A stretch of DNA of 64,000 bases, taken from the NCBI GenBank assembly GCA_003569245.1, contig BGOM01000007.1, forward strand, positions 1 through 64,000. The letters run 5' to 3'. Shown piece after piece: positions 1-64,000 of the stretch (positions are counted from its first letter, which is position 1; each line of letters begins with the position of its first letter). Position numbers and translations under genes: made by a program. A model generated the notes under the pieces. That model was not told the DNA's origin. It saw only the letters and a program-made list of their open reading frames with translations, and did not search any database. Source of the stretch: Opitutia bacterium (lineage in GTDB: Bacteria; Verrucomicrobiota; Verrucomicrobiia; Opitutales; UBA953).

Positions 1-1
1 C

Positions 2-501
2 GGACGCGAACTGACGGTAGTCATCGTCGGGCTGGTTCTGGCTTGGCTTTCCAACCGGCGCAGGCCGAGTCAGCGGAGAAGGCGGGGCAGCCTGTCGTGG
101 CCTACCCTAAGAAGTTCAAGGTATTCGTGGTGCTTGGTTGGGGCGCGACTGCCGCCTTTGCCATCCTCGGTGGGTTGACTGCCAAGGATGGGGACATCAG
201 GAGTGTCTATGCGGTGGTCGGGCTCTTCACCGCTCTGGTCCTGCCGCTTCACCTGGAGGTATTCGGAGTCCCGCATCACGTGGGACGAAGCCTTCATCCA
301 CACCCGTTCCCCGTGGCGGAAGGCTCGCAAGATCCCCTTTTCCGCGGTCCGGTCGTGCGACTATTCGACATCCATGCAGTGTTATCGTATCCATACCTTC
401 GCTTATGGGACGATCTGGCTGTCTCCGTGGGCCCAAGGAACTCCCGAGCTCCTGGGCCGCGCTACCTTGCTCCCATCCGGGCTATCCGCCTGCAGGTATG
501 A
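2..501 (+). pseudogene. Frameshifted two-TM membrane protein, 5' end outside window
   Basis: No recognised family. Three frame segments together read as one protein. From base 2 comes a hydrophobic helix followed by NRRR. From about base 60 to 265, in another frame, comes a linker ending PKKFKVFVVLGW and two further hydrophobic stretches. From about 265 to 450, back in the first frame, comes a soluble stretch containing RITWDEAFIHTRSPWRKARK, which looks like a PH-like (bacterial PH) domain. Adding one C near base 54 and removing one G near 262 would join the segments. The true C-terminus cannot be fixed, because no frame stops convincingly before ruvA. The gene is either decayed or hit by G/C-run consensus errors. 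No function is assigned. Confidence 0.45.
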
Positions 502-536
502 CTCGTTTCTGACCAACTTTTCGCTTTTATCCCCTC

Positions 537-1140
537 ATGATCGTCTCCCTTCGCGGCAAACTCATCGAAGCCGGCGTCCTGCGCGTCGTCATCGAGTCCG
601 CCGGCGTGGGCTATGAGGTCAACGTGCCCGTCACCACGGCGGAACGTCTGCCCAAGCTCGGCGCCGAGGTCTTCCTGCTCATCCACCATGTCTTCCGCGA
701 GGACGGTCAGGCCCTCTACGGCTTTGCCGTGGCCGAGGAACGCGAGTTCTTCAAGTTGCTCGTGGAGAAGGTCTCGGGCGTCGGCCCGAAGATGGCGCTG
801 AACATCCTCAGCCGCCTCTCGCTGCCGATCCTGCGCGACGCGATCCTCCGCGGCGACGTGGCCCTGCTTTCGCAATGCCCCGGTGTCGGCAAGAAGACCG
901 CTGAACGCCTCGTCATGGAGCTGAAGGACAAGGTCGGCCTTGAAGGCTCCGCTCCGAGCGTGGCGGCCCTCGCGCCCCGCCGCGGCCCTCGCGCCGACGC
1001 CGGCCTCCGACGCCCTGGCCGCCCTCGTGGCCCTCGGTTTCAAGCCCGCCGACGCCGACAAGGGCGTCCGCACGGCCGTCGCCAAGCTCGGTCCCGGCGC
1101 CACCGCCGATCAGTTGGTGAAGGCGGCGCTGGGGCGCTGA
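537..1140 (+). CDS. ruvA: Holliday junction DNA helicase subunit RuvA, frame broken near 975-985
   Basis: RuvA tetramers bind Holliday junctions and load the RuvB motor for branch migration in recombinational repair. Residues 1-62 form the OB-fold domain I (starting MIVSLRGKLIEA). Two helix-hairpin-helix motifs follow in domain II, around VSGVGPKMALNIL and CPGVGKKTAERLV. The frame then runs into Arg-rich nonsense. The expected domain III (ASDALAALVALGFK to VKAALGR, stop at 1140) lies in the +1 frame. Deleting one C from the CCCC run near 975-980 joins them into a 200-residue protein, the normal RuvA length. A run-length error in the assembly is likelier than a true null. ruvB and ruvC are not in the window. 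Confidence 0.85.
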
Positions 1141-1148
1141 AGCGGAGT

Positions 1149-1369
1149 AGGTAGTGGCGGTTAGCGGTTGGCGGTTGGTTTGAACACAAAAGCAGCGCCG
1201 GCGTGGCAAAGTGCGACGCACCCCATTTCGGACCTTGTCTTTGCTGGTCGGGTGACTGGTTCAGCCAGGCAACTTGATTTACCGGGACTGCTGCCGGCAA
1301 CTCCGGCTGCCCCCTGTCGTCCGAGAGGTTTCACCCATCCGCCAACCGCTGACCGCTAACCGCCAACAC
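1149..1369. repeat. Inverted pair of GCGGTTAGCGGTTGGCGG-type repeats
   Basis: A roughly 25-base block (GTGGCGGTTAGCGGTTGGCGG) at about 1152-1175 is matched by its reverse complement (CCGCCAACCGCTGACCGC and onward) at about 1339-1366. The pair encloses about 160 bases with no convincing gene. The same block recurs between genes at 29.54, 35.10, 41.28, 41.42 and 44.30 kb. It therefore belongs to a dispersed family and is not a local hairpin terminator. Confidence 0.6.
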
Positions 1370-1396
1370 CTTCAGCGGGTAGGGTCGGGACCGCTC

Positions 1397-1735
1397 TCAG
1401 GCCTCGCTCCAGTTGAATTTCGTGAAGAACCAGAGGCAGATCAGCCCTAGGAGCAGGACGCAGACGAAGACGAACGTGCTTCCGACGGATCGGAGGACCG
1501 TCGGCATCACGCCGCCCTTGGCTTTTGTCCGCGCGCACAGCCACGCGTTCAGCACGAACGCCAGGAGCGTCGCCGGCGGCACGATGAGACAGAGGTAGAA
1601 GAGGACCTTGGGTGCTTGGTAGAAGACCGAAAGTTCCCCCTCCGGGTTGAGGAGACCCCTTATCTTGGCGGCGAGGGCCACCACGAGCAGGATCGGCGAC
1701 GCGATATTGATGCCCAGCCATAGGCGTACGCTCAT
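1397..1735 (-). CDS. Small three-TM membrane protein, function unknown
   Basis: The product is 112 residues with three hydrophobic segments at about 4-24, 43-66 and 84-104, separated by short charged loops (KIRGLLNPEGE; RTKAKGG). It ends in a short, mildly acidic tail. The ATG is the first in frame. I do not recognise a family. It stands alone between the repeat-bearing gap after ruvA and the dap genes, transcribed in the same direction as dapAB but about 145 bases beyond the end of dapB. The membrane-protein character is clear; the function is not. Confidence 0.6.
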   Translation of the reverse strand: MSVRLWLGINIASPILLVVALAAKIRGLLNPEGELSVFYQAPKVLFYLCLIVPPATLLAFVLNAWLCARTKAKGGVMPTVLRSVGSTFVFVCVLLLGLICLWFFTKFNWSEA

Positions 1736-1879
1736 CGGTCTAAGGCCGTCTCCGGACCTGCGGGATGCTCATCTTGCGGGGCAGGCATGCATCACACAAT
1801 CGGGCGAAGCCCATGATGACAATCACCCTATCGCCGGAACTATCGGAGGCGTTCTCTACCAACCGCTTCTACCTTGCGC

Positions 1880-2623
1880 TCACTTCAACCCCAGCACGTC
1901 TTCCATGCCGTACAGGCCGGCGGGCTGGCTGCGGAGCCAGCGGGCGGCGCGGACGGCGCCCCGCGCGAAGATCTCGCGGTTCGAGGCCTTGTGCGTGAGT
2001 TCGAGGCGTTCGCCTTCGGCGGCGAAGAGGACGGTGTGGTCGCCCACGACGTCGCCGCCGCGGATGGCGTGCACGCCGATCTCGTTCAGCGGGCGTTCGC
2101 CGACGAGGCCGTCGCGGCCGTGCTTCAAGGCTTCCTTGGCGAGTTTCCGCTCCTCCAGCAAGATCTTGAGGAGCGTCTCGGCGGTGCCGGAGGGCGCGTC
2201 CTTCTTGAGGCGGTGGTGCATCTCGAGCACTTCCACGTCCCAGCGGCCGGCGTCGGCGAGCGAGCGGGCGGCCTGGCGGACGAGCGCGTTGAGGAGCGTG
2301 ACGCCGACGGAGTAATTGCCGGCCCAGACGACCGGGAGGCCCTTGATCGCGGCGTTGATGGCGGCCTTCTCCTCGGCGGTGTGGCCGGTGGTGCCGATCA
2401 CCAGCGGCTTCTTGTGCTGGGCGCAGAGCTGCGCGACGGCGAGGGTCGCGGAGTGGAAGGAGAAGTCGATGACCACGTCCGCGGCGCCGAGGTGCGCGGC
2501 GAGGTTGTCGCCCTGGTCCACGCCGGCGGCGATGACGGCCTGCTCGGAGGCGGCCACGTGGGCGATGGCGAGGCCCATGCGGCCCTTGGCGCCGTTGAGG
2601 AGGATGCGGATCGGCTGGCTCAT
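1880..2623 (-). CDS. dapB: 4-hydroxy-tetrahydrodipicolinate reductase
   Basis: DapB reduces 4-hydroxy-tetrahydrodipicolinate to tetrahydrodipicolinate with NAD(P)H, in the diaminopimelate/lysine pathway that also supplies peptidoglycan. The 247-residue product carries the Rossmann signature GAKGRMG (11-17), the GTTG loop (77-80) and the substrate/catalytic block EMHHRLKKDAPSGTA (134-148, with the two His and a Lys). Its ATG overlaps the dapA stop codon in an ATGA arrangement, so the two are probably translationally coupled. The reading frame stays open upstream inside dapA, but only this start gives a normal-length DapB. The length matches the family. Confidence 0.96.
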   Translation of the reverse strand: MSQPIRILLNGAKGRMGLAIAHVAASEQAVIAAGVDQGDNLAAHLGAADVVIDFSFHSATLAVAQLCAQHKKPLVIGTTGHTAEEKAAINAAIKGLPVVWAGNYSVGVTLLNALVRQAARSLADAGRWDVEVLEMHHRLKKDAPSGTAETLLKILLEERKLAKEALKHGRDGLVGERPLNEIGVHAIRGGDVVGDHTVLFAAEGERLELTHKASNREIFARGAVRAARWLRSQPAGLYGMEDVLGLK

Positions 2624-3552
2624 CGGAGGGAGGCGAGGGTGGCGTCGGCGACCTGCTCGACGAGGAGGCGGTTGGCCGCGGACATCTCGCAGAGGGGCAG
2701 GCGGACTTCGTCCGAACGGATGATGCCGGCGCGCATCATGCAATGCTTCACGGGCACCGGGTTGGGTTCGACGAAGAGGGTCTTGAAGAGGTCGGCGAGC
2801 TGGTCGTGCAGGACCTTCGCTTCGGCGAATTGTTTCGTGCGCGCGAGCTTCGCGAGCCTGGCCACCGGACCCGGGATCAGGTTTGAGGCGACCGAGATGA
2901 TGCCTTGGGCGCCGACTTCGGCGAAGGGCAGGGTGAGCGAGTCGTCGCCGCTGAGGACGATGAACTCGGGGTCGGCTTCGCGCACGAGGCGCGCGGCCTT
3001 GTCGACCTGGCCGCCGGCTTCCTTCATGCCGATGATGTTCGGGTACTTCTGCCGGAGGCGGAGGGTCGTCTCGACGGTGATCTCGATGCCGCAACGGCCG
3101 GGGATCGAGTAGAGGATGATGGGCTTCGCGGTGGACTCGGCGAGGAGCGCGAAATGCCGGAACAGGCCTTCCTGGCTGGGCTTGTTATAATAGGGCGCGA
3201 CCAGCAGGAAGGCGTCGGCGCCGGCTTCGTCGGCCCGCTTCGTCAGGTCGAGGGCCTCGGTCGTGGCATTGGAACCCGTGCCGGCCATGACCGGGACGCG
3301 ACCGGCGGCGAATTCGACCGTCCGGCGGATGACTTCGATGTGCTCGTCGTAATCCAGGGTGGGGGACTCGCCGGTGGTGCCCACGGCGACCAGGCCGTCG
3401 ATGCCGTCCTTGATCTGGAATTCGACCAGCTTCTTCAGGTCATCCCAGGCCACGGCACCGTTCAGGAACGGGGTGACCAAGGCCGTGTGGGCTCCCACGA
3501 AAGCGCGGGGGCCGAAGGGGCGGCGGGAAGGGCTGGAACCGGTCGAGGACAT
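2620..3552 (-). CDS. dapA: 4-hydroxy-tetrahydrodipicolinate synthase
   Basis: This cytoplasmic class I aldolase-type TIM barrel condenses pyruvate with aspartate semialdehyde, the committed step of lysine/DAP synthesis. Visible motifs are GTTGE (58-62), the catalytic Tyr in LYSIPGR (Y148) and the Schiff-base Lys in GMKEAGG (K177). The protein has 310 residues. It carries about 15 extra N-terminal residues (STGSSPSRRPFGPRA) before the usual barrel start, so an internal start is possible, though no better ATG is seen. It is the first gene of a two-gene operon with dapB. Confidence 0.96.
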   Translation of the reverse strand: MSSTGSSPSRRPFGPRAFVGAHTALVTPFLNGAVAWDDLKKLVEFQIKDGIDGLVAVGTTGESPTLDYDEHIEVIRRTVEFAAGRVPVMAGTGSNATTEALDLTKRADEAGADAFLLVAPYYNKPSQEGLFRHFALLAESTAKPIILYSIPGRCGIEITVETTLRLRQKYPNIIGMKEAGGQVDKAARLVREADPEFIVLSGDDSLTLPFAEVGAQGIISVASNLIPGPVARLAKLARTKQFAEAKVLHDQLADLFKTLFVEPNPVPVKHCMMRAGIIRSDEVRLPLCEMSAANRLLVEQVADATLASLR

Positions 3553-3635
3553 TGGGCGGGAAGGGACCCCCGAACCAACCGCCCCCGACCCAAAGAGACA
3601 AACCCAAAAACCCCGGCGGGCAGGCCGAAGCCGGC

Positions 3636-4694
3636 CTAGGGGGCCGGACCGCTGAGGATTCGGTTGTTTTCGGTGTCGGTGATGTACAGGCGACCGTCGG
3701 GTCCGATGCGGGCGCCGTGCGGCCGGTTGAGCTGCGTCGAGGCCCAGTCCGCGCCGACCGCGGAGCCTTTCCTGCCATTGCCGGCGATGGTGCGGATGGT
3801 CTGCTTGGCCGGGTCGAAGAGGCGCAGGCAGTGGTTCTCGGTGTCGAGGATCAGGACGTTGCCCTTCGCGTCCATTGTGACGTATTTCGGTTTGTTCATC
3901 CGGGCGGCTGCCGCGGGACCATCCGTCGCCGGCCCGGTCCGGCCGGCTTTGTTCACGACCACGCTGACCTTGCCGTCCTTGATGGCGAGGAGCGCGTCGT
4001 TGGCGATCAGCAGGGCGTACAGGGTGCCGTCTTGGGCCAAGCAGGCGCTCCGGACGTAGCCCAGCGGTGCTTCGAGCGCGGTGGCGCCGTCGACCGGAAG
4101 CCCTGGCTCGCCGCTACCCGCGAGAGTCGTGATCACGCGGGTGCCGAGGTCGATCCGGCGTACCCGGTGATTGCCGAGATCGGCGACGAGCAGGAACTTG
4201 CCGGATGGGTCGAGCGCGACGCCGGTCGGGATGTTGAGCCGCGCCTGGTCGGCGGGTCCGCCATCGCCGCTGAAGCCGGCGCGTCCGGTGCCGGCGAAGA
4301 GGGTGGCCTGCCGGGTCGCCGGATCGAGCCGAACGATACGATGCTGGGAGCTGTCCGTGACGTAGATCGACCCATCGGGAGCGATGGCGATGTCCGTCAG
4401 ACTATTGTACACGGCGGGCGCCAGGTCCAAGGGCTTGGCCGGCTCCGGTGGCCGCTGTCCTTTGGGCGCGCTGTCCCAGCGGAGCCCGGACACGATTTCG
4501 ACTTTCCCGCCGGCAAGCTTGAAGACGCGATTGGTGAAGAGGGACTCCACCCCGTAGACGTCGCCCCGCGCGTCGAAGGCGACGTTGTGCGGCTGGCGCA
4601 AGGCCTCGTCCGTGAGGACCTTGATCGGCTCGGTGGCGGCGAGGGTGGCGCCAGTCATGACCAGCAGGCCGGACAGGGAACGAAGCAGGCTCAC
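3636..4694 (-). CDS. Secreted NHL-repeat beta-propeller protein (copy 1)
   Basis: The product is 352 residues starting at GTG, with a signal peptide ending near AATEP. It consists of NHL/SMP-30-like blades, seen as repeated G-x-(I/L)-Y-V-x-D and N-H-x-(I/V/L)-R-x-(F/I)-D motifs (for example YVTDSSQHRIVRLD and LILDTENHCLRLFD). Such propellers are exported, non-enzymatic or ligand-binding scaffolds in this phylum. A paralogue lies 49 bases upstream on the same strand. The C-terminal quarters are almost identical in DNA (about 3710-3893 against 4816-4999), while the N-terminal parts have diverged. The partner or substrate is unknown. Confidence 0.85.
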   Translation of the reverse strand: MSLLRSLSGLLVMTGATLAATEPIKVLTDEALRQPHNVAFDARGDVYGVESLFTNRVFKLAGGKVEIVSGLRWDSAPKGQRPPEPAKPLDLAPAVYNSLTDIAIAPDGSIYVTDSSQHRIVRLDPATRQATLFAGTGRAGFSGDGGPADQARLNIPTGVALDPSGKFLLVADLGNHRVRRIDLGTRVITTLAGSGEPGLPVDGATALEAPLGYVRSACLAQDGTLYALLIANDALLAIKDGKVSVVVNKAGRTGPATDGPAAAARMNKPKYVTMDAKGNVLILDTENHCLRLFDPAKQTIRTIAGNGRKGSAVGADWASTQLNRPHGARIGPDGRLYITDTENNRILSGPAP

Positions 4695-4743
4695 GCCCGG
4701 AGTTCAGCCGCCGCGGCGGAGACTGGCAAGCGCCGACGTCCGC

Positions 4744-5796
4744 TCAAGGGGCCGGGCCGACGAGGATTCGGTTGTTGTAGGTGTCCGTCACGTAGAGACG
4801 GCCATCCGGACCGATGCGCGCGCCGTGCGGCCGGTTGAGCTGCGTCGAGGCCCAGTCCGCGCCGACCGCGGCGCCTTTCCTGCCATTGCCGGCGATGGTG
4901 CGGATGGTCTGCTTGGCCGGGTCGAAGAGGCGCAGGCAGTGGTTCTCGGTGTCGAGGATCAGGACGTTGCCCTTCGCGTCCATCGTGACGTATTTCGGAC
5001 CGAGCATCGTGGCCGTGGCCGCGGGACCGTCGCTCGCGGGACCCGGCTTGCCGGCCTTGTTCACGACCACGGTGACCTTGCCCTCCTTGATCGCGGCGAG
5101 CGCGTTGCCGCCGCGGAGCAGCACGTAGAGCGTACCGTCCCGGGCCACGCAGGCCGCGCGGGCGTCGCCCATCGGCGCGGCGAGCGCGTCGTCGCCATCC
5201 TTGGGGAGGCCCTTCCGGCCGTTGCCGGCGATCGTGGTGATCACCTTGGTCGCGAGGTCGATCCGGCGGACACGTTGGTTGACGAGGTCCGCGATGACCA
5301 TGGCTTTGCCGGAAGGATCGATCACGCCGCACATCGGGATGTTGAGCTGCGCCTGGTCGGCGGGCCCGCCGTCGCCGGCGAAGCCGGCCTTGCCCGTGCC
5401 GGCGAAGACCGTCGCGGCGTGGGTCCTGGGGTCGAGGCGGATGATGCGGTGCTGGAAACTGTCGGCCGCATAGATCGAGCCGTCCGGGCCGACGGCGATG
5501 TCGTGCATGCCGTCGTACACGGCCGGCGCCAGGTCGAGCCGCTTGGCCGGCGCGGGGGGCAACTTGCCCTTGGGCGCGCTATCCCAGCGGACTCCGGAGA
5601 CGTACTCGATCCGGCCGGCGTGCAGCTTGAAGATCCGATTGGCGGGCTGGAATTCCACCCCGTAAGCGTCGCCGTGCGCGTCGAAGGCCAGGCTGAAGGG
5701 TTCGTGGAGGTCGTCGGCGCCCGGGACCTTGATCACCTCGATGGCGGCGGGGGCGGCGGTCGCGGCGAGGAGCAGGCAGAGCAACGAGCGAAGCAT
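4744..5796 (-). CDS. Secreted NHL-repeat beta-propeller protein (copy 2)
   Basis: This 350-residue paralogue of the downstream gene has the same architecture: an N-terminal signal peptide (LLCLLLAATAAPAAIEV), then blades with motifs such as IYAADSFQHRIIRLD and NQRVRRIDLAT. The ATG is preceded by CCCTACCC rather than a Shine-Dalgarno sequence, a pattern shared with several other genes here. The two genes form a head-to-tail duplication on the minus strand. The near-identical 3' block shared with copy 1 suggests a fairly recent duplication or ongoing gene conversion. Export to the periplasm is likely; the role is unknown. Confidence 0.85.
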   Translation of the reverse strand: MLRSLLCLLLAATAAPAAIEVIKVPGADDLHEPFSLAFDAHGDAYGVEFQPANRIFKLHAGRIEYVSGVRWDSAPKGKLPPAPAKRLDLAPAVYDGMHDIAVGPDGSIYAADSFQHRIIRLDPRTHAATVFAGTGKAGFAGDGGPADQAQLNIPMCGVIDPSGKAMVIADLVNQRVRRIDLATKVITTIAGNGRKGLPKDGDDALAAPMGDARAACVARDGTLYVLLRGGNALAAIKEGKVTVVVNKAGKPGPASDGPAATATMLGPKYVTMDAKGNVLILDTENHCLRLFDPAKQTIRTIAGNGRKGAAVGADWASTQLNRPHGARIGPDGRLYVTDTYNNRILVGPAP

Positions 5797-5871
5797 GCCG
5801 AAGGGTAGGGCGCCCCGTCCTGCGGTTCAAGCCCGGCCCGTCGCAGATTGGGTTCGACCGTCCGAAGGGGG

Positions 5872-7005
5872 ATGGACACGATGCCGCCGTCCCCCATGGC
5901 CGCCGTCCCTCCGCTCTTCGCCGACCTTTTCGCCCTCGCCGTCGCGCATGCCGCGAGCGACCTCCACCTCAAGGTCGGCCGCCCCGCGCTGGTCCGCGTA
6001 GCCGGTCAGCTCGTGGAGACGGAGATGCCGCCCCTCACCGTGGCCCAGCTCACGGACTTCCTCGAGGCCACGCTCCCCGCGCCCTTCCGGGCGCGCTGGC
6101 TTGCCGACCATCAGGTCGACTACTCCCTGGACCTCGGGGCCTCCGGTCACGGGCGTTACCGCGTCAACGCCTACGTGCAACGCGGTCAGCCGGCCCTGGC
6201 CCTGCGTCTGGTCAAGACCCGTCCGCCTGATTTCGCCGCGCTCAACCTCGACCCCGACGCGATGGGCGCCCTGCTCGCCGCCGACCAAGGGCTGGTCCTT
6301 GTCTGCGGGCCGACCGGTTCGGGCAAGAGTTCCACCCTGGCCGCGATGATGCGTCATCTCAACGAGACGACCACCCTGCATGTGATCACGTTGGAGGACC
6401 CGGTGGAGTACCTCTTCACCGACGCCAAGTGCAGTTTCAGCCAGCGCGAGGTCGGCATCGACGTGGTCGACTTCCCCGCCGGCCTCAAGGCCGCCCTGCG
6501 CCAGGATCCGGATGTGATCCTCGTGGGCGAGATGCGGGATCGCGAAACCTTCGAGACCGCCGTGCACGCTTCCGAGACGGGGCATCTCGTGCTCTCGACC
6601 CTGCACGCCGGCTCCGCGCAGCAGGCGGTGCAACGCCTGTTCGAATTCTACCCGCCCGAGCAGCTCAACCTCGCCCGGCGCGCGATCGCCTCCGTGCTGC
6701 GCGCCGTGGTGGTCCAGACGCTCGTGCCCCGCGCCGACGGAGCGGGCGTCCTGCCCGCCTGCGAGGTCTTCGTCGTGGATCCGCTGGCCCGCCGCATGCT
6801 GGCCGACGGTAGTTTCGAGCGGATCCCGGAACTGGTCGAAGCCGGCGGGGACGTCGGCTCGCGTTCCCTCAACAAGGACCTCACCCGCCTGATCCGGGCG
6901 GGCCTCGTCACCAAGGAGACCGGCCTCCGGGTCTCGGCGAACCCGAAGGGTTTGGAGATGAACCTGTCCGGGATCAGTTTCGCCGCCTCGCGCATCGTCT
7001 CGTGA
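5872..7005 (+). CDS. pilT: PilT-type twitching motility ATPase
   Basis: Hexameric PilT/PilU ATPases power type IV pilus retraction at the cytoplasmic base of the machine. The 377-residue product shows the full motif set: Walker A GPTGSGKS (146-153), Asp box ITLEDPVEY (172-180), Walker B DPDVILVGEMRD (212-223) and His box HASETGHLVLSTLH (232-245). An earlier TTG is in frame, but the ATG at 5872 has an AAGGGGG ribosome-binding site directly upstream. PilT and PilU cannot be told apart with certainty from this reading. No other pilus gene is nearby. The stop codon overlaps the start of the following hydrolase gene. Confidence 0.92.
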   Translation: MDTMPPSPMAAVPPLFADLFALAVAHAASDLHLKVGRPALVRVAGQLVETEMPPLTVAQLTDFLEATLPAPFRARWLADHQVDYSLDLGASGHGRYRVNAYVQRGQPALALRLVKTRPPDFAALNLDPDAMGALLAADQGLVLVCGPTGSGKSSTLAAMMRHLNETTTLHVITLEDPVEYLFTDAKCSFSQREVGIDVVDFPAGLKAALRQDPDVILVGEMRDRETFETAVHASETGHLVLSTLHAGSAQQAVQRLFEFYPPEQLNLARRAIASVLRAVVVQTLVPRADGAGVLPACEVFVVDPLARRMLADGSFERIPELVEAGGDVGSRSLNKDLTRLIRAGLVTKETGLRVSANPKGLEMNLSGISFAASRIVS

Positions 7006-7775
7006 GCCTGCCGCTGACGTTGGCCGTGCGCGAGCTGGGCGGAGCGGGTGCCCCGTTGGTCGTGCTCCACGGTCTCCTCGGGTCCGCCCGCAACTGGCAG
7101 TCCGCGGGCGTGGCCCTGGCCGCGCGCGGTCACCGGGTGCTGGCGCCCGACCTGCGCAATCATGGCGTCTCCCCCTGGGGCGACGATTGTTCCTACGCCG
7201 CGCTCGCCGGCGATGTCGTGGCCTGCCTCGAGCGGCTCGCGCTCGGCCCCGTCCACCTGGTCGGCCATAGCATGGGGGGCAAGGCTGCCATGCGGCTCGC
7301 GGTGGATCGCCCTGATCTCGTCGCCCGGCTCACCATCGTGGATATCGCCCCGCGCGCCTACGCCGACCGGGTGCGCGTCGAGTTCGCCGCGATGAGCGCG
7401 CTCGATCTCGCCGCCGTGACCTCGCGCAAGGACGCGGAGGCCCGGCTGACCGCGCAGGTCCCCGAGTGGGGGATGCGGCAGTTCATCCTCACGAACCTCG
7501 GCCAGGACGCCGAGGGGCGTTGGCGTTGGACGGTCAACCGCGCCGCGTTGACCGCGGCCTTGCCGGAGATCCTGGGCAACCCCTTGGCGCCGGGCGAGGT
7601 CTTCGCCGGGCCGACCCGCTTCATCCGCGGCGGGAAATCGGATTACGTGCGCGATGAGGATGTCGCGACGATCCGTGCGCATTTTCCGACGGCCGACCTG
7701 GTGACGTTGCCGGAGAGCGGGCATAACCCGCACTTCGACGCGCGGGCGGGTTTCGTGGACGCGGTGACGGCCTAA
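7002..7775 (+). CDS. Alpha/beta-fold hydrolase, YbfF-like esterase
   Basis: The protein has 257 residues and begins at GTG, overlapping the pilT stop (GTGA), so the two are probably co-translated. The family pattern is clear: oxyanion-side HGLLGSARNW (23-32), nucleophile elbow GHSMGG (S90), and a catalytic His in SGHNPH (H241). The N-terminal DLRNHGVSPW is typical of the YbfF/ABHD11-like cytoplasmic esterases. There is no signal peptide. The substrate is unknown, and the link with pilT may be only positional. The stop codon overlaps that of the convergent minus-strand gene. Confidence 0.88.
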   Translation: MSLPLTLAVRELGGAGAPLVVLHGLLGSARNWQSAGVALAARGHRVLAPDLRNHGVSPWGDDCSYAALAGDVVACLERLALGPVHLVGHSMGGKAAMRLAVDRPDLVARLTIVDIAPRAYADRVRVEFAAMSALDLAAVTSRKDAEARLTAQVPEWGMRQFILTNLGQDAEGRWRWTVNRAALTAALPEILGNPLAPGEVFAGPTRFIRGGKSDYVRDEDVATIRAHFPTADLVTLPESGHNPHFDARAGFVDAVTA

Positions 7776-8443
7776 GGCTTCCGTTTGCGATCCAGCCATT
7801 CGCCGAGGCGGTTCAGCCCGAGGGCGAACCAGACCAGCAGCATGCCGATCGCCGTCGCGATCGCGGGGAGGACGAAGTCGCCGATGCCGGGCTCGAGCCA
7901 CCAAGGCAGTTCTCGCCGGGGTTCACGGGCGCCGAGCTGGATCAGGGGCGACTCGTCTCCGCCGATGAGCATGACCCAGCGTGCTTCCGCGGCCGGCTGG
8001 CGGCGGTCATCGAGCCAGAGGAGCACCGTGTGCGGGCTTTTCTCCGGCGCGAGCAACGTGAACCGGGCGGGCGGGTCGTCCCAGCGCCAGGTCGCCTGCA
8101 GGAGGCGGTAGCGGCGGGCCAGCTCCTCCGGGGTGTGGTTGAGCGGGGCGGCCGGGTCCAGGCGGTCGCTCGTCCCGAAGCTCGGGGTCGGCGCGACCTC
8201 GCTCCAGGGCCGGGTCTCCTTGCCATCGTTCAGGAGCAGCAACTCCTTGGCCTCGCGGGCGAGATCCGCGCGGTCCTTGATGAGGAAATTCGCCTCGGCG
8301 TCCACGGTCACGGTGAGGCTGACCTCACCGGAGGCCGGGATGGTCAGCTTCGCCAGCAACCACTCGCCGTTATGGGCGGACGCAAACAGGGGGAGCAAAG
8401 ATGCTCCCCCTAGCAGGCAGGCTGAACGCAGGCCGCGGATCAC
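7772..8443 (-). CDS. Secreted protein with C-terminal membrane anchor, unknown family
   Basis: The product is 223 residues starting at GTG, which overlaps the stop of the upstream propeller gene (GTGA), so the pair is probably coupled. It has an N-terminal signal sequence (RSACLLGGASLLPLFASA), then an exported domain of about 165 residues rich in beta-type sequence (LTVTVDAEANFLIKD) with a Trp-rich patch. A single TM helix follows at about 190-210, then a basic tail. This is the layout of a periplasmic domain held by a C-terminal anchor. I do not recognise a family. The signal-peptide codons contain a perfect 8-bp hairpin (8389-8410). Confidence 0.75.
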   Translation of the reverse strand: MIRGLRSACLLGGASLLPLFASAHNGEWLLAKLTIPASGEVSLTVTVDAEANFLIKDRADLAREAKELLLLNDGKETRPWSEVAPTPSFGTSDRLDPAAPLNHTPEELARRYRLLQATWRWDDPPARFTLLAPEKSPHTVLLWLDDRRQPAAEARWVMLIGGDESPLIQLGAREPRRELPWWLEPGIGDFVLPAIATAIGMLLVWFALGLNRLGEWLDRKRKP

Positions 8444-9402
8444 TTGGCGTCCCAGCGCAGCACGCGACCGAACTGGTTCCACTCGGTCTCGAGGATGTTG
8501 CCCTTGCCGTCGAAGGTGATGCCGTGCGGCGAGGTGACGACGCCGGTGCGCCAGGCTTCGGGCTTCACGCCCGGGGTGTTGGTCTGGCCCTTGGTGTCGT
8601 TGGCGCCGAGTTCGGCGACCATCTTGCCTTCCTTGTTCCAGACGGAGACGCGGCCGGCGATCTCGGCGACGCACATCAGGTCGCCGTGGAACGAGGCGGA
8701 GGACGGGTTGCGCAGGCCCTTGTCGGCGATCATCTGCGGGTTCTTGCCGTCCAGGTCGACGTGGAACATGCGGTTGTTGCCGCGGTCGAGGCAGAGCAGG
8801 CGGGCCGGGGAGAAGCGATTGTCGACGAAGATCTTGTGCGTGTTGGCGAAAGGCTTGTCGTTCACCTTCTGGGTGGGGCCGCCGAAGACCTGCTTGAACT
8901 TGCCGGTCTTGTCGAACTGGAAGACCCAGCTCTTGCCGTAGCCGTCGACGGCGTAGATGTCGCCGTTCGCCGCGACGTCGCAGTTGGTCAGCTTGAGGCC
9001 GGCCTTGGCCTGGGCCTCGGGGAAGGCTTCCTTCTTGATCTCCATCACGATCGTGCCGTCGAGCTTGCACTTGATGACGCGCTGCTCGCTGAGGACGGCC
9101 GCGAAGATGAATTCACCTTCGTCGGTCTTGCGGATGACGAAGCCGTGCAGGGAGGCCGGCAGCTTGAGGGCCTTCACGAACTTACCGGTCTGGTCGTAGA
9201 CCTGGAGGCCGGCGTCCTTCTCCTGGACGCTCACGTAGATGAGGCCGGCCGAGTCGACGGCGATCTCGCCGTGGCCGTTGCCGATGGTCTTGCGGCCCTC
9301 GGCGGGCTTGAGGAAATCGGGGACGAGCTCGTACTTCACCTCGGCGGCGGAGGCGAACGAACCGGCGACGAGGAGGGCGAGGGCGGGGAGGAGCGGGCGC
9401 AT
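8440..9402 (-). CDS. Secreted six-bladed propeller (NHL/SMP-30-like) protein
   Basis: The 320-residue exported protein has a signal peptide (LLPALALLVAGSFASAAEV) and propeller repeats such as GEIAVDSAGLIYVSVQEKD and HGITFDGKGNILETEW. It resembles the 6-bladed beta-propeller proteins common in PVC bacteria. It is the first gene of a pair with the membrane-anchored protein downstream, joined by a GTGA overlap. The ATG follows CGCATACCCCT, nearly the same leader as that of the double DUF1080 gene at 36674, hinting at a shared promoter or initiation signal. The substrate is unknown. Confidence 0.85.
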   Translation of the reverse strand: MRPLLPALALLVAGSFASAAEVKYELVPDFLKPAEGRKTIGNGHGEIAVDSAGLIYVSVQEKDAGLQVYDQTGKFVKALKLPASLHGFVIRKTDEGEFIFAAVLSEQRVIKCKLDGTIVMEIKKEAFPEAQAKAGLKLTNCDVAANGDIYAVDGYGKSWVFQFDKTGKFKQVFGGPTQKVNDKPFANTHKIFVDNRFSPARLLCLDRGNNRMFHVDLDGKNPQMIADKGLRNPSSASFHGDLMCVAEIAGRVSVWNKEGKMVAELGANDTKGQTNTPGVKPEAWRTGVVTSPHGITFDGKGNILETEWNQFGRVLRWDAK

Positions 9403-9505
9403 AGGGGTATGCGTTTGCTAAGGGGGTCGGGCGGGGGCTGGCAATTTGAAAGACGACCGAGGCTTGCAACCGGCGCCGCTTTGCGGTGTCTAGGGCCACA
9501 CCCCC

Positions 9506-10138
9506 ATGCGTACCCTCCGCCTCCTCCCGCTCCTCGCCCTGGCCTTGGTCAGCGCCCTCCGCGCCGCCGAAGCCCTGCCCAAGGCCGATTTCGTCCCCGC
9601 CTTCAACGGCAAGGACCTCACCGGTTGGAAGACCGTCAGCACCGAGGCTTTCTGGACCGTCGCCGACGGCGTCCTCTCCGGCGAGAACAAGGAGTCGTTC
9701 AAGGATTACAAGAAGGGTAGCATGCTTTACACCGAGAAGTCCTACCAGGACGTCATCATCGAGTGCGAATGCCGTTTCAACGGCGAGATCGACAGCGGCA
9801 TCATGGTCCGTCGCGACGCCGCCGGCAAGAAGGACATCCAGATGCAGATCGGCGTCTCCCGCTCCCTCAAGAAGGACATGACCGGGGCGTTCTACACCGG
9901 CAAGTACCCCGAGGCCGGCTGGGCCCCGAAGGTCGCCACGCTCTGGAAGAACGGCGAGTGGAACAAGATCCGTTTCCAGGCCAAGGGCGACACCTACACG
10001 GTCTGGATCAACGGCGAACAGGTCGCCAACTACGTCGACGCCGGCTACCCCAAGGCCGCCCCGGTCGGTCTCCAGGTGCACGGCGGCGTGAAGATGAAGG
10101 TCGAGTACCGCAACCTCGCCATCGCCGAACTGAAGTAA
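9506..10138 (+). CDS. Secreted DUF1080 (3-keto-disaccharide hydrolase-like) protein
   Basis: The 210-residue product has a signal peptide ending near LRAAEA and a single DUF1080 concanavalin-like domain. The domain opens with the typical FNGKDLTGWKTV, followed by WTVADGVLSGE, DSGIMVRRD and the late WNKIRFQAKGD / TVWINGEQVA block. DUF1080 members include 3-ketoglycoside hydrolases and carbohydrate-binding modules; which applies here cannot be told. It is transcribed away from the propeller pair, and a strong intrinsic terminator follows 24 bases after its stop. Confidence 0.88.
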   Translation: MRTLRLLPLLALALVSALRAAEALPKADFVPAFNGKDLTGWKTVSTEAFWTVADGVLSGENKESFKDYKKGSMLYTEKSYQDVIIECECRFNGEIDSGIMVRRDAAGKKDIQMQIGVSRSLKKDMTGAFYTGKYPEAGWAPKVATLWKNGEWNKIRFQAKGDTYTVWINGEQVANYVDAGYPKAAPVGLQVHGGVKMKVEYRNLAIAELK

Positions 10139-10162
10139 GCCCGTCACCCGAGTGTGACGCCG

Positions 10163-10193
10163 ACGGGCGGGTCCAGTGGATCCCGCCCGTTTT
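10163..10193 (+). terminator. Intrinsic terminator after the DUF1080 gene
   Basis: A perfect 9-bp stem, ACGGGCGGG (10163-10171) with CCCGCCCGT (10182-10190), encloses a 10-base loop and ends in TTTT. It sits between the DUF1080 stop and the next gene on the same strand. Confidence 0.7.
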
Positions 10194-10244
10194 CGTCGGC
10201 GGGTTTCCGCTGGCGGACTCCCGTCCTCGCCTTATCACGGAGGC

Positions 10245-11342
10245 ATGGATCCCACCCGCCCCGGCGGCCCTTCCCGCCGCGATTTCCTCCTCCGTGCCGG
10301 TGCGCTGTCGTTCGGCTTCGTGCCTTTCTTCGCCCGCGGGGCCGACGCGCCCAAGGTGCCGGCGGCGCCGGCCAAGCCCGAGCGGGATCCTTACGCCGAC
10401 GCGGTCTTCGTCGCGGGCGAGCCGCCGCTGCCCGCCGAGGACGCGATCACCTTCGCGGTGCTGCCCGACACCCAGTTTTATTCGCAGAAGCATCCGGATA
10501 CTTTCCTCGCGCAGACCCGTTGGGTCGTCGAGCAGCGCGAACGCCGCCGCATCGCGGGGGTGCTCCACCTCGGTGACATCACCAACAGCAACACCGTGCC
10601 CCAATGGGAGAACGCCCGCCGCGCGCTCCAGGTCCTGCTCGATGCGAAGATGCCGCTGTGCCTGGTGCCGGGTAACCACGACTACGGTCCCGGCGGGGGT
10701 TGCGCGGACCGGACCACCCTGATGTCGCAGTACCTCCCGGTCGCGGAACTGGCGAAGGCCCCCCATTGGAAGGGGACCTACGACAAGGAGCCCGACCGCT
10801 CCGAGAACAGCTGGCATTTCCTCGAGGCGGGCGGCCGTCGTTTCCTGGTCCTCTGCCTGGAGTTCGGACCGCGCAACGACGTGCTCCGTTGGGCGAATGA
10901 CGTCGTGGGGGCGCACCCCGACCGGGAGGTCATCCTCCTTACCCACGCGCACATCTACCATGACGACACGCGCTACGACCAGGTCCGCTTCGGCAAGAAG
11001 CAGAACCACAACCCGCACACCTATTTCGCGAAGGCCCAGCCCGACATCAACGACGGCGAGGAGGTCTGGACGAAGCTGATCGCGCGGCACGAGAATTTCA
11101 TCCTGACCTTGAACGGCCATGTCACCGCGGATGGGTTGGGGCGGTTCGTCTCCGCCACCCCGAAGGGCCGGCCTGTGCCGCAGGTGCTGGTCAATTTCCA
11201 GATGAAGCCCAACGGCGGCGACGGCTGGCTGCGCCTGCTGGAGATGCGCCGGGACGGCACGATGCGGACGTTCGACTATTCCCCGACGCGGAAGCAGACC
11301 AACGCGTCGCCGCAGAACCAGTTCACGATTCCCTGGGCCTGA
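10245..11342 (+). CDS. Tat-exported calcineurin-like metallophosphoesterase
   Basis: The 365-residue protein starts at the ATG at 10245, which places a Tat signal (SRRDFLLRAGAL) at residues 10-21. The upstream in-frame ATG would bury that signal. Metal-binding blocks of the calcineurin-like superfamily follow in order: PDTQFY, HLGDITN, PGNHDYG, LTHAHIYHDD, and a final NGHV. Exported members hydrolyse phosphate esters, often from nucleotides or lipids; the substrate is not known. A GGAGG lies only one base from the ATG, too close to act as a normal ribosome-binding site. Convergent with the Pro-rich lipoprotein gene, whose stop is 9 bases away. Confidence 0.87.
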   Translation: MDPTRPGGPSRRDFLLRAGALSFGFVPFFARGADAPKVPAAPAKPERDPYADAVFVAGEPPLPAEDAITFAVLPDTQFYSQKHPDTFLAQTRWVVEQRERRRIAGVLHLGDITNSNTVPQWENARRALQVLLDAKMPLCLVPGNHDYGPGGGCADRTTLMSQYLPVAELAKAPHWKGTYDKEPDRSENSWHFLEAGGRRFLVLCLEFGPRNDVLRWANDVVGAHPDREVILLTHAHIYHDDTRYDQVRFGKKQNHNPHTYFAKAQPDINDGEEVWTKLIARHENFILTLNGHVTADGLGRFVSATPKGRPVPQVLVNFQMKPNGGDGWLRLLEMRRDGTMRTFDYSPTRKQTNASPQNQFTIPWA

Positions 11343-11351
11343 GCCCGGCGG

Positions 11352-12815
11352 TCACTTCGCCGGCGCGACCGGTACGAGGAAGCGGAGCAGCGCCTGCCGG
11401 AGTCGTTCCTGCTCGGCCTGACGGGCTCTCTCCTCGGCGCCGGCCCGGTCGAGCTGCTGCTCGCGCCAGCGCCGGTGGGTTTCCTCGTCGGAGACCCAGG
11501 CGCTGAGGCGGAAGGGAAGAGGGACGGTCGCGACCGTCGGCTTGGCCTCCGGAGCCGTGGCGCGGAGCGCTCGCTCGCCGGAAGTCGTCGCGAGGCTCGC
11601 CGGATCGAAGGGCGGCAGGGCGCGGGAGGGGGCGAGGGGTCGGTCAGCGCGTTCCGGGGGCTTGCCCGCCGAACCGCTGGGGCTTGGGCCGGAGGCCACC
11701 GGCGTTGGTTCGACCTCGCCGATCGCGATGCGCAGACGTTCGGCCGGGTCACGACCTGGGTCGACGGCAGCCACGTTCGGCAGTGCCAGACGGGTGTTCG
11801 TCGCGGACGCTTGCGTCGGGCCCGCTTCGGGTGCGGGGAGCGCCAGGCCGCTCGGCGGAGGCTTCTTCGACGTCGGCTCGTCCAGATCACCGATCCCGGA
11901 GATCGGCCGCCCGGTGCGCTCCTCGCCCGTGGGCGCGAGCACTGCCAGGCCGGGAAGACTCGTCGCCTCCGCGGTGCGACCGCGGGTGGGCTCGTCCAGG
12001 CTCGCGAGCGGGAGCCGGGGCGACAACCCTTCCCGGGCAGTCGGGGCTTCGCCAGCGGGCAGGTGCAGCGCAGTCGGGGCTTCGCGCTGAGCCGAAGACC
12101 CGGCGACCTCGGGTAGGGTGAGCCGAGGCCGGTCGGTCGTGGCCGGCTCCGTGGCGTCGAGGCCCGGCAGGCGCAAGGACGACTTCGGCGGCCGGCGGCC
12201 GGTCGTCGCGACGGGCTCGGGCAGCGGCAAGGCCGTGCCGGTACGAAGGTCCTTCGTCCCTTGGCCGGGCGCGATCGTCAGGGGCGTGGCCGGCGAGCCG
12301 GTGGCGCGGACGCCCGCGGGAATCGTGAGTTCGAGCGGCTGGTTCGTTCGCAGGGTGGGGCTGGCCTCGGGCGGCGACTTCAAGCCCAGGCTGGAAGCAG
12401 GCGCCCGTGGCTCGGGAGTGGGGCCAGCGTCGATGGGCACCGGAAGCCGGCGTGCTTCCGGTCCGCCGGTCGCGACCTCCGCAGGAGGCGCCGCCGTCGG
12501 CTTCGCCGCGTCGGGCGGGGCGATGGGGGCCGTTTTGTTCTCCGCGGGTTTCGTCGGTTTGGCTGGCTCCGGAGGCTTCGCGGGGGCGGGCTTCGGGCTA
12601 GGCGGGATCTCCGCGGTCCGCTCGGTCGTGGTCGCCAGCGGCTTTTTTTCAGGTTTAGCCGTGCCGGCGGAGCTTCGGCCCTGACCACCCCTCCGGGAAG
12701 AGAAGTTGAACCAAGACGAACTTTCCTCGCTGCCCGTCGGGGTGCGACAGCCGACCAAGACGAAGGAGCCCGCGGCCAGCAGCCACAGGGTCCATTGTCC
12801 GCGGCGGCTTTCCAT
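11352..12815 (-). CDS. Proline-rich lipoprotein, unknown function
   Basis: The product has 487 residues. A hydrophobic N-terminal segment ends in the lipobox LVGC (Cys about 23), so lipid anchoring is expected. Residues 25-430 are low-complexity Pro/Ala/Thr sequence with many PALP-, RLPLP- and LTIP-like pieces, which probably span or extend through the periplasm. The last 50 residues are charged and helical (WREQQLDRAGAEERARQAEQ). The gene follows the large coiled-coil membrane protein by 6 bases on the same strand, so the two are almost certainly co-transcribed. A structural or scaffold role with that partner is an inference. No family is recognised. Confidence 0.72.
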   Translation of the reverse strand: MESRRGQWTLWLLAAGSFVLVGCRTPTGSEESSSWFNFSSRRGGQGRSSAGTAKPEKKPLATTTERTAEIPPSPKPAPAKPPEPAKPTKPAENKTAPIAPPDAAKPTAAPPAEVATGGPEARRLPVPIDAGPTPEPRAPASSLGLKSPPEASPTLRTNQPLELTIPAGVRATGSPATPLTIAPGQGTKDLRTGTALPLPEPVATTGRRPPKSSLRLPGLDATEPATTDRPRLTLPEVAGSSAQREAPTALHLPAGEAPTAREGLSPRLPLASLDEPTRGRTAEATSLPGLAVLAPTGEERTGRPISGIGDLDEPTSKKPPPSGLALPAPEAGPTQASATNTRLALPNVAAVDPGRDPAERLRIAIGEVEPTPVASGPSPSGSAGKPPERADRPLAPSRALPPFDPASLATTSGERALRATAPEAKPTVATVPLPFRLSAWVSDEETHRRWREQQLDRAGAEERARQAEQERLRQALLRFLVPVAPAK

Positions 12816-12821
12816 CCGGGC

Positions 12822-15458
12822 TTACTGCGCGAGGATCTGCATCGCCGTGACCAGGGGCGGACCGGCCTTCGGGTCGAAGCGGGCGGAGATCGTGAACTTG
12901 GCGTCGCGACCGGTCGGCACCGTCTTCTCGACGCGCACCAGCTGGGCGCCGGGGCGCTTATCGTCGCCGAGAGCGCCGCGCATCCGCTCGATGAGCGAGT
13001 CGTAATCCAGCGTGTCGACGCAGCGATTCATGAGCTTCCAGCCGAGGTCCGGTTCCTTCGGGGCCGCCAGCTTGGCCATCAGTTTGACGGGGTCGCGGGT
13101 GGCGCCGTCGGCGAAACGGTCGAACTGGTAAAGGTAGCTCGCCGCGATGGAAAGCGAGTCGTTGCCGACCGCCTCCAGCGCCAGGAGCAGCTCGAACTCC
13201 ATGGCCGGGCGCATCTGGTCGTAACGGGTCCGGGTGGCGGCGCCCATGGGCAGGCGGCGGAAGAAACGGTTGGCATCGAGCCAGAGCGTCAGGGCGCCCG
13301 GCTGGTCGCTCGCGTAGTGCGGCAGGATCTCGGGGATCTCGCCCGGCTTGCGCGGGCGCGCCTCGGGCCGGGTCAGGCAGAGCCGGATTTCCTTCTCCAC
13401 GCACGGGGCGGCGGGGTCACCTTCGAACTCAACCAGGATGATCGCGGTCCGGTTCGTCAGACCAAAGGTAAAAAAACCGCCCTCCGGGTCCATGTAACGG
13501 CCCTCCCCATGCTTGATCATCGAGCGGCTGCGGGTGAGGTTCGAGGCGTTCTTGGCCGACTCGCCGCGGAGGGAGTTGTTCAGCTGGTCGGCGATGCGCG
13601 AGAGGGCCGCCTCGGCGATGGTCGGGTCGACGACACGGATCACGAGGCCGCAGAGCATGACCGGCCGGGAGCCGTCGCCGGCGTCCTTGGCATCGGCGGG
13701 AAACTTCGCGAACGCGTAGAGGTCGGAGTGGGGGTCCAGGCCGTTCTTCACGAGTTCGCCCACGGCGGTGGAAAGGCCTTTGCCGCCCGTGCGCTCCAGC
13801 CACTCCGGGAAGGCCTTGCTGCCTTTCTGGCGCAGCTCGTCGGGGCGGAAGGTCAGGACCGCGAAGCTGTCCCCCGGGATCACGTTGGCGGTCCCGAAGT
13901 TGCCGCGGGCCGCCCGTTCGCTGCGGTCGGACATCCATAGCCAGGCGAAGAGGAGGAGCAGGATGCCGGCCAGGACGGACGCGATGATGATCTCGACCTG
14001 CGTCCATTGGCCGCGCCGCGGGGCGGGGGCGGCCGGGGCGACCGGTGTCGAGGCGCCGGCCAGGTCCGCCGGAGCGGAGCCGGTGCCGCCGGCGACCGCG
14101 ACGCCGGCGCGACCGCGCGTGAGCGCCATGTTGAAGGCGACCACCAGCGTGACGGCGAGCGGGTCGAAGACCGCGACGAGCGCGAGCATCAGCCACTTGA
14201 CCACGTCGGTCGCCTCGGCGTCGAAGGCCCGGGCGACGAAGCGGTAGGAGCCGATGTCGGTGGCGGCGATCTGGTCGCGCAGCTTGTGGATCTGTTCGGT
14301 CCGCTCGCGGTTGACCTTGTACAGGGCCTCGACCTCGGCTTCCGTCAGGCCGGCCTTGGTCTGGCCTTGCTCCTGCAGGGCGGCGAGCTGCTTCTCGAGC
14401 CCGGCGAGGGATTCCTCGCCCGACTTGCGCAGCGTCTTCTCCTCCTCGTCGAGGCGGGTGAGCTCACCCTTGAACTGGTCGCGCAGCTGGGCGGACTCCT
14501 TGGCGGCGTCGGCGTTCACGCGCGCCTGGTCGGCGCGCAGCCGCTCGACGCGGGCGGCCCCGTCGGCGCGCAGGCGGGCGACGGCGGCGGAGGCCTCGGT
14601 GAGCTTGGCCAGGATCGCGTCGCGCTCGGGCTTCTGCTGCTCGCGCAGCTCCTGCCCCTTCTTCACGTTGTCCTTCTCGAAGATCAGGTAGGAACTGGTC
14701 GTGCCTTGCGCGGTGTAGGCGGCGACGGCCTGGTCGAGCACCTTGAGCCGTTCGTTGAGGCCGGTGATGGCGGTCTCCTCCGCGGCGATGGCCTTGGCGA
14801 CGGCGGCCTCCTCGGCGGCGATGCTCTTGGCGAGGGTCGCGCCGAGCTCGGCGGCGCGCTGGGCCGGGGCGGCGCTGTCCTGGGCGCGGCGGGCGTCGAG
14901 GGCCTTGCGCTGTTCCTGCAGGCGGGCCAGCGACTGGGCGAGGGTCTCGCCGGCCTGGGTGATGCGGCCTTGCAGCTTGGCGATGTCCTCGCGGCTGGCG
15001 GTGTTGACGCGGACCGTCTTGCCGCGCGCGTCGTCGATCTGCCGCTGGCTGTCCGCGATGGTCTTCTCCAGGGTGGCGATCTCGGTCTCGTTGCGGGCGA
15101 TGGTGGTGGCGGTCTTCTCGTAGGCGCGGGCGAGGTAGCCGTAATTACCGAGGGAGGTGATGGCGATCAGCACCAGCACCGCGAGGGTGAGGTAGAAGCG
15201 GAGCACCCCCGTGATCAGGTGCCAGTAGCGGTAGAGGAAGGAGGCGGCGACCAGTTTGCCGACCTCGAGCGAGGCCGCCATGATCATCACCGGGCCTTCC
15301 GAACCGGTGAAGAGCTGGCCGAGGCCCAGGACCGAGAAATAGGCCGAGCAACCCGCGATATAGAGGGCCGAGGAGAGGAGGACGAGGCGGAAGCCCCAGG
15401 TCAGGGCCTTGGGTTCCTCGCTTGGTTGCTGGTCAGGGGAGGGGGCGGGGGTGCTCAT
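12822..15458 (-). CDS. Large membrane protein: three TM, long coiled coil, two TM, C-terminal exported domain
   Basis: The product has 878 residues. TM segments lie at about 22-50, 55-75 and 83-108. A charged Ala/Glu/Lys/Arg/Gln-rich coiled coil follows to about 405, then a TM pair (KWLMLALVAVFDPLAVTLVV and IIIASVLAGILLLLFAWLWM). The last 360 or so residues start around VIPGDSFAVLTFRPDEL and contain GLDPHSDLYAFAKF, a layout reminiscent of DUF4836/DUF3352-type domains. The N-terminal module (ASLEVGKLVAASFLYRYW, AITSLGNYGYLARAY) reminds me of coiled-coil membrane proteins of marine T4-like phages; that is memory, not a search. First gene of an operon with the lipoprotein. Function unknown. Confidence 0.85.
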   Translation of the reverse strand: MSTPAPSPDQQPSEEPKALTWGFRLVLLSSALYIAGCSAYFSVLGLGQLFTGSEGPVMIMAASLEVGKLVAASFLYRYWHLITGVLRFYLTLAVLVLIAITSLGNYGYLARAYEKTATTIARNETEIATLEKTIADSQRQIDDARGKTVRVNTASREDIAKLQGRITQAGETLAQSLARLQEQRKALDARRAQDSAAPAQRAAELGATLAKSIAAEEAAVAKAIAAEETAITGLNERLKVLDQAVAAYTAQGTTSSYLIFEKDNVKKGQELREQQKPERDAILAKLTEASAAVARLRADGAARVERLRADQARVNADAAKESAQLRDQFKGELTRLDEEEKTLRKSGEESLAGLEKQLAALQEQGQTKAGLTEAEVEALYKVNRERTEQIHKLRDQIAATDIGSYRFVARAFDAEATDVVKWLMLALVAVFDPLAVTLVVAFNMALTRGRAGVAVAGGTGSAPADLAGASTPVAPAAPAPRRGQWTQVEIIIASVLAGILLLLFAWLWMSDRSERAARGNFGTANVIPGDSFAVLTFRPDELRQKGSKAFPEWLERTGGKGLSTAVGELVKNGLDPHSDLYAFAKFPADAKDAGDGSRPVMLCGLVIRVVDPTIAEAALSRIADQLNNSLRGESAKNASNLTRSRSMIKHGEGRYMDPEGGFFTFGLTNRTAIILVEFEGDPAAPCVEKEIRLCLTRPEARPRKPGEIPEILPHYASDQPGALTLWLDANRFFRRLPMGAATRTRYDQMRPAMEFELLLALEAVGNDSLSIAASYLYQFDRFADGATRDPVKLMAKLAAPKEPDLGWKLMNRCVDTLDYDSLIERMRGALGDDKRPGAQLVRVEKTVPTGRDAKFTISARFDPKAGPPLVTAMQILAQ

Positions 15459-15649
15459 GGGCCGGGTAGGGTGGTTTACTACGGGGGGTACGGGGGGTTG
15501 TCAAAAGGGTAGATTACCCCCAGGGGCCCCCCTGGCCGTCCTGGGGGGTCCCCCGGCCTCCCTTCGCCCTCCGGGGGGCATATTTTTGTTATTTTAAGGC
15601 AACCGCCGGCTGATACACCTGTCTCAACCCCGAACCCCTCCCTGCCGCC

Positions 15650-16981
15650 ATGAAAATGCACCGCGATTGCCAAGGTGACCACCCCGACATCCGCTCGTCC
15701 TGGCGCCGCCGCGAGTTCCTCCAGGTCGGCATGTTCGGCACGCTCGGCCTGACGTTGCCCGGCATGCTCCGCCTCCAGGCGCTCGAGCTCCCCAAGGTCG
15801 AGACCTTCGACGCCCTCGCCGACGCCGTGATCCACATCTACCTGCCCGGCGGCATGGCGCAGCACGAGTCGTGGGACCCCAAGCCGTTCGCCGCGCCGGA
15901 GTACCGCGGTCCGTTCACGCCGATCAAGACCACCGTCCCCGGCGAGTACGTCGGCGAGAAGTTCGTCAACATCGCGAAGATCATGAACAAGCTGACCGTC
16001 GTCCGCTCCATGACGCACGGCGAGGCCGCCCATGAGCGCGGCACGCACAACATGTTCACCGGCTACCGCCCGAGCCCGGCGATCAAGTTCCCGAGCTTCG
16101 GTTCCGTCATCTCGCACGAGCAGGGCTCCCGCAACAACCTCCCGCCCTACGTCGTCGTCCCCAGCCAGAGCATCCCCGAGCAGGGCACCGGTTACATGAG
16201 CAGCGCCTACGGCCCGTTCGCGCTCGGCAGCGACCCGGCGGACAAGGCCTTCACCGTGCGCGACCTGCTCGCGCCCAAGGACGTCGCCCCGGCCCGCTTC
16301 GACCGCCGCCGCGGTCTCCTCGCCTCGGTCGACGAGCATTTCCGCGCCACGGAGAAATCCGACGCGATCGGCGCGATGGACAGCTTCCAGCAGGCGGCCT
16401 ACGGCCTCGTCAGCAGCGCCAAGGCCCGCCAGGCCTTCGACCTCTCGCAGGAACCGGACAAGCTCCGCGACGAGTACGGCCGCAACACCGCCGGCCAGCG
16501 GTTCCTGCTCGCCCGCCGCCTCGTCGAGTCCGGCGTCCGCATGGTCTCCGTGACCTTCGGCGGCTGGGACCACCACTCCAACATCAAGGGCGGCTTCGAG
16601 AACCAGGCCACCCAGTTCGACCAGGCCTTCGCCCGCCTCATCACCGACCTCGCCGACCGCGGCCTGCTCAAGCGCACGCTCGTGCTGGTCAGCTCCGAGT
16701 TCGGCCGCACGCCCAAGCTCAACGGCACGAACGGCCGCGACCACTGGCCGCGCGTCTTCTCCGTGGCGATGGCCGGCGGCGGCGTGAAGGAAGGCTACGT
16801 GCACGGCGCCTCCGACGCCCTCGGCGGCGAGCCCGACCGCGACGCGGTGGGCCCCGAGGACCTGGCCAAGACCATGTACCGCGTCCTCGGCATCAACGCC
16901 GACAAGCGCATCGTCTCCGACGGCGGCCGGCCGATCGACATCGTGAACGGCGGCCGCGTCATGACCGACTGGCTCGCCTGA
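15650..16981 (+). CDS. DUF1501 family exported protein (sulfatase-like fold)
   Basis: The 443-residue product has a Tat-like N-terminus (WRRREFLQVGMFGTLGL, about 18-34). The body is typical of DUF1501: VIHIYLPGGMAQHESWDPK near the start, the SMTHGEAAHERGTHNMFTGY block, and the late VSSEFGRTPKLNGTNGRDHW signature. DUF1501 proteins belong to the alkaline-phosphatase/sulfatase-like superfamily. In PVC genomes they are almost always paired with DUF1549/DUF1553 cytochromes, as here. The biochemical role is not established. First gene of a four-gene same-strand cluster; the next start is 25 bases downstream. Confidence 0.92.
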   Translation: MKMHRDCQGDHPDIRSSWRRREFLQVGMFGTLGLTLPGMLRLQALELPKVETFDALADAVIHIYLPGGMAQHESWDPKPFAAPEYRGPFTPIKTTVPGEYVGEKFVNIAKIMNKLTVVRSMTHGEAAHERGTHNMFTGYRPSPAIKFPSFGSVISHEQGSRNNLPPYVVVPSQSIPEQGTGYMSSAYGPFALGSDPADKAFTVRDLLAPKDVAPARFDRRRGLLASVDEHFRATEKSDAIGAMDSFQQAAYGLVSSAKARQAFDLSQEPDKLRDEYGRNTAGQRFLLARRLVESGVRMVSVTFGGWDHHSNIKGGFENQATQFDQAFARLITDLADRGLLKRTLVLVSSEFGRTPKLNGTNGRDHWPRVFSVAMAGGGVKEGYVHGASDALGGEPDRDAVGPEDLAKTMYRVLGINADKRIVSDGGRPIDIVNGGRVMTDWLA

Positions 16982-17006
16982 GCCCGCCGTCCGCCGCCCG
17001 CGCGTC

Positions 17007-19439
17007 ATGTTCGTCCGACTCCTCGCGCCGCTCCTGCTGACCCTCGCGGTCGCGCGGGCGGCGTACCCTGATTTCACGGGTACCAAGCCCAACGGCGGGC
17101 AGCGCGGCGCCGAGGTCAAGGTGACGCTCACCGGGACGCGCCTCGCCGATTTCGAGGACCTGCTCTTCTATACCCCGGGCTTCCGGGTGAAAGGCGTGCA
17201 GAGCGTCGCGGCCGGCAAGGTCGAGCTGACCCTCGCCATCGGCCCGGAGGTCCCCCTCGGCAACCACCTCGTCCGCGTGCGCACGAAGTCCGGGCTCTCC
17301 CACGCCCGCCAGTTCTTCGTCAGCCCGTTCGCGAACGTGGACGAGAAGGAGCCCAACGACGACTTCGCCCGCGCCCAGTCCGTCGAGCTCGACCGCACGG
17401 TCGAAGGCGTCGTGCTCGCGGAGGACGTCGATTACTACAAGGTGGCCATGCGCAAGGGCCAGCGGCTCAGCGTCGAGGTCGACGGCCTGCGGCTCGGCTA
17501 CGAGGTCTTCGATCCCTATGTCGCGATCCTCGACAAGGACCGGTTCGAGAAGGCCGCCTCCGACGACACCATCCTCCACCGCCAGGACGGCTACTGCTCG
17601 TTCGTCGCCGAGTACGACGGCGACTACTACGTCATGGTCCGCGAATCCTCCTACCGGGGCGGCGGCCGTTCCTTCTACCGTCTGCACCTCGGGAGCTTCC
17701 CCCGGCCGGACGCCGTCTACCCCGCCGGCGGCAAGCTGGGTTCCAAGCTCGCCGTCAGCTTCGTCTCGGGCAAGGACGCCTTCACCGAGGAGGTCGCCTT
17801 GCCCGCCGAACCCCGCGCCGACTTCCAGCTCTTCGCCCGCACCCAGGCTTCGGCCCCGTCCGGCAACGTCTTCCGGCTCTCGACCGTCGACAATTTCCTC
17901 GAGGCGGAGCCGAACGACAAGACCGAGGCGGCCAACGTGGTGCCGGCGGCCGAGGCCTACGCCCTCAACGGCGTCATCGGCCAGCCGGGCGACGCCGATT
18001 TCTTCAGGCTCACCTTGAAGAAGGGGCAGGTGCTCGAGGGCCAGTGCCTCGCGCAGTCCCTCGGTTCGCCGTTGGATCCCGTGGTGCGCGTCGCCAACGC
18101 CGCCGGTGCCGACCTCGTCTCCAACGACGACGGCGGCGGCATGCGCCGGCTGGATTCCCGCTTCCGCGTCACCGTCCCCGCCGACGGCGTCTACACGCTG
18201 CGCGTACGCGACCACCTCGAGCGCGGCGGCGCCAACTTCGTGTACCGCGTCGAGCTGACGGCGTCCCTGCCCAGCCTCACCTTCGCTTCGCCCGATTACA
18301 CGGTCAACGACACGAATTACCGCCAGTTCATCGCGGTGCCGCGCGGCGGTCGCATGGCGTTGCTGCAGAACTTCACCCGCTCCGGCGTCAGCGGCGACTA
18401 CCGGTTCGACGCCCCCGGTCTCCCGCCGGGCGTGCGCCTCCTCGCCGACGCCGCCCCCAAGGATCTGCCCAACGTGCCGCTGGTCTTCGAGGCCGCCGCC
18501 GACGCGCCGCTCGGCCAGGCCGTGGTGCCCCTGCGGCTGCTGCCGCTGGACCCGAAGCAGACCGTCATCGGGCGGATGCGCCAGGTCTACGACATCGTCC
18601 GCAACGGCAACGTGATCTACTATCAGGGCGTCGAGGATCGCCTGCCCGTCGCCGTCGTCGAGGCCGCCCCCTATGCCCTGGAGATCGAGGCGCCCAAGGT
18701 GCCCGTCGTCCAGAACGGCGTCCTCACCTTGCCGGTGATCGCCAAGCGCAAGGAGGGGTTCAAGGGCCCCATCCGCGTCTTCATGGTGTGGACGCCGCCC
18801 GGCATCACCTCGCTCGGGGAGCAGACCATCCCCGAGGGATCGGACCGTTGCGCCTTCGAGCTCAGCGCCAGCGCCGGCGTGTCCGCCGCCGACTGGAATT
18901 TCGTCGTCATGGGCGAGGCCGAGGCCGGTAACGGGCGCGTCTATAACGCCTCCCCGTTCGCCAAGGTCAGCACCGCGCCGGCCTTCGTGGCCGCCAACGC
19001 CGTGCCGCTCGCCGCCATCGAGCAGGGGAGGGAGGCGGTCCTCGCCACGAACTTCGAGGTCCTGCGTCCGTTCGCGGGCGAGGCCGTGGCCCGGCTGGTG
19101 GGCGTGCCCGACACCATCGCGATCGCGCCGATCAAGGTCACCAAGGACACCAAGGAGCTCCGCTTCACGGTGAAGACCACCGCCGAGTCGCCGGTGGGCA
19201 AGAAGGACAACCTCTTCGTCCAGGTCGATGTGCCGGTCAACGGCGCGACCACCACCCACCGGATCGCGCTGGGTTCCTCGCTCCGCGTCGACGCCCCGCG
19301 CAAAGGCTCCCCGGCGCCCGCGCCGGCCGCCCCGGGCGCCAAGCCCGTCGCCGCGGCGGCCCCCGCCACCCCGGCCGCCCCCGTCGCTTTGTCCCGTCTC
19401 GAGCAACTCCGCCAGAAGACCGACGCCCCCAAGAACTGA
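17007..19439 (+). CDS. Secreted pre-peptidase C-terminal (PPC) domain protein
   Basis: The 810-residue exported protein has a signal peptide (1-19) and an N-terminal IPT/TIG-like segment (NGGQRGAEVKVTLTG). Two PPC-type beta-sandwich domains each open with the hallmark E-P-N-D: KEPNDDFARAQSVE (about 114) and AEPNDKTEAANVV (about 300). The C-terminal third is a set of Ig-like beta domains ending in an Ala/Pro tail. This type sits between DUF1501 and DUF1549/DUF1553 genes in many Verrucomicrobia and Planctomycetes. It is probably a non-catalytic binding or structural partner. It ends 2 bases before the next ATG. Confidence 0.85.
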   Translation: MFVRLLAPLLLTLAVARAAYPDFTGTKPNGGQRGAEVKVTLTGTRLADFEDLLFYTPGFRVKGVQSVAAGKVELTLAIGPEVPLGNHLVRVRTKSGLSHARQFFVSPFANVDEKEPNDDFARAQSVELDRTVEGVVLAEDVDYYKVAMRKGQRLSVEVDGLRLGYEVFDPYVAILDKDRFEKAASDDTILHRQDGYCSFVAEYDGDYYVMVRESSYRGGGRSFYRLHLGSFPRPDAVYPAGGKLGSKLAVSFVSGKDAFTEEVALPAEPRADFQLFARTQASAPSGNVFRLSTVDNFLEAEPNDKTEAANVVPAAEAYALNGVIGQPGDADFFRLTLKKGQVLEGQCLAQSLGSPLDPVVRVANAAGADLVSNDDGGGMRRLDSRFRVTVPADGVYTLRVRDHLERGGANFVYRVELTASLPSLTFASPDYTVNDTNYRQFIAVPRGGRMALLQNFTRSGVSGDYRFDAPGLPPGVRLLADAAPKDLPNVPLVFEAAADAPLGQAVVPLRLLPLDPKQTVIGRMRQVYDIVRNGNVIYYQGVEDRLPVAVVEAAPYALEIEAPKVPVVQNGVLTLPVIAKRKEGFKGPIRVFMVWTPPGITSLGEQTIPEGSDRCAFELSASAGVSAADWNFVVMGEAEAGNGRVYNASPFAKVSTAPAFVAANAVPLAAIEQGREAVLATNFEVLRPFAGEAVARLVGVPDTIAIAPIKVTKDTKELRFTVKTTAESPVGKKDNLFVQVDVPVNGATTTHRIALGSSLRVDAPRKGSPAPAPAAPGAKPVAAAAPATPAAPVALSRLEQLRQKTDAPKN

Positions 19440-19441
19440 CC

Positions 19442-22243
19442 ATGCTCCGCCGCCTCCTGCCCGCGCTTCTCTGCCTGCCGTTTCTCCCGGCCGCCGAGCC
19501 CGTGACCTTCGAGCAGGTGCGCCCGGTGCTGGAGAAGCGCTGCGTCGAATGCCACAACCCTGACAAGGTGAAGGGTAAGCTGCTGATGCACACGCAGGCC
19601 GCCTTCCTCAAGGGCGGGGCCAACGGCCCGATCGTCGAGCCCGGCCAGCCCGACCGCAGCGAGCTCGTGAAGCGCGTCTTCCTGGCGAAGGACCACGAGG
19701 ACCTGATGCCCCCGAAGGGCGGACCGCTGCCCGCGGACGAGCTCGCCCTCCTGCGCGGCTGGGTGGCGGCCGGGGCCCCGTGGACGGCGGGTGTCACGCT
19801 CGTCCCGCGCGGTCAGAAGAGCGTCGAGGACCCCAAGGCCGAACTGCTCCGCAAACTCGCCACGGTGGAGAAACTCGAGATCTTCCCGCCCGAGGTGCGC
19901 CTCGAGACCCGCCGCGACACCCATCGGCTCGTCGTCTTCGCGACCTTCAAGGATGCCACCACGCGCGACGTCACGGCTTTCGCCGACGTCAAGGTCGCCG
20001 ACCCGAAGGTGGCGGCGCTGGCCGGCGGCGTGCTTCGCCCGGTCGCCGACGCCGGCGCGACGGAGGTCGTCGCGGCCCTCGGTGGCCTGACGGCCCGGGT
20101 GCCCGTCACCGTCAAGGACGGTGCCCGGGACCGCGCGGTCTCCTTCCGCCTCGACGTCATGCCGGTCTTCCTCCGCGGCGGTTGCAACGCGGGCGGCTGC
20201 CACGGCGCCGCGCGCGGCAAGGACGGTTTCCGCCTCTCGCTCTTCGGCATGGACCCCGACGGCGACTACGTGCGCCTGACCCGCGAGATGGTCGGCCGCC
20301 GGATCAACCTCGCCATCCCCGAGGAAAGCACGCTGGTCGAGAAGGCCGTCGGCGCCGTCCCCCACTCGGGCAACAAGCTCTACGAGCCCGATTCCGCCTA
20401 CAACCGCACCATCCTGGAATGGATCGCCGGCGGAGCCAAGGACGACGTCCCCGGCGTCGCCAAGGTGACCGGTATCGAGGTCTTCCCGAAGGCGGCCGTC
20501 CTCGAGGGCGTGGACGCCACCCAGCAGATCACCGTCCGCGCGACCTACTCCGACGGGACCGACCGCGACGTCACCGACCTCGCGCTCTTCATGTCGAACA
20601 ACGACCCGGTCGCCAAGGTCGGCAAGGACGGCAAGGTCCGTTCCGGCGAACGGGGCGCCGCCTTCATCCTCGCCCGGTTCGACGTCTTCAGCGTGACGGC
20701 GCAGGTGCTCGTCATCCCGAAGGACCTCGTCTACGCGCGCCCGGCCGCCCCTGAGTTCAACTACATCGACCGGGCCGTCAACGAGCGCCTGCACAAGCTC
20801 CGCATCCTGCCGTCCGGCCTCTGCACGGACGAGGAATACGTCCGTCGCGTGACCATCGACGTGGTCGGGCTCTACCCGACGCCCGCGGAGGTCCGCGCCT
20901 TCCTCGCCGATACCCGCCCCGACAAGCGCGCCCAGCTGGTCGAGGCCCTCCTCCAGCGCAAGGAGTTCACCGAGCTCTGGGTCATGAAGTGGGCCGAGCT
21001 CCTGCAGATCCGCTCCGGCATCAACCAGGGCAACAACGCCCCGCCGTTCTACAAGAACGCGCTGCTCTACTACAACTGGCTGGCCGATCGCATCGGCGCC
21101 AACGTGCCCATCGACCGCATCGTGGTCGACCTGCTCTCCGCCAGCGGCGGCACCGTGTCGAACCCGCCGGTCAACTACTACCAGACCGAGCTCGACAAGC
21201 TGAAGCTCAGCGAGAACGTCGCCCAGGTGTTCATGGGCATGCGCATCCAGTGCGCCCAGTGCCACAACCACCCGTTCGACCGGTGGACGATGGACGACTA
21301 CTACGGCTTCAACGCCTTCTTCGCCCAGGTGGGTCGCAAGAACACCGACGACCCCCAGGAGGTCATCATCTACAACGGCAAGTCGGGCGAGTCCCAGCAC
21401 TTCCTGACCAAGGCGGCCATGAAGCCGAAGTTCCTCGGCGGCGACACCCCGGAACTCAAGCCCGGCGAGGACCGCCGTCGCGTGATGGCCGAGTGGCTGG
21501 CCTCGCCGCGCAACCCCTACTTCGCGCGCAACGTCGCCAACCTCATCTGGGCCCACTTCCTGGGGGTCGGCGTGGTGGATCCCGTCGATGACGTCCGGGT
21601 GTCGAACCCGCCTTCCAACCCGGAGCTGCTCGACGAGCTGGCGAAGCGCCTGACGGAGTACAAGTACGACGTGCGCCGCCTCGTCCGCGACATCACCGCC
21701 TCCGCCGCCTACCAGCGCAGCACCAAGGTCAACGAGAGCAACGCCGGCGACAAGCTGAACTTCGCCCATGGTTCCGTCCGCCGCGTGCGCGCGGAGGTCC
21801 TGCTGGACGCGATCTCCCAGATCACCGAGACCCCGAACAAGTTCCAGGGACTCCCGGTGGGCGCCCGCGCGGTCCAGATCGCCGACGGCGCCGTGAGCAA
21901 CTACTTCCTCGCCACCTTCGGCCGCGCGAAGCGCGAGTCGGTGGCTTCGTCCGAGGTCAAGACCGACCCGAACCTCTCGCAGGCCCTGCACCTCATGAAC
22001 GGCGACGCGGTCAACGACCGCATCCGCCGCGGCAAGGTCGTCGAGCGCCTGATCGCCGAGGGACGCAAGGACCGGGAGATCGTCGACGAGCTCTTCCTGC
22101 GCGTCTTCGGGCGCGCCCCGCGGGCCGCCGAGGTCGCCGCCGTCACCCGATCCCTCGCGGAGGATCCGGCCAACCGCCAGGCGGTCCTGGAGGACCTGTT
22201 CTGGGCGCTCATGAACTCGAAGGAGTTCTACTTCAACCACTGA
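19442..22243 (+). CDS. Planctomycete-type cytochrome with DUF1549 and DUF1553 domains
   Basis: The 933-residue exported protein begins with a signal peptide and a PSCyt1 heme site CVECH (34-38). A region near 247 contains CNAGGCH, a possible second but non-canonical heme site. An Ig-like BIG2 module (ITVRATYSDGTDRDVTDLA) follows, then DUF1549 from about 440 (VRRVTIDVVGLYPTPAEV), a further heme motif CAQCH near 602, and DUF1553 from about 690 (NPYFARNVANLIWAHFLGVG). This architecture is diagnostic for PVC bacteria. A periplasmic redox role is assumed, but the substrate is unknown. Central gene of the DUF1501 cluster. Confidence 0.93.
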   Translation: MLRRLLPALLCLPFLPAAEPVTFEQVRPVLEKRCVECHNPDKVKGKLLMHTQAAFLKGGANGPIVEPGQPDRSELVKRVFLAKDHEDLMPPKGGPLPADELALLRGWVAAGAPWTAGVTLVPRGQKSVEDPKAELLRKLATVEKLEIFPPEVRLETRRDTHRLVVFATFKDATTRDVTAFADVKVADPKVAALAGGVLRPVADAGATEVVAALGGLTARVPVTVKDGARDRAVSFRLDVMPVFLRGGCNAGGCHGAARGKDGFRLSLFGMDPDGDYVRLTREMVGRRINLAIPEESTLVEKAVGAVPHSGNKLYEPDSAYNRTILEWIAGGAKDDVPGVAKVTGIEVFPKAAVLEGVDATQQITVRATYSDGTDRDVTDLALFMSNNDPVAKVGKDGKVRSGERGAAFILARFDVFSVTAQVLVIPKDLVYARPAAPEFNYIDRAVNERLHKLRILPSGLCTDEEYVRRVTIDVVGLYPTPAEVRAFLADTRPDKRAQLVEALLQRKEFTELWVMKWAELLQIRSGINQGNNAPPFYKNALLYYNWLADRIGANVPIDRIVVDLLSASGGTVSNPPVNYYQTELDKLKLSENVAQVFMGMRIQCAQCHNHPFDRWTMDDYYGFNAFFAQVGRKNTDDPQEVIIYNGKSGESQHFLTKAAMKPKFLGGDTPELKPGEDRRRVMAEWLASPRNPYFARNVANLIWAHFLGVGVVDPVDDVRVSNPPSNPELLDELAKRLTEYKYDVRRLVRDITASAAYQRSTKVNESNAGDKLNFAHGSVRRVRAEVLLDAISQITETPNKFQGLPVGARAVQIADGAVSNYFLATFGRAKRESVASSEVKTDPNLSQALHLMNGDAVNDRIRRGKVVERLIAEGRKDREIVDELFLRVFGRAPRAAEVAAVTRSLAEDPANRQAVLEDLFWALMNSKEFYFNH

Positions 22244-22259
22244 GCCCGGCCCGCCGCCC

Positions 22260-25200
22260 ATGTCCGCCGCCGTCCCCGCCCCGCGCCGCTGGTTGAGCCG
22301 CCGCTTCCTCGTGCTCGCGGCGGCCGTCGCCTTCGCCGGCGCCGTCCGCGCGCAGGACGCCGAGAAGCTCACCTACGACGACCACATCCGGCCGGTGCTG
22401 GAGAACAAGTGCTTCTCTTGTCATAACCCGGATAAGAAGAAGGGCGGGCTCGACCTTTCCAGCTACGCCGCGCTCCTCGCGGGCGGCGGCGGCGGCGCCG
22501 TGGTCGACGCCGGCAACCCGGCGGGCAGCCGGCTCTGGACCTGCAGTGCCAAGAAGGAGGAGCCGTTCATGCCGCCCGAGGGCGCGCCGCTCGACGCGAA
22601 GGACCTCACCTTGCTCTCGAAGTGGATCGCCGGCGGCCTGCTGCAGGCCAAGGGCAGCGTCGCCCGCAAGTCCAGCCAGCCCAAGGTCGACCTCGCCTTC
22701 GACGCCGCGGCCGGCAAGCCCGCCGGGCCCGCCGCCCGGCCGACCGACGTCCTGCTCGAGCCGGTGATCGTCACGCCCCGCACGACGGCCATCACGGCCC
22801 TGGCGGCCAGTCCGTGGACCTCCTTGCTCGCGGTCGCCTCGCCCAAGCAGGTGCTGCTCTACGATACCGACACGCGCGAGCTCGCCGGTATCTTCCCTTA
22901 TCCCGAAGGTTACGCCCGCTCCCTCAAGTTCAGCGCCAACGGCTCCCTGCTGATCCTGGGCGGCGGCCGCGGCGGCAAGTTCGGGCACGCCGTCGTCTGG
23001 GACGTGCGGACGGGTCGTCGCGTGACCGAGCTCGGCAAGGAGTTCGACCAGGTGATGTCGGCCGATATCACGCCCGACCACCGCAAGGTCGCCCTCGCCA
23101 CCAACACCAAGAAGGTGAAGTGTTACGACACCGCCTCCGGCGAGCTGCTCTACACCATCGCCAAGCATACCGAATGGGTCACCGGCGCCGACTTCAGCCC
23201 CGACGGCATCCTGCTCGCGACCGCCGACCGCAACGGGAACGTGATGGTCTGGGAAGCCGACAACGGCGGCGAGTTCTACAACCTCGGGCAGCACAAGGGG
23301 GCGGTCACCGACCTCGCCTGGCGGGCCGACTCCAACGTCCTCGCCAGCTGCGCCGCCGACGGCACGATCACGACCTGGGAATTGAAGACCGGCAAGCGCG
23401 TCGCCAACTGGTCCGCCCACGGCGCCGCCGTCCAGTCCGTCGCGTTCACCCCCGATGGTCGCCTCCTTTCCTGCGGTAACGACGGTACCAGCGCCCTCTG
23501 GTCCGTCGACGGCAAGCGCGTCCCCCAGGCCCAGGCCGGCAAGCAGGCCGACGTCGTCTCCAAGGTGACCGCGCTCGCCGACGGCAAGACCTACGTCACG
23601 GGCAACTGGCTCGGGGAAGTCCGTTTCCACGACGTCGCGACGGGCCGCGACCTGACGCAGGTCCCGAGCAACCCGCCGCGCCTCGCCGACCGGATCGCCG
23701 CCGCCCAGGCCCGCCTCGCCGAGCTCATCACCTTGCAGTCCTCGCCCGCGGCCGCCGCCCCGACCCCCGCGCAGGTCGCGGCCCGCGCCGCGGCCGCCGC
23801 GGCCCAGGCGCGCCTCGCCCCGTTGCAGACGCAGATCGCCGCCGGCAACCAGGAACGCGAAGCCCTGCGCGCCAAGCGCGAGAAGACGACCGACGTCGCC
23901 GCCCGCGCCGAGCTGGCCAAGCAGATGGCGGCGATCCGCGAGCGGCTCGCCCCCGCGGTGGCCGCCGCCGACAAGGACCGCGCTTTCCTCCGCACGGAGG
24001 GCTTCGACCTCGCCTGGCTGCAGGGGGAACTCGCCGACCTGACGGCCCGCGCCGCCGAGACGACGAAGACCATCGATTACTGGACGAAGCAGAAGGAGAA
24101 GGTCAAGGGCGCCGAGCTCGCGAGCGCGACGAAGGCCTTGGAGGCCCAGCAGAAGGCCGCGGCTTTCTACCGCGAGGAGGTCGCGAAGACGACCGCCCGC
24201 GTCGAGCTGCTCGCCGGGCAGGAGCGCCTCGCGGCCCAGCTTCGCACCGCCGCCGACGAGATCGCCGCGCTCCGCGTCCGGATCGTCGCCCTCCAGGCCG
24301 CCGAGTTCAACGTCACCGTCCTGTCCGAGCGCGACAAGCTCGCGAAGCTCGAGGCCGAGATCGCCGATGCGCTGGCGGGCCGCGAGGACAACCTCAAGGC
24401 CCGCGAGGCCGCGCTGGCCAAGGTCGAGCCGGCGCGCCGCGAGGCCGACCGTCTGGCCGCCGCCGTGCCCGGCGAGGAAACCGTCGTGGCGAAGTTGCAG
24501 GCCGCGCTGGCCGATCTGGACAAGTCGCTGACGCCCCTTCGCCTGGAGGAGTCCGCCGCCGCCGCGAAGGTCGAGGCCCAAGCCAAGCTCGTGGCGGAGG
24601 CCGAGGCGAACCTGACCGAGTTCCTCAAGCGCCGCGACACCGAGGTCGCCGCGGCGAAGGCCGCCATCGAGGACTACGCCCGCGCGATGCGCCCGGTCCG
24701 GCTCCGGCTGACCGACGTCGCCGCCCAGCTCGAGGCTTCCGCGAAGCAGCTGAAGGATCTCAAGGCCGCGCAGGAGACCGCCACGCGCGACCTCGCCACG
24801 GCGACCGCCGCCGTCGCGACCGCCGAGTCCGCCGCCGCGGAGGCCGCGCTTGCCCTCGTCGGGGCCAAGGTCGCCGCGGACCTCGCCGCCGCCAACCTCG
24901 CCGCGGCGACCCAGACGCTGGAGTCGGCTCGTTCCTTCCGCGGGTACCTGACCTTCCGCCATGCGGCCGGCCTGGCGGAGGCGGAGGCCGCCGTCGCCGC
25001 CGCGGAGGCCGTGCGCCGCCGCGCCCAGGCCGCCGTCGCCGCCGCGGAGGCCGCGGTGCCGCGTTCCCGCGATGAGATCGCCCGCCGGAGCGCCGCGGCC
25101 GCCGACTTCCGTCGGAAACTCGCCGAGCTCGGCACCGAGGTCGCCAAGAACGAACAGGGCGTCGGCCGCTCACGACCGAGCGTGACGACCTGACCAAGAG

Positions 25201-25618
25201 CCGCTCCGCCCAGCTCAAGGAATACGCCCGCCTGCAGGCCCGCCCGGCCCTCGTGGAGAAGGAGCTCGAGGCCAAGTCCGCCCCGTTGCGCGAGCGCCTC
25301 AAGGTGGCCCAGGAAGCGCTCAAACCGCTGGAAGCCCCCTTGGCCGAGGTCCGTGCCCGGCTCGCCGCCGCGCTCAAGCCCGTCGACGCCAAGCGCGCGG
25401 AGGTCGCCGCCGCGAGCACGAAGCTGGCCGCGGCCCGTCAGGCCGCCGCCGCGGCCGAGAAGGCCCATGCCGCCTTGGTGCGGGAGATTCCCGAGCGCGC
25501 CCGCAACCTCGAGGAGCTGGCCCGTTCGCTCGCCGAACTCCAGCCGCAGGTCGAACCGCTCAAGGCCAAGGTGAAGGCGAGCGAGGCCCGGTATCTGGCG
25601 ATGTTGCCCAAGAAGTGA
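22260..25618 (+). CDS. PSCyt1 cytochrome / WD40 propeller / long coiled-coil fusion, frame broken near 25165
   Basis: If joined, this is an 1119-residue exported protein: signal sequence, PSCyt1 heme site CFSCH (near 51), a seven-bladed WD40-like propeller (about 180-480, with blades such as AVVWDVRTGRRV and GTITTWELKTGKRV), then more than 600 residues of Ala/Glu/Lys/Arg coiled coil. The first frame stops at 25193, but coiled coil resumes in another frame from about 25160 (TTERDDLTKS) to the stop at 25618. One extra G in GTCGG near 25165 restores continuity (GVGPLTTERDDL). It closes the DUF1501 operon. A periplasmic scaffold linking heme and propeller is an inference. Confidence 0.85.
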
Positions 25619-25680
25619 CGGTGGCCCGGGCGTCGTCGCTTTCCCCTCGAAATCGACGGCTCGCCCCCTAGGTTGCGTCC

Positions 25681-27054
25681 ATGCCGCCCCGCTGCCTGCT
25701 GCTCGCCTGTTGTCTCGTGCTTGGCCTGTCGGCGGCGGAGCCGGCCAAGCCGAACGTGTTGCTGATCGTGGCCGACGACATGGGGTGGGCCGATGTGTCC
25801 TGGCACGGCGGACGTTTCCAGACCCCGCGCATGGCGGAGCTGCTCAAGACCTCCGTCGAGCTGGATCGTCATTACGTGCAACCGGTCTGCACGCCGACCC
25901 GGACAGCCTTGCTTTCCGGCCGCTGGACCAGCCGCTTCGGGCCGCACGTGCTCGGACCCACCAACCTGCGGGCGTTCCCCGAGGGCACCTTCACGCTGGC
26001 CGCCGCGATGAAGTCCGCCGGTTACCGCACGGCCATCGCCGGCAAATGGCATCTCGGCGGCAAGTTCGAGTGGGGTCCGCGCCGGCACGGTTTCGACGAG
26101 TCCTACGGTTTCCTCACGGGCGCGGTCGATCCGTGGACCCACAAGTACCGCAAGGGCGACCTCGAGGATACCTGGAACCGCAACGACGTCCTGGTGAAGG
26201 AGGAGGGTAACGCGACCGAGCTCATCGCCGCCGAGGCCGAGCGTCAGATCCGCGCCCAGCGCGGCCCGTGGTTCGTCTACGTGCCCTTCGGCGCCGTGCA
26301 CATCCCCATCGACGCCCCGCCGGAGTATTTCCGGGCCTACGCGGACGTCCGGTTCAGCCCGGATCCGGTGAAGGACGACTCGATGCGCCGCTACGCCGCC
26401 TTCGTGAGCCAGCTCGACGCCAAGGTGGGCCAGCTGGTCGACGCGCTCAAGGCGACGGGTCAGCTGGAGAATACGTTGATCATCTTCACCTCGGACAACG
26501 GTGGCATCGAGGGCGGGGGGAATCCCTACGTCGGGACCACGAAGGGCAGCCCGGCGGTCACGACGAACGCCCCTTTGCGCGGCTGGAAGAACCAGCCCTA
26601 CGAAGGCGGGATGCGCGTCAACGCCTTCGCCAGCTGGCCCGGCCGTCTCCCGGCCGGCAAATGCGTCGCCCCGATGCATGCGGCGGATTGGATGCCGACG
26701 CTTTGCCGACTGGTCGGGGCCCGGGTGCCGGCCGACGTGAAGTTCGACGGCCAGGACGTGTGGCCGGCGCTGTCCGGCGCCGAGCCGCGCCCGGCCCCGC
26801 GGACGATCTATGTCCCCCATTATCAGCGCTCCGCGGTCTTCTTCGGCGACTGGAAACTGATCGCCCCGCACGGCAACCCGCAGGGCAAGGCCGAGCTCTA
26901 CGACCTGGCCACCGACCCCTCCGAGCAGCATGACCTCGCCGCGGAGCAGCCCGCCAAACTCGCCGAGATGCGCGCCCGTTTCGTCGCCCTCAAGGCCGGC
27001 GACCTGCCCGAGATCCCCGCCGGCGCCCAGCTCAAGCATTCTTCCGCCAAATGA
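25681..27054 (+). CDS. Secreted arylsulfatase-family sulfatase
   Basis: The 457-residue protein has a signal peptide and a formylglycine sulfatase core: metal-binding ADDMGW (31-36), the modification motif CTPTR (C70, to be oxidised by a formylglycine-generating enzyme), GKWHLGG and SDNGG. It resembles the arylsulfatase B/4-sulfatase branch. Substrates are probably sulfated polysaccharides; the exact one cannot be read from sequence. It starts 62 bases after the PSCyt1/WD40 gene, and its stop overlaps the start of the metalloprotease gene (ATGA), so those two are coupled. Confidence 0.93.
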   Translation: MPPRCLLLACCLVLGLSAAEPAKPNVLLIVADDMGWADVSWHGGRFQTPRMAELLKTSVELDRHYVQPVCTPTRTALLSGRWTSRFGPHVLGPTNLRAFPEGTFTLAAAMKSAGYRTAIAGKWHLGGKFEWGPRRHGFDESYGFLTGAVDPWTHKYRKGDLEDTWNRNDVLVKEEGNATELIAAEAERQIRAQRGPWFVYVPFGAVHIPIDAPPEYFRAYADVRFSPDPVKDDSMRRYAAFVSQLDAKVGQLVDALKATGQLENTLIIFTSDNGGIEGGGNPYVGTTKGSPAVTTNAPLRGWKNQPYEGGMRVNAFASWPGRLPAGKCVAPMHAADWMPTLCRLVGARVPADVKFDGQDVWPALSGAEPRPAPRTIYVPHYQRSAVFFGDWKLIAPHGNPQGKAELYDLATDPSEQHDLAAEQPAKLAEMRARFVALKAGDLPEIPAGAQLKHSSAK

Positions 27055-27959
27055 GACTCCTCCCGCTCCTCCTCTGCCTCGGCCAGCTGGCCGCCCCCGC
27101 CGTCGCCGCGGGCGTCCCCGGCCCGGTGACGCCCCCGCCGGCGGCCCTGAAGCTCGACCCGTTTTACAAAAAATACGTGAGCGCCACCGGCTTGCCCGTC
27201 GTGGCCTCCGGGGCGGTCGACGACCACGCGCTCCTGGAGGTGGCCTACCTCGCCGACCTCATGCTGGCCAAGCGGCCCGACGTGCGCGCGGCGATGATCG
27301 CCAACGGTTCCCGCGTGATCATCATGGGCCGCGGCGAGTTCACGACGGACATCCCGGAGTACGCGCACATGAAGCCCAAGGACTACTGGGATGCCCGCGC
27401 CCGCGGCCTGGGCGGGTCCGAGACCGACCCCGTCTGCTCCTGCGCGGAGGAGAACGTGCTGGCCTTCCCGGGGGATCCCTACGCGGCCGAGAACATCTTC
27501 ATCCACGAGTTCGCGCACAACATCCACCTGCGCGGCATGCTCAAGGTCGACCCGACCTTCGACCGGCGCCTGAAGGAGACCTACCAGGCGGCCATGGCGC
27601 GGGGACTGTGGAAGGGCAAGTATGCCGCGACCAACCACCACGAGTATTTCGCCGAGGGCGTGCAGTCCTGGTTCGACGACAACCGCGTCAACGACCACGA
27701 CCATAACCACGTCCACCTGCGCGCGCAGCTGGTCGAGTATGACCCCGGCCTGGCCGCGATGTGCCGCGAGGTCTTCGGCGACACCGAGCTGAAGTACGTG
27801 AAGCCGACGACCCGCCTCACGGGTCACATGGCGGGCTACGACCCGTCGAAGGCCCCGACCTTCACCTGGCCGGAGCGGCTCACGGCCGCCAAGGCGGAGA
27901 TCCGCCGCAAGGCGCAGGAACGCGACCGGAAGGCCAACGCCGCGCCCGCCGGCAAGTGA
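27051..27959 (+). CDS. Secreted HEXXH zinc metalloprotease-like protein
   Basis: The 302-residue exported protein (signal 1-20) has a zincin signature HEFAHNIH (H152, E153, H156), followed about 45 residues later by HHEYFAEGVQSWFDDN, where E198 or E202 could be the third zinc ligand. This arrangement resembles the lethal-factor-like/gluzincin group rather than metzincins. An unusual CSCAEEN lies before the active site. Coupling with the sulfatase (ATGA overlap) suggests they act on the same extracellular material, for example a sulfated glycoprotein; that is inference. No well-known family is recognised with confidence. Confidence 0.83.
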   Translation: MRLLPLLLCLGQLAAPAVAAGVPGPVTPPPAALKLDPFYKKYVSATGLPVVASGAVDDHALLEVAYLADLMLAKRPDVRAAMIANGSRVIIMGRGEFTTDIPEYAHMKPKDYWDARARGLGGSETDPVCSCAEENVLAFPGDPYAAENIFIHEFAHNIHLRGMLKVDPTFDRRLKETYQAAMARGLWKGKYAATNHHEYFAEGVQSWFDDNRVNDHDHNHVHLRAQLVEYDPGLAAMCREVFGDTELKYVKPTTRLTGHMAGYDPSKAPTFTWPERLTAAKAEIRRKAQERDRKANAAPAGK

Positions 27960-27974
27960 CCCGCCGGGCCCGGT

Positions 27975-29405
27975 TCAGCCCGCCCGGAGGTCCTTGAAGG
28001 CCGCCAAGGCGCGGTCGCGACCGGCGGTCAGCCCGACGAGCGGGGCGGGGTAGGTCTTACCGAGGACCACCCCGGCCTCGGCGAGGACATGCATCGGGGC
28101 CTCCCAGGGCTGATGGATCCACTCCGCAGGCAGCTTGGCCAGCTCGGGTACCCACCGGCGCACGTAGTCGCCTTCGGGGTCGAATTTCTCGCCTTGGAGC
28201 ACCGGATTGAAGACGCGGAAATACGGCGCCGCGTCGGCCCCGCAGCCACCCGCCCACTGCCAACCCATGGTGTTGGCGCCGAGGTCGGCGTCGACGAGCG
28301 TGTCCCAGTACCACTTCGCCCCGTCGTTCCACGGCTGCAACAGGTGCTTCACGAGCACGGAGGCGGCGATCATGCGGACGCGGTTGTGCTGCCAGCCGGT
28401 CTGCCAGAGCTGTCGCATCCCCGCGTCGACGATCGGGTAGCCGGTACGTCCTCGCTGCCAGGCGCGCAGCAGGTTCTTGTCGCGTTGCCAGGGGAATTTC
28501 GCGAACTCCTTGCGCAGCGGCTGGTCGGGGGTCTCGGGGAAGTGGTGGATCAGGTGCTGCGCGAATTCGCGCCAGCCCACCTCGGCGACATATTTTTCGC
28601 CGCCCTTCGTGCCGAGTTTTCCGGCGGTGCGCACGGCGTCGACGATCTCGAGCGGGGAGATCTGTCCGAAGTGCAGGTAAGGCGAGAGGCGCGAGGTGCC
28701 GTCGAGCTTGGGGATGTCGCGATCGGTCGGGTAGTCTTTCACCGGGGCGGCGACGAAGTCCCGCAGGCGTTTTTCGGCGCCCGCGCGGGTCGGGTCCCAG
28801 TGCGCGGGGAAGGCGCCGTCCCACTTGATCCGGGGGAGCAGGCCGAGCTTCGTGACCGGCACCGACTGCAGGGTCTTCTCGTGAGGAGAAAGTTTCTTCG
28901 GGGCCTTCAGGGGTAGCCCGAACTTCAGGTTCGCCAGGCAGTTCTTCCAGAACGGCGTGAAGACCTGGAAGGGCTTGCCGGCGAGGGTCTTCACGAGGTG
29001 CGGTTCGTGCAGGAGGTTGCCGTTGAACGACTCGGCCTTGATGCCGGCATTGCGCAGCGAGGTTTTCACCCGGGTGTCGCGTTCGACGATGAGCGGCTCA
29101 TGGCGGCGATTCCAGGTGACGAGTTCCGCGCCGGTCTCCTGCGCGATCCGCTTCAGTTCGGCCAGCGAATCCCCGCTCCGGATGACGAGCGGCGATCCGG
29201 CCTTGGCCAGCTGGGCGGCGAGGTCTTCCAAGGCGTGGTGAAGCCACCAGTTCGAGGCTCCGCCGGGCTGCCAGGCGCCTTCGGCGGCTGGGTCATGGAT
29301 GTAGACCGGGATGACCGGCCCGCCCGCCGCGATGGCCGCGTGGAGCGCCGGGTTGTCGGCCAGCCGAAGGTCCAGGCGGAACCAAACGAGGGTAGGAGAA
29401 GGCAT
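27975..29405 (-). CDS. phrB: Deoxyribodipyrimidine photolyase (class I CPD photolyase/cryptochrome family)
   Basis: The enzyme splits UV-induced cyclobutane pyrimidine dimers using reduced FAD and blue light. The 476-residue product has the N-terminal antenna-binding Rossmann domain (LVWFRLDLRLADNPAL) and the C-terminal FAD domain: TSRLSPYLHFGQISP, EVGWREFAQHLI, GRTGYPIVDAGMRQL, WQHNRVRM, and WDTLVDADLGANTMGWQW. The frame stays open 48 codons further upstream, but that stretch is intergenic repeat; the ATG at 29405 gives the family-standard start. Its stop is 15 bases from the convergent metalloprotease gene. Confidence 0.95.
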   Translation of the reverse strand: MPSPTLVWFRLDLRLADNPALHAAIAAGGPVIPVYIHDPAAEGAWQPGGASNWWLHHALEDLAAQLAKAGSPLVIRSGDSLAELKRIAQETGAELVTWNRRHEPLIVERDTRVKTSLRNAGIKAESFNGNLLHEPHLVKTLAGKPFQVFTPFWKNCLANLKFGLPLKAPKKLSPHEKTLQSVPVTKLGLLPRIKWDGAFPAHWDPTRAGAEKRLRDFVAAPVKDYPTDRDIPKLDGTSRLSPYLHFGQISPLEIVDAVRTAGKLGTKGGEKYVAEVGWREFAQHLIHHFPETPDQPLRKEFAKFPWQRDKNLLRAWQRGRTGYPIVDAGMRQLWQTGWQHNRVRMIAASVLVKHLLQPWNDGAKWYWDTLVDADLGANTMGWQWAGGCGADAAPYFRVFNPVLQGEKFDPEGDYVRRWVPELAKLPAEWIHQPWEAPMHVLAEAGVVLGKTYPAPLVGLTAGRDRALAAFKDLRAG

Positions 29406-29569
29406 GGCGGGAGGAGAAAGGGTCAGGGACAGGGAGAGGGGCAGGGGTAGGAAACCCAAACAAAAGGGGCCGGGCTCGAGGTGCAAGGCGACCAAAGGGA
29501 AACCTAGGACAAAGTGAGGAGTCGACCCCTGACCCTGACCAACCGCCAACCGCTAACCGCCAACCCCTA
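29406..29569. repeat. Intergenic AGGGACAGGG block plus TAACCGCCAACCGC block
   Basis: Between phrB and the M42 peptidase, a purine-rich run at about 29417-29450 (GGGTCAGGGACAGGGAGAGG) is followed at 29523-29567 by CCCTGACCCTGACC and AACCGCCAACCGCTAACCGC. Both blocks recur in other gaps of this window. Confidence 0.55.
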
Positions 29570-30649
29570 TCACCAACTATACTTCTGCCCCTTCTTGATC
29601 CGGCGGGCGAAGGTGACGAGGAGCTGGACGGACTGCTCCACCACGGCAAGGTCGACGACTTCGCCGGGGGTGTGCATGTAGCGCAGGGGGATGGAGACCA
29701 GGCCGCAGGCGACGCCGGCGTTGGCCATCTGCATGGCGCGGGCGTCGGTGCCGGTCGGGCGCGGCTCGGCCTGGATCTGATAGGGGATGCCGGCTTCTTC
29801 GGCGGCCTCGACCAGGTGGTCGAAGACGATCGGGTTGATGTTCGGACCGCGGCCGATGATCGGACCGCCCGAAAGGCTGAAGCGACCGAACTTACGGTTA
29901 TCGGCGTCGGGGTGGTCGGTCGCATGGCCGACGTCGACGGCGATGCCGACGTCGGGGTTGACGGCTTGGGCGGCGACCTGCGCGCCGCGCACGCCGATTT
30001 CCTCCTGCGTGGTGGCGACGGAGGCCACGGTGGCGGCGAGGGACTTCTCCTTGGCGAGGCGCCGGAAGGCCTCCATGCAGACGTAAGCGCCGGCCTTGTC
30101 GTCAAACGCGCGGGCGACACCGATGCTGCCGCGCAGCATCTCGGGGCCGTCGGCGTAGACGGCGGGGTCGCCGATGCGCACGATGGACAGGGCGTCGGTC
30201 CGGTTGTTCACGCCGATATCGATCCACATGTCATGACGTTCCGGAACGCGTTTGCGGTCCTCGGGCGAGAGCAGGTGCACGGCGCGCTTGCCGGTGATGC
30301 CGAGCACGGGCCCCTCGCGGGTCAGGATGTGCAGGCGGCGACCGGAGGGGATGATCTGGTCGTGGCCGCCGAGGAACTCGAAGTACAGGTAGCCCTTGTC
30401 GTCGACGTGGGAGATGATGAGCCCGATTTCGTCGATGTGGCCGGCGAACATCAGGGTCGGGCCGCCGTTGCCCTTGAGGGTCGCGATGCGGTTGCCGATG
30501 GCGTCCTTCGCGTAGGTGTCCGCCGACTTCTCGACGTAGCGGTCGACCACCGCCTGCGCGGCGAACTCGTGGCCCGTCGGGGACTTCGCGGTCAGGAGGT
30601 CCTTGAGGAAGTCAGGGTAGTCGGTGATCCCGGAGGTCTTTTTGGCCAT
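29570..30649 (-). CDS. M42 family aminopeptidase (FrvX/glutamyl aminopeptidase-like)
   Basis: The 359-residue cytoplasmic enzyme belongs to the clan of dinuclear metal aminopeptidases that form tetrahedral complexes. The full ligand set is visible: AGHIDEIG (His), ARAFDDKAG (Asp), TTQEEIGVRGA (Glu-Glu), AVDVGHATD (Asp), and a late His in RYMHTPGEV. There is no signal peptide. It probably trims oligopeptides. Isolated between repeat-bearing gaps, it ends just inside the intergenic repeat block of the photolyase gene. The start ATG is followed by MAKKTSGITDYPDFL, as is usual for the family. Confidence 0.92.
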   Translation of the reverse strand: MAKKTSGITDYPDFLKDLLTAKSPTGHEFAAQAVVDRYVEKSADTYAKDAIGNRIATLKGNGGPTLMFAGHIDEIGLIISHVDDKGYLYFEFLGGHDQIIPSGRRLHILTREGPVLGITGKRAVHLLSPEDRKRVPERHDMWIDIGVNNRTDALSIVRIGDPAVYADGPEMLRGSIGVARAFDDKAGAYVCMEAFRRLAKEKSLAATVASVATTQEEIGVRGAQVAAQAVNPDVGIAVDVGHATDHPDADNRKFGRFSLSGGPIIGRGPNINPIVFDHLVEAAEEAGIPYQIQAEPRPTGTDARAMQMANAGVACGLVSIPLRYMHTPGEVVDLAVVEQSVQLLVTFARRIKKGQKYSW

Positions 30650-30727
30650 GGCGCACCCTAAACCCCCGTCGCGTCGGAAGACAAGCGGAGGTCGTGGCCT
30701 TTTTCGCTCAATAGGCCGGCGCGAGAC

Positions 30728-32320
30728 TCACTTGCCCGGTCGGGTGAACGGCGGCCGTTCGAACTTCACGGGTTCAGGCCCCACGCGCGGATCCTCCGCT
30801 TCCTTGAGCACGGCGAGCAGCTGGGCCGCCAGCCGTTCGCGGGTCGCCGCGTAGGCGGGTTCGGCCGCCACGTTCTTCACCTGGTCGGGGTCCTTGGCCA
30901 GGTCGTAGAGTTCCTCCGCGGGACGTTTGCCGAAGGCCAGGTCGTAGATCCACTGGTAGCGCGGGTCGTCGAAATGACCGATGACCCAGGCCTTGGTCGG
31001 GCTCGCGTCCATGTCCGCGTAGGCGGCGTAGGTCTGCTGTTCGAGTTTGTCGGCGGGCGGTAGGTCGGCGCGTCCCGTGAACTTCGGGCTACCCAGGGGC
31101 CACCGGTCCGGCGCGAAATTGCGGATGTAGAGGAAATCCTTGGTGCGCAATGCGCGCTGGGGGTAGGGCAGGTTATCCTCGCGCGCGCCCGCCACGTGCC
31201 GCTCGCGGCCCGTCACCACCCACGTCCGGGTCGGGTCGACCTGGCCGGCGGTCTCCGCGCGCAGCACGGGCAGGAGACTCCGGCCGGTCATCACGGCCGG
31301 ACGCGCGACCCGCCCGAAGTCGAGGAAGGTCGGCGCGAGATCCATCAGGTTGACGAAATCGTCGACGACCCGGCCGCCCGGGATCGTGGGTCCGCGGACG
31401 ATCAGGGCGACGTTCGTGCCGTGGTCGACGAGGTTGCACTTGCCGCGGGGGACGCCGGGCATGCCGTGGTCGCCGCTGATGACGAAGAGCGTGTTATCGA
31501 GTTCCCCGCGGCGTTCGAGCTCGGCGATGAGCACGCCGACGCCGGCATCCCACGCCTGGCATTCGCCGAGGTAATCGGCGACGTCGGCGCGGACCTCGGG
31601 GACATCCGGCAGGAAGGCCGGCAGCTTGCCCCGGAGCGCGTCCGGGTCGATCTTCCAGAGCGCCGCCCCGCTGTGTTTCTCGTACGTCCGATGGGTGAGC
31701 GTCGGTCCGAACCAGTAGCAGAAGGGCTGGTCCCCCTTGCGGTCGGCGAGGAAGGCCTGGAAGTTGCCCCGCACCTCGCCGAGCAGCTCGGCCTTGGCGG
31801 CCTCGAAGGTCGCCCCCGCTCGCACCAGGGCGGTCGCGTGCTCGGAGAAGTTATTGAAGCGGGCCCCGGCCTTCTGGTACGAATATTTCTGGCCGCCATA
31901 GGGGGCGTCGGCCGGCGTGCCCGGGCTCCAGACCTTGAAACTCTTGCCGAGGTGGTAGCCGGCGTCGCGCAGCAGCAGCGGGTAGGTCGGGATCGCGCTG
32001 TCCCACTGCGCCCCGTTGAGGATCGCGCCGAGGTGCGTGCGGAAGAAATACTGGCCCGACAGCAGCGAGCTGCGGCAGGGGGTGCAGCTCGGCGAGGTCA
32101 CGAACGCATGGCGGAAGAGCACGCCCTCGCCGGCGATCCGGTCGATGTTCGGCGTCTTGATCACCTGGTTGAGGCTCGGTCGGCCGTCGAGCCGCGCGTA
32201 GGCGCCGGCGTAGCGGCCCCAGTCGTCGGCGAAACAGAAGACGATGTTCGGCCGTTTCACCTCCGCGGCGGGGAGGAACGGGGCGGCGAGGGCCAGCAGG
32301 CAGAGGCGAAGCGTTTTCAT
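30728..32320 (-). CDS. Secreted sulfatase (iduronate-2-sulfatase-like), second of a coupled pair
   Basis: The 530-residue exported sulfatase has a signal peptide ([16 protein letters not shown]), ADDWGR metal site (31-36), modification motif CTPCR (C79), [10 protein letters not shown] and SGDHG. The GKxFxxW block and general spacing match iduronate-2-sulfatase or heparan-sulfatase relatives. The ATG overlaps the stop of the upstream sulfatase (ATGA), so the pair is probably translationally coupled. A longer in-frame extension exists but lies within the upstream gene and has no signal peptide. The substrate is inferred to be a sulfated glycan. Confidence 0.93.
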
Positions 32321-33885
32321 TTCAAGGGGGTAGGTTCCCAGTCGGAAGGGATGACCCAGTTCGCGTCGAGTTTCTCGCCGCGCAGGTATTTCTCGTAGAA
32401 GCCGCGGCGGCGCACGTCCGCCGACGGGTGGGCCTCGTATTCGGCCCCGCGACCGAGCGCCCGCAGGTCGCCGAGGGCCTTGAGTTCGGCCCACAGCTGC
32501 GCGCGCAGTTCGGTGGCGCCGGGGGCGGTGGTCGGGGGCGCGAGCAGGTTGCGGACGCAGTCGGGGTCGGTCCGTAGGTCATATAATTCCTGGGCCGGTC
32601 GCAGGCCGAAGCACAGGTCCCAGAACGGGTCATTCCCCTTATCCCGGCGCGCCTGCAGGATGAAAGACTTCGTCGGGCTGGCATCGGTGTCGAGGTAGCC
32701 GGTCTCGGGGTTGCCGCAGGGCCAACGCGACGGTTCGGCGTTCTCGAGGTAGAGGCGACCGTCCTTGACGATGCCCCGCACCGGGTAGCCCGCGTCGTTC
32801 GGCCGGCCGAAGTCGTGGCGCTCCCGGCCGACGAGGACGTGGTCGCGCGTGCGGGCGAGGTCGGGCGTGTCGGCGAAGGCGTCGAAGAGGCTCCGGCCCG
32901 GCGACGGGGCGAGCCCGGTGTCCTTCCAGGCGATACCGGCCGCCTCGAGGAAGGTCGGCGCGAAGTCGATGAAACTCACGTAGGCCTCGACCCGTCGGCC
33001 CGGCCCGCGGATGCCCTTGGGCCAGCGGACCGCGAGCGGCAGGTGATTGGCGTTCTCGTACATGTGGCCCTTGATGCGCGGGAAGGGCATCCCGTTGTCG
33101 CTCGTCACGATCACCAAGGTGTCATCGAGTTTGCCGGCGCTTTCCAAGGCGGCCAGCATCCGGCCCAGATGGCGGTCGGAGTGCTCCACCTCGTAGGCGT
33201 AATCGAGCAGGTCGTTCCGCACCGTCTCGTTGTCGGGCCAGATCGCCGGCACCCGGTCCACGTCGGACGGTTGCTTGCCGCCGAGGCGGGCCCCCGTGCC
33301 CGCCTCGTACTCGCGGTGCGGCTCGATCGGGCCCGCCCAGAAGAACCAAGGCTGACCGGGGCGCGTGTCCCGCAGGAAGTTCTCGAAATTCGTCGCGTAG
33401 TCGTTGTTCGTGATCCCGCTGGTCGGCGGCTTGGCCTTGGCCTGGTTGTAGGTCTTGCCAGCGTAGGCGCGCGGCTTGCCTTGGGCGTCGAGCATGCTAC
33501 CCGGCCCCCAGACCTTGCCCGTCGTCGCGTAGAAGTAGCCGCCCGCGGTCAACGCCTCCGGGAAGATGCCGAACTCCGGCGGGAAGATGCACTGGTGGTT
33601 CGCGGCGGCGCCGAGCTGCCAAGGGTAGCGCCCCGTCATGATCGTCGAACGCGAGGGCGCGCACTTGGCGGTCGGCGTGTAGGCGTTCATGAAGAGCAGG
33701 CCTTCGCGGGCGACCCGGTCGAAGTTCGGCGTCTTGACCCAGCGGCAACCGTAGGCGCCGGCGTGCCCCATGCCCCAGTCGTCCATGATGAAGAACAGGA
33801 TGTTCGGACGCGGGGCCGTCGGCTCGGCGGCGGCGAGGGTCGCGGTCAGCAACGACAGGCAGGAGAGCAACGCGTGGCGTATCAT
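32317..33885 (-). CDS. Secreted sulfatase, first of a coupled pair
   Basis: The 522-residue product has a signal peptide ending LAAAEP, metal site MDDWGMGH (34-41), modification motif CAPSR (C75), the second-site TTGKVWGPG, and SDNGMPF. It resembles N-sulfoglucosamine sulfohydrolase/iduronate-type sulfatases. It overlaps the downstream sulfatase by four bases. Two adjacent sulfatases with different modification motifs suggest stepwise removal of sulfates at different positions of one polymer; this is inference. An endonuclease/exonuclease/phosphatase-like gene lies 62 bases upstream on the same strand. Confidence 0.93.
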
Positions 33886-33947
33886 CGGGGTGAGTCTTTT
33901 CTAGGACCTCTCCCCGCAGGGGCAATGCCTACCTACGCCCCGACCGG

Positions 33948-34784
33948 TCACTCCAGCGTCACCATCACCGGGTAATGGTCGCTGGGATGCTGACCCCTGA
34001 CCTCGAAAGCGATGACCTCGGCGGACCGGGCGCGCCAGCCCCCGCGTCCGAGCAGCCAATCGATGTGCAAGCCCGCCGGGTTCGTCTGTCGGTAGCCGTG
34101 GAACGTGCCCAGCGACTCGCCCTTCCGGACCGCCGCGCTGCGGAAGAGGTCGGTCAGGTAGCCGTCACCGGTGAAGGTCGCGTAGGCTGCGCTGGCCTGG
34201 GCGACGGCGTTGAAGTCGCCCACGAGCAGGATCGGCCGATCGGTCGGCGTCGACTCCAGCCGTCGCCTTACGAGTTTGGCCGATTCGCCACGGGCCTCCT
34301 CGGACAGGTGGTCGAAGTGAGTGTTCACGAACAGGAAGGTGCGCCCCGTCGTCTTGTCGCGGAAGCGGGCCCAGGTGACCATGCGGGGCAGGGAGGAGCC
34401 CCAGGATTTCGAGCCTACTACCTCCGGGGTCGTCGAGAGCCAGTAATCCTTGGTCTCCAGCAGCTCGAAGCGTTCGCGACGGTAGAAGATCGCCATGAAC
34501 TCGCCTTGCTCGCCGCCCTCGCGGCCCTGGCCCAGCATCGCGTAGCCCGGCAGGTCGGCGCGCAGGTCGGCCAGCTGCCCTGCCAGGCCCTCCTGCGTCC
34601 CGATCAGGTCGGGCTTCGTCGCCTCGAGGCATGCCTTCATCACCGGCCGGCGCGTCGGCCAATCATTCGGCGGGCGGGGGCTCGCGTACCTCAGGTTGAA
34701 CGTCATCACCCGCAGTTCGCTCGAGTCCGGAGTCTCGGCGCCGAACAGGGAGAGGGGCGTGAGTAGCAAGGCGAGAAGGCGCAT
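33948..34784 (-). CDS. Secreted endonuclease/exonuclease/phosphatase family protein
   Basis: The 278-residue exported protein (signal LLALLLTPLSLFGAE) has the EEP fold motifs in order: VMTFNLRYA, IGTQEG (metal-binding Glu), FVNTHFDH (His), LVGDFNA (Asp-Asn) and the final PSDHYPV (Asp-His). Members cleave phosphodiesters or inositol phosphates; the substrate is unknown. The ATG is preceded by an 11-base G/C homopolymer (34786-34796), so no Shine-Dalgarno sequence is available and run length could vary. It is followed by the sulfatase pair on the same strand. Confidence 0.9.
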   Translation of the reverse strand: MRLLALLLTPLSLFGAETPDSSELRVMTFNLRYASPRPPNDWPTRRPVMKACLEATKPDLIGTQEGLAGQLADLRADLPGYAMLGQGREGGEQGEFMAIFYRRERFELLETKDYWLSTTPEVVGSKSWGSSLPRMVTWARFRDKTTGRTFLFVNTHFDHLSEEARGESAKLVRRRLESTPTDRPILLVGDFNAVAQASAAYATFTGDGYLTDLFRSAAVRKGESLGTFHGYRQTNPAGLHIDWLLGRGGWRARSAEVIAFEVRGQHPSDHYPVMVTLE

Positions 34785-35235
34785 AGGGGGGGGGGGAGGG
34801 CTAGGGAATAGGGAGTAGGTTAGGAAGGCAAGGGGCTGTGATCAGCGGGCCAGTGGACCGGTGGGCAAGGAAAGGCAGCATGCAAAAAAGAGGGACAGGG
34901 CTAGGGCTGGGGCCTGGGCTAGGGACAGGGACGGTATCGTCGCACGAGATGAAGCCAGCTTCCATCCCGTGGTGAGTTTACGGTTACGCCCTGTGCCCCC
35001 GTGTCATCTCGCCACCGTGCCAGCTAGTCCGGCCTCTCCTTCCCCTGAAAACTGACCCTGTCCCTGACCCTCTTTTTGCATCCTCTCTGCCTTGCCCGCG
35101 TGCCTAACCGCCAACCGCTACCCCCCAACCGCTCGCGAACGCCGTTCGCGCCGTTCGGGACCAGTGTTGCTGCTGTTCCGCCATAGGCCCGATTAGCTCA
35201 CGGCCGACCGGGACGGTCAGCCCTACCTGAGCATC
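34785..35235. repeat. Composite intergenic repeat region with a degenerate REPIN
   Basis: No gene is seen. From left to right: the G11 run (34786-34796); GGGCCAGTGGACCGGTGGGC near 34848-34867; AAAAAAGAGGGACAGGGCTA near 34883-34902; AT-richer sequence to 35045; the reverse complement of that purine block (CCCTGTCCCTGACCCTCTTT) near 35056-35075; the TAACCGCCAACCGC block at about 35104-35135; a hairpin of the CGCGAACG/GTTCGCG type; then a degenerate REPIN at 35153-35226 (GTTC in place of GTAG, ending in CTAC). Confidence 0.6.
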
Positions 35236-35266
35236 CAAACAAAAAGGCGGGCCCGGAGGCCCGCCT
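35236..35266 (-). terminator. Intrinsic terminator of the double DUF1080 gene
   Basis: On the minus strand a 7-bp stem GGCGGGC/GCCCGCC (35246-35265) is followed by TTTTTGTTTGG. It lies 23 bases after the stop of the DUF1080 gene and abuts the REPIN. The U-tract TTTTTGTTTGG recurs at the terminator near 60131. Confidence 0.8.
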
Positions 35267-35288
35267 TCGCGGCCGGCTGAAGCGACGG

Positions 35289-36674
35289 TTACTTGCTCAG
35301 GTCGCGCAGCTTGACGTTCTTGAACCAGACTTCGTCGCCGTGCTCCTGGAGCAGGATGTGACCGGACTCCCACTCGCCGAAGTTGGCGCCGAACTTGGGG
35401 TCGGCGTACTTGGATTTGGCGCGGAGGTCGCGGAATTCCTGGGAGGCGCGGTCATAGGCCACGACGAGGCGGCCGTTGAGCCAGTGCTCGACCTTGGTGC
35501 CCTTGGTCACGACGTAGGCGTTGTTCCATTGGCCGATCGGGTTGGGACGCTTGTTCTTGGCGGTGATCAGGTCGTAGAGCGACGAGACCGTGCGGTTGCC
35601 GTCGCGGCCCAGCTTGGCGTCGGCGTGCACGTCGTCGTCCAGCATCTGGAACTCGAGGCCGAACGCGGAACCGGCGCCCTGGTTGAGGGACGGCTGCGCG
35701 TAGTACTTCAGGCCGCTGTTCGCGCCGGTGGTCAGCTTGAAGTCGACCGAGATCTCGAACTGCTTATAGGCGCCGAGCGTGACGATGTCGCCGGCGGCCG
35801 CGGATTCCTTGCCGTCGCCCTTGGCGGTGCGGAGGGTGCCGTCGACGACGGACCAGCCGGCCTTCGGGAAGTCCGGCCCCTTGGCGGAGCGCCAGCCCTT
35901 GGTGGACACGCCGTCGAAGAGGAGCGTCCAGCCGTCGGCCTTCTCGGACTCGGTCAGGGTGTTGTCGGCGACCTCGGTCAGGGTGATGTTCTTCCACTGC
36001 ACGGTGGTGCCGGCCTTGTCCTTGGCGTTGCCGATGCCGTGGACCTGGAAGGCGATGAAGCCGGCGAGGTAGCCGTCGTCGCGGGCGTCCACGCGGGCCA
36101 CGCCGTTGAGCCAGGTGCGGATGCGGTTGCCGACGGCCTCGACCTTGACGTGGTTCCATTCGCCGACCTTGGTGACCTCGCGGCCCTGCTGGGAGAAGGC
36201 GAGGGCGTCGCCGCCGCCGAAGCCCGGGACGATCCAGCCGCGGCGGCCTTCCTCGTAGAGGCCGGCGGACCACATCCGGGCCTGCGTGTCGGGCTTGCGG
36301 ACGTTCTTGGGGTCCGTGTCGATCTCGGCCTGGTAGCCGTGCACGCGCCCGGCGGGGACCTTGACGGTCTTGCCCGCGGCGTCGACGATCTCGGTCGCCT
36401 TGTCATGGGCGTGCGAGCGGAACTGGACGCCCGAGTTGAGGCGCGGGTCGTTCAGGAAATCGTACTCGAGCACGAAGTTCGCGTATTCCTTCTCGGTGGC
36501 GAGGAAGGTGTTCGGCGTGTTGAGCGTCGAGGTGCCGACGAGCACGCCATCCTTGACGGCGTAGCTGGCTTCGCCGCCTTTCTTGGCGAAACCGGTGAGG
36601 TCCTTGCCGTTGAAGATCTCCGCGCCGAAGGAGGCGAGGGGCAGCAGGGCGAGGGTGAGCAGGGTCTTCTTCAT
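35289..36674 (-). CDS. Secreted protein with two tandem DUF1080 domains
   Basis: The 461-residue exported protein has a signal peptide (TLLTLALLPLASFGAE). Domain 1 (about 19-232) opens with IFNGKDLTGFAKKG and domain 2 (about 245-461) with WTLLFDGVSTKGWRSAKG. Each carries the matching late block (WNHVKVEAVGNRIRTWLNG; WNNAYVVTKGTKVEHWLNG). DUF1080 members include 3-keto-disaccharide hydrolases and laminin-G-like binding domains; GRVHGYQAEID and SGLKYYAQPS are family-typical. It is followed 70 bases upstream by the Gfo/Idh/MocA gene on the same strand, a frequent pairing in PVC genomes consistent with 3-ketoglycoside metabolism. The leader reads CGCATACCC just before ATG. Confidence 0.92.
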   Translation of the reverse strand: MKKTLLTLALLPLASFGAEIFNGKDLTGFAKKGGEASYAVKDGVLVGTSTLNTPNTFLATEKEYANFVLEYDFLNDPRLNSGVQFRSHAHDKATEIVDAAGKTVKVPAGRVHGYQAEIDTDPKNVRKPDTQARMWSAGLYEEGRRGWIVPGFGGGDALAFSQQGREVTKVGEWNHVKVEAVGNRIRTWLNGVARVDARDDGYLAGFIAFQVHGIGNAKDKAGTTVQWKNITLTEVADNTLTESEKADGWTLLFDGVSTKGWRSAKGPDFPKAGWSVVDGTLRTAKGDGKESAAAGDIVTLGAYKQFEISVDFKLTTGANSGLKYYAQPSLNQGAGSAFGLEFQMLDDDVHADAKLGRDGNRTVSSLYDLITAKNKRPNPIGQWNNAYVVTKGTKVEHWLNGRLVVAYDRASQEFRDLRAKSKYADPKFGANFGEWESGHILLQEHGDEVWFKNVKLRDLSK

Positions 36675-36744
36675 GGGTATGCGGGTTTGGTAAAAGAGCG
36701 GGGCGGGGCGGCCGTGCGGCCGCCCCGCCCCGGGAGGTGAGGTC

Positions 36745-38298
36745 TTAGAAGGTCGTCGGGATCTCGAAGCCCTTGCGGCCGGCGCGCTTGGCCACGAGGT
36801 CGCGGTTGGCGGCCTCGGCGTTGGCGCCGGTGAACAGTTCCGTCTTCGCGTCGAGGGTGAGCGGGAGACCGAGGACGGCCTTGTTCTCGTCGAGGTTGAC
36901 GCCGTTGCGCCCGAGGTGCTCGGCCATGCGCCCGAAGGCCTCGGCCAGGCCGCTGCTCGCCTTGACGGCTTCCTTGATCTCGCCGGCGTTCTTCTTCGTG
37001 CCGAGGCGGAAGGAGACGTTGGCGGAGTGCACGAGGGAGGTGGACAGGTGGCACTCGCGGACCGGGGCGTGGATGTTCTCCGCGGAACCCTTGCGGATGC
37101 CGTCGACCCAGTTGGCGTGGTGGCCGGAGGCGCCGCCGGTGAGGTCGACCTGATCGACGGTCTTGCCGAACGACTTCACGAACTTGCCGTCCTTGTCGTA
37201 GACCTGGGCCGAATTGTAGTCCGGCACCACGATGGTGGCGTTCTCGCACTCGACGACGATGCCGATGTCAGGGGACTTGGCCGACTTCTGCCCCTTGTTG
37301 AGCTCGGCGAACTTGCCGAACTTGTTCATGGGGCCGTCCATCTTGCCGTCGGCGGTCAGGCCGTAGACCTCGGTGATGAGCGGCGCGGCCGCGTAGTTGT
37401 GGATCGAGATGAAGGTGTTGGGGGTCTCGGCGCAGTCGACGTAGCCGAAACGGCCGCCGACGGACACGACCTCGGTCGCGACCTCATGGGTGCCGAGGAA
37501 CCAGCGCGCGATATCGATCTCGTGGATGGCCTGGTTGCACAGGTCGCCGCCGCCGTAGTTCCAGAACCAGTGCCAATCGTAGTGCACGGGGCCGTTGTTG
37601 GCGGCCTCGGTGACCTTGTCGGATTCGTTGCCGCGGATGGATTCCTGCAGGTCGGCCGGGCCGTGCCAGAGGTCGTTGTCGATCTCGGCGGGGAGGGCGT
37701 TCTTCTTGGCCGGGCCGATGGACTTGCGGCGCTTGTAGCAGATCGCGCGGGCGACCTTCACCTTGCCGTATTCGCCGGCATGGACGGCCTTGATGGCGGA
37801 GCGGATGCCCGCGCCGGAGCGGCTCTGCGTGCCGGCCTGGACGATGAGCTTGGAGAAGTGCTGCGAGGCGGCGACGAGCTGCTGGCCTTCGAAGATGTTA
37901 TGCGAAAGCGGCTTCTCGACGTAGAGGTGCTTGCCGGCCTGCAGCGTCCAGATGCCTTGGATCGCGTGCTGGTGGTTCGGGGAAGCGATCGAGACGGCGT
38001 CGATTTCCTTGTCCTCGAGCATCTTCCGCATGTCGGTGTAGCCCTTGGCGCCGGGGTTGTCCTTCAGACCCTTGGCGACGACGCGCGAGTCGACGTCGCA
38101 GAGGGCGACGATGCGGACGCCCTTGATGCGCTTGAGTTCCTTGATGTGTTCCTGGCCGCGGCTGCGGAAGCCGACGACGGCGACGCGAAGGTCGCCGTTG
38201 GCGCCGGCGGCCTGCGCATGGAGGCGGGCGCTGAGGCCGGCGGCCGCGACGGCCATGGCCGAGGTCTTGATGAAGGTGCGACGATGGAGTTGGGACAT
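36745..38298 (-). CDS. Tat-exported Gfo/Idh/MocA family oxidoreductase
   Basis: The 517-residue protein starts at the ATG at 38298, giving a Tat signal HRRTFIKTSAMAVAAAG (5-21). A Rossmann domain follows (RVAVVGFRSRGQEHI), then the family catalytic-site YVEKPLSHN, and an extended C-terminal substrate domain with DWHWFWNYGGGDLCNQAIHE. Such exported NAD(P)-dependent oxidoreductases are abundant in Verrucomicrobia and may oxidise sugars or glycosides at C3. Next to a double DUF1080 (3-ketoglycoside hydrolase-like) protein this is an attractive but unproven pairing. The earlier in-frame ATG lacks signal context. Confidence 0.92.
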   Translation of the reverse strand: MSQLHRRTFIKTSAMAVAAAGLSARLHAQAAGANGDLRVAVVGFRSRGQEHIKELKRIKGVRIVALCDVDSRVVAKGLKDNPGAKGYTDMRKMLEDKEIDAVSIASPNHQHAIQGIWTLQAGKHLYVEKPLSHNIFEGQQLVAASQHFSKLIVQAGTQSRSGAGIRSAIKAVHAGEYGKVKVARAICYKRRKSIGPAKKNALPAEIDNDLWHGPADLQESIRGNESDKVTEAANNGPVHYDWHWFWNYGGGDLCNQAIHEIDIARWFLGTHEVATEVVSVGGRFGYVDCAETPNTFISIHNYAAAPLITEVYGLTADGKMDGPMNKFGKFAELNKGQKSAKSPDIGIVVECENATIVVPDYNSAQVYDKDGKFVKSFGKTVDQVDLTGGASGHHANWVDGIRKGSAENIHAPVRECHLSTSLVHSANVSFRLGTKKNAGEIKEAVKASSGLAEAFGRMAEHLGRNGVNLDENKAVLGLPLTLDAKTELFTGANAEAANRDLVAKRAGRKGFEIPTTF

Positions 38299-38554
38299 GG
38301 TGGTGGCTTGGGGTGCATCAAACAAAGCAGGCCGAGGCGGGGACAGTCGAGGTTCTTTCGACTTCCAGCGCATTCCCGCCGGCGATCGCCTGGTCATGGG
38401 TTTGTCGTTTTAATACCATGTTGAGGGCTCGGTCATCGTTTGAGACAAAGCCCGCGGATTAGGGTTAACACCCCATTTCAAAAGGTTTGTGACCAATGGT
38501 TTGGCGAACAAATTGCTTCCCATACCTCTCCGGTTGCTTCGATCAATCGGACGC

Positions 38555-38590
38555 GGGGCGGCCTGGTGACGGGCCGCCCCTGCATTTTTA
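38555..38590 (+). promoter_or_regulatory. Terminator-shaped hairpin in the leader of the NYN gene
   Basis: A perfect 9-bp stem, GGGGCGGCC (38555-38563) with GGCCGCCCC (38572-38580) and an 8-base loop, is followed by TGCATTTTT. It ends only a few bases before the ATG of the NYN-domain gene. It could be a leader attenuator or the terminator of a short upstream transcript; no other gene lies in the 296-base divergent gap. Confidence 0.5.
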
Positions 38591-38594
38591 CGAC

Positions 38595-39197
38595 ATGCGT
38601 ACCTGGCTCTACATCGACGGCAACCACCTCCACCATGCGGCTTTCCGCGGGACCGACCTGGCGACGCTGAACCCGGTCGCTTTGGTCGAGCAGGCTTTCC
38701 CGAACAACGGCATCCACTGCGCCAAATTCTTCGCCACACCTTGGTCGAAGACCGATTTCACGCCCGAACAAGTCGCGGCCCAGCGGCGTTACTGGTCCCT
38801 GCTTCGCTCGCTCGCCAACTTCTACCTGATCGAAGGGAGGTTTCGTCGGCGGGTGCTTCCGGGGGCCGAGGGCTTTCGGGTCGAGGAGCGCGGGAGCGAC
38901 GTGAACCTGACGGCCCACCTGCTCTCCGACCTGATGCTCGGCTGCTTCGACGCGGCGATCGTGGTCACCGGCAATCCCGACCTGGCCTTGCCGATCCGGT
39001 TGGCCCGGCAGTTCTCCGGTCTGCCGGTCGGTGTGCTCAACCCGCAGCGCCTCTCCGGGCCCGGGCGGCCGGAGGCGCGTCCCTGCGCCGAACTGCGTGC
39101 GGCGGCGTCCTTCTACCAGAATGGCGTGACCTGGAGCCAGCTGCGACGGGCGCAGTTCACGGAACCGGCCGGTCGCGCCTCACCGCAGCCGCGCTAG
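38595..39197 (+). CDS. NYN domain (LabA/PIN-like) putative RNase
   Basis: The 200-residue cytoplasmic protein has a PIN-like NYN fold: N-terminal acidic motif LYIDGNHLHHA, a middle conserved acid region (ERGSDVNLTAHLLSDLM), and AAIVVTGNPDLALPIRLAR, where the GNPDLA segment matches the GDsDf-type motif of this family. NYN proteins are Mg-dependent RNases or RNA-processing enzymes. The ATG at 38595 is chosen because residues upstream of it in frame are unrelated intergenic sequence. The gene stands alone, convergent with the cytochrome gene 11 bases away. Confidence 0.83.
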   Translation: MRTWLYIDGNHLHHAAFRGTDLATLNPVALVEQAFPNNGIHCAKFFATPWSKTDFTPEQVAAQRRYWSLLRSLANFYLIEGRFRRRVLPGAEGFRVEERGSDVNLTAHLLSDLMLGCFDAAIVVTGNPDLALPIRLARQFSGLPVGVLNPQRLSGPGRPEARPCAELRAAASFYQNGVTWSQLRRAQFTEPAGRASPQPR

Positions 39198-39208
39198 GCG
39201 TGCTCAGG

Positions 39209-41220
39209 TCACTTGTCCAGCAGCGTGCGGAGGTATTGGCGGACGGCGTCGAACTGCTCGGTGCCCTTGCCGTCGAGGATGTCCGTCAGCTGCGTCATGC
39301 CCTCGGCGTCCGCATACTTAGGCATCTTCGTTTCCGGATCGAGGCGCGTGGGCGCCAGCACCCAGCGCAGGAAGTAGCCGCGCCGCAGGCGTTCGGCGCT
39401 TTCCTTGAAGTTGATCGCCGGCGCCTCGAAGACCGCCGTCGCGGCCGTGTCGCCGACCGCGTGGCAGGTGATGCAATTGAAACCGCCGTCCACGCCGATC
39501 AGCTTCTCACCGAGCGCCGTCAGCTCGGGCTTGGGCGCGGCCTCGGCGGGCTCCTGGGCGGGGAGCCCGTGCTGATGCGCGAGGCCGAGGGCGAGGCCGT
39601 TCGCCAGATGGGGCGCGAAGCCGGGCATGCGGCCGATCAGCCAGGGGCGGGGCTTGGCCTCGATCTGTCCGGCGATGAACTTGGCCATCCAGGCGGTCTG
39701 CAGTTTCTCGCCGAACCAAGTCATCGCGGGAATCGGGGCGTCGGGCACGGGTTCGCCTTCGACGTGCTCCTTGGGCGGCAGGGCGTCGCGCAGTTTCTTG
39801 CATTCACCGTCGACCTTCGACCAGGCGCTACCCCGGGCGTCGCGGCTATGACAGGCGACGCAATTGAGGTCGCGGACCTGACGTTCGGCGAACTCCGCCG
39901 GCGTATCCTGCTTGAGCGACGCGAGGTCGGTGGCGAGGAAGGCGAGGAGCGCGGCGCGCTGCGTGGGCGCGAGGCCGAAGTCAGGCGCGGACGCGCGGGC
40001 GGCGCCGTCGGGCGCGAGGCAACCCTTGGCGCCGGCGGCCATGACCTTGGTCAGCGGCGGCTGCGTCGTGGCGGGCATACCGGCGTGGCAATTCAGGCAA
40101 CCGGCGGACACGAGCAGCGCGGCGCCGCGGGTGGCGTCGCCCTTCAGCGCCTGTCGCTTGATCATCCGGCCGTTGGCCAGCAGGTAGGTCGCGAGCTGCC
40201 GCGCCTCGTCGTCGCTCAGGCGGAAGTTCGGCATGCGCGTCGCCGGGAAGTTCTTCGCCGGATCTTTCAGGTAGTCGGCCAGGGCTTCGACGCGCAGCTG
40301 GTATTTGTCGGTCAGGTGCGCAAGCGGGATCCGGTCCAGCGTCTCGGGCCGACCGTCCGCCTCGGCGTCGGGGCGCTGGTGGCAGCCGATGCAACCCAGG
40401 TTCGCGAAGAGCGCGCCACCGGGGGCGACCAGGGCGGGGTCGAGCTTGCCGGCGGGCGGGGTCGCGCCCTGCGTGAGCATCGCCGCGATGTCGGCGGCCT
40501 GCTGCGCCGCGTCGGGTCCGGTCAGGGCCTTGGGCATCCAGGTATGCGGGCGCACGGCGCGCGGGTCATGGATCCACTCCGTGAGGAAGTCCGGGTTGTA
40601 GCGGCTACCGAGGTCCGCCAGCACCGGGGCGTTGTGCCCGAACTCCGGCAGACCCGCGCCCTTGGCCGGCAACCGCGCGTCGGCGTGGCAGGTGGCGCAG
40701 TTCAGCTGCGCGAAGAGCCGGCGACCCTCGCGGACCCGCGTCGCGGCGAGTTCGGTTTCCGTGGGCGTGTGCGCAAGGACCGTCGGCGGGATCGGCTCGG
40801 GCAGGAAGTCCTTCGACGACCACGTCAGGCGCACGAAGGTATCGCCCTGCGCGGCGTTCGGCAGTTCCGCGACGAGCGTGTTCTCGCCCTGGTTGAGGGT
40901 GACGGTCCGCGGGGTCGCGCCGTCGAGCAGCGGCTGGCCGTTGAGGCTGAGCTTGAAGCCGCCGGAGTTCTCCGCCGCGAAGGTGAAGGTGCCGCGCACC
41001 GGCGAGAGGATCCGACCTTCCCACTTGGCGACGAACGGCCCCGCCGGGAGGAACGGGGTGGGGGCCTGGCCGGCGGGCACGTAGAGCGCGAGGAGGCGGT
41101 CGGAACGGACGTCGGACTTGCCCGCGGCGGTGAAGGTCACGGCGAGACCGGCCTGCGGCTCGGCGGCACGGAGGCCGGAGAGGAGGAGCAGGGCGAGGAG
41201 CAGGGGACGGAGGCGGACAT
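39209..41220 (-). CDS. Multi-heme c-type cytochrome with N-terminal PA14-like domain; start region possibly frameshifted
   Basis: Five CxxCH heme sites are visible: CATCH, CIGCH, CLNCH, CVACH and CITCH. They lie in successive cytochrome c modules after an N-terminal sugar-binding-like PA14 region (FVAKWEGRILSPVRGTFTFA). The continuous frame has only a GTG at 41140 and would lack a signal peptide. Further upstream the same frame reads PLLLALLLLSGLRAAEPQ, a perfect signal sequence, but without a start codon. An ATG at 41220 (MSASVP) joins it if the CCCC near 41203-41206 is CCCCC, giving 670 residues. Periplasmic electron transfer is expected. The partner is the propeller protein upstream on the same strand. 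Confidence 0.87.
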
Positions 41221-41280
41221 GGTCGCGGGACTACGTCATCCATTGCGTCACTTCCCCCGCCTATGGCAAGCATCGCAAAG

Positions 41281-41445
41281 CGGTTGGGGGTGGCGGTTAG
41301 CGGTTGGCGGTTAGGGGGCAGATAGCGGTTGGCGGTTGGGGGTGGCGGAGGTGCCTGTTTTCCGAAAGCTTGGTTGGAGCCTTTTTCCGTCCACAAGTCG
41401 CCCGCGCCTGATCCTATCCGCCAACCGCTAACCGCGACCCCCCGT
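41281..41445. repeat. Intergenic GCGGTTAGCGGTTGGCGG blocks, inverted
   Basis: Two direct copies at about 41290-41345 (GGTGGCGGTTAGCGGTTGGC, then AGCGGTTGGCGGTTGGGGGT) face an inverted copy at about 41417-41436 (ATCCGCCAACCGCTAACCGC). The gap lies between the terminator of the propeller gene and the cytochrome gene. Confidence 0.55.
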
Positions 41446-41452
41446 TTTCCCA

Positions 41453-41480
41453 ACAAACAGGCCCGGCGGGTGCCGGGCCT
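41453..41480 (-). terminator. Intrinsic terminator of the DUF6797-type propeller gene
   Basis: On the minus strand a 9-bp stem AGGCCCGGC/GCCGGGCCT (41459-41480) with a 4-base loop is followed by GTTTGTTGGG, resembling the U-tract style of the two other minus-strand terminators here. It lies 23 bases after the stop. Confidence 0.7.
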
Positions 41481-41502
41481 GCGGGGACGCCTGGGCGGCG
41501 GC

Positions 41503-44016
41503 TTACTTGGCGAAACTACGGTAGTCCGAACCCTGCTTCTCCGGCACCACGTTGATCGTGTTGCAGATCTCGTCGGGCACGCGGGTGCCGTCGACGGCCT
41601 TCACGTTCATCTTGATGCGCATCTGCTCGACGGGCTTCAGGCCGGGCACCTCGAGGAAGACCGTCTTGCCGTCGGGGGAGACCTTGACGGACTTGATCGC
41701 GACGGGGTCGGTGCCTTTCTCGCCGGGCTTGCTGACCTTGTAGTCGGCGGAGCCATAGGCGCCGGAGTACAGGTAGTTGTACTGCTCGATCGAGTAGTTC
41801 TGCAGGTCGCCGGCGGACTTCGGGTCGAGGGCGCCGGTGAAGCCGATGGTGATACCCTGCGTGGTGACGTGGAGCGTCTCCTGCATGGTCACGGACTTGC
41901 CGGTGTAGCGGACGCGGTGGATGGCGCCGTCCTTGACGCCGTTGGTCTGCCAGCCCTTGAGGCCGGAGGTGTAGAGCTGGCCGTCGACCGGGCTGAAGCG
42001 GCCGCGCATCTGACCGGTGGTGAACTTCAGCGGGAACTTGACCACGCCGCCCTGGGCCACATCGCCCACGCGTTCCTGGAGGACGCCGAAGAGCGAGGAC
42101 TTGCCGTAGGAGAGGTAGAGCATGCGGCCCTCGAACGGACCCCACTGCTTGCTGGTCACCCAGGTCTGGCCGCCGTTGGAGTTGTCCACGTCGTACGGGA
42201 GCCAGCACAGGTGCGGGGAGTACTTCGTGGGCGCGGGCGTCTGGTGGGAGAGGTCGGGGACCTCGATGAACTCACCCGGCTTGGAGAGGTGGATGTAGTC
42301 GGCCGGCACCCAGGTGCCCTGGTTGTCGCCGTTGGAGATCTCGCCGTTCGGACCGACGCCCATGCCGTTCGGGGCGCGGATGCCGGTGGCGTAAACCTCG
42401 AACTTCTTGCCGTCGGCCGACACCTTGAAGATGCAGCCGTGGTGGTCGCTGAGCGGACCCCAGCCGCGGCCACCCGGATTCACGGGGCCGCCCTTGAGGA
42501 AGTAGAAGTTACCCTGGCTGTCCGTCTGCAGGTCGAAGGTGAACTCGTGGAAGTTCGAGGTGACCTGGACGTCGTTATTGAAGTTCTCGTAGAAGTCGGC
42601 CTCGCCGTCGCCGTCGAGGTCCTTGAGGCGGGTGATCTGGTCGCGACCGAGGACATAGAGCTCCTCGTTGACGACCGTCAGGCCGAGGGCGTGGAAGATG
42701 CCGGTCGCGTGGCGGCGCCAGCTGATCTTGGAGAGGTTGGCGTCGGCGACCTTGCCGATCCAGACGTCGCCGCTCCAGGTCGAGAAGGCGATGCGGCCGT
42801 CCTTGAAGAACGCGAGGGCGCCAACGCGGATCCAGGACTTGTAAGGATTGGTCTCGGGGACGGTGACGTTGTCGACGAGGTAGGGGGCGTTGAGGATCTC
42901 GGCCAGCTTGTCCTGCAGCGCGGCCTTCTTGTTGGCGTCGGTGGCCTTGGCGAGCTGTTCCTTGACCGCGTCGGCCTGCTTGGCCTGGTCGACTTCGCCG
43001 AGGACACCTTCGGTCACGACTTCTTCCTTCCAGTGCGACGCGCCGCCCTTGGTGAAGGCGCGCAGGTCGGTGGGCTTGGCGACGGCCGCGGCGGCCTTGG
43101 CGAGGGTCCCGGCGTCCTTGCCGCCGTGGGCGAAGGAGACCTTGAAGCTCGTGCCGGCGGCGACCTTGCCGAGTTTCAGCGTGAGCACGTCGCCTTCGGT
43201 CGAGAGCGCGCCGGTGACGCCGTGGACGGCGACCGCGGTGGGCAGTTCGTCGCCGGGCTTGCCCTTGGAGAGCGTGAGCGCGGCGGTCAGGCCGTCGGCC
43301 TTCATGGAACCGCCGTAGGGCAGGTTCGCGAGACGGACGGATTCGGCGAGGTCACCGGAGACGACCGTGAAGGAGCGGCTGAGGACCTTGACGCCATCGA
43401 TGGTCTCGAGTTCGGCGCTTTCCAGCAGGCTGGCCCCGCCGACGGTGTAGGCGAAGGTGACGCGATCGCCGGAGAGGTAGAGGCCGAGGTACTTGGAGTG
43501 CTCGCGGGGCAGGGGGCCCAGCGGGATCGGCGACATGACGCCGGCGGGGCCGACGGGTAGCTTGCGGGGGTCCGCGAAGCTGCCGTTCTGGCTCCATCCC
43601 GGGCCGGGGTTGGTCTCGACGTAGAGGTCGGCACCCTCGGCGGGGGCGGGGTTCGGGCCGTGCGCGCCGTCGAAGGTCACGCCCTTGCGCTTGAACCAGC
43701 CGCCGGACCAGAGGCCGGCGCCGCGCAGGGTCTCGGTGTCGAAAGCGAAGCCGGCGTCCTCCTTGCCGAGGTTCACCAGGACGGCCTTGTTGGCGGCGCA
43801 GCCCTTGTTCTCGAAAGGATTCTTGCCGAGCGCGTTGTCGATGGAGGCGCTCAGGAAGCGACCGTAGTCCATGTCCATGTATTTTCCGGTCGGCTTGGCG
43901 GCCTTCTTGGCCTCGGGCTTCTTGGCCTCCGCCTTCTTGGGGGCGTCGGCGGCGAAACCGGTGAAGACCGACAGCGCCAGGGCGCCGAGGGTGAGCAGGT
44001 TACGGGGGGTCGTCAT
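41503..44016 (-). CDS. Secreted propeller protein with N-terminal DUF6797-like domain
   Basis: The product has 837 residues with a signal peptide and a Lys/Ala linker (KKAEAKKPEAKKAAK). An N-terminal domain follows with GKYMDMDYGRFLSASIDN and GPGWSQNGSFADPR, which I associate with DUF6797, then a membrane-bound-dehydrogenase-like propeller (IAFSTWSGDVWIGKVAD, ITRLKDLDGDGEADFYENF, GIRAPNGMGVGPNGE). The C-terminal part (NYSIEQYNYLYSGAYGS) resembles the tail of the 495-residue propeller at 48-49.7 kb. This family commonly accompanies multi-heme cytochromes, and one lies next to it. It may bind or oxidise a sugar; unproven. Confidence 0.88.
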   Translation of the reverse strand: MTTPRNLLTLGALALSVFTGFAADAPKKAEAKKPEAKKAAKPTGKYMDMDYGRFLSASIDNALGKNPFENKGCAANKAVLVNLGKEDAGFAFDTETLRGAGLWSGGWFKRKGVTFDGAHGPNPAPAEGADLYVETNPGPGWSQNGSFADPRKLPVGPAGVMSPIPLGPLPREHSKYLGLYLSGDRVTFAYTVGGASLLESAELETIDGVKVLSRSFTVVSGDLAESVRLANLPYGGSMKADGLTAALTLSKGKPGDELPTAVAVHGVTGALSTEGDVLTLKLGKVAAGTSFKVSFAHGGKDAGTLAKAAAAVAKPTDLRAFTKGGASHWKEEVVTEGVLGEVDQAKQADAVKEQLAKATDANKKAALQDKLAEILNAPYLVDNVTVPETNPYKSWIRVGALAFFKDGRIAFSTWSGDVWIGKVADANLSKISWRRHATGIFHALGLTVVNEELYVLGRDQITRLKDLDGDGEADFYENFNNDVQVTSNFHEFTFDLQTDSQGNFYFLKGGPVNPGGRGWGPLSDHHGCIFKVSADGKKFEVYATGIRAPNGMGVGPNGEISNGDNQGTWVPADYIHLSKPGEFIEVPDLSHQTPAPTKYSPHLCWLPYDVDNSNGGQTWVTSKQWGPFEGRMLYLSYGKSSLFGVLQERVGDVAQGGVVKFPLKFTTGQMRGRFSPVDGQLYTSGLKGWQTNGVKDGAIHRVRYTGKSVTMQETLHVTTQGITIGFTGALDPKSAGDLQNYSIEQYNYLYSGAYGSADYKVSKPGEKGTDPVAIKSVKVSPDGKTVFLEVPGLKPVEQMRIKMNVKAVDGTRVPDEICNTINVVPEKQGSDYRSFAK

Positions 44017-44559
44017 AGGAGGTAGGGTAAAAGGGGAGGACCCGGGGTGGGGCTTTCTCGATTTGAGCCAGCCCCGTCCCCTTGTCCACCGTATTGGAGT
44101 GTTTTTGAGGGGGAAGGTTCCGACTAAGGAGGGCCTGGGTAGAGGCTAGGGCGTGGGCCCGGTTCGAAAGACGTTACTAGGCAGCTAGGGACGGGGGCAG
44201 TGAAACGGGAAGGAAGTATTCGATGTATCAGTGAATGAGTTGGCAGGCGTGCAAGGTAGGGGCAGCACCGCGTGCTGCCCTGGCGAGTGCCCTCTTCGAC
44301 CTAACCGCTGACCGCCATACCCAACCCCTTGCGAGCCCCGCTCGCACCGGTAGGGACCAGCGTCCCTGCTGGTCCGCCGCAGACCCGACGAACTCACGGC
44401 CGACCGGGGACGGTCAGCCCTACCTAATGCCTTTCCCTTCCCCTGTCCCTGACCCGATAGCATTTTGCATGTCCCTTGCCCACGTGCCCACTTGCCGGCT
44501 GGCCAGCTCATCACAGCCCCTTGCTTTTCCTCCGTCGCCCGCCCAGACTATTCTTTTCC
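44017..44559. repeat. Repeat-rich gap with a REP hairpin, a REPIN and other blocks
   Basis: No gene is seen in this gap. A single REP at 44256-44280 is GTAG followed by a GGGCAGCAC/GTGCTGCCC hairpin. The TAACCGCTGACCGC block follows at about 44301-44320, then a GCGAGC/GCTCGC hairpin near 44331-44345. A complete REPIN at 44350-44423 runs from GTAG plus stem GGACCAGC/GCTGGTCC to stem CGGCCGACC/GGTCAGCC plus CTAC. The reverse of the AGGGACAGGG block is at about 44437-44455, and a TGCCCACTTGCCGGCTGGCC block at about 44485-44504. Confidence 0.65.
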
Positions 44560-45012
44560 ATGAGTCGGTTCTACTTTGCCTACGGTTCCAACCTCGACGC
44601 CTCCCAGATGGAGCGGCGCTGTCCGGGGTCGCAGTACCGCGGCAAGGCTTTCCTGCCGAAGCATCGCATGGCCTTCACGCACCCGAGCACGACCTGGGGC
44701 GGTGGTTCGGCCGACATCATCGATGACGAGGGCGCGAGCGGCGTCTGGGGTGCGGTCTACGAATTGACGGCGGACGATTGGCAGCGCCTCGGCGAAGCGG
44801 AGGGCACGGCCTACAAGCGGATCAAGGTCACGGTCCATGAGGCGGGCGTCGAGGATTGCCCGCTGGATTGCCAGGCCTTCCGGGTAGTCGACCCGACCGG
44901 TCCGCACCTGCCTTCCAAGACTTACCACGACAAGATCGTCCGCGGCGCCCTGGCCCGCGGGCTTCCGGCGGGCTGGATCACCTGGCTCCGCGGCCTTTCG
45001 ACCAAGGGTTGA
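44560..45012 (+). CDS. Gamma-glutamylcyclotransferase family protein
   Basis: The 150-residue cytoplasmic enzyme of the GGCT/AIG2-like fold has the family motif YFAYGSNLD at residues 4-12, then the conserved ADIIDDEGASGVWGAVYEL block in which the acidic catalytic region and the GxVY strand are recognisable. Members turn gamma-glutamyl amino acids or peptides into 5-oxoproline. The ATG at 44560 places the YGSN motif at the usual distance from the N-terminus. It ends 2 bases before the tag gene, so the two are probably co-transcribed. Confidence 0.9.
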   Translation: MSRFYFAYGSNLDASQMERRCPGSQYRGKAFLPKHRMAFTHPSTTWGGGSADIIDDEGASGVWGAVYELTADDWQRLGEAEGTAYKRIKVTVHEAGVEDCPLDCQAFRVVDPTGPHLPSKTYHDKIVRGALARGLPAGWITWLRGLSTKG

Positions 45013-45013
45013 G

Positions 45014-45574
45014 GTGGCCAAGGTCCGTCAACGCTGCGCCTGGTGCGGGGATGACCCGCTCTACGTGGCGTATCATGACGACGAGTGGGGCGTGCCCGTC
45101 CATGATGACCGGTTGCTGTTCGAGCAGCTGATCCTCGAGGGCGCGCAGGCCGGCCTGGCTTGGCTCACGGTGCTCCGTAAGCGCGAGCGTTACCGCCGGG
45201 TCTTCGCCAACTTCGACCCCCGGAAGGTCGCGCGCTTCCGGCCGGCGCAGGTCGAGGTCTGGATGCGGGACCCGGGCCTCATTCGTCATCGCGGCAAACT
45301 CGCGTCCGTCGTGCCCAACGCCCGCGTGTTCCTCGCGCTCGCCGCGGAGCACGGCAGTTTCGCTCGCTGGCTCTGGTCGTTCGTCGGCGGCCGTCCCGTC
45401 GTGCGACGCTCGGCGGTCGCGCTCGGCGTCTCGCCGGAAGCCGTCGCCATCTCCAAGGAGCTCAGGAAACGCGGCATGAAATTCGTCGGCCCCACCATCA
45501 TCCATGCCATGCTCCAGGCCGTCGGTGTTTATGATGAGCATGCGAAGGGCTGTTTTCGGGCGAAGCGAGTTTGA
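45014..45574 (+). CDS. tag: DNA-3-methyladenine glycosylase I
   Basis: Tag removes N3-methyladenine from alkylated DNA to start base-excision repair. The 186-residue protein begins at GTG and shows the diagnostic N-terminal CAWCGDDPLYVAYHDDEWG, which contains the zinc-binding Cys and His, then FEQLILEGAQAGLAWLTVLRKR, MKFVGPTII and a C-terminal HAKGC with the remaining zinc ligands. Full-length for the family. It lies 1 base after the gamma-glutamylcyclotransferase stop. A repeat-rich gap follows. Confidence 0.95.
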   Translation: MAKVRQRCAWCGDDPLYVAYHDDEWGVPVHDDRLLFEQLILEGAQAGLAWLTVLRKRERYRRVFANFDPRKVARFRPAQVEVWMRDPGLIRHRGKLASVVPNARVFLALAAEHGSFARWLWSFVGGRPVVRRSAVALGVSPEAVAISKELRKRGMKFVGPTIIHAMLQAVGVYDEHAKGCFRAKRV

Positions 45575-45780
45575 GCTGGCCGGTGGGCAAGGGGTTGGAG
45601 ACAGAGATACAATAAGGCTCAGGAACAGGATCAGGGGCAGGGGAAGAAAATTAGGTAGGGCTGACCGTCTCGGTCGGCCGTGAGTTCGTCGGGTCTGCGG
45701 CGGACCAGCAGGGACGCTGGTCCCTACCTAGAGGCAAACGCAACACCCCTTGTCCGCCGGCCCACTTGCCCGCCGGCCAG
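45575..45780. repeat. Repeat gap with inverted REPIN copy
   Basis: The gap holds CTGGCCGGTGGGCAAGG (about 45575-45592), a CAGGATCAGGGGCAGGGG block (about 45626-45643), a complete REPIN at 45655-45727 in the reverse orientation to the 44.35-kb copy, and CGGCCCACTTGCCCGCCGGC at about 45758-45777. The outer blocks are inverted with respect to each other. Confidence 0.65.
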
Positions 45781-47097
45781 CTAGCGGGAGCTGGCCGCTC
45801 CCGCCCTCACCATCTTCACCACGGGATGTTCCGCGCCGAGCTGCGGTTCGAGCACGGCGAGGGCCGCCTGGAACTCGACGGCGGCCTCGGCGGCCTTGCC
45901 TTGTTTCTGGAAAAGCAGGCCGAGGTTCTTGCGCGCGTGGCCGTTTTGTTCCTTCGCCGGGGCTCCGACGCATGCGGCCCATGATTTGCGGAAGCAGTTC
46001 TCGGCTTCGGCGTCCTTGCCGAGGTTCATCAGCACGTAGCCGAGGTTGTTGAACGGCGCGCTGAGGTCGAGGTGGTCCTCGCCGAGCAGCATCATCTTGC
46101 CCGCCACGACCTGGCGCATCAGCGGCTCGGCCTTGGCGAACTCGCCGGCGCCGATCACGAAGTTGAGGTGGATCTGCAGGGTCTCCAGCGCGGGCAGGGG
46201 GTTACCCGCGAAGTTCGCCTTGGCGTATTCATGGGCTTCCCAGGTGAGGCGCGCGGCGTCCTCGGTGCGCCGTTCCATCGCGGCGTAAGTCGCGGCCTGA
46301 TGGGCGGTCTGCAGGACGAACGAGTGGAACTCCTGAGGAGCCTGCGGCAGTTTGCCGGCCACCGAGCGGGCACGGTCGAAGGCCTGCCGCGCATGCCGGG
46401 AGGCCGCGGGTAGGTCGCCCTGTTCGGCGCAGAGCGTGGCCAGGGCCAGCCAGCCTTGCGGGATATTGGGGTCGCCGGCGAGCTGCGGCACGGTTTCCAG
46501 CACCGGCAAGGCCTGCGCCAGCAGCACGCGGGCGCGGGCGAAATCCTTGGTCCGCAGACAGGCCTTGGCGGCGTGGTCGCGGGCCATCGCGAGTTCCCCG
46601 GGCGGACAGTCGGCGTCGGCTTCGCGCGCCTTCACCGCGCGTTCGAGCAGGGCGAGCTCCTTGGCGAACTCCTTACGCTCGAGGTGATGCAGGCTCAGGT
46701 AGGTGAGCGCGTTGGCCAGCAGGGCGCCCGGCATCGGGGCCGACTCGGCGAGGCCGATCGCCTCGTGCAACAGCGCCTCCGCCTCGAGGTTCTCGCCGGC
46801 GCCGCGCAAGGTGATCGCGAGGTCCAGCAGCGCGTCGACGATCAGGCCGGGTCGGTCGCGTCCCGCGAGGCGGCGCATGTCCAGCCGCATCCGTTGCAGC
46901 TGGATCGCCTTCGGGAACTCCCGCTGCGCGCGCAGGTAGGTCGCGTAGGCGTGCATCACGTGGTCGAGCGTGCCGCCATCGCCGAACTCGGCGGCCTTCA
47001 TCGCTTTGTCGAAGTCGGCCTTCGTCGCGGCCACGTCGCCGGTCGCCGCGGTGGCGAGGGCTTGCTTGAGCAGTTCGAGCGGGTTCGGAGGCGCCAT
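45781..47097 (-). CDS. Tetratricopeptide repeat protein
   Basis: The 438-residue cytoplasmic protein is built almost entirely of TPR-like helical hairpins, for example AKELALLERAVKAREADADC, FARARVLLAQALPVLETVP, AEPLMRQVVAGKMMLLGEDH and AEAENCFRKSWAAC. It resembles kinesin-light-chain-type TPR_12 arrays. There is no signal peptide and no enzymatic domain. The role is probably protein-protein interaction, partner unknown. It is the last gene of a minus-strand series (cytochrome, propeller, ThuA), separated from ThuA by about 59 bases, and may or may not belong to that operon. Confidence 0.85.
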   Translation of the reverse strand: MAPPNPLELLKQALATAATGDVAATKADFDKAMKAAEFGDGGTLDHVMHAYATYLRAQREFPKAIQLQRMRLDMRRLAGRDRPGLIVDALLDLAITLRGAGENLEAEALLHEAIGLAESAPMPGALLANALTYLSLHHLERKEFAKELALLERAVKAREADADCPPGELAMARDHAAKACLRTKDFARARVLLAQALPVLETVPQLAGDPNIPQGWLALATLCAEQGDLPAASRHARQAFDRARSVAGKLPQAPQEFHSFVLQTAHQAATYAAMERRTEDAARLTWEAHEYAKANFAGNPLPALETLQIHLNFVIGAGEFAKAEPLMRQVVAGKMMLLGEDHLDLSAPFNNLGYVLMNLGKDAEAENCFRKSWAACVGAPAKEQNGHARKNLGLLFQKQGKAAEAAVEFQAALAVLEPQLGAEHPVVKMVRAGAASSR

Positions 47098-47156
47098 GAC
47101 CGGCCCACTATGAGCCGGTGGCCTGCGCGTGCAAGCCCGGGTCGGCCGCCGCCGGC

Positions 47157-48185
47157 TCAGCGGTAAGCCGAGACCGGCTTGGGCGTGATGCCGAGGCGCC
47201 GGTAGTCGAAGCCGGTCGCGAGCGGGTCGTAGGGGCCGACGGTCTCGACCGAGCGGGTCGGCGTGATCGCCGGCTCCATCTCCATCCCCCAGTAGGCCGC
47301 GTTGATCACCAGCCGGCGCAGGCCGGCGCTCCGGAAGTCGTCGCCGCTACCCATCGTGCATTGGAAGACCCGCGCTTCGCGGCCCGTGCTCGTCCGCCAG
47401 GTCTTGAACCACGCGACCGGCAGGGCCTCCAGCTTCGGGTTCGGGGCGTCGTCGGGCTTGCGGCCCATCAGCGGCTGACCCCACACGAGCGCCGTGCAAC
47501 CGGCCGGCAGGCTACCGCCTTCCTTGTAGGTGCGGTACACGTCGGAGTTGCCCCAGACATCGGTCACCCCGCGGAGGATCGGGTGGTCTTTCTGGGCCTC
47601 GACGAAGATCCCCCGGGTCGAGTCGGCGTGGTAGCGTCCATGGTGCCCGCGGAAGCTTCCGCCGAGCACGTCCTCGCCCCAGTTCACCTGCTTGCCGGCG
47701 AGCTTGTAGGGCAGGGCGCCGTGGAAGCCATGGTTGGCGGTGCGCAGGGCGATGAACGGCTTGCCGGAGTCGACGTACTTCACGATGAGCTCGCGCTCGG
47801 ACATCGGCAGGGTCAGCAGCCGGCAGAAGAAGATGACCTGGTCGGCGGAGGCGAGGTGCTCGAGACCGGGGATGTGGTGCGTCTTGAATTCCTTCTCCTT
47901 ACCTTTCTCCGGGTAGACCGGCATGGTCGGGTCGACCAGCCCCTGCTCGTTCACCGCGAAAAGCACCGTGCAGTCGAAGCCGTGATGCGTGCTGAGCACC
48001 TTGGCCAGCATCGGCATCGACTGTTCGCTGCGGTATTCCTGGTCGGCCGCGATGAGCACGATGTGCTTGCCCTTGCCCGGGCCCTCGCCGCCCGCGTAGG
48101 TGAGCCATTGCGGGTTCTCGGGCACCGGGTGGGCGCAGGCCGTGAGCGCGAGCAGGGGGAGGAGGGCGAGGCAGCGCGGGAGCAT
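47157..48185 (-). CDS. ThuA-domain secreted lipoprotein-like protein
   Basis: The 342-residue exported protein has a hydrophobic N-terminus with a possible lipobox LTAC (Cys 17). The core is ThuA-like, a glutamine-amidotransferase-fold family linked to trehalose and other sugar utilisation: IVLIAADQEYRSEQSM, DQVIFFCRLLTLP, KPFIALRTANHGF, a central GHHGRYHAD and the late RVFQCTMGSGDDFRSAGLRR. It starts 9 bases after the stop of the propeller gene, so it is part of the cytochrome-propeller-ThuA operon. The exact reaction in this family is unclear. Confidence 0.88.
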   Translation of the reverse strand: MLPRCLALLPLLALTACAHPVPENPQWLTYAGGEGPGKGKHIVLIAADQEYRSEQSMPMLAKVLSTHHGFDCTVLFAVNEQGLVDPTMPVYPEKGKEKEFKTHHIPGLEHLASADQVIFFCRLLTLPMSERELIVKYVDSGKPFIALRTANHGFHGALPYKLAGKQVNWGEDVLGGSFRGHHGRYHADSTRGIFVEAQKDHPILRGVTDVWGNSDVYRTYKEGGSLPAGCTALVWGQPLMGRKPDDAPNPKLEALPVAWFKTWRTSTGREARVFQCTMGSGDDFRSAGLRRLVINAAYWGMEMEPAITPTRSVETVGPYDPLATGFDYRRLGITPKPVSAYR

Positions 48186-48194
48186 GGCAGGGGG

Positions 48195-49682
48195 TTACTT
48201 GGCCGGGATCTCGTTGACCGTGTAGTAGGCCTTCGTGTGCAGGAGCGGCGCGCCATCGCGGCCGCGCACCTTGGCGAAGTCGAAATCATGGATGTGGCCG
48301 ACCTCGAGTTTCGCCAGCGTCAGGCGCACGGAGAGACCGTCGGCGGAGGGCTCCGCCTTGAGCACGCGCGGCTCGGTCTGGTCGACCTCGGGGCTGCCGT
48401 AGCCGGCCTGGTAGACGTGGGTGTAGGTCGAGACCGCGTAGTTCGCCGGATCGGCCGCGACCGCGGGGTCGACCGGCAGCGTGAAGGTGACGAGGAAACC
48501 GTCGGGCCGGATGTTGATCTCCTTGACCTCGAAGGGCGTGAGCCCGCTCCAGTCGATCCGCTGGAGCGCGAAGGGCGCGGTCCCGCGGACGGGCCATTGC
48601 GTGTTGGTCGTGAAACCGCCGACGACCAGCTGACCCTGGGGCGCGAACTGCACGTTCATCAGGCCGGTGGCGAGCCCTTCGCGGAAGGGGTAGCACGCGC
48701 CCTGCCAGACCCCGTTCACCTGCTCCGTCGTGGCCCGCAGGAGGATGCTCAGCGTATAATCGCCGAGGAAGAACTGCCCGGCGAACGGCCCGAACTTGCC
48801 GCCGGTGTCGTCCAGCCGGAAGCCGGAGATCGAGCGACCCATCTTGATGTAGGGGAAGCGCACCGCCGGCGGGACGAGCTCGGGGACGCGCGCGCGCTCG
48901 ACGTGCAGGCGGGACTGGCTGTTGGGCTTGGTCGGCGCCTTGAGGTCGGCCGTGTAGGGATACCAGTTGTAGCTCGCGGGATGTCCGAGGAAACCGCCGG
49001 GCTTGAGGTGCTTGAGGGAGCAGCTGCCGTTCCACGGGCCTTGGCTCTCGATGACGAACATCGCCCCTTGCGCGTTGGCGGCGACGCCGCCGGGGCTGCG
49101 CAGGCCGCTGCACACCGGGATCATCCGGCCGTCGGGCGTGACCTTCACCGCCCAGCCACGGAAGAGGTTGTGCGACTCGTAGGACCCGCTCAGGCCGAGG
49201 GCGACCCACACGTTGCCTTCCGGGTCCGGCTTGGACGCGAAGGCGAACTCATGACCTTCGGCGTAGCCCCAGTTGTTCGAGAGCGTCTCGTAGCGATCCG
49301 CCACGCCGTCGCCATCGAGGTCGCGGATGCGCGTCACTTCGCCGAAGGAGGTCGAGATCATCGCGCCATCGCGCCAAGCGAGGGAGAAGATCTCGTCCTG
49401 CCCCGTCGCGAACAGTTGGAACGCCGGCTTCGGGGGCGTCGCGAAGGCCCCGGTCACGAAATAGATGTCTCCGCGGCGCGTGCCGACGGCGAGTCGGCCA
49501 TCCGGGAGAACCTCGAGGCCCCCCGGACGCATCGGCACCGTGGACGGGATCGGGATGTCCACCACCGGGTAGTATTTCGCCTCGGCGGCGGCGGTGCCCC
49601 ACATCGCGCCGAGGTCCTCGGCGGGGAGTCCGGAGGTCAGGACGAAGGCCGTCAGGGCCAGGCAGAGTCGGCGCGTTACCAT
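48195..49682 (-). CDS. Secreted PVC-type dehydrogenase-like propeller protein
   Basis: The 495-residue exported protein has a signal peptide (LALTAFVLTSGLPAED). The propeller has motifs such as GGLEVLPDGRLAVGTRRGD, VTRIRDLDGDGVADRYETL and LRSPGGVAANAQGAMFVIE, as in the large membrane-bound-dehydrogenase-like family of Verrucomicrobia. The C-terminal NYAVSTYTHVYQAGYGSPE matches the tail of the 837-residue propeller at 41.5-44 kb. Its ATG overlaps the 3' end of the multi-heme cytochrome gene by 7 bases, a strong sign of coupled function in electron transfer. The substrate is unknown. Confidence 0.88.
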   Translation of the reverse strand: MVTRRLCLALTAFVLTSGLPAEDLGAMWGTAAAEAKYYPVVDIPIPSTVPMRPGGLEVLPDGRLAVGTRRGDIYFVTGAFATPPKPAFQLFATGQDEIFSLAWRDGAMISTSFGEVTRIRDLDGDGVADRYETLSNNWGYAEGHEFAFASKPDPEGNVWVALGLSGSYESHNLFRGWAVKVTPDGRMIPVCSGLRSPGGVAANAQGAMFVIESQGPWNGSCSLKHLKPGGFLGHPASYNWYPYTADLKAPTKPNSQSRLHVERARVPELVPPAVRFPYIKMGRSISGFRLDDTGGKFGPFAGQFFLGDYTLSILLRATTEQVNGVWQGACYPFREGLATGLMNVQFAPQGQLVVGGFTTNTQWPVRGTAPFALQRIDWSGLTPFEVKEINIRPDGFLVTFTLPVDPAVAADPANYAVSTYTHVYQAGYGSPEVDQTEPRVLKAEPSADGLSVRLTLAKLEVGHIHDFDFAKVRGRDGAPLLHTKAYYTVNEIPAK

Positions 49683-52398
49683 TGGTAGTCGAGGGTGAGG
49701 GTGGTGATGCCGGCGGGGAGCGTGAGCGGGATCAGCACCTCGCCCTCGCGCAGGACCGCCGCGGGCGATGCGATGAGCCGGATCCGTAATTTATCGGCCG
49801 CGTAGGCCTGCGGGCCGGTGGCCGCGACCTTGGTGCCGGCCGCGACGCGGAAGTGGAAGGGCGCCGTGCCGGCGGGCGCCGTGAGCCGGAGGGTCCGGCG
49901 GAAGTAGGCCGCGCCCGCGTCATCGACCCGGTCTTCGAAGCGGTCATCCACCTTTACTTCGCCGTACTCGTAGCGGAAGGTCGGGCGCCGCGCCGCGTCC
50001 AGGTCGTAGCCGCGGAACTGGTAGCCGAGGTTCTGCGGGAAGCCGAAGGTGGTCTTGCCTTTCGCCGGCCAGTTGTCGTCCAGCGACTTCAGGCGATGGA
50101 AAGGGACGCCCGCGGGGAGCGACGCCATCGTGTCGAGCGCACGCGGCTGGAAGGAGCCCAGCTCGACGTTGACGAACTCGCCCTTCCACAGCTGGCGCAG
50201 CGCCATCTCCTCGGTGTCGAAGGCCAGGCTGACACGGCCCGGGTAGCCCACGGCGAGGCCGCGGTAACCGATGCTGCTGCGGCCGCGGGCGATCTCGGCG
50301 ACGTCCGTCACGCGCAGCTCCTTGGACTGGCGGGAGAGGCCGACGGGGTTCCGGGCCTGTTTGCCGGTCTCGAGGTAGCGCCAGAGGGCCTCGATCTGCT
50401 GGTCCGTATCGCCCCCCAGCACATCAGGTCGGAGCGATTTTCCGCCGGGCCAGTAGCTCGGCATGATGATGCCCGGGTGGAAGCGTTGCGGGGCCCGCAT
50501 GTACAGGTGGAACCAGTTCTTCTGGATCCGCTGGGTCAGGTTCACGAGGTCGAGCGCCCCGGCCCCCGCGGATTTCTGCCCGTTGAAATCATGGCACGCG
50601 ATGCAGCTGAAGCCCTTCTCGCCCACCATCTCGTAGCCCGCGTTCCGGGATTCCTGAAGGTTCGCGAGGGGCGGCAACTGCACCGTTTCCAGGTGATCCA
50701 CCTCGGCGAAGAGTCCGATCAGCCGGCGAATATTCGCCTCGCCAAACTGCGGCATCGCCGCGTCGACGTAAGGACGCTGGCGGTGGCCTTGGAGTAGCAC
50801 GGCCTCCAGGCCGGCCGGTGTCAGCTTGGCCCCGACGTCCGACAGGGGCGGAGGCAGGCGGCCCTGGTCGCCAAGGGCCGGCGCGGTGCCGCTGAAGAGG
50901 GCGTTGCGCTCCGGCGGGATGCCACCGAGGCCACGGCGCTCGTGGCAGGCGAGGCAGTTGAGGCGGGCGAGCTCGCCATGGAGGGTCGCCTCGGGCGAGG
51001 CCTTCGCGGCGAGGTCGGCGCGCAGCGCGGCGACGATCCAGCCACGCTGTTCGGCGGAGAGGTCGAAGCGGACGCCGGACAGGCCGCCCGCGTCCAGGCA
51101 GCCGCGCGTCAGGTCAAGCTTGGTCAGCGGCGTTTCTTCCCGCGCTCGCATGCCGAGGTCGTCGTGGCAGTTCGCGCAGGCCTGGGCGAAACGGGCGCGT
51201 CCGCGCTCCGCCTTCGCCGGGTCGAGCGTGGGCGCTTGGAACGGCGCGATGGGCCGATCGGAGATGGAGAGCATCGACCCCGGGATGGGGCCGCGCGGTA
51301 AACCCGGGCCGGCGAGCTCGAGCGTCAGGGAAGGCTCCCGGCCGGTGTGGTAGTAGTCCAGGCGCAGCTTGCGCCAACCGGCGGCCAGCGTGGCCTGGCC
51401 TTCGGCCGCCTGCGGTCCGCGGCGGTCCTTCGGCGCCAGCGTGACGACTTCCTGGCCGTCGATGGTCAGCGTGGCCCCGTTGGCCTTGAGGAAGAACGTA
51501 TGCTCGCCGGCCGACCGGACGTTGATCCAGCCTTCGAAGCGCACCGCCATGTGGTGGTGGACGCGTCCGAGGCTCGCCAGCGCGAAGTCCGCCGTCAGCC
51601 CGGCGCGCTCCGGCTCGACCGCCTCATGGCCGATGCCTTCCCAGACCTGGCCGCGATACATCGTGAAGTGGAGCTGCCCGGGCACGACGGTGTCGCGCAA
51701 CAGGTAGTGGGCGATGCATTCCAGCTCGCGGGCCGGCAGGCGCAGATCGGGCATGCGCAGCGCCGGGCGGCTCACATGTGGTTGGCGCAGGAAGTCGACC
51801 AAGCTCCGCAGGCTGTATTTGCCTTCAAGCGCGCCGAGCGGGACCGATTTCGCCGCCAGCGTCTCGCGGCCTTGGGCGTCGCGCGGGGAGTGGCAGGCCG
51901 CGCAGCCTCGGGCATGGAAGAGTTTCTCGCCTTGGGCGGCGGCCACGGCGTCGGGCGCTTCCGGGACGAAGCGGGACGATCGGGTCGACCGGAGGAACTG
52001 CGTGAGTTCTTCGGCGATGTCCGCGCGCTCGGCGGCCGCCTGGTTCGCGGCGGAGCCAGAGACGGTCCGAAGTGCGCTCGGGCAGGTCGTGCCCGGCTTC
52101 GTCGAGTGCGGGTCGAGGATGAACTTCGCCAGGTAGCCCGGATTCAGCCGGTTCGCCACGTCGGCGAGGCGCGGGGCCTGTTTCGCGGCGGTAAGCGTCC
52201 CCCAGGAGCGCGATGGCACGCCACGCAATTCAGTTCCTCCAGCAGCAGGCGACCCTTGGCGGCGGCCTCGAGGTTGGCCTGGGCGATGCCCGGCAGCGAC
52301 ACCTCGGCGGCAGCCGAGAGGGCGACAAGCACCAGCAGGATCGAAGCGAGTCCCGCGGGGAGACGGCGAGTGGCGGCGGGGTGGGCCGGAGTGGGCAT
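49676..52398 (-). CDS. Multi-heme c-type cytochrome with internal PA14-like domain, frame broken near 52190
   Basis: After repair the protein has 907 residues. A short first frame (52398 to about 52195) gives a signal peptide and heme site CVACH; the rest continues in the next frame. Reading GGGGGG instead of GGGGG near 52190-52200 joins them as CHRAPGGTLTAAKQAPRL. Four more heme motifs follow (CAACH, CANCH, CLACH, CIACH), with a PA14-like stretch between the second and third (VRFEGWINVRSAGEHTFFLK) and a C-terminal beta domain. It parallels the 39.2-41.2 kb cytochrome: five heme sites, PA14, and a propeller partner, which here overlaps by 7 bases. Periplasmic electron transfer is expected. 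Confidence 0.85.
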
Positions 52399-52527
52399 GG
52401 ACCTATTTGGGCCGCGGTCCGGAGGGGTGGCGAGTGGTTATTGATAATCCGGATATTTTCTCCGCATTTTTCGGAGGTTTGAGGGGTTGAATCACGGAAG
52501 CCCTTCCTTATCCCCGATTGTCTCGTA

Positions 52528-53943
52528 ATGAAAGCCCGACTCCTCCTCATCTTCCTCGCTTTGCTTGGTCTGGGCTCCGCGCTCGGGGCTGCGCCGGCGA
52601 CGCCGGCGACGAAGCCGAACATCCTCTTCATCCTCGCCGATGACCTAGGTTTCGCCGAGCTCGGTTGCAATGGTTCCGACCGCTACCAGACCCCGCACAT
52701 CGATGCCTTGGCCAAGGCCGGCGTGCGTTTCACCCGTTTCTACACCGCCCCGCTGTGCGGCCCGTCGCGCGCGTTGATCCTGACCGGTCGCTACGCTTTC
52801 CGTACCGGCGCCGTCAGCCAGGATGCGTGCAAGACCGTCGTTCGCACCGGCGAGAAGGCCGAACGGATGATCCCCACGGTGCTCAAGCAGGCGGGGTACG
52901 CGACGGCCATGATCGGCAAGTGGGGCCAGCTTTCGCCCTCGGGCGATCCGGCCGAGTGGGGGTTCGACCATGACTTTCATTTCAAGGGGAGCGGCATGTA
53001 CTGGAACAGCAAGGTCGCCAAGCCGATGTCCGAGGGCGGGCAGGTGCGCGGCGACCCCGACAGCTATGTCATCGACGGCAAGACCATCAAGGTGAAGGAC
53101 GACGAGTATATCCCGGATCTCCTGCACAAGGACGCGACGGCCTGGCTGGAGGCTCATCGCCATGGACCGTTCTTCCTCTATTACTCGATGTCGCACGTGC
53201 ACGGCGAGATTCTGCCGACGCCGGACAGCGCGCCCGCGCCGAAAGGCGAGACCGAGGAGGCCCGGCGGAAGCGTCATTATGCCGACAATATCGGCTATAT
53301 GGATAAGCTGGTCGGCAAACTGATGGCCGAGCTCGACCGGCTCAAGTTGCGCGAGAACACCCTGATCGTGTTCATGGGGGATAACGGCAGCGCCAAGCCG
53401 AACGCGCCCGACGCGACCATCGGCGGCCGCCGGATCGAGGGCGAGAAGGGTTCCATGAAGGAAGGCGGCGGCCTCGTGCCGTTCTTCGCCACCTGGCCCG
53501 GCGTCACCCCGGCCGGCAAGGTCAACCCCAACGTCGCCGACGCGAGCGACCTCCTGCCGACGTTCGCGGAGCTCGCCGGGGCGCCGCTGCCCACCGGCCG
53601 CGTGATCGATGGTCGCAGCCTCGTCTCCCAGCTCAAGGGTGCCGATACGTCGCCGCGGACCTGGGCTTATTGCCAGTTGAGCAACAATTACTATGTCCGC
53701 GAGGCGGGCTGGAAGCTCGACCAGGCCGGCACTTTATACGACATGAAGGATGCTCCGTTCAAGGAGCTGGCCGTCGCGGCCGACACCAAGGACCCGGCCG
53801 CCTTGGCCGCCCGCGAGCGTCTGGCCGCCGCCCTGGCGGGCTTGAATCCCGCCGCCGGCCATAAGGACGAGTCGGGCGACGGCTCGGGTCGCAGCGCCGG
53901 CAACGAGAAGAAGAAGGGCAAGAAGGCCAAGGAGGCCAAGTGA
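52528..53943 (+). CDS. Secreted sulfatase with Lys-rich C-terminus
   Basis: The 471-residue exported protein has a signal peptide (LLIFLALLGLGSALGAAP), metal site ADDLGF (37-42), formylglycine motif CGPSR (C77), GDNGSAKP and a C-terminal tail rich in Lys (EKKKGKKAKEAK). The usual GKWHLG block reads IGKWGQLS, with the conserved His replaced by Gly, so activity may differ from canonical arylsulfatases. The upstream gap is AT-richer (TTATTGATAATCC) and probably holds the promoter. The stop overlaps the start of the GDSL esterase gene (GTGA), so the two are probably coupled. Confidence 0.92.
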   Translation: MKARLLLIFLALLGLGSALGAAPATPATKPNILFILADDLGFAELGCNGSDRYQTPHIDALAKAGVRFTRFYTAPLCGPSRALILTGRYAFRTGAVSQDACKTVVRTGEKAERMIPTVLKQAGYATAMIGKWGQLSPSGDPAEWGFDHDFHFKGSGMYWNSKVAKPMSEGGQVRGDPDSYVIDGKTIKVKDDEYIPDLLHKDATAWLEAHRHGPFFLYYSMSHVHGEILPTPDSAPAPKGETEEARRKRHYADNIGYMDKLVGKLMAELDRLKLRENTLIVFMGDNGSAKPNAPDATIGGRRIEGEKGSMKEGGGLVPFFATWPGVTPAGKVNPNVADASDLLPTFAELAGAPLPTGRVIDGRSLVSQLKGADTSPRTWAYCQLSNNYYVREAGWKLDQAGTLYDMKDAPFKELAVAADTKDPAALAARERLAAALAGLNPAAGHKDESGDGSGRSAGNEKKKGKKAKEAK

Positions 53944-54655
53944 GCGCCATGCTTTGCCGTGCCCTGCTAGCCCTCGGTCTTTCGGTCGTCGGCGTCCTCG
54001 CCGCGGACGAGGTGCTGACGGATAAATCCACCTCCGCGAAGGTCCTGGCGCTATACCAGAAGACCCTGGCCGCCGCGCAGAAAAGTCCGCCCGCGCCGGG
54101 TGCGGTCATCTGCATCGGTAGCTCCCACATGCAGTTCTGGAAGAGCGTCCAGGAGGATCTCGCCCCCCTGACCGTCCACAACTACGGCATCGGGGCAGCC
54201 GCATGACGCAGGCCGAGGAGTACTTCATCGATAACCTCGCGATCGCCTTCAAGCCGCGCGCCGTGATCCTCTACGAGGGCAGCAACGACATCAATGCCGG
54301 CACCAAGCCGGCGACGGTGCTCGCCAGTTTCCAGCGGCTCCAGCGCAAGTTGCACACGGCCTTGCCCGAGGCGCGGCTGTACGTGCTCGGCGTCGTGCCA
54401 AGTCCCGGCAAGCGGTTCGAGAAGTTCGCCGAGCTCAAGCAGGTCAACGAGCTGCTCCGGGCCGAATGCGCCACGCAGCCTTGGATGAAGTTCATCGACA
54501 CGACCACCCCGCTCCTGGGCGCCGATGGCCAGCCGCGGGAGGAACTCTTCAAGCCTGGCGACATCCACATGGTCCCGGCCGGCTATGCCGTCTGGAAGTC
54601 CGTCATCGCCCCGGTGATCGTGCCGGCCGAGAAGCCCTTTGAGAAGGCGAAGTGA
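53940..54655 (+). CDS. SGNH/GDSL-family esterase, frame broken near 54197
   Basis: If repaired the protein has 238 residues with a signal peptide (LLALGLSVVGVLAADE). Block I is ICIGSSHMQFW, with the nucleophile Ser in the GSS position, as in the GDSL_2/acetylhydrolase-like group of this phylum. Block II should follow VHNYGIG, but the frame ends in AAA-stop at 54206; the continuation MTQAEEYFIDN lies in the next frame. One more G in the GGGG at about 54190-54195 gives GIGGSRMTQ, the canonical block II. Block III LYEGSNDI and the late DIHMVPAGY (catalytic Asp/His) are intact. Coupled to the sulfatase, it may deacetylate the same glycan (inference). Confidence 0.83.
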
Positions 54656-54919
54656 GGGAGGGGAGGGGGGTCGGGGAGGGCTGAATCGAGTGCTGGGTCG
54701 AGTACGGAGGGCTGAGTCGATGGGGCTGCATGAGGTAGGGACCAGCGTCCCTGCTGGGCCGCGGCCGACCGGGGACGGTCAGCCCTACCGATTGCCTGCC
54801 CCACCTGGTGCCCGGCCAACTGGCCAACGGATCAGCGGGTCAACTGTCCGCTGGTCGGACCTACCTCGAGGAAAGATTCGAGGCCTTGTCTCCAAGGCGG
54901 TCGGGACTAGCGTTCCAGG
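54656..54919. repeat. Repeat gap with a short REPIN
   Basis: A GAGTGCTGGGTCGAGTACGG-type block (about 54688-54707), with GGGCTGAGTCGATGGGG after it, precedes a compact REPIN at 54735-54788 that lacks the central spacer of the 44.35-kb copy. CGGCCAACTGGCCAACGGAT follows (about 54813-54832), then CAACTGTCCGCTGGTCGG. The same order (GAGTACGG block, then REPIN) recurs at 55.7 and 59.8 kb. Confidence 0.6.
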
Positions 54920-55692
54920 ATGCGCCGCCTGCCCCTGCTCGCCCTGACCATCGCCACCCTCGCCGCCGCGGAGGAGGAGCCGAAGTGGTTCCCGCTCTTC
55001 AACGGTAAGGACCTCTCGGGTTGGACGCCGAAGATCGCCAAGCACTCCTTGGGTGAGAACTACGCGAATACCTTCCGGGTCGAGGACGGCATGATCAAGG
55101 TCTCGTACGACGGCTACCCGAAGTTCGAGCAGCGCTTCGGGCATCTCTTCACGAACCTCTCCTACTCGCGCTACGTCCTGCGGATGGAATACCGTTTCGC
55201 CGCAAGATGATGGCCGACGCCCCCAAGTACGTAAACCTCAACAGCGGCGTGATGATCCATGCCCAGCCTCCGCAGAGCATGCGCTTCGACCAGGGCTTCC
55301 CGAGCAGCCTCGAGTTCCAGTTCCTCGCTGACGAGGGCAAGGGCGACCGGCCCACGGCGTGCGTCTGCACCCCCGGCACCAACCTCGAGCTCGACGGCAA
55401 ACTCGTCACCCAGCACATCATCCAGTCCAAGGCGCCGACCTTCCCGGCCGATCAGTGGGTGCAGATCGAGGCCGAGGTGCGCGGCAACGATGAGGTCATC
55501 CACCGCGTCAACGGCGTCGAAGTCCTCCGCTACCAGCGTCCGCAGCTCGACCCGCGCAATCACATCTCGCCCGCGACCGACCTGTTGGACGCCGGTGCGG
55601 ACCTCCAGCTCGGCTCCGGCCACATCGCCCTCCAGGCCGAAGGCCAACCCGTCTGGTTCCGCAAGATCGAACTCCGTCGGTTGGGGAAGTGA
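54920..55692 (+). CDS. Secreted DUF1080 protein, frame broken near 55198
   Basis: If repaired this is a 257-residue exported DUF1080 (3-keto-disaccharide hydrolase-like) protein: signal peptide, FPLFNGKDLSGWTPKI opening, RVEDGMIKVSYDGYP, then after the break LNSGVMIHAQPPQSM, EFQFLADEG and the late VNGVEVLRYQRPQLD. The first frame ends YRFAAR-stop at 55210, while KMMADAPKYVNLNSG continues in another frame. One more G in GCCGC near 55196 restores RFAGKMMADAPKY, the usual bridge in this family. A 264-base repeat gap separates it from the GDSL gene upstream. Confidence 0.83.
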
Positions 55693-56135
55693 GGGGTGGG
55701 GAGCGGAGTACGGAGTAAAGATTGCGGAGTACAGAGGGTGGAGGGCTCATTGCGGAGGGTAGCGTTGAGTGCTGGATCGAGTACGGAGGGCTGAGTCGAT
55801 GGACTGAATGAGGTAGGGACCAGCGTCCCTGCTGGTCCGCGGCCGACCGGGGCCGGTCAGCCCTACCTGATGGGCCTTGGCACGGGGTCAGGCACGCCAT
55901 CGCTGAGCGAGGCGAAGCCAGACCCCATGCCGGCGGCCCTGCCTGCCTCCCCGCGTACCTAAACACCACTCGCTATCTCCCGCCTTAGGTGAGCCCATCG
56001 CGGATCTTCAACCCGTTGGGTTCCTGGTTCGGTTGCTGGTGGTTGTCCGAATCATCCGTGGGCGCTCAGAAGGCCCTTGAACCGTCACGTTCTTTGTCAG
56101 GCTTTTTGTTAGAGTTCCGCTATCAGCACGAAGCC
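55693..56135. repeat. Repeat gap: GAGTAC block, REPIN, and a separate hairpin module
   Basis: No gene is seen. GAGTACGGAG/GAGTACAGAG units and GCTGGATCGAGTACGGAGGG occupy about 55700-55800. A compact REPIN follows at 55813-55866. A structured module at about 55885-55928 opens GGGGTCAGGC and closes AGCCAGACCCC around a TCGCTGAGCGA hairpin. The rest, to 56135, shows only short spurious frames. Confidence 0.6.
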
Positions 56136-56169
56136 AAAAAGACGATAACCCATTCATGGTTATCGTCTT
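56136..56169 (-). terminator. Intrinsic terminator downstream of tRNA-Ser
   Basis: Reading the minus strand, AAGACGATAACC and its perfect complement GGTTATCGTCTT enclose a 7-base loop and are followed by TTTTTGG. It is about 190 bases beyond the 3' end of the minus-strand tRNA-Ser gene, so it probably ends that transcript. Confidence 0.75.
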
Positions 56170-56170
56170 A

Positions 56171-56197
56171 GTTCCAGCTGGCGGAGAGGGAGGGATT
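56171..56197 (-). repeat. Partial copy of the tRNA-Ser 3' end
   Basis: A 27-base stretch ending GGCGGAGAGGGAGGGATT matches 56350-56376 with two mismatches. It covers the CCA end, acceptor strand and part of the T arm of the tRNA-Ser gene, in the same orientation, 179 bases away. Direct repeats of tRNA 3' ends are typical of attachment sites or of decayed tandem tRNA copies. Confidence 0.6.
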
Positions 56198-56357
56198 GGT
56201 TCGCTTCGCTCAGGGCTGCCGCCCCGTTGCCTGTGGCAACGCCCATCTCCGCGAGGCAAGCCTCGCTCCGTCGAACCCAAGGGTTCTCATCCCTCGGGGG
56301 GCGGAAAGGGTCCGATGGACTTTCATGGTGAGTTAAGTCTATCGAGCCGGTTCTAAC

Positions 56358-56445
<88 letters not shown>

Positions 56446-56559
56446 TTGTTGACCAGCTAGAAGGTGCATCAAAGGCAGGGAGGGGGGTGGGTCAAGGGAG
56501 AAGAAAGGACGCACGAAAGGCCCATGAAAAGGGCACGGGACAGGGAGAGTGCGTGGGGC

Positions 56560-56618
56560 GGACGAGCAGGGACGCTCGTCCCTACCTCTGGATACCAGGG
56601 CAGCACGCGGTGCTGCCC
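56560..56618 (-). repeat. Two tandem single REP hairpins
   Basis: On the minus strand, GTAG (56582-56585) is followed by stem GGACGAGC/GCTCGTCC (56560-56581). This is the REP arm of the REPINs with a C-to-G change compensated by G-to-C on the other side. Directly beside it, a GGGCAGCAC/GTGCTGCCC hairpin lies at about 56598-56618, preceded by GTCG. The pair ends 8 bases before the glnS stop. Confidence 0.6.
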
Positions 56619-56625
56619 CGACCCA

Positions 56626-58299
56626 TCACTTCGCCGCCAATTTAGCCCAGGAGTCCTTGAGGCCGACGGTGCGGTTGAAGACGGGCTTGCCGGGCTGCGA
56701 GTCCTTGGCGTCGACGCAGAAGTAGCCGGTGCGTTCGAACTGCACGCGCGTGGCGGGCGCGAGGGCGAGGAGGGCGGGTTCGACCTTGCCGCGGATCACG
56801 GAGAGCGAGCCGGGGTTGAGGAGGGTGCGCCAATCGACGCCTTCGGGGATGTGGTTGAGGTCCTCGTGCGAGAAGAGGCGGTCGTAGAGGCGGACCTCGA
56901 CGTCGCCGGCGTGCGCGGCGGAGACCCAGTGGATCGTGCCTTTGACCTTGCGGCCGTCCGGGGCATCGCCGCCGCGGGTGGCCGGGTCGTAGGTGCAGGT
57001 GACCTCGGTGACGTTGCCGGCGGCGTCCTTCTTGCAGCCGGTGCAGGTGACGAAGTAGCCCCAGCGCAGACGGACCTCCTGGCCGGGGGTCAGGCGGAAA
57101 TACTTCTTCTCCGGGATCTCCATGAAGTCGGCCCGCTCGATGAGCAGGGTCTTGGAGAAGGGCACCTTGCGGGTGCCGGCGGAGGGGTCCTCGGGGTTGT
57201 TGGTCGCGTCGAGCTCCTCGACCTGGCCCTCGGGGTAGTTCTCGATGACGAGCTTCACCGGGTCGAGCACCGCCATGAAGCGGGAGGAGGTCTTGTTGAG
57301 GTCATCGCGGACGGCGTGCTCGAGCAGGGCGACGTCGGAGAGGGAGTTGTGCTTGGTGATGCCGACGGTCTCGCAGAAGCGGCGGACGGCGGCCGGGGTG
57401 TAGCCGCGGCGACGCATGCCGGAGATGGTGGGCATGCGGGGGTCGTCCCAGCCGGCCACGCGCTTCTCCTGCACGAGCTCGAGCAGGCGGCGCTTGGACA
57501 TCACCGTGTAGGTGAGGTTGAGGCGGGCGAACTCGATCTGCTGGGGCTTGGCGGGGGTGTCGAGGGTGCGCAGGAGCCAGTCGTAGAAGGGGCGGTGCAC
57601 CTCGAACTCAAGGGTGCAGATGGAGTGCGTGATGCCCTCGTAGGCGTCCTCGAGCGGGTGCGCGTAGTCGTACATCGGGTAGACGCACCAGGTGTCGCCG
57701 GTGTTGTGGTGGGACGTCTTGCGGATGCGGTAGATGACCGGGTCGCGCATATGCATGTTGGGCGACGCCATGTCGATCTTGGCGCGCAGCACGGCCTTGC
57801 CCTCGTCGAACTCGCCGCGGGTCATCCGGGCGAACGCCTCGAGATTGGCGGCGACGGTGGCGTCGCGGGTCGGGCTCGGCTTGCCCGGGGTCTTCTCGTC
57901 GCCGTGGTGGGCGCGGATCTCCTCCTGGGACAGGAAGCAGACGTAGGCCTTGCCCAGCTCGATCAGCCGGATGGCGTCGGCGTGCATCCGCGCGAAGTAA
58001 TCGGACGCCTGGTAGTAGTGCGGGCCCCAGTCGAAGCCGAGCCAGCGGACGTCCTCCTTGATCGAGTCGACATACTCCACCTCCTCCTTGGCGGGGTTGG
58101 TGTCGTCCATGCGCAGGTGGCAGCGTCCCTTGAATTCCAGGGCGAGACCGAAGTTGAGGCAGATCGACTTGGCGTGGCCGATGTGGAGGTAGCCGTTGGG
58201 CTCGGGGGGGAAGCGCGTGGCGATCGCGGCGTGCTTGCCGGCGGCGAGGTCGGCGTCGACGATCTGCTGGATGAAGTGGCGGTGCGTTTCCGAGGACAT
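56626..58299 (-). CDS. glnS: Glutaminyl-tRNA synthetase
   Basis: Class Ic synthetase that charges tRNA-Gln directly. The 557-residue product shows [16 protein letters not shown] (HIGH motif near 30-45), RMDDTNP, the KMSKS-equivalent VMSKRRL, and the C-terminal anticodon-binding beta barrels ([14 protein letters not shown], then [15 protein letters not shown] and a late RTGYFCVD). The ATG at 58299 is chosen over an upstream in-frame ATG because it gives the standard [10 protein letters not shown] start. It is divergent from gltX, with a 16-bp inverted repeat in the shared 138-base upstream region. A direct GlnRS means glutamine tRNA need not depend on the amidotransferase route. Confidence 0.96.
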
Positions 58300-58331
58300 G
58301 GCGGCGGGGCGGGCGGGGTCGCCCAAGCCCT

Positions 58332-58432
58332 AGGAATAGACGGAAAGGCCTCGGAAGGGAAAGGGGAATGTGGGGCGGGGCCCGGGCGCCGCTTAAATAA
58401 CTTCCCCTTGGCTCGGCTTTCCGTCTATTCCT
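58332..58432. promoter_or_regulatory. Shared inverted leader motif between glnS and gltX
   Basis: The 16-base sequence CTTTCCGTCTATTCCT occurs at 58417-58432 on the plus strand, 5 bases before the gltX ATG. Its perfect copy at 58332-58347 on the minus strand lies 32 bases before the glnS ATG. Flanking bases are also similar (CTTCCCCTTGG against CTTTCCCTTCC). Both divergent genes thus carry the same element in the same sense, suggesting a common promoter or regulator site. AT-rich GCTTAAATAAC lies between. Confidence 0.5.
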
Positions 58433-58437
58433 TGGGC

Positions 58438-59793
58438 ATGTCCACCGTCCGCGTGCGTTTCGCGCCCAGCCCCACCGGGTTCTTCCATATCGGCAGCGCC
58501 CGCACGGCCCTGTTCAACTGGCTCTACGCCCGGCACACCGGCGGGAAGTTCATCCTGCGCATCGAGGATACCGACAAGGAGCGCAACTCCGACGCCTTCC
58601 TGCAGGTGATCCTGGATTCCATGCGGTGGTTGGGGATGGACTGGGACGAAGGTCCCGGCGTGGGCGGCGATTTCGGTCCGTACTTCCAGTCCCAGCGCAA
58701 CGAGCTGTACCGCGCCAAGCTCCGGGAGCTGGCCGACAAGGGGCGGGCCTACGAGAAGGACGGCGCCTGGTGGCTGCGTCTCGAGGGCGCCCGCTCGACG
58801 GTCTTCGACGACCACCTGAAGAAGGAAATCGAGAAGGTCGACGCCGCCCCGATGGTGCTCGATGACCTGGTCCGTGGTCGCGTCGAGCGCGCCGAGGACC
58901 GCGACTTCGTGATCTTCCGCTCCAACGGCGAGCCGGTCTTCCATTTCGTCAACGTGGTCGACGACATCGAGATGAAGATCACGCACGTGATCCGCGGCGA
59001 GGACCACCTCTCCAACACCTCGAAGCACCTCGAGCTCTTCAAGGCCTTCGGCGTCGAGCCGCCGAAGTACGCCCACATCCCGCTCATCCTCAAGACCGAC
59101 GGTCCGGGCAAGATGTCCAAGCGCGACCGGGGCGCCCTCATCGAGGAATACCAGCAGCGCCGCTACCTCCCCGAGGCCGTGCGCAACTACCTCTGCCTGC
59201 TCGGGTGGACGCCCACGGACGGGCGCGAGGTCCTGCCCATCGCCGACATCATCGCGCAGTTCGAGGTCGGCGCCGTGCACCAGTCCAACGCCCGGTTCGA
59301 CGAGCGGAAGATGGCGAACGTCAACATGCAGACGCTCCGCGCCTTGCCCCCGGCCCAGTTCGCCACGCTCGCCCGCCCGGTGCTGGCGGACGCCGGCGTC
59401 ATCGATGCCCAGGTGACCGACGCCCGCCTGCAGGAAGTCCTCGCGGTGGTCCAGGAGAAGGCCGTCTCGCTGGAGCACCTGCCCGACTTCGTGCGGTTCT
59501 TCTTCACCGACGACTTCAAGAAGGACGAGAACGCGCTGGCCAACCTCACCAAGAAGGGCGGCGATCCGCAGGCCCGCGTGGCCGAGATCCTGCCCGCCCT
59601 CGCGGGCTGCGAATGGACCGAGCCCGCGATGGATGCGGCCTTCGCCGCCGTCGGCGCGGCCCAGGGCCGCAAGCCGACCGACTACTTCGCCCCGGTGCGC
59701 TTCGCCGTCTCCGGTCAAGGCGGTGGCGCCCACCTGCAGGGTGTGCTGCGCGTCCTCGGCAAGGAGAAGGTGTTGAAGCGGTTGAAGGGGTGA
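58438..59793 (+). CDS. gltX: Glutamyl-tRNA synthetase
   Basis: Class Ib synthetase that charges tRNA-Glu. The 451-residue product carries [18 protein letters not shown] (HIGH-type motif, 9-26), [11 protein letters not shown], the [12 protein letters not shown] block and GKMSKRDRG (KMSKS). The C-terminal helical anticodon-binding region ends [13 protein letters not shown], typical of non-discriminating or discriminating GluRS alike. The start at 58438 is the ATG before [13 protein letters not shown]; the frame stays open far upstream only as the antisense of glnS. Divergent from glnS across a shared regulatory gap. Confidence 0.96.
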
Positions 59794-60120
59794 GGGGGTG
59801 GGGAAGAGAGAGTACAGAGTACAGAGTACAGAGTGCAGAGTACAGAGTACGGAGGGCTGGATCGAGTGCTGAGTCGATGGGAGGCAGAGGGGGCAAACTG
59901 GTACGGTGACACGGGGGCAAGGGCTTACCTGTTGCCTCCCGTCGCGCGCTCAGCGCGCGGGTAGGGACCAGCGTCCCTGCTGGTCCGCGGTATGTGAGAG
60001 CCGACATGAGGTCAGGTACGCTATCGCTACGCGAGGCGAAGCCAGACCCCATGCCGCGGCCGACCGGGACGGTCAGCCCTACCTGAGTCACGCCGGGATG
60101 CGGCCGATCAACGGGTCGGC
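59794..60120. repeat. Repeat gap with a REPIN carrying a nested insertion
   Basis: No gene is seen. GAGTACAGAG units are repeated in tandem at about 59807-59850, followed by GGCTGGATCGAGTGCTGAGT (about 59853-59872). A GCGCGCT/AGCGCGC hairpin sits at 59944-59957. The REPIN starts with GTAG at 59961 and ends with CTAC at 60082. Between its two arms is about 65 extra bases holding GAGGCGAAGCCAGACCCC, the same hairpin module that stands alone at about 55885-55928. Confidence 0.65.
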
Positions 60121-60130
60121 GAACCCACCC

Positions 60131-60160
60131 AAACAAAAAGGGGAGGCCAGAGCCTCCCCT
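60131..60160 (-). terminator. Intrinsic terminator of the PpiD-like gene
   Basis: On the minus strand an 8-bp stem GGGGAGGC/GCCTCCCC (60140-60159) with a 4-base loop is followed by TTTTTGTTTGGG, about 23 bases beyond the gene's stop. Its U-tract matches that of the terminator at 35236. Confidence 0.8.
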
Positions 60161-60182
60161 GCGGTCGCTTCGGCGGCGAGTC

Positions 60183-61784
60183 TCAGCGGACGGCCTTCGG
60201 CGCGGGGATGAGGTCCTGCATCAGTCCGTCGGCGGCTTGGTTGCGCTGGCGGCTGGAGATGAACTGCTTGAACTCGTTGAGCTCCTCGGGCTTCACGGCT
60301 TCCTTGGGCAGCTCGCTCTTGGCGGCGCGGATAAAGACGTGGTCGCCGTTGTCGATCCGGATGGCCGGGGTGATCTTGTTGAGGCCGGCCAGCTCGATGG
60401 CCTGCAGCGTGTCCTCCTCGGCGCCGCGGACAGTATCCGGCAGGTTGGTCATGGAGAAGGGGGCGGGAGAGGAGAGCTTGAGACCGCGCGCCTTGGCGCT
60501 CTCGGCGAAGGATTTGCCCGCCGCGGCGTCGGCCTGCAGCCCTTGCGAGAGCTTCAGCAGCTCGGCCTTGAGCAGGCGCTTGCGCTCGTCGTCGCGCCAG
60601 TTGTCGGTCGCGAGCTTGGCGGCTTCCTTGAATTCGGGCAGGCGGGATTCGGTGCGCTTCACCAGGGTCAGGAAGACGACGGAGTCCTCGGTGCGGTAGA
60701 CTTCGGTGCGCCATTCCTTGTCGGTCAGCTCGCCGGCCGCGCGGAGGGCCTCGGCGGGCACTTTTTCGACGGTCGGAGCCGACCCGGCGTCGAAGGCGGG
60801 CAGCGTCTTGACGACGGCGCCGCGGTCCTTGAGCCACTGGGCGAAGCCGGCGTTATCGGCCTTGGTGGCGTCGGTCGGGAACTTCTCGGCCAGCTCGTCG
60901 GAAACCTGGCCGGCGAGGCCGGTGACGGCGCGGTCCTGGCGGATGATCTTCTCGATCTCGGCACGCTTGGCGATGGCCTGTTCCTTCACCTTGCCCGTCT
61001 CGAACTTGAACTTCTCGGCCAGGTTGTAGCCATAGTTCACGATCTCGTCGTCGGTGATGGGGGCGGTGTCAGCGGTCAGCTTGGAGACCGTGACGGCGGC
61101 GACCTCCACGCGGGGCGGCAGGCGGTAGGCCTCCTTGTTCTTCTCGAAGGCCTCCTTGATCTTGGCCTCGTCGTCGGTGATGGTCGGCTTGAAGTCCTTG
61201 GCGGCGAACGTCGCGACGTCCGTCGTCCAGAGCGTGCGCGAGCGGTCCAGCTGGCGCTTCAGCAGGCCGGCGGTGGCGTGGCCCTTGCCGGACAAAGTCG
61301 TGTAGAGTTTGTTGATGCGCCACGTGTCCTTGATGAAGGTCTCGTAGCGGATGGCGGCCTCCTGCTCGTTGACGCTCAGCTGGCGGGAAGCGAAGGCGAT
61401 GAACTTGGCCACCCCGTCATCGGACGGCTTGCCGTCGGCGCCGGTGGCGAACATCTGGGACATCTGGCGGGCGATGCGGCGAACCTCGCCCTCGGTCGGC
61501 TCGGGGATGCCCAGTTCATCGGCCAGGTGTAGCTCGGCGATGCGCTGCTGGATCGTCAGTCCTTGGATACGGCCCAGGGAGAACGTCTGGCAGTCGAAGT
61601 AGTAGCGCTGGCGGTTGCGCGAGTCGGCAAGGTCGACCCCCATGTAGCGAAGCTCGGAGTTCGGGCCGAGGGCTCCTCGCCCGGCGAAGCCGTAGCCGAC
61701 GAAGGAGACGACCACGATCACCAGCAGGAAGCCGAAGATGGTGCGGTGGTGCTTGGAGGTGGCGTTCTGTAGCCAGGTAATCAT
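60183..61784 (-). CDS. PpiD/SurA-N-type membrane-anchored periplasmic chaperone
   Basis: The 533-residue product has one N-terminal TM helix (IFGFLLVIVVVSFVGYGFAG, about 16-35) following a short cytoplasmic basic segment. A periplasmic SurA/PpiD N-like region (QQRIAELHLADELGIPEPTE, RIARQMSQMFATGADG) is followed by long helical stretches and a C-terminal section resembling a degenerate parvulin-like module (EFKEAAKLATDNWRDDERKR). This layout fits the inner-membrane PpiD family that assists exported proteins leaving the Sec channel. Whether the PPIase domain is active is not clear. Given the large secretome here, such a chaperone is plausible. Followed by a strong terminator. Confidence 0.8.
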   Translation of the reverse strand: MITWLQNATSKHHRTIFGFLLVIVVVSFVGYGFAGRGALGPNSELRYMGVDLADSRNRQRYYFDCQTFSLGRIQGLTIQQRIAELHLADELGIPEPTEGEVRRIARQMSQMFATGADGKPSDDGVAKFIAFASRQLSVNEQEAAIRYETFIKDTWRINKLYTTLSGKGHATAGLLKRQLDRSRTLWTTDVATFAAKDFKPTITDDEAKIKEAFEKNKEAYRLPPRVEVAAVTVSKLTADTAPITDDEIVNYGYNLAEKFKFETGKVKEQAIAKRAEIEKIIRQDRAVTGLAGQVSDELAEKFPTDATKADNAGFAQWLKDRGAVVKTLPAFDAGSAPTVEKVPAEALRAAGELTDKEWRTEVYRTEDSVVFLTLVKRTESRLPEFKEAAKLATDNWRDDERKRLLKAELLKLSQGLQADAAAGKSFAESAKARGLKLSSPAPFSMTNLPDTVRGAEEDTLQAIELAGLNKITPAIRIDNGDHVFIRAAKSELPKEAVKPEELNEFKQFISSRQRNQAADGLMQDLIPAPKAVR

Positions 61785-61879
61785 CGGGTCACCTTGCCCA
61801 CCCCTTCGGCCCCTGTCAATCAGTCCAGCGGACCCGCCCTTGCGCTTGCGCCAGAGGGGGTTAGCCCCACTTTATCCCC

Positions 61880-62371
61880 GTGCTCAAGCCCATCCAGTGC
61901 ATCGTCGCCGTCGCCCGCAATGGCGTCATCGGGGCCGCCGGCCGGCTGCCGTGGCACCTGCCCGAGGACCTGGCGTGGTTCCTGGACGCGACCCGCGGGG
62001 GTATCATGATCGAGGGACCCGCTTGCTACGCGGAGCTTGGCAAGGCCTTGGAAGGGCGGGGCACCGTCGTCGTCTCGCGCGACCCCGCGAAGACCTTCCC
62101 CGGCGCCGAGCGCGCCGCCGACCTCACCGAGGCGGTGCGCATCGCCCAGGCGATGCCCTGGTCCGGCCCCGTCTGGGTCACCGGGGGCGAACGTATCTAC
62201 GCCGAAGGTCTCCCGCTCTGCTCCAAGCTCCTCATCACGCGCATCCATCGCGACTACGAGGGCGACCGCCGCTTCCCCGCCGACTGGCAGCGCCACTTCG
62301 CGCGCCGGACCTGGTCCAAGGACGGCGAGCATGAGGGGGTGAAGTATACGTTCGAGGTCTGGGAGAGGTAG
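61880..62371 (+). CDS. folA: Dihydrofolate reductase, divergent
   Basis: The enzyme reduces dihydrofolate to tetrahydrofolate with NADPH. The 163-residue protein begins at GTG. The substrate side is well conserved: CIVAVARNGVIGAAGRLPWHLPEDLAWF, with the acidic residue of LPEDL in the DHFR position, and the late VWVTGGERIYAEGLP. The cofactor-binding G-R-(K/R)-T segment expected after the first third instead reads GIMIEGPACYAEL, which is unusual. Either this is a divergent DHFR with altered cofactor contacts, or a DHFR-fold relative. It is divergent from the PpiD-like gene and followed by a repeat gap. Confidence 0.85.
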   Translation: MLKPIQCIVAVARNGVIGAAGRLPWHLPEDLAWFLDATRGGIMIEGPACYAELGKALEGRGTVVVSRDPAKTFPGAERAADLTEAVRIAQAMPWSGPVWVTGGERIYAEGLPLCSKLLITRIHRDYEGDRRFPADWQRHFARRTWSKDGEHEGVKYTFEVWER

Positions 62372-62375
62372 GAGT

Positions 62376-62515
62376 CGAGACAGGGCTGGGGCTTGGGCCA
62401 GGGGCAGGAATCAGGGGCAGGGTAAGTGTCAGGGACAGGGAAAGCCGAGTGTCCCTCCGCCTTTTTACATAATCCTTCCCCTTCCCCTGACCCTGTCCCT
62501 AAATCATAGTATCCC
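62376..62515. repeat. AGGGACAGGG-type inverted intergenic repeat
   Basis: Purine-rich blocks (ATCAGGGGCAGGGTAAGTGT, then CAGGGACAGGGAAAG; about 62408-62443) face the complementary CCCCTTCCCCTGACCCTGTC at about 62476-62495, separated by about 35 bases. The same block is seen at 29.42, 34.89, 35.06, 44.44 and 45.63 kb. Confidence 0.55.
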
Positions 62516-62523
62516 CACGCCCC

Positions 62524-63801
62524 ATGCTTCTCCCCCTGCTTTTCCTGGCCGCGACGATGCCCGCCACGATCGACGACGAGTCTAAGGTGCCGCCGTATAC
62601 CTTGCCGGACCCGCTGGTCGACAACGCGGGCCACAAGGTCGTGGACGCCAAGCAGTGGCGCGAGTCGCGCCGGGCGGAGGTGATGAAACTGGTCGAGGAA
62701 AATATCTACGGGCGCACGCCTGATACGCGAGCGCGGCAGCAGGCTGCGGTGTCCGAGGTGGTCGAGACTTCCGCCGCGGCCTTGGGCGGCAAGGCCACCC
62801 GCACGCAGCTCAAGGTCTGGCCGATCGGCAAGTCGGGCCCGGCCTTCGATCTCCTGCTCTACGTGCCCAACGGGGCGAGCCGTCCCGTGCCGGCTTTCTT
62901 GGGTCTCAATTTCGGCGGCAACCATACCGCCGTGGAGGATAAGGCCGTGCTTCTGCCGTCCACCTGGGTCTCGAAACAGTGGGCCGCGACCGATGGTTCG
63001 AACCGCGCCACCGAGAAAGGGCGGGGCGGACAGGCCTCGCGCTGGCAGGTCGAGACTCTGATCGCCCGTGGCTACGCGCTCGCGACGGTGTATTGCGGGG
63101 ATTTCGAGCCGGACTTTCCGGAGGGCTGGAAGCAGGGCTTCCGCGCGGCGCTCTCGCCCGAGGGCGCGAACACGGCGTGGAAGGATGGCGACTGGGCTTG
63201 CATCGGCGCTTGGGCCTGGGGCCTCTCGCGTTCCCTCGATGCTCTGGCGAAGATTCCCGCGGTCGATGCCCGGCGTGTCGCGGTGATCGGCCATTCTCGC
63301 CTCGGCAAGGCCTCGCTCTGGGCGGGCGCGCAAGACGAGCGCTTCGCCCTCGTCATTTCCAACGAGTCCGGCTGCGGTGGCGCGGCGCTGGGCAAGCGGA
63401 TCTTCGGCGAGACCGTCGGCATCATCGCCGGCGCCTACCCCGGGCGCGGCTTCCCGCATTGGTTCACGGGGCGCTACGCCGGCTTCGCCGAGAAGGAGCA
63501 CCTCATGCCGATCGACCAGCACCACCTCCTCGCTCTCGTCGCCCCGCGGCCGCTTTATGTCGCCAGCGCCGTGGAGGATCGCTGGGCCGACCCCAAGGGT
63601 GAGTTCCTTGGGGCCCTGGCCGCGGACCCCGTCTTCAGGCTCCTCGGCCAGTCCGGACTCGGTACGGACGTCTACCCGGCGGTCGGCCAGCGGGTCGGCC
63701 AATCCATCGGCTACCATGTGCGCGCCGGCAAGCATGACGTCACCTTGGAGGATTGGCAGGCCTACCTGGACTTCGCCGACCGGGTGATGCCCGCGAAATG
63801 A
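62524..63801 (+). CDS. Secreted CE15-like glucuronoyl esterase
   Basis: CE15 enzymes cleave ester bonds between glucuronic acid of xylan and lignin alcohols. The 425-residue exported protein (signal LLPLLFLAATMPA) has the alpha/beta hydrolase elements of the family: LGLNFGGNHT, the nucleophile region VIGHSRLGKASLWAG (S258; a GHSRxGK form rather than the fungal GCSRxGK), NESGCGGAALGKR, and IDQHHLLALVAPRPLY with the catalytic His. Bacterial members, many from Verrucomicrobia, show this variant. Along with the sulfatases it fits degradation of uronic-acid-containing polysaccharides. The start is preceded by CCCCACGCCCC and a repeat gap. Confidence 0.9.
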   Translation: MLLPLLFLAATMPATIDDESKVPPYTLPDPLVDNAGHKVVDAKQWRESRRAEVMKLVEENIYGRTPDTRARQQAAVSEVVETSAAALGGKATRTQLKVWPIGKSGPAFDLLLYVPNGASRPVPAFLGLNFGGNHTAVEDKAVLLPSTWVSKQWAATDGSNRATEKGRGGQASRWQVETLIARGYALATVYCGDFEPDFPEGWKQGFRAALSPEGANTAWKDGDWACIGAWAWGLSRSLDALAKIPAVDARRVAVIGHSRLGKASLWAGAQDERFALVISNESGCGGAALGKRIFGETVGIIAGAYPGRGFPHWFTGRYAGFAEKEHLMPIDQHHLLALVAPRPLYVASAVEDRWADPKGEFLGALAADPVFRLLGQSGLGTDVYPAVGQRVGQSIGYHVRAGKHDVTLEDWQAYLDFADRVMPAK

Positions 63802-63869
63802 GGGCCGACCCTCAATTGTAGTATCGTCAAGCGACCTCGTCCCCCTCATTTTGAATCATCTACCCCGGC

Positions 63870-64000
63870 ATGAAAAAGTTCCTCGTCCTACTTGTCTCTG
63901 GTCTGGCCGCCCTGGCCGGCGCGGCCGACACCCCGGGAAGTTCCTCCCGCAGTTGCCGTCTTCTTTACATCCAGGCCCCGTTGGACGCCCCCGAAAAGGT
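63870..64000 (+). CDS. Start of an exported protein, cut by the window edge
   Basis: Forty-three residues are visible: a signal peptide (KKFLVLLVSGLAALAGAAD) followed by TPGSSSRSCRLLYIQAPLDA. The ATG follows CATCTACCCCGGC, the same TACCC-type leader seen in several genes of this window. The family cannot be judged from this fragment. It lies 68 bases after the esterase stop. Confidence 0.6.
   Translation, partial: MKKFLVLLVSGLAALAGAADTPGSSSRSCRLLYIQAPLDAPEK

Follow-up and report, generated by a model that had tools for sequence, protein, structure and literature searches.

Heterodimeric GTAG REPINs in an Opitutia genome and the RAYT-hairpin pairs of its genus

The window, a 64,000-nt stretch of an Opitutia bacterium genome (contig BGOM01000007.1, assembly GCA_003569245.1), contains a family of paired hairpins. 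The full element comprises an A hairpin, a spacer and a B hairpin with GTAG at the outer ends, the layout of a heterodimeric REPIN. Five inverted REP pairs with both tags pointing outward and one decayed pair were found in the window. The original prediction had placed six elements here, and on re-reading all six lay where predicted: five run from GTAG to CTAC, the first starts with GTTC, and the copy at 45655-45727 is inverted. A lone A arm and two REPs of a different family (C family), absent from that prediction, were also identified.

35153..35226, + strand: decayed REPIN; A arm with its tag now GTTC and its pairing gone, B arm 35202-35226 (-) intact
44256..44280, + strand: C-family REP, GTAGGGGCAGCACCGCGTGCTGCCC, 69 nt ahead of the 44350 REPIN
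44350..44423, + strand: REPIN; A arm 44350-44375 (+), spacer of 22 nt, B arm 44398-44423 (-)
45655..45727, - strand: inverted REPIN; B arm 45655-45679 (+), spacer of 22 nt, A arm 45702-45727 (-)
54735..54788, + strand: compact REPIN; arms 2 nt apart, A stem with one mismatch
55813..55866, + strand: compact REPIN; arms 2 nt apart
56560..56585, - strand: lone A arm with a compensatory stem change, GGACGAGC/GCTCGTCC
56598..56622, - strand: C-family REP with its tag mutated to GTCG, 12 nt from the lone A arm
59961..60082, + strand: long REPIN; A arm 59961-59986 and B arm 60058-60082 (-), separated by a foldable 71-nt spacer

The spacer of the decayed copy is akin to the 22-nt type, and at the orthologous site in a related genome, G014, the A arm is intact with GTAG. 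G014 also carries the 59961..60082 REPIN in the same long form. In relatives, the C-family hairpin GTAGGGGCAGCACCGCGTGCTGCCC was found flanking RAYTs, the REP-associated tyrosine transposases that are taken to move REPINs.

A fuzzy scan of the window recovered arm A at 0-2 edits at 44350, 45702(-), 55813, 59961 and 56560(-), and arm B at 0-1 edits at 35201(-), 45655 and 60057(-), together with two chance-level matches at 6 edits; it did not pick up the arm variants at 44398, 54735, 54763 and 55841, which were listed separately. First-order Markov versions of the window (10 trials, up to 6 edits) gave 0-2 matches to A and 0-4 to B. Since Markov sequence yields them, lax matches at 6 edits are no evidence by themselves, and the near-exact matches are. 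Such lax matches are what speaks for palindromes having arisen by chance in a genome of 68% G+C. That explanation is already refuted and carries virtually no probability: arm A (GTAGGGACCAGC, up to 3 mismatches) has 41 matches in the 2.45 Mb assembly of the same genome (G000), the genome-wide count that the original prediction had called for, and the same pattern read backwards has 0. In addition, an identical 26-mer, with one Y allowed, is present in four named genomes.

Each copy was folded as single-stranded DNA and compared with 200 shuffles, a check put forward in the original prediction. Five of the six copies beat most shuffles, with z ranging from -1.44 to -3.25 (the latter for 59961..60082) and 0 to 20 shuffles doing equally well, and the decayed copy at 35153-35226 folded no better than its shuffles (z 0.13).

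In the scanned stretches 54 A and 34 B arms were listed, 87 of the 88 outside genes predicted with a crude home-made gene caller. As the definition of a GTAG REP asks (stem-loop of 6-13 bp), GTAG lies at the foot of a stem-loop repeated in the genome, and it is kept in 52/54 A arms and 29/34 B arms; the base preceding the tag is G in 87/88. Facing pairs with GTAG outermost and a separation of at most 150 nt include 22 of the 54 A arms. No facing partner lies within that distance of 32/54 A arms and 12/34 B arms; other A-B neighbours stand tail to tail (11) or in tandem (2). Arms are strongly clustered, 28 of 35 gaps between neighbours being under 5 kb against 3.9 expected. The proposal of a REPIN family is thus borne out by the number of copies, by their GTAG/CTAC ends and facing hairpins, and by their location outside genes.

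Only two other genomes, G014 and G040, have at least 8 arm-A matches. The tag is mutated in 4 of the 8 pattern matches in G040 and in 2 of the 41 in G000, where 16 are identical. G016 gave 64 matches to the A model and 93 to the B model, overlapping counts that mostly represent a sister family flanking the RAYT of G016 itself, and G019 (99% complete) gave 20 B-model matches. Viral spread of the arms was dropped as a candidate when the exact pattern was found in 0 stretches of viral_contigs.

The A and B arms have the stems GGACCAGC and GGCTGACC and a TCCC loop in common. Within 15 heterodimers, including L130 and L132, loop identity was 68/75, compared with 39.2 on random re-pairing. Compact and spacer-containing forms exist side by side, as originally reported: at one site G000 has the compact form and G040 a form with 96 nt more. 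Judged from this one site, for which we infer the direction of change, compact copies look most simply like spacer deletions between short GCGGC repeats.

Other sites were compared with the relatives for insertion, loss and duplication. At the sites of 44350..44423 and 45655..45727, G040 has a spacer between matching flanks that lacks the REPIN, and the spacers have diverged. G040 is also without the entire ~1.8 kb (54296-56092) that holds the 54735 and 55813 copies. At the site of the lone A arm (56560-56585), the G040 tag reads GTTA. The G040 spacers compared were too diverged to provide a clean single-element empty site, the L073 pair reaching only 0.75 identity. Segment duplication probably made some copies, because those at 54735 and 55813 have ~45 nt of upstream flank in common.

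The mobilising enzyme was sought with three models. PF01797 alone was insufficient as a RAYT test, since it misses the RAYT L149, and a genus RAYT profile and NF047646 were therefore added. The RAYT that was suggested to lie elsewhere in this genome and to move the family was not found: the PF01797-like search proposed with that suggestion and the two further models all gave 0 matches in G000 (assembly 91% complete), so that by these models none of the genome's REPs flanks a RAYT of its own. We make no claim of a complete REPIN/RAYT system in this genome. Short RAYTs were likewise absent from G014 (91% complete) and G040 (97% complete), and G019 was RAYT-free by all three models despite its B-model matches. 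G014 and G040 also encode long Y1 proteins (316-331 aa), which were rejected as mobilisers: G000 has none of them, and GTAGGG hairpins are nearly absent around them, the sole one in stretches L163-L165 being a B arm in G014:C15 at a distance of about 1.6 kb.

Short RAYTs were detected at E<=1e-12 in 28 of 55 genomes of the genus, and all 45 distinct RAYTs examined have GTAGGG hairpins alongside. In 43 of these a hairpin with a stem of at least 8 lies within 450 nt; for L166 and L167, the remaining pair, a looser finder placed one on either side. As expected of RAYTs, the genes carry an HUH motif (MPDHxH, used to select the 45, in 45/45), a W-Q region (45/45) and a Y..NP.RA motif (Y-NP in 43/45), and a match of the genus profile to 4er8 TnpArep was obtained (E 4.7e-15). 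Every hairpin type held by two or more RAYTs (8/8) corresponds to a single RAYT clade with starred support, and over a dozen RAYT lineages occur in the genus, every one paired with hairpins of its own. The hairpin pairs most similar to those of the window flank RAYTs L149 and L162 in two relatives, and both proteins score above the NF047646 cut-off. The original prediction had made the family's case depend on a RAYT in the genome or its relatives, and it survives because same-genus relatives have RAYTs beside sister REPINs. A few RAYTs are also near hairpins of other families (L131, L158).

We regard it as highly probable, from sequence comparison, that these elements are heterodimeric GTAG REPINs, facing hairpins with unlike mid-stems and the same loop, and that a RAYT moves them in single-stranded form. 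Behind this reading stand the observed anatomy, the number of copies and their location outside genes, the way RAYTs and hairpins pair across the genus, and the decay of some copies. The RAYT would recognise the GTAG tag and the hairpin apex and the elements would move through it as single strands; an enzyme of the L149/L162 clade may have made the family, and in the present lineage may have been lost or lie within the unassembled part. Deletion between GCGGC repeats would then give the compact copies. Several observations run against a RAYT-moved family: the missing RAYT in G000 and missing short RAYTs in G014 and G040, the many unpaired arms, the other-family hairpins near L131 and L158, the lack of a clean empty site, the loss from G040 of two window copies along with 1.8 kb, and the flank shared by two copies.

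Some of these points would suit an orphan population: the ancestor that G000, G014 and G040 share would have lost the cognate RAYT, leaving repeats that survive and multiply solely through slippage, recombination and segment duplication, or else through cross-mobilisation by a different RAYT. The absence of RAYTs from G000 and G019 and of short RAYTs from G014 and G040, the copies with common flanks, the clustering and the mutated tags of G040 favour it, while the incomplete G000 assembly counts against it, as do the few mutated tags and 16 identical copies there, which suggest recent activity. We give it somewhat less than an even chance; as an orphan population is a state of the same system, its odds overlap with those of the preferred explanation. 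That the elements are instead immobile RNA-level features under selection, terminators or mRNA stabilisers, is very improbable. Their extragenic position, the 19/54 A arms between convergent genes, stems with G-T pairs and a compensatory change, and a downstream gene more often on the strand opposite the A arm (33/52) agree with such a role. However, 10 A arms sit between divergent genes, the upstream gene is on the arm's strand in just 28/52, and Rfam at gathering level over 34000-61000 returned tRNA only. A scan of 44000-60500 found no terminator at the elements, and terminator or promoter function was rejected because nothing turned up there.

GTAG repeats have already been published from Verrucomicrobia, including O. 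terrae (Di Nocera et al. 2013, PMC3733652), contrary to the earlier suggestion that the phylum had no described family of this kind. Those families resemble the present one: a short stem-loop has GTAG at its base, dimers, heterodimers among them, keep GTAG on the outside, spacers are of several types and clusters are extragenic, and in O. terrae some dimer partners are 1-2 bp apart (PMC3733652). Comparison with O. terrae GTAG-17, -19 and -20 was by description rather than by consensus sequence. The REPIN/RAYT system of Pseudomonas fluorescens SBW25 (PMC3116915) shares inverted REP pairs and arrays in coherent orientation, and differs in that here no RAYT was found in the genome and the two arms differ in sequence. 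The genus RAYTs lie between their own REPs as in the TnpAREP REPtrons. The S. maltophilia and Marinomonas enzymes are sensitive to the bases of the loop (PMC6006769, PMC8266576), whereas the loop rule here is deduced from hairpin pairs. E. coli genomes also hold REPINs without a transposase gene; that study compares strains with and without RAYT within the species, and here there is one genome per species (PMC8049555).

The family is ordinary in itself; its genus setting is useful. With more than twelve RAYT lineages and their own hairpins in one genus, the bases read by a RAYT can be tested by swaps of natural partners, and genomes with repeats and no RAYT pose the question of how such populations persist. 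IS200/IS605 transposons insert on the lagging-strand template. The unlike A and B arms give every element an orientation, so that the same question can be put to REPINs. A wider proposal, rather unlikely at present, is that the REPINs of the genus are directional (an apex shared for one RAYT, unlike mid-stems, insertion polarity relative to the fork) and that at least one clade amplifies through a borrowed enzyme without a RAYT of its own.

Replication polarity was assessed from GC skew adjusted for gene strand, a weak measure, at a threshold of 0.02 of our own choice. The G016 sample comprised 44 of the 64 model matches (at least 31.4 bits), with an own-family match omitted; no stretch lay near 8 of the 35 G016 sites, and weak skew removed 24 of the 59 sites for which a skew value was available. 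Of the remaining 35 sites, 28 had the A arm on the C-rich strand (G000 16/19, G016 12/16), which is no more than a hint of a lean toward that strand, because sites within one stretch are not independent. Counted by hand per stretch, 12 leaned toward the C-rich strand, 3 leaned against it and 2 were split.

The hairpin-pair repeats of the window form a REPIN family that is new but belongs to a known type of system, and whose transposase was not found. All six elements of the original prediction are present at exactly the predicted positions, together with a single arm that it had overlooked. Arm A consists of GTAG followed by GGACCAGCG-TCCC-TGCTGGTCC, and arm B of GTAG followed by GGCTGACCG-TCCC-CGGTCGGCC. 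The elements, named by their start, are:

35153-35226, decayed element, one of the six
44350, A-B element
45655, A-B element, inverted
54735, A-B element, compact
55813, A-B element, compact
59961, A-B element, long
56560, single A arm

The five doubly tagged elements have gaps of 22, 22, 2, 2 and 71 nt between A and B. The long copy folds (z -3.25), and longer spacers hold an additional folded segment. The single A arm has a tRNA gene roughly 115 nt away: tRNA-Ser(GGA) at 56358-56445 (-), the only one that ARAGORN found in the window.

Opitutus terrae is presumably the verrucomicrobium abbreviated to O. terrae in a published survey of GTAG families. That survey reports such repeats in it and describes 24 families, with HH dimers, heterodimers, spacer types and REPtron loss (PMC3733652). 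No paper on the REPs, REPINs or RAYTs (REP-associated tyrosine transposases) of this genus was recognised in the open-licence literature.

The genome-wide arm search proposed with the original prediction was run on the window's own assembly, G000 (2.45 Mb, 24 contigs, 91.3% complete). Arm A gave 41 matches at up to three mismatches and the backward-read control pattern none, so that near-exact arms exceed chance; Markov versions of the window gave a few arm matches at 6 edits. Covariance models returned 66 A-type and 50 B-type matches at E<=0.01, in lists that overlap slightly (C4:11128 is in both) and whose weakest members may belong to other families. Arm A was found at up to two mismatches in 5 of 55 genus genomes (G000 41, G014 34, G040 8, G016 1, G023 1), with no control match in any genome. 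A 26-mer with one Y was found in four named genomes, titled Opitutae or Verrucomicrobiota, in a scan that may omit records of the window's own genome. The arm A pattern was not found in viral_contigs. The 64 A-model and 93 B-model matches in G016 mostly represent a sister family, of the type found at RAYT loci L149 and L162.

In G000 stretches fetched for their A matches, 54 A and 34 B arms were listed. Twenty-two A arms are paired with an inward-facing B arm no more than 150 nt away, the GTAG tags outermost, at gaps of 2 nt (six), 22 nt (two) or 50-117 nt (fourteen), leaving 32 A and 12 B arms unpaired; other A-B neighbours lie tail to tail (11) or in tandem (2). The tag is GTAG in 52/54 A arms and 29/34 B arms, and is preceded by G in 87/88. 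In several places a third hairpin, C (GTAGGGGCAGCACCGCGTGCTGCCC), is separated from A by 13-14 nt; it is a family apart, present in 47 of 55 genus genomes with 37 copies in G000. Intergenic mosaics of further short repeats (ACTCCGTACTCTGTACTC, CCCTCGTGTCCTC, GGTCAACTGGTCAAC) surround the REPs at 54690-54734, at 55765-55812 and in many G000 spacers, and differ between close relatives.

By a simple hexamer gene caller, 87/88 arms lie outside genes; the A arms are in codirectional (23), convergent (19) or divergent (10) settings, with one in a gene and one at an edge. The 46 A sites are clustered, 28/35 neighbour gaps being below 5 kb versus 3.9 expected at random when 13 contigs lacking listed arms are treated as equal pieces. 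Within several clusters the A arms share a strand regardless of gene direction (C15 and C19 minus, C2 plus); uniformity is absent in the window and C14. Same-strand A neighbours number 15/21 in G000 (permutation p 0.03) and 15/23 in G016 (p 0.08), where all nine merged A sites of contig C1 are plus. Separately, a lean of the A arms to the C-rich strand hints at fork-linked insertion, which is described for IS200/IS605 (PMC6006769). REP arrays of coherent orientation, on opposite chromosome sides, had been reported earlier for SBW25 (PMC3116915).

The RAYT that the original prediction placed elsewhere in the genome was not found in the 91.3% complete assembly by PF01797 (Y1_Tnp), a five-row genus profile (E<=1) or NF047646. 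PF01797 gave matches in 51/95 genomes searched, and the genus profile gave 55 rows from 28/55 genomes at 1e-12. NF047646, applied to 8 genomes, gave no match in G000 or G019, and only proteins of 316-331 aa below the cut-off in G014 and G040. REPINs without a RAYT are reported for E. coli genomes (PMC8049555). G019 (99% complete), with 20 B-model matches (e.g. GTAGGGCTGACCGCCCTCGGTCAGCC in L213) and no RAYT by the three models, is another RAYT-less repeat population. Order-level relatives G080, G068, G073, G081 and G092 have 13 to 41 Y1_Tnp matches apiece.

Forty-five distinct RAYTs, 44 of the genus and one of a different genus in the same family, were chosen by the MPDHxH motif and read; L135, which lacks it, was excluded, and some of the 55 profile rows are not among them. 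A GTAGGG hairpin lies within 450 nt of 43/45 by a strict rule and of the other two by a looser one. In the RAYT tree, each of the 8 hairpin types common to more than one RAYT forms one clade with starred support; labels were assigned by hand, long branches were warned of among singletons, and L149 and L162 have one arm in common but not the second. Judged by eye, the hairpin pairs of L149 (G016) and L162 (G004), whose RAYTs score above the NF047646 cut-off, are nearest to the window's.

Thirteen hand-picked heterodimers were compared at the loop (positions 13-17) and mid-stem (positions 7-11). The arms agreed in 59/65 loop cells versus 34.5 on re-pairing, and in 35/65 mid-stem cells versus 27.1. 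With two omitted pairs added (15), agreement was 68/75 versus 39.2 for the loop, reached by 0/20000 re-pairings, and 40/75 versus 31.3 for the mid-stem, reached by 262/20000; thus mid-stems are somewhat alike too, and loops far more. Excluding the window family left 63/70 versus 36.2 for the loop. The L144 pair is an exception to the shared loop. We infer that one RAYT reads the tag and loop of both arms, which fits experiments in which the enzymes of S. maltophilia and Marinomonas, unlike that of E. coli, required loop bases (PMC8266576).

The family has a good comparative setting. Syntenic stretches of G014 are mostly 91-98% identical; there the A arm of 35153 is intact (decayed in G000), 59961 has the long form as in G000, and contigs end at or near 44350 and 45655. 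In an 18-kb syntenic stretch of G040 the hairpin finder detected no GTAGGG hairpin, and the 56560 arm is kept with a mutated tag. G040 lacks 44350 and 45655, with conserved flanks, and also 54735 and 55813 plus about 1.8 kb. One further site, compact in G000, has 96 nt more inside in G040, flanked by GCGGC repeats. Mutated arm A tags number 4/8 in G040, 1/34 in G014 and 2/41 in G000, so the population looks fresher in the latter two. The stretch between the compact REPINs resembles accessory DNA enclosed by direct repeats, since 54296-56092 is missing from G040, and in G016 and G041 its place holds different DNA or none. These same-orientation copies (54735-55866) flank a reading frame that is broken, with one part at 54920-55210 and the other, in a different frame, at 55207-55692. 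G040 also has about 2.2 kb that the window lacks, at L206:10185-12384 (G040:C11); the parts on its two sides are syntenic to window positions 47155 and 47077.
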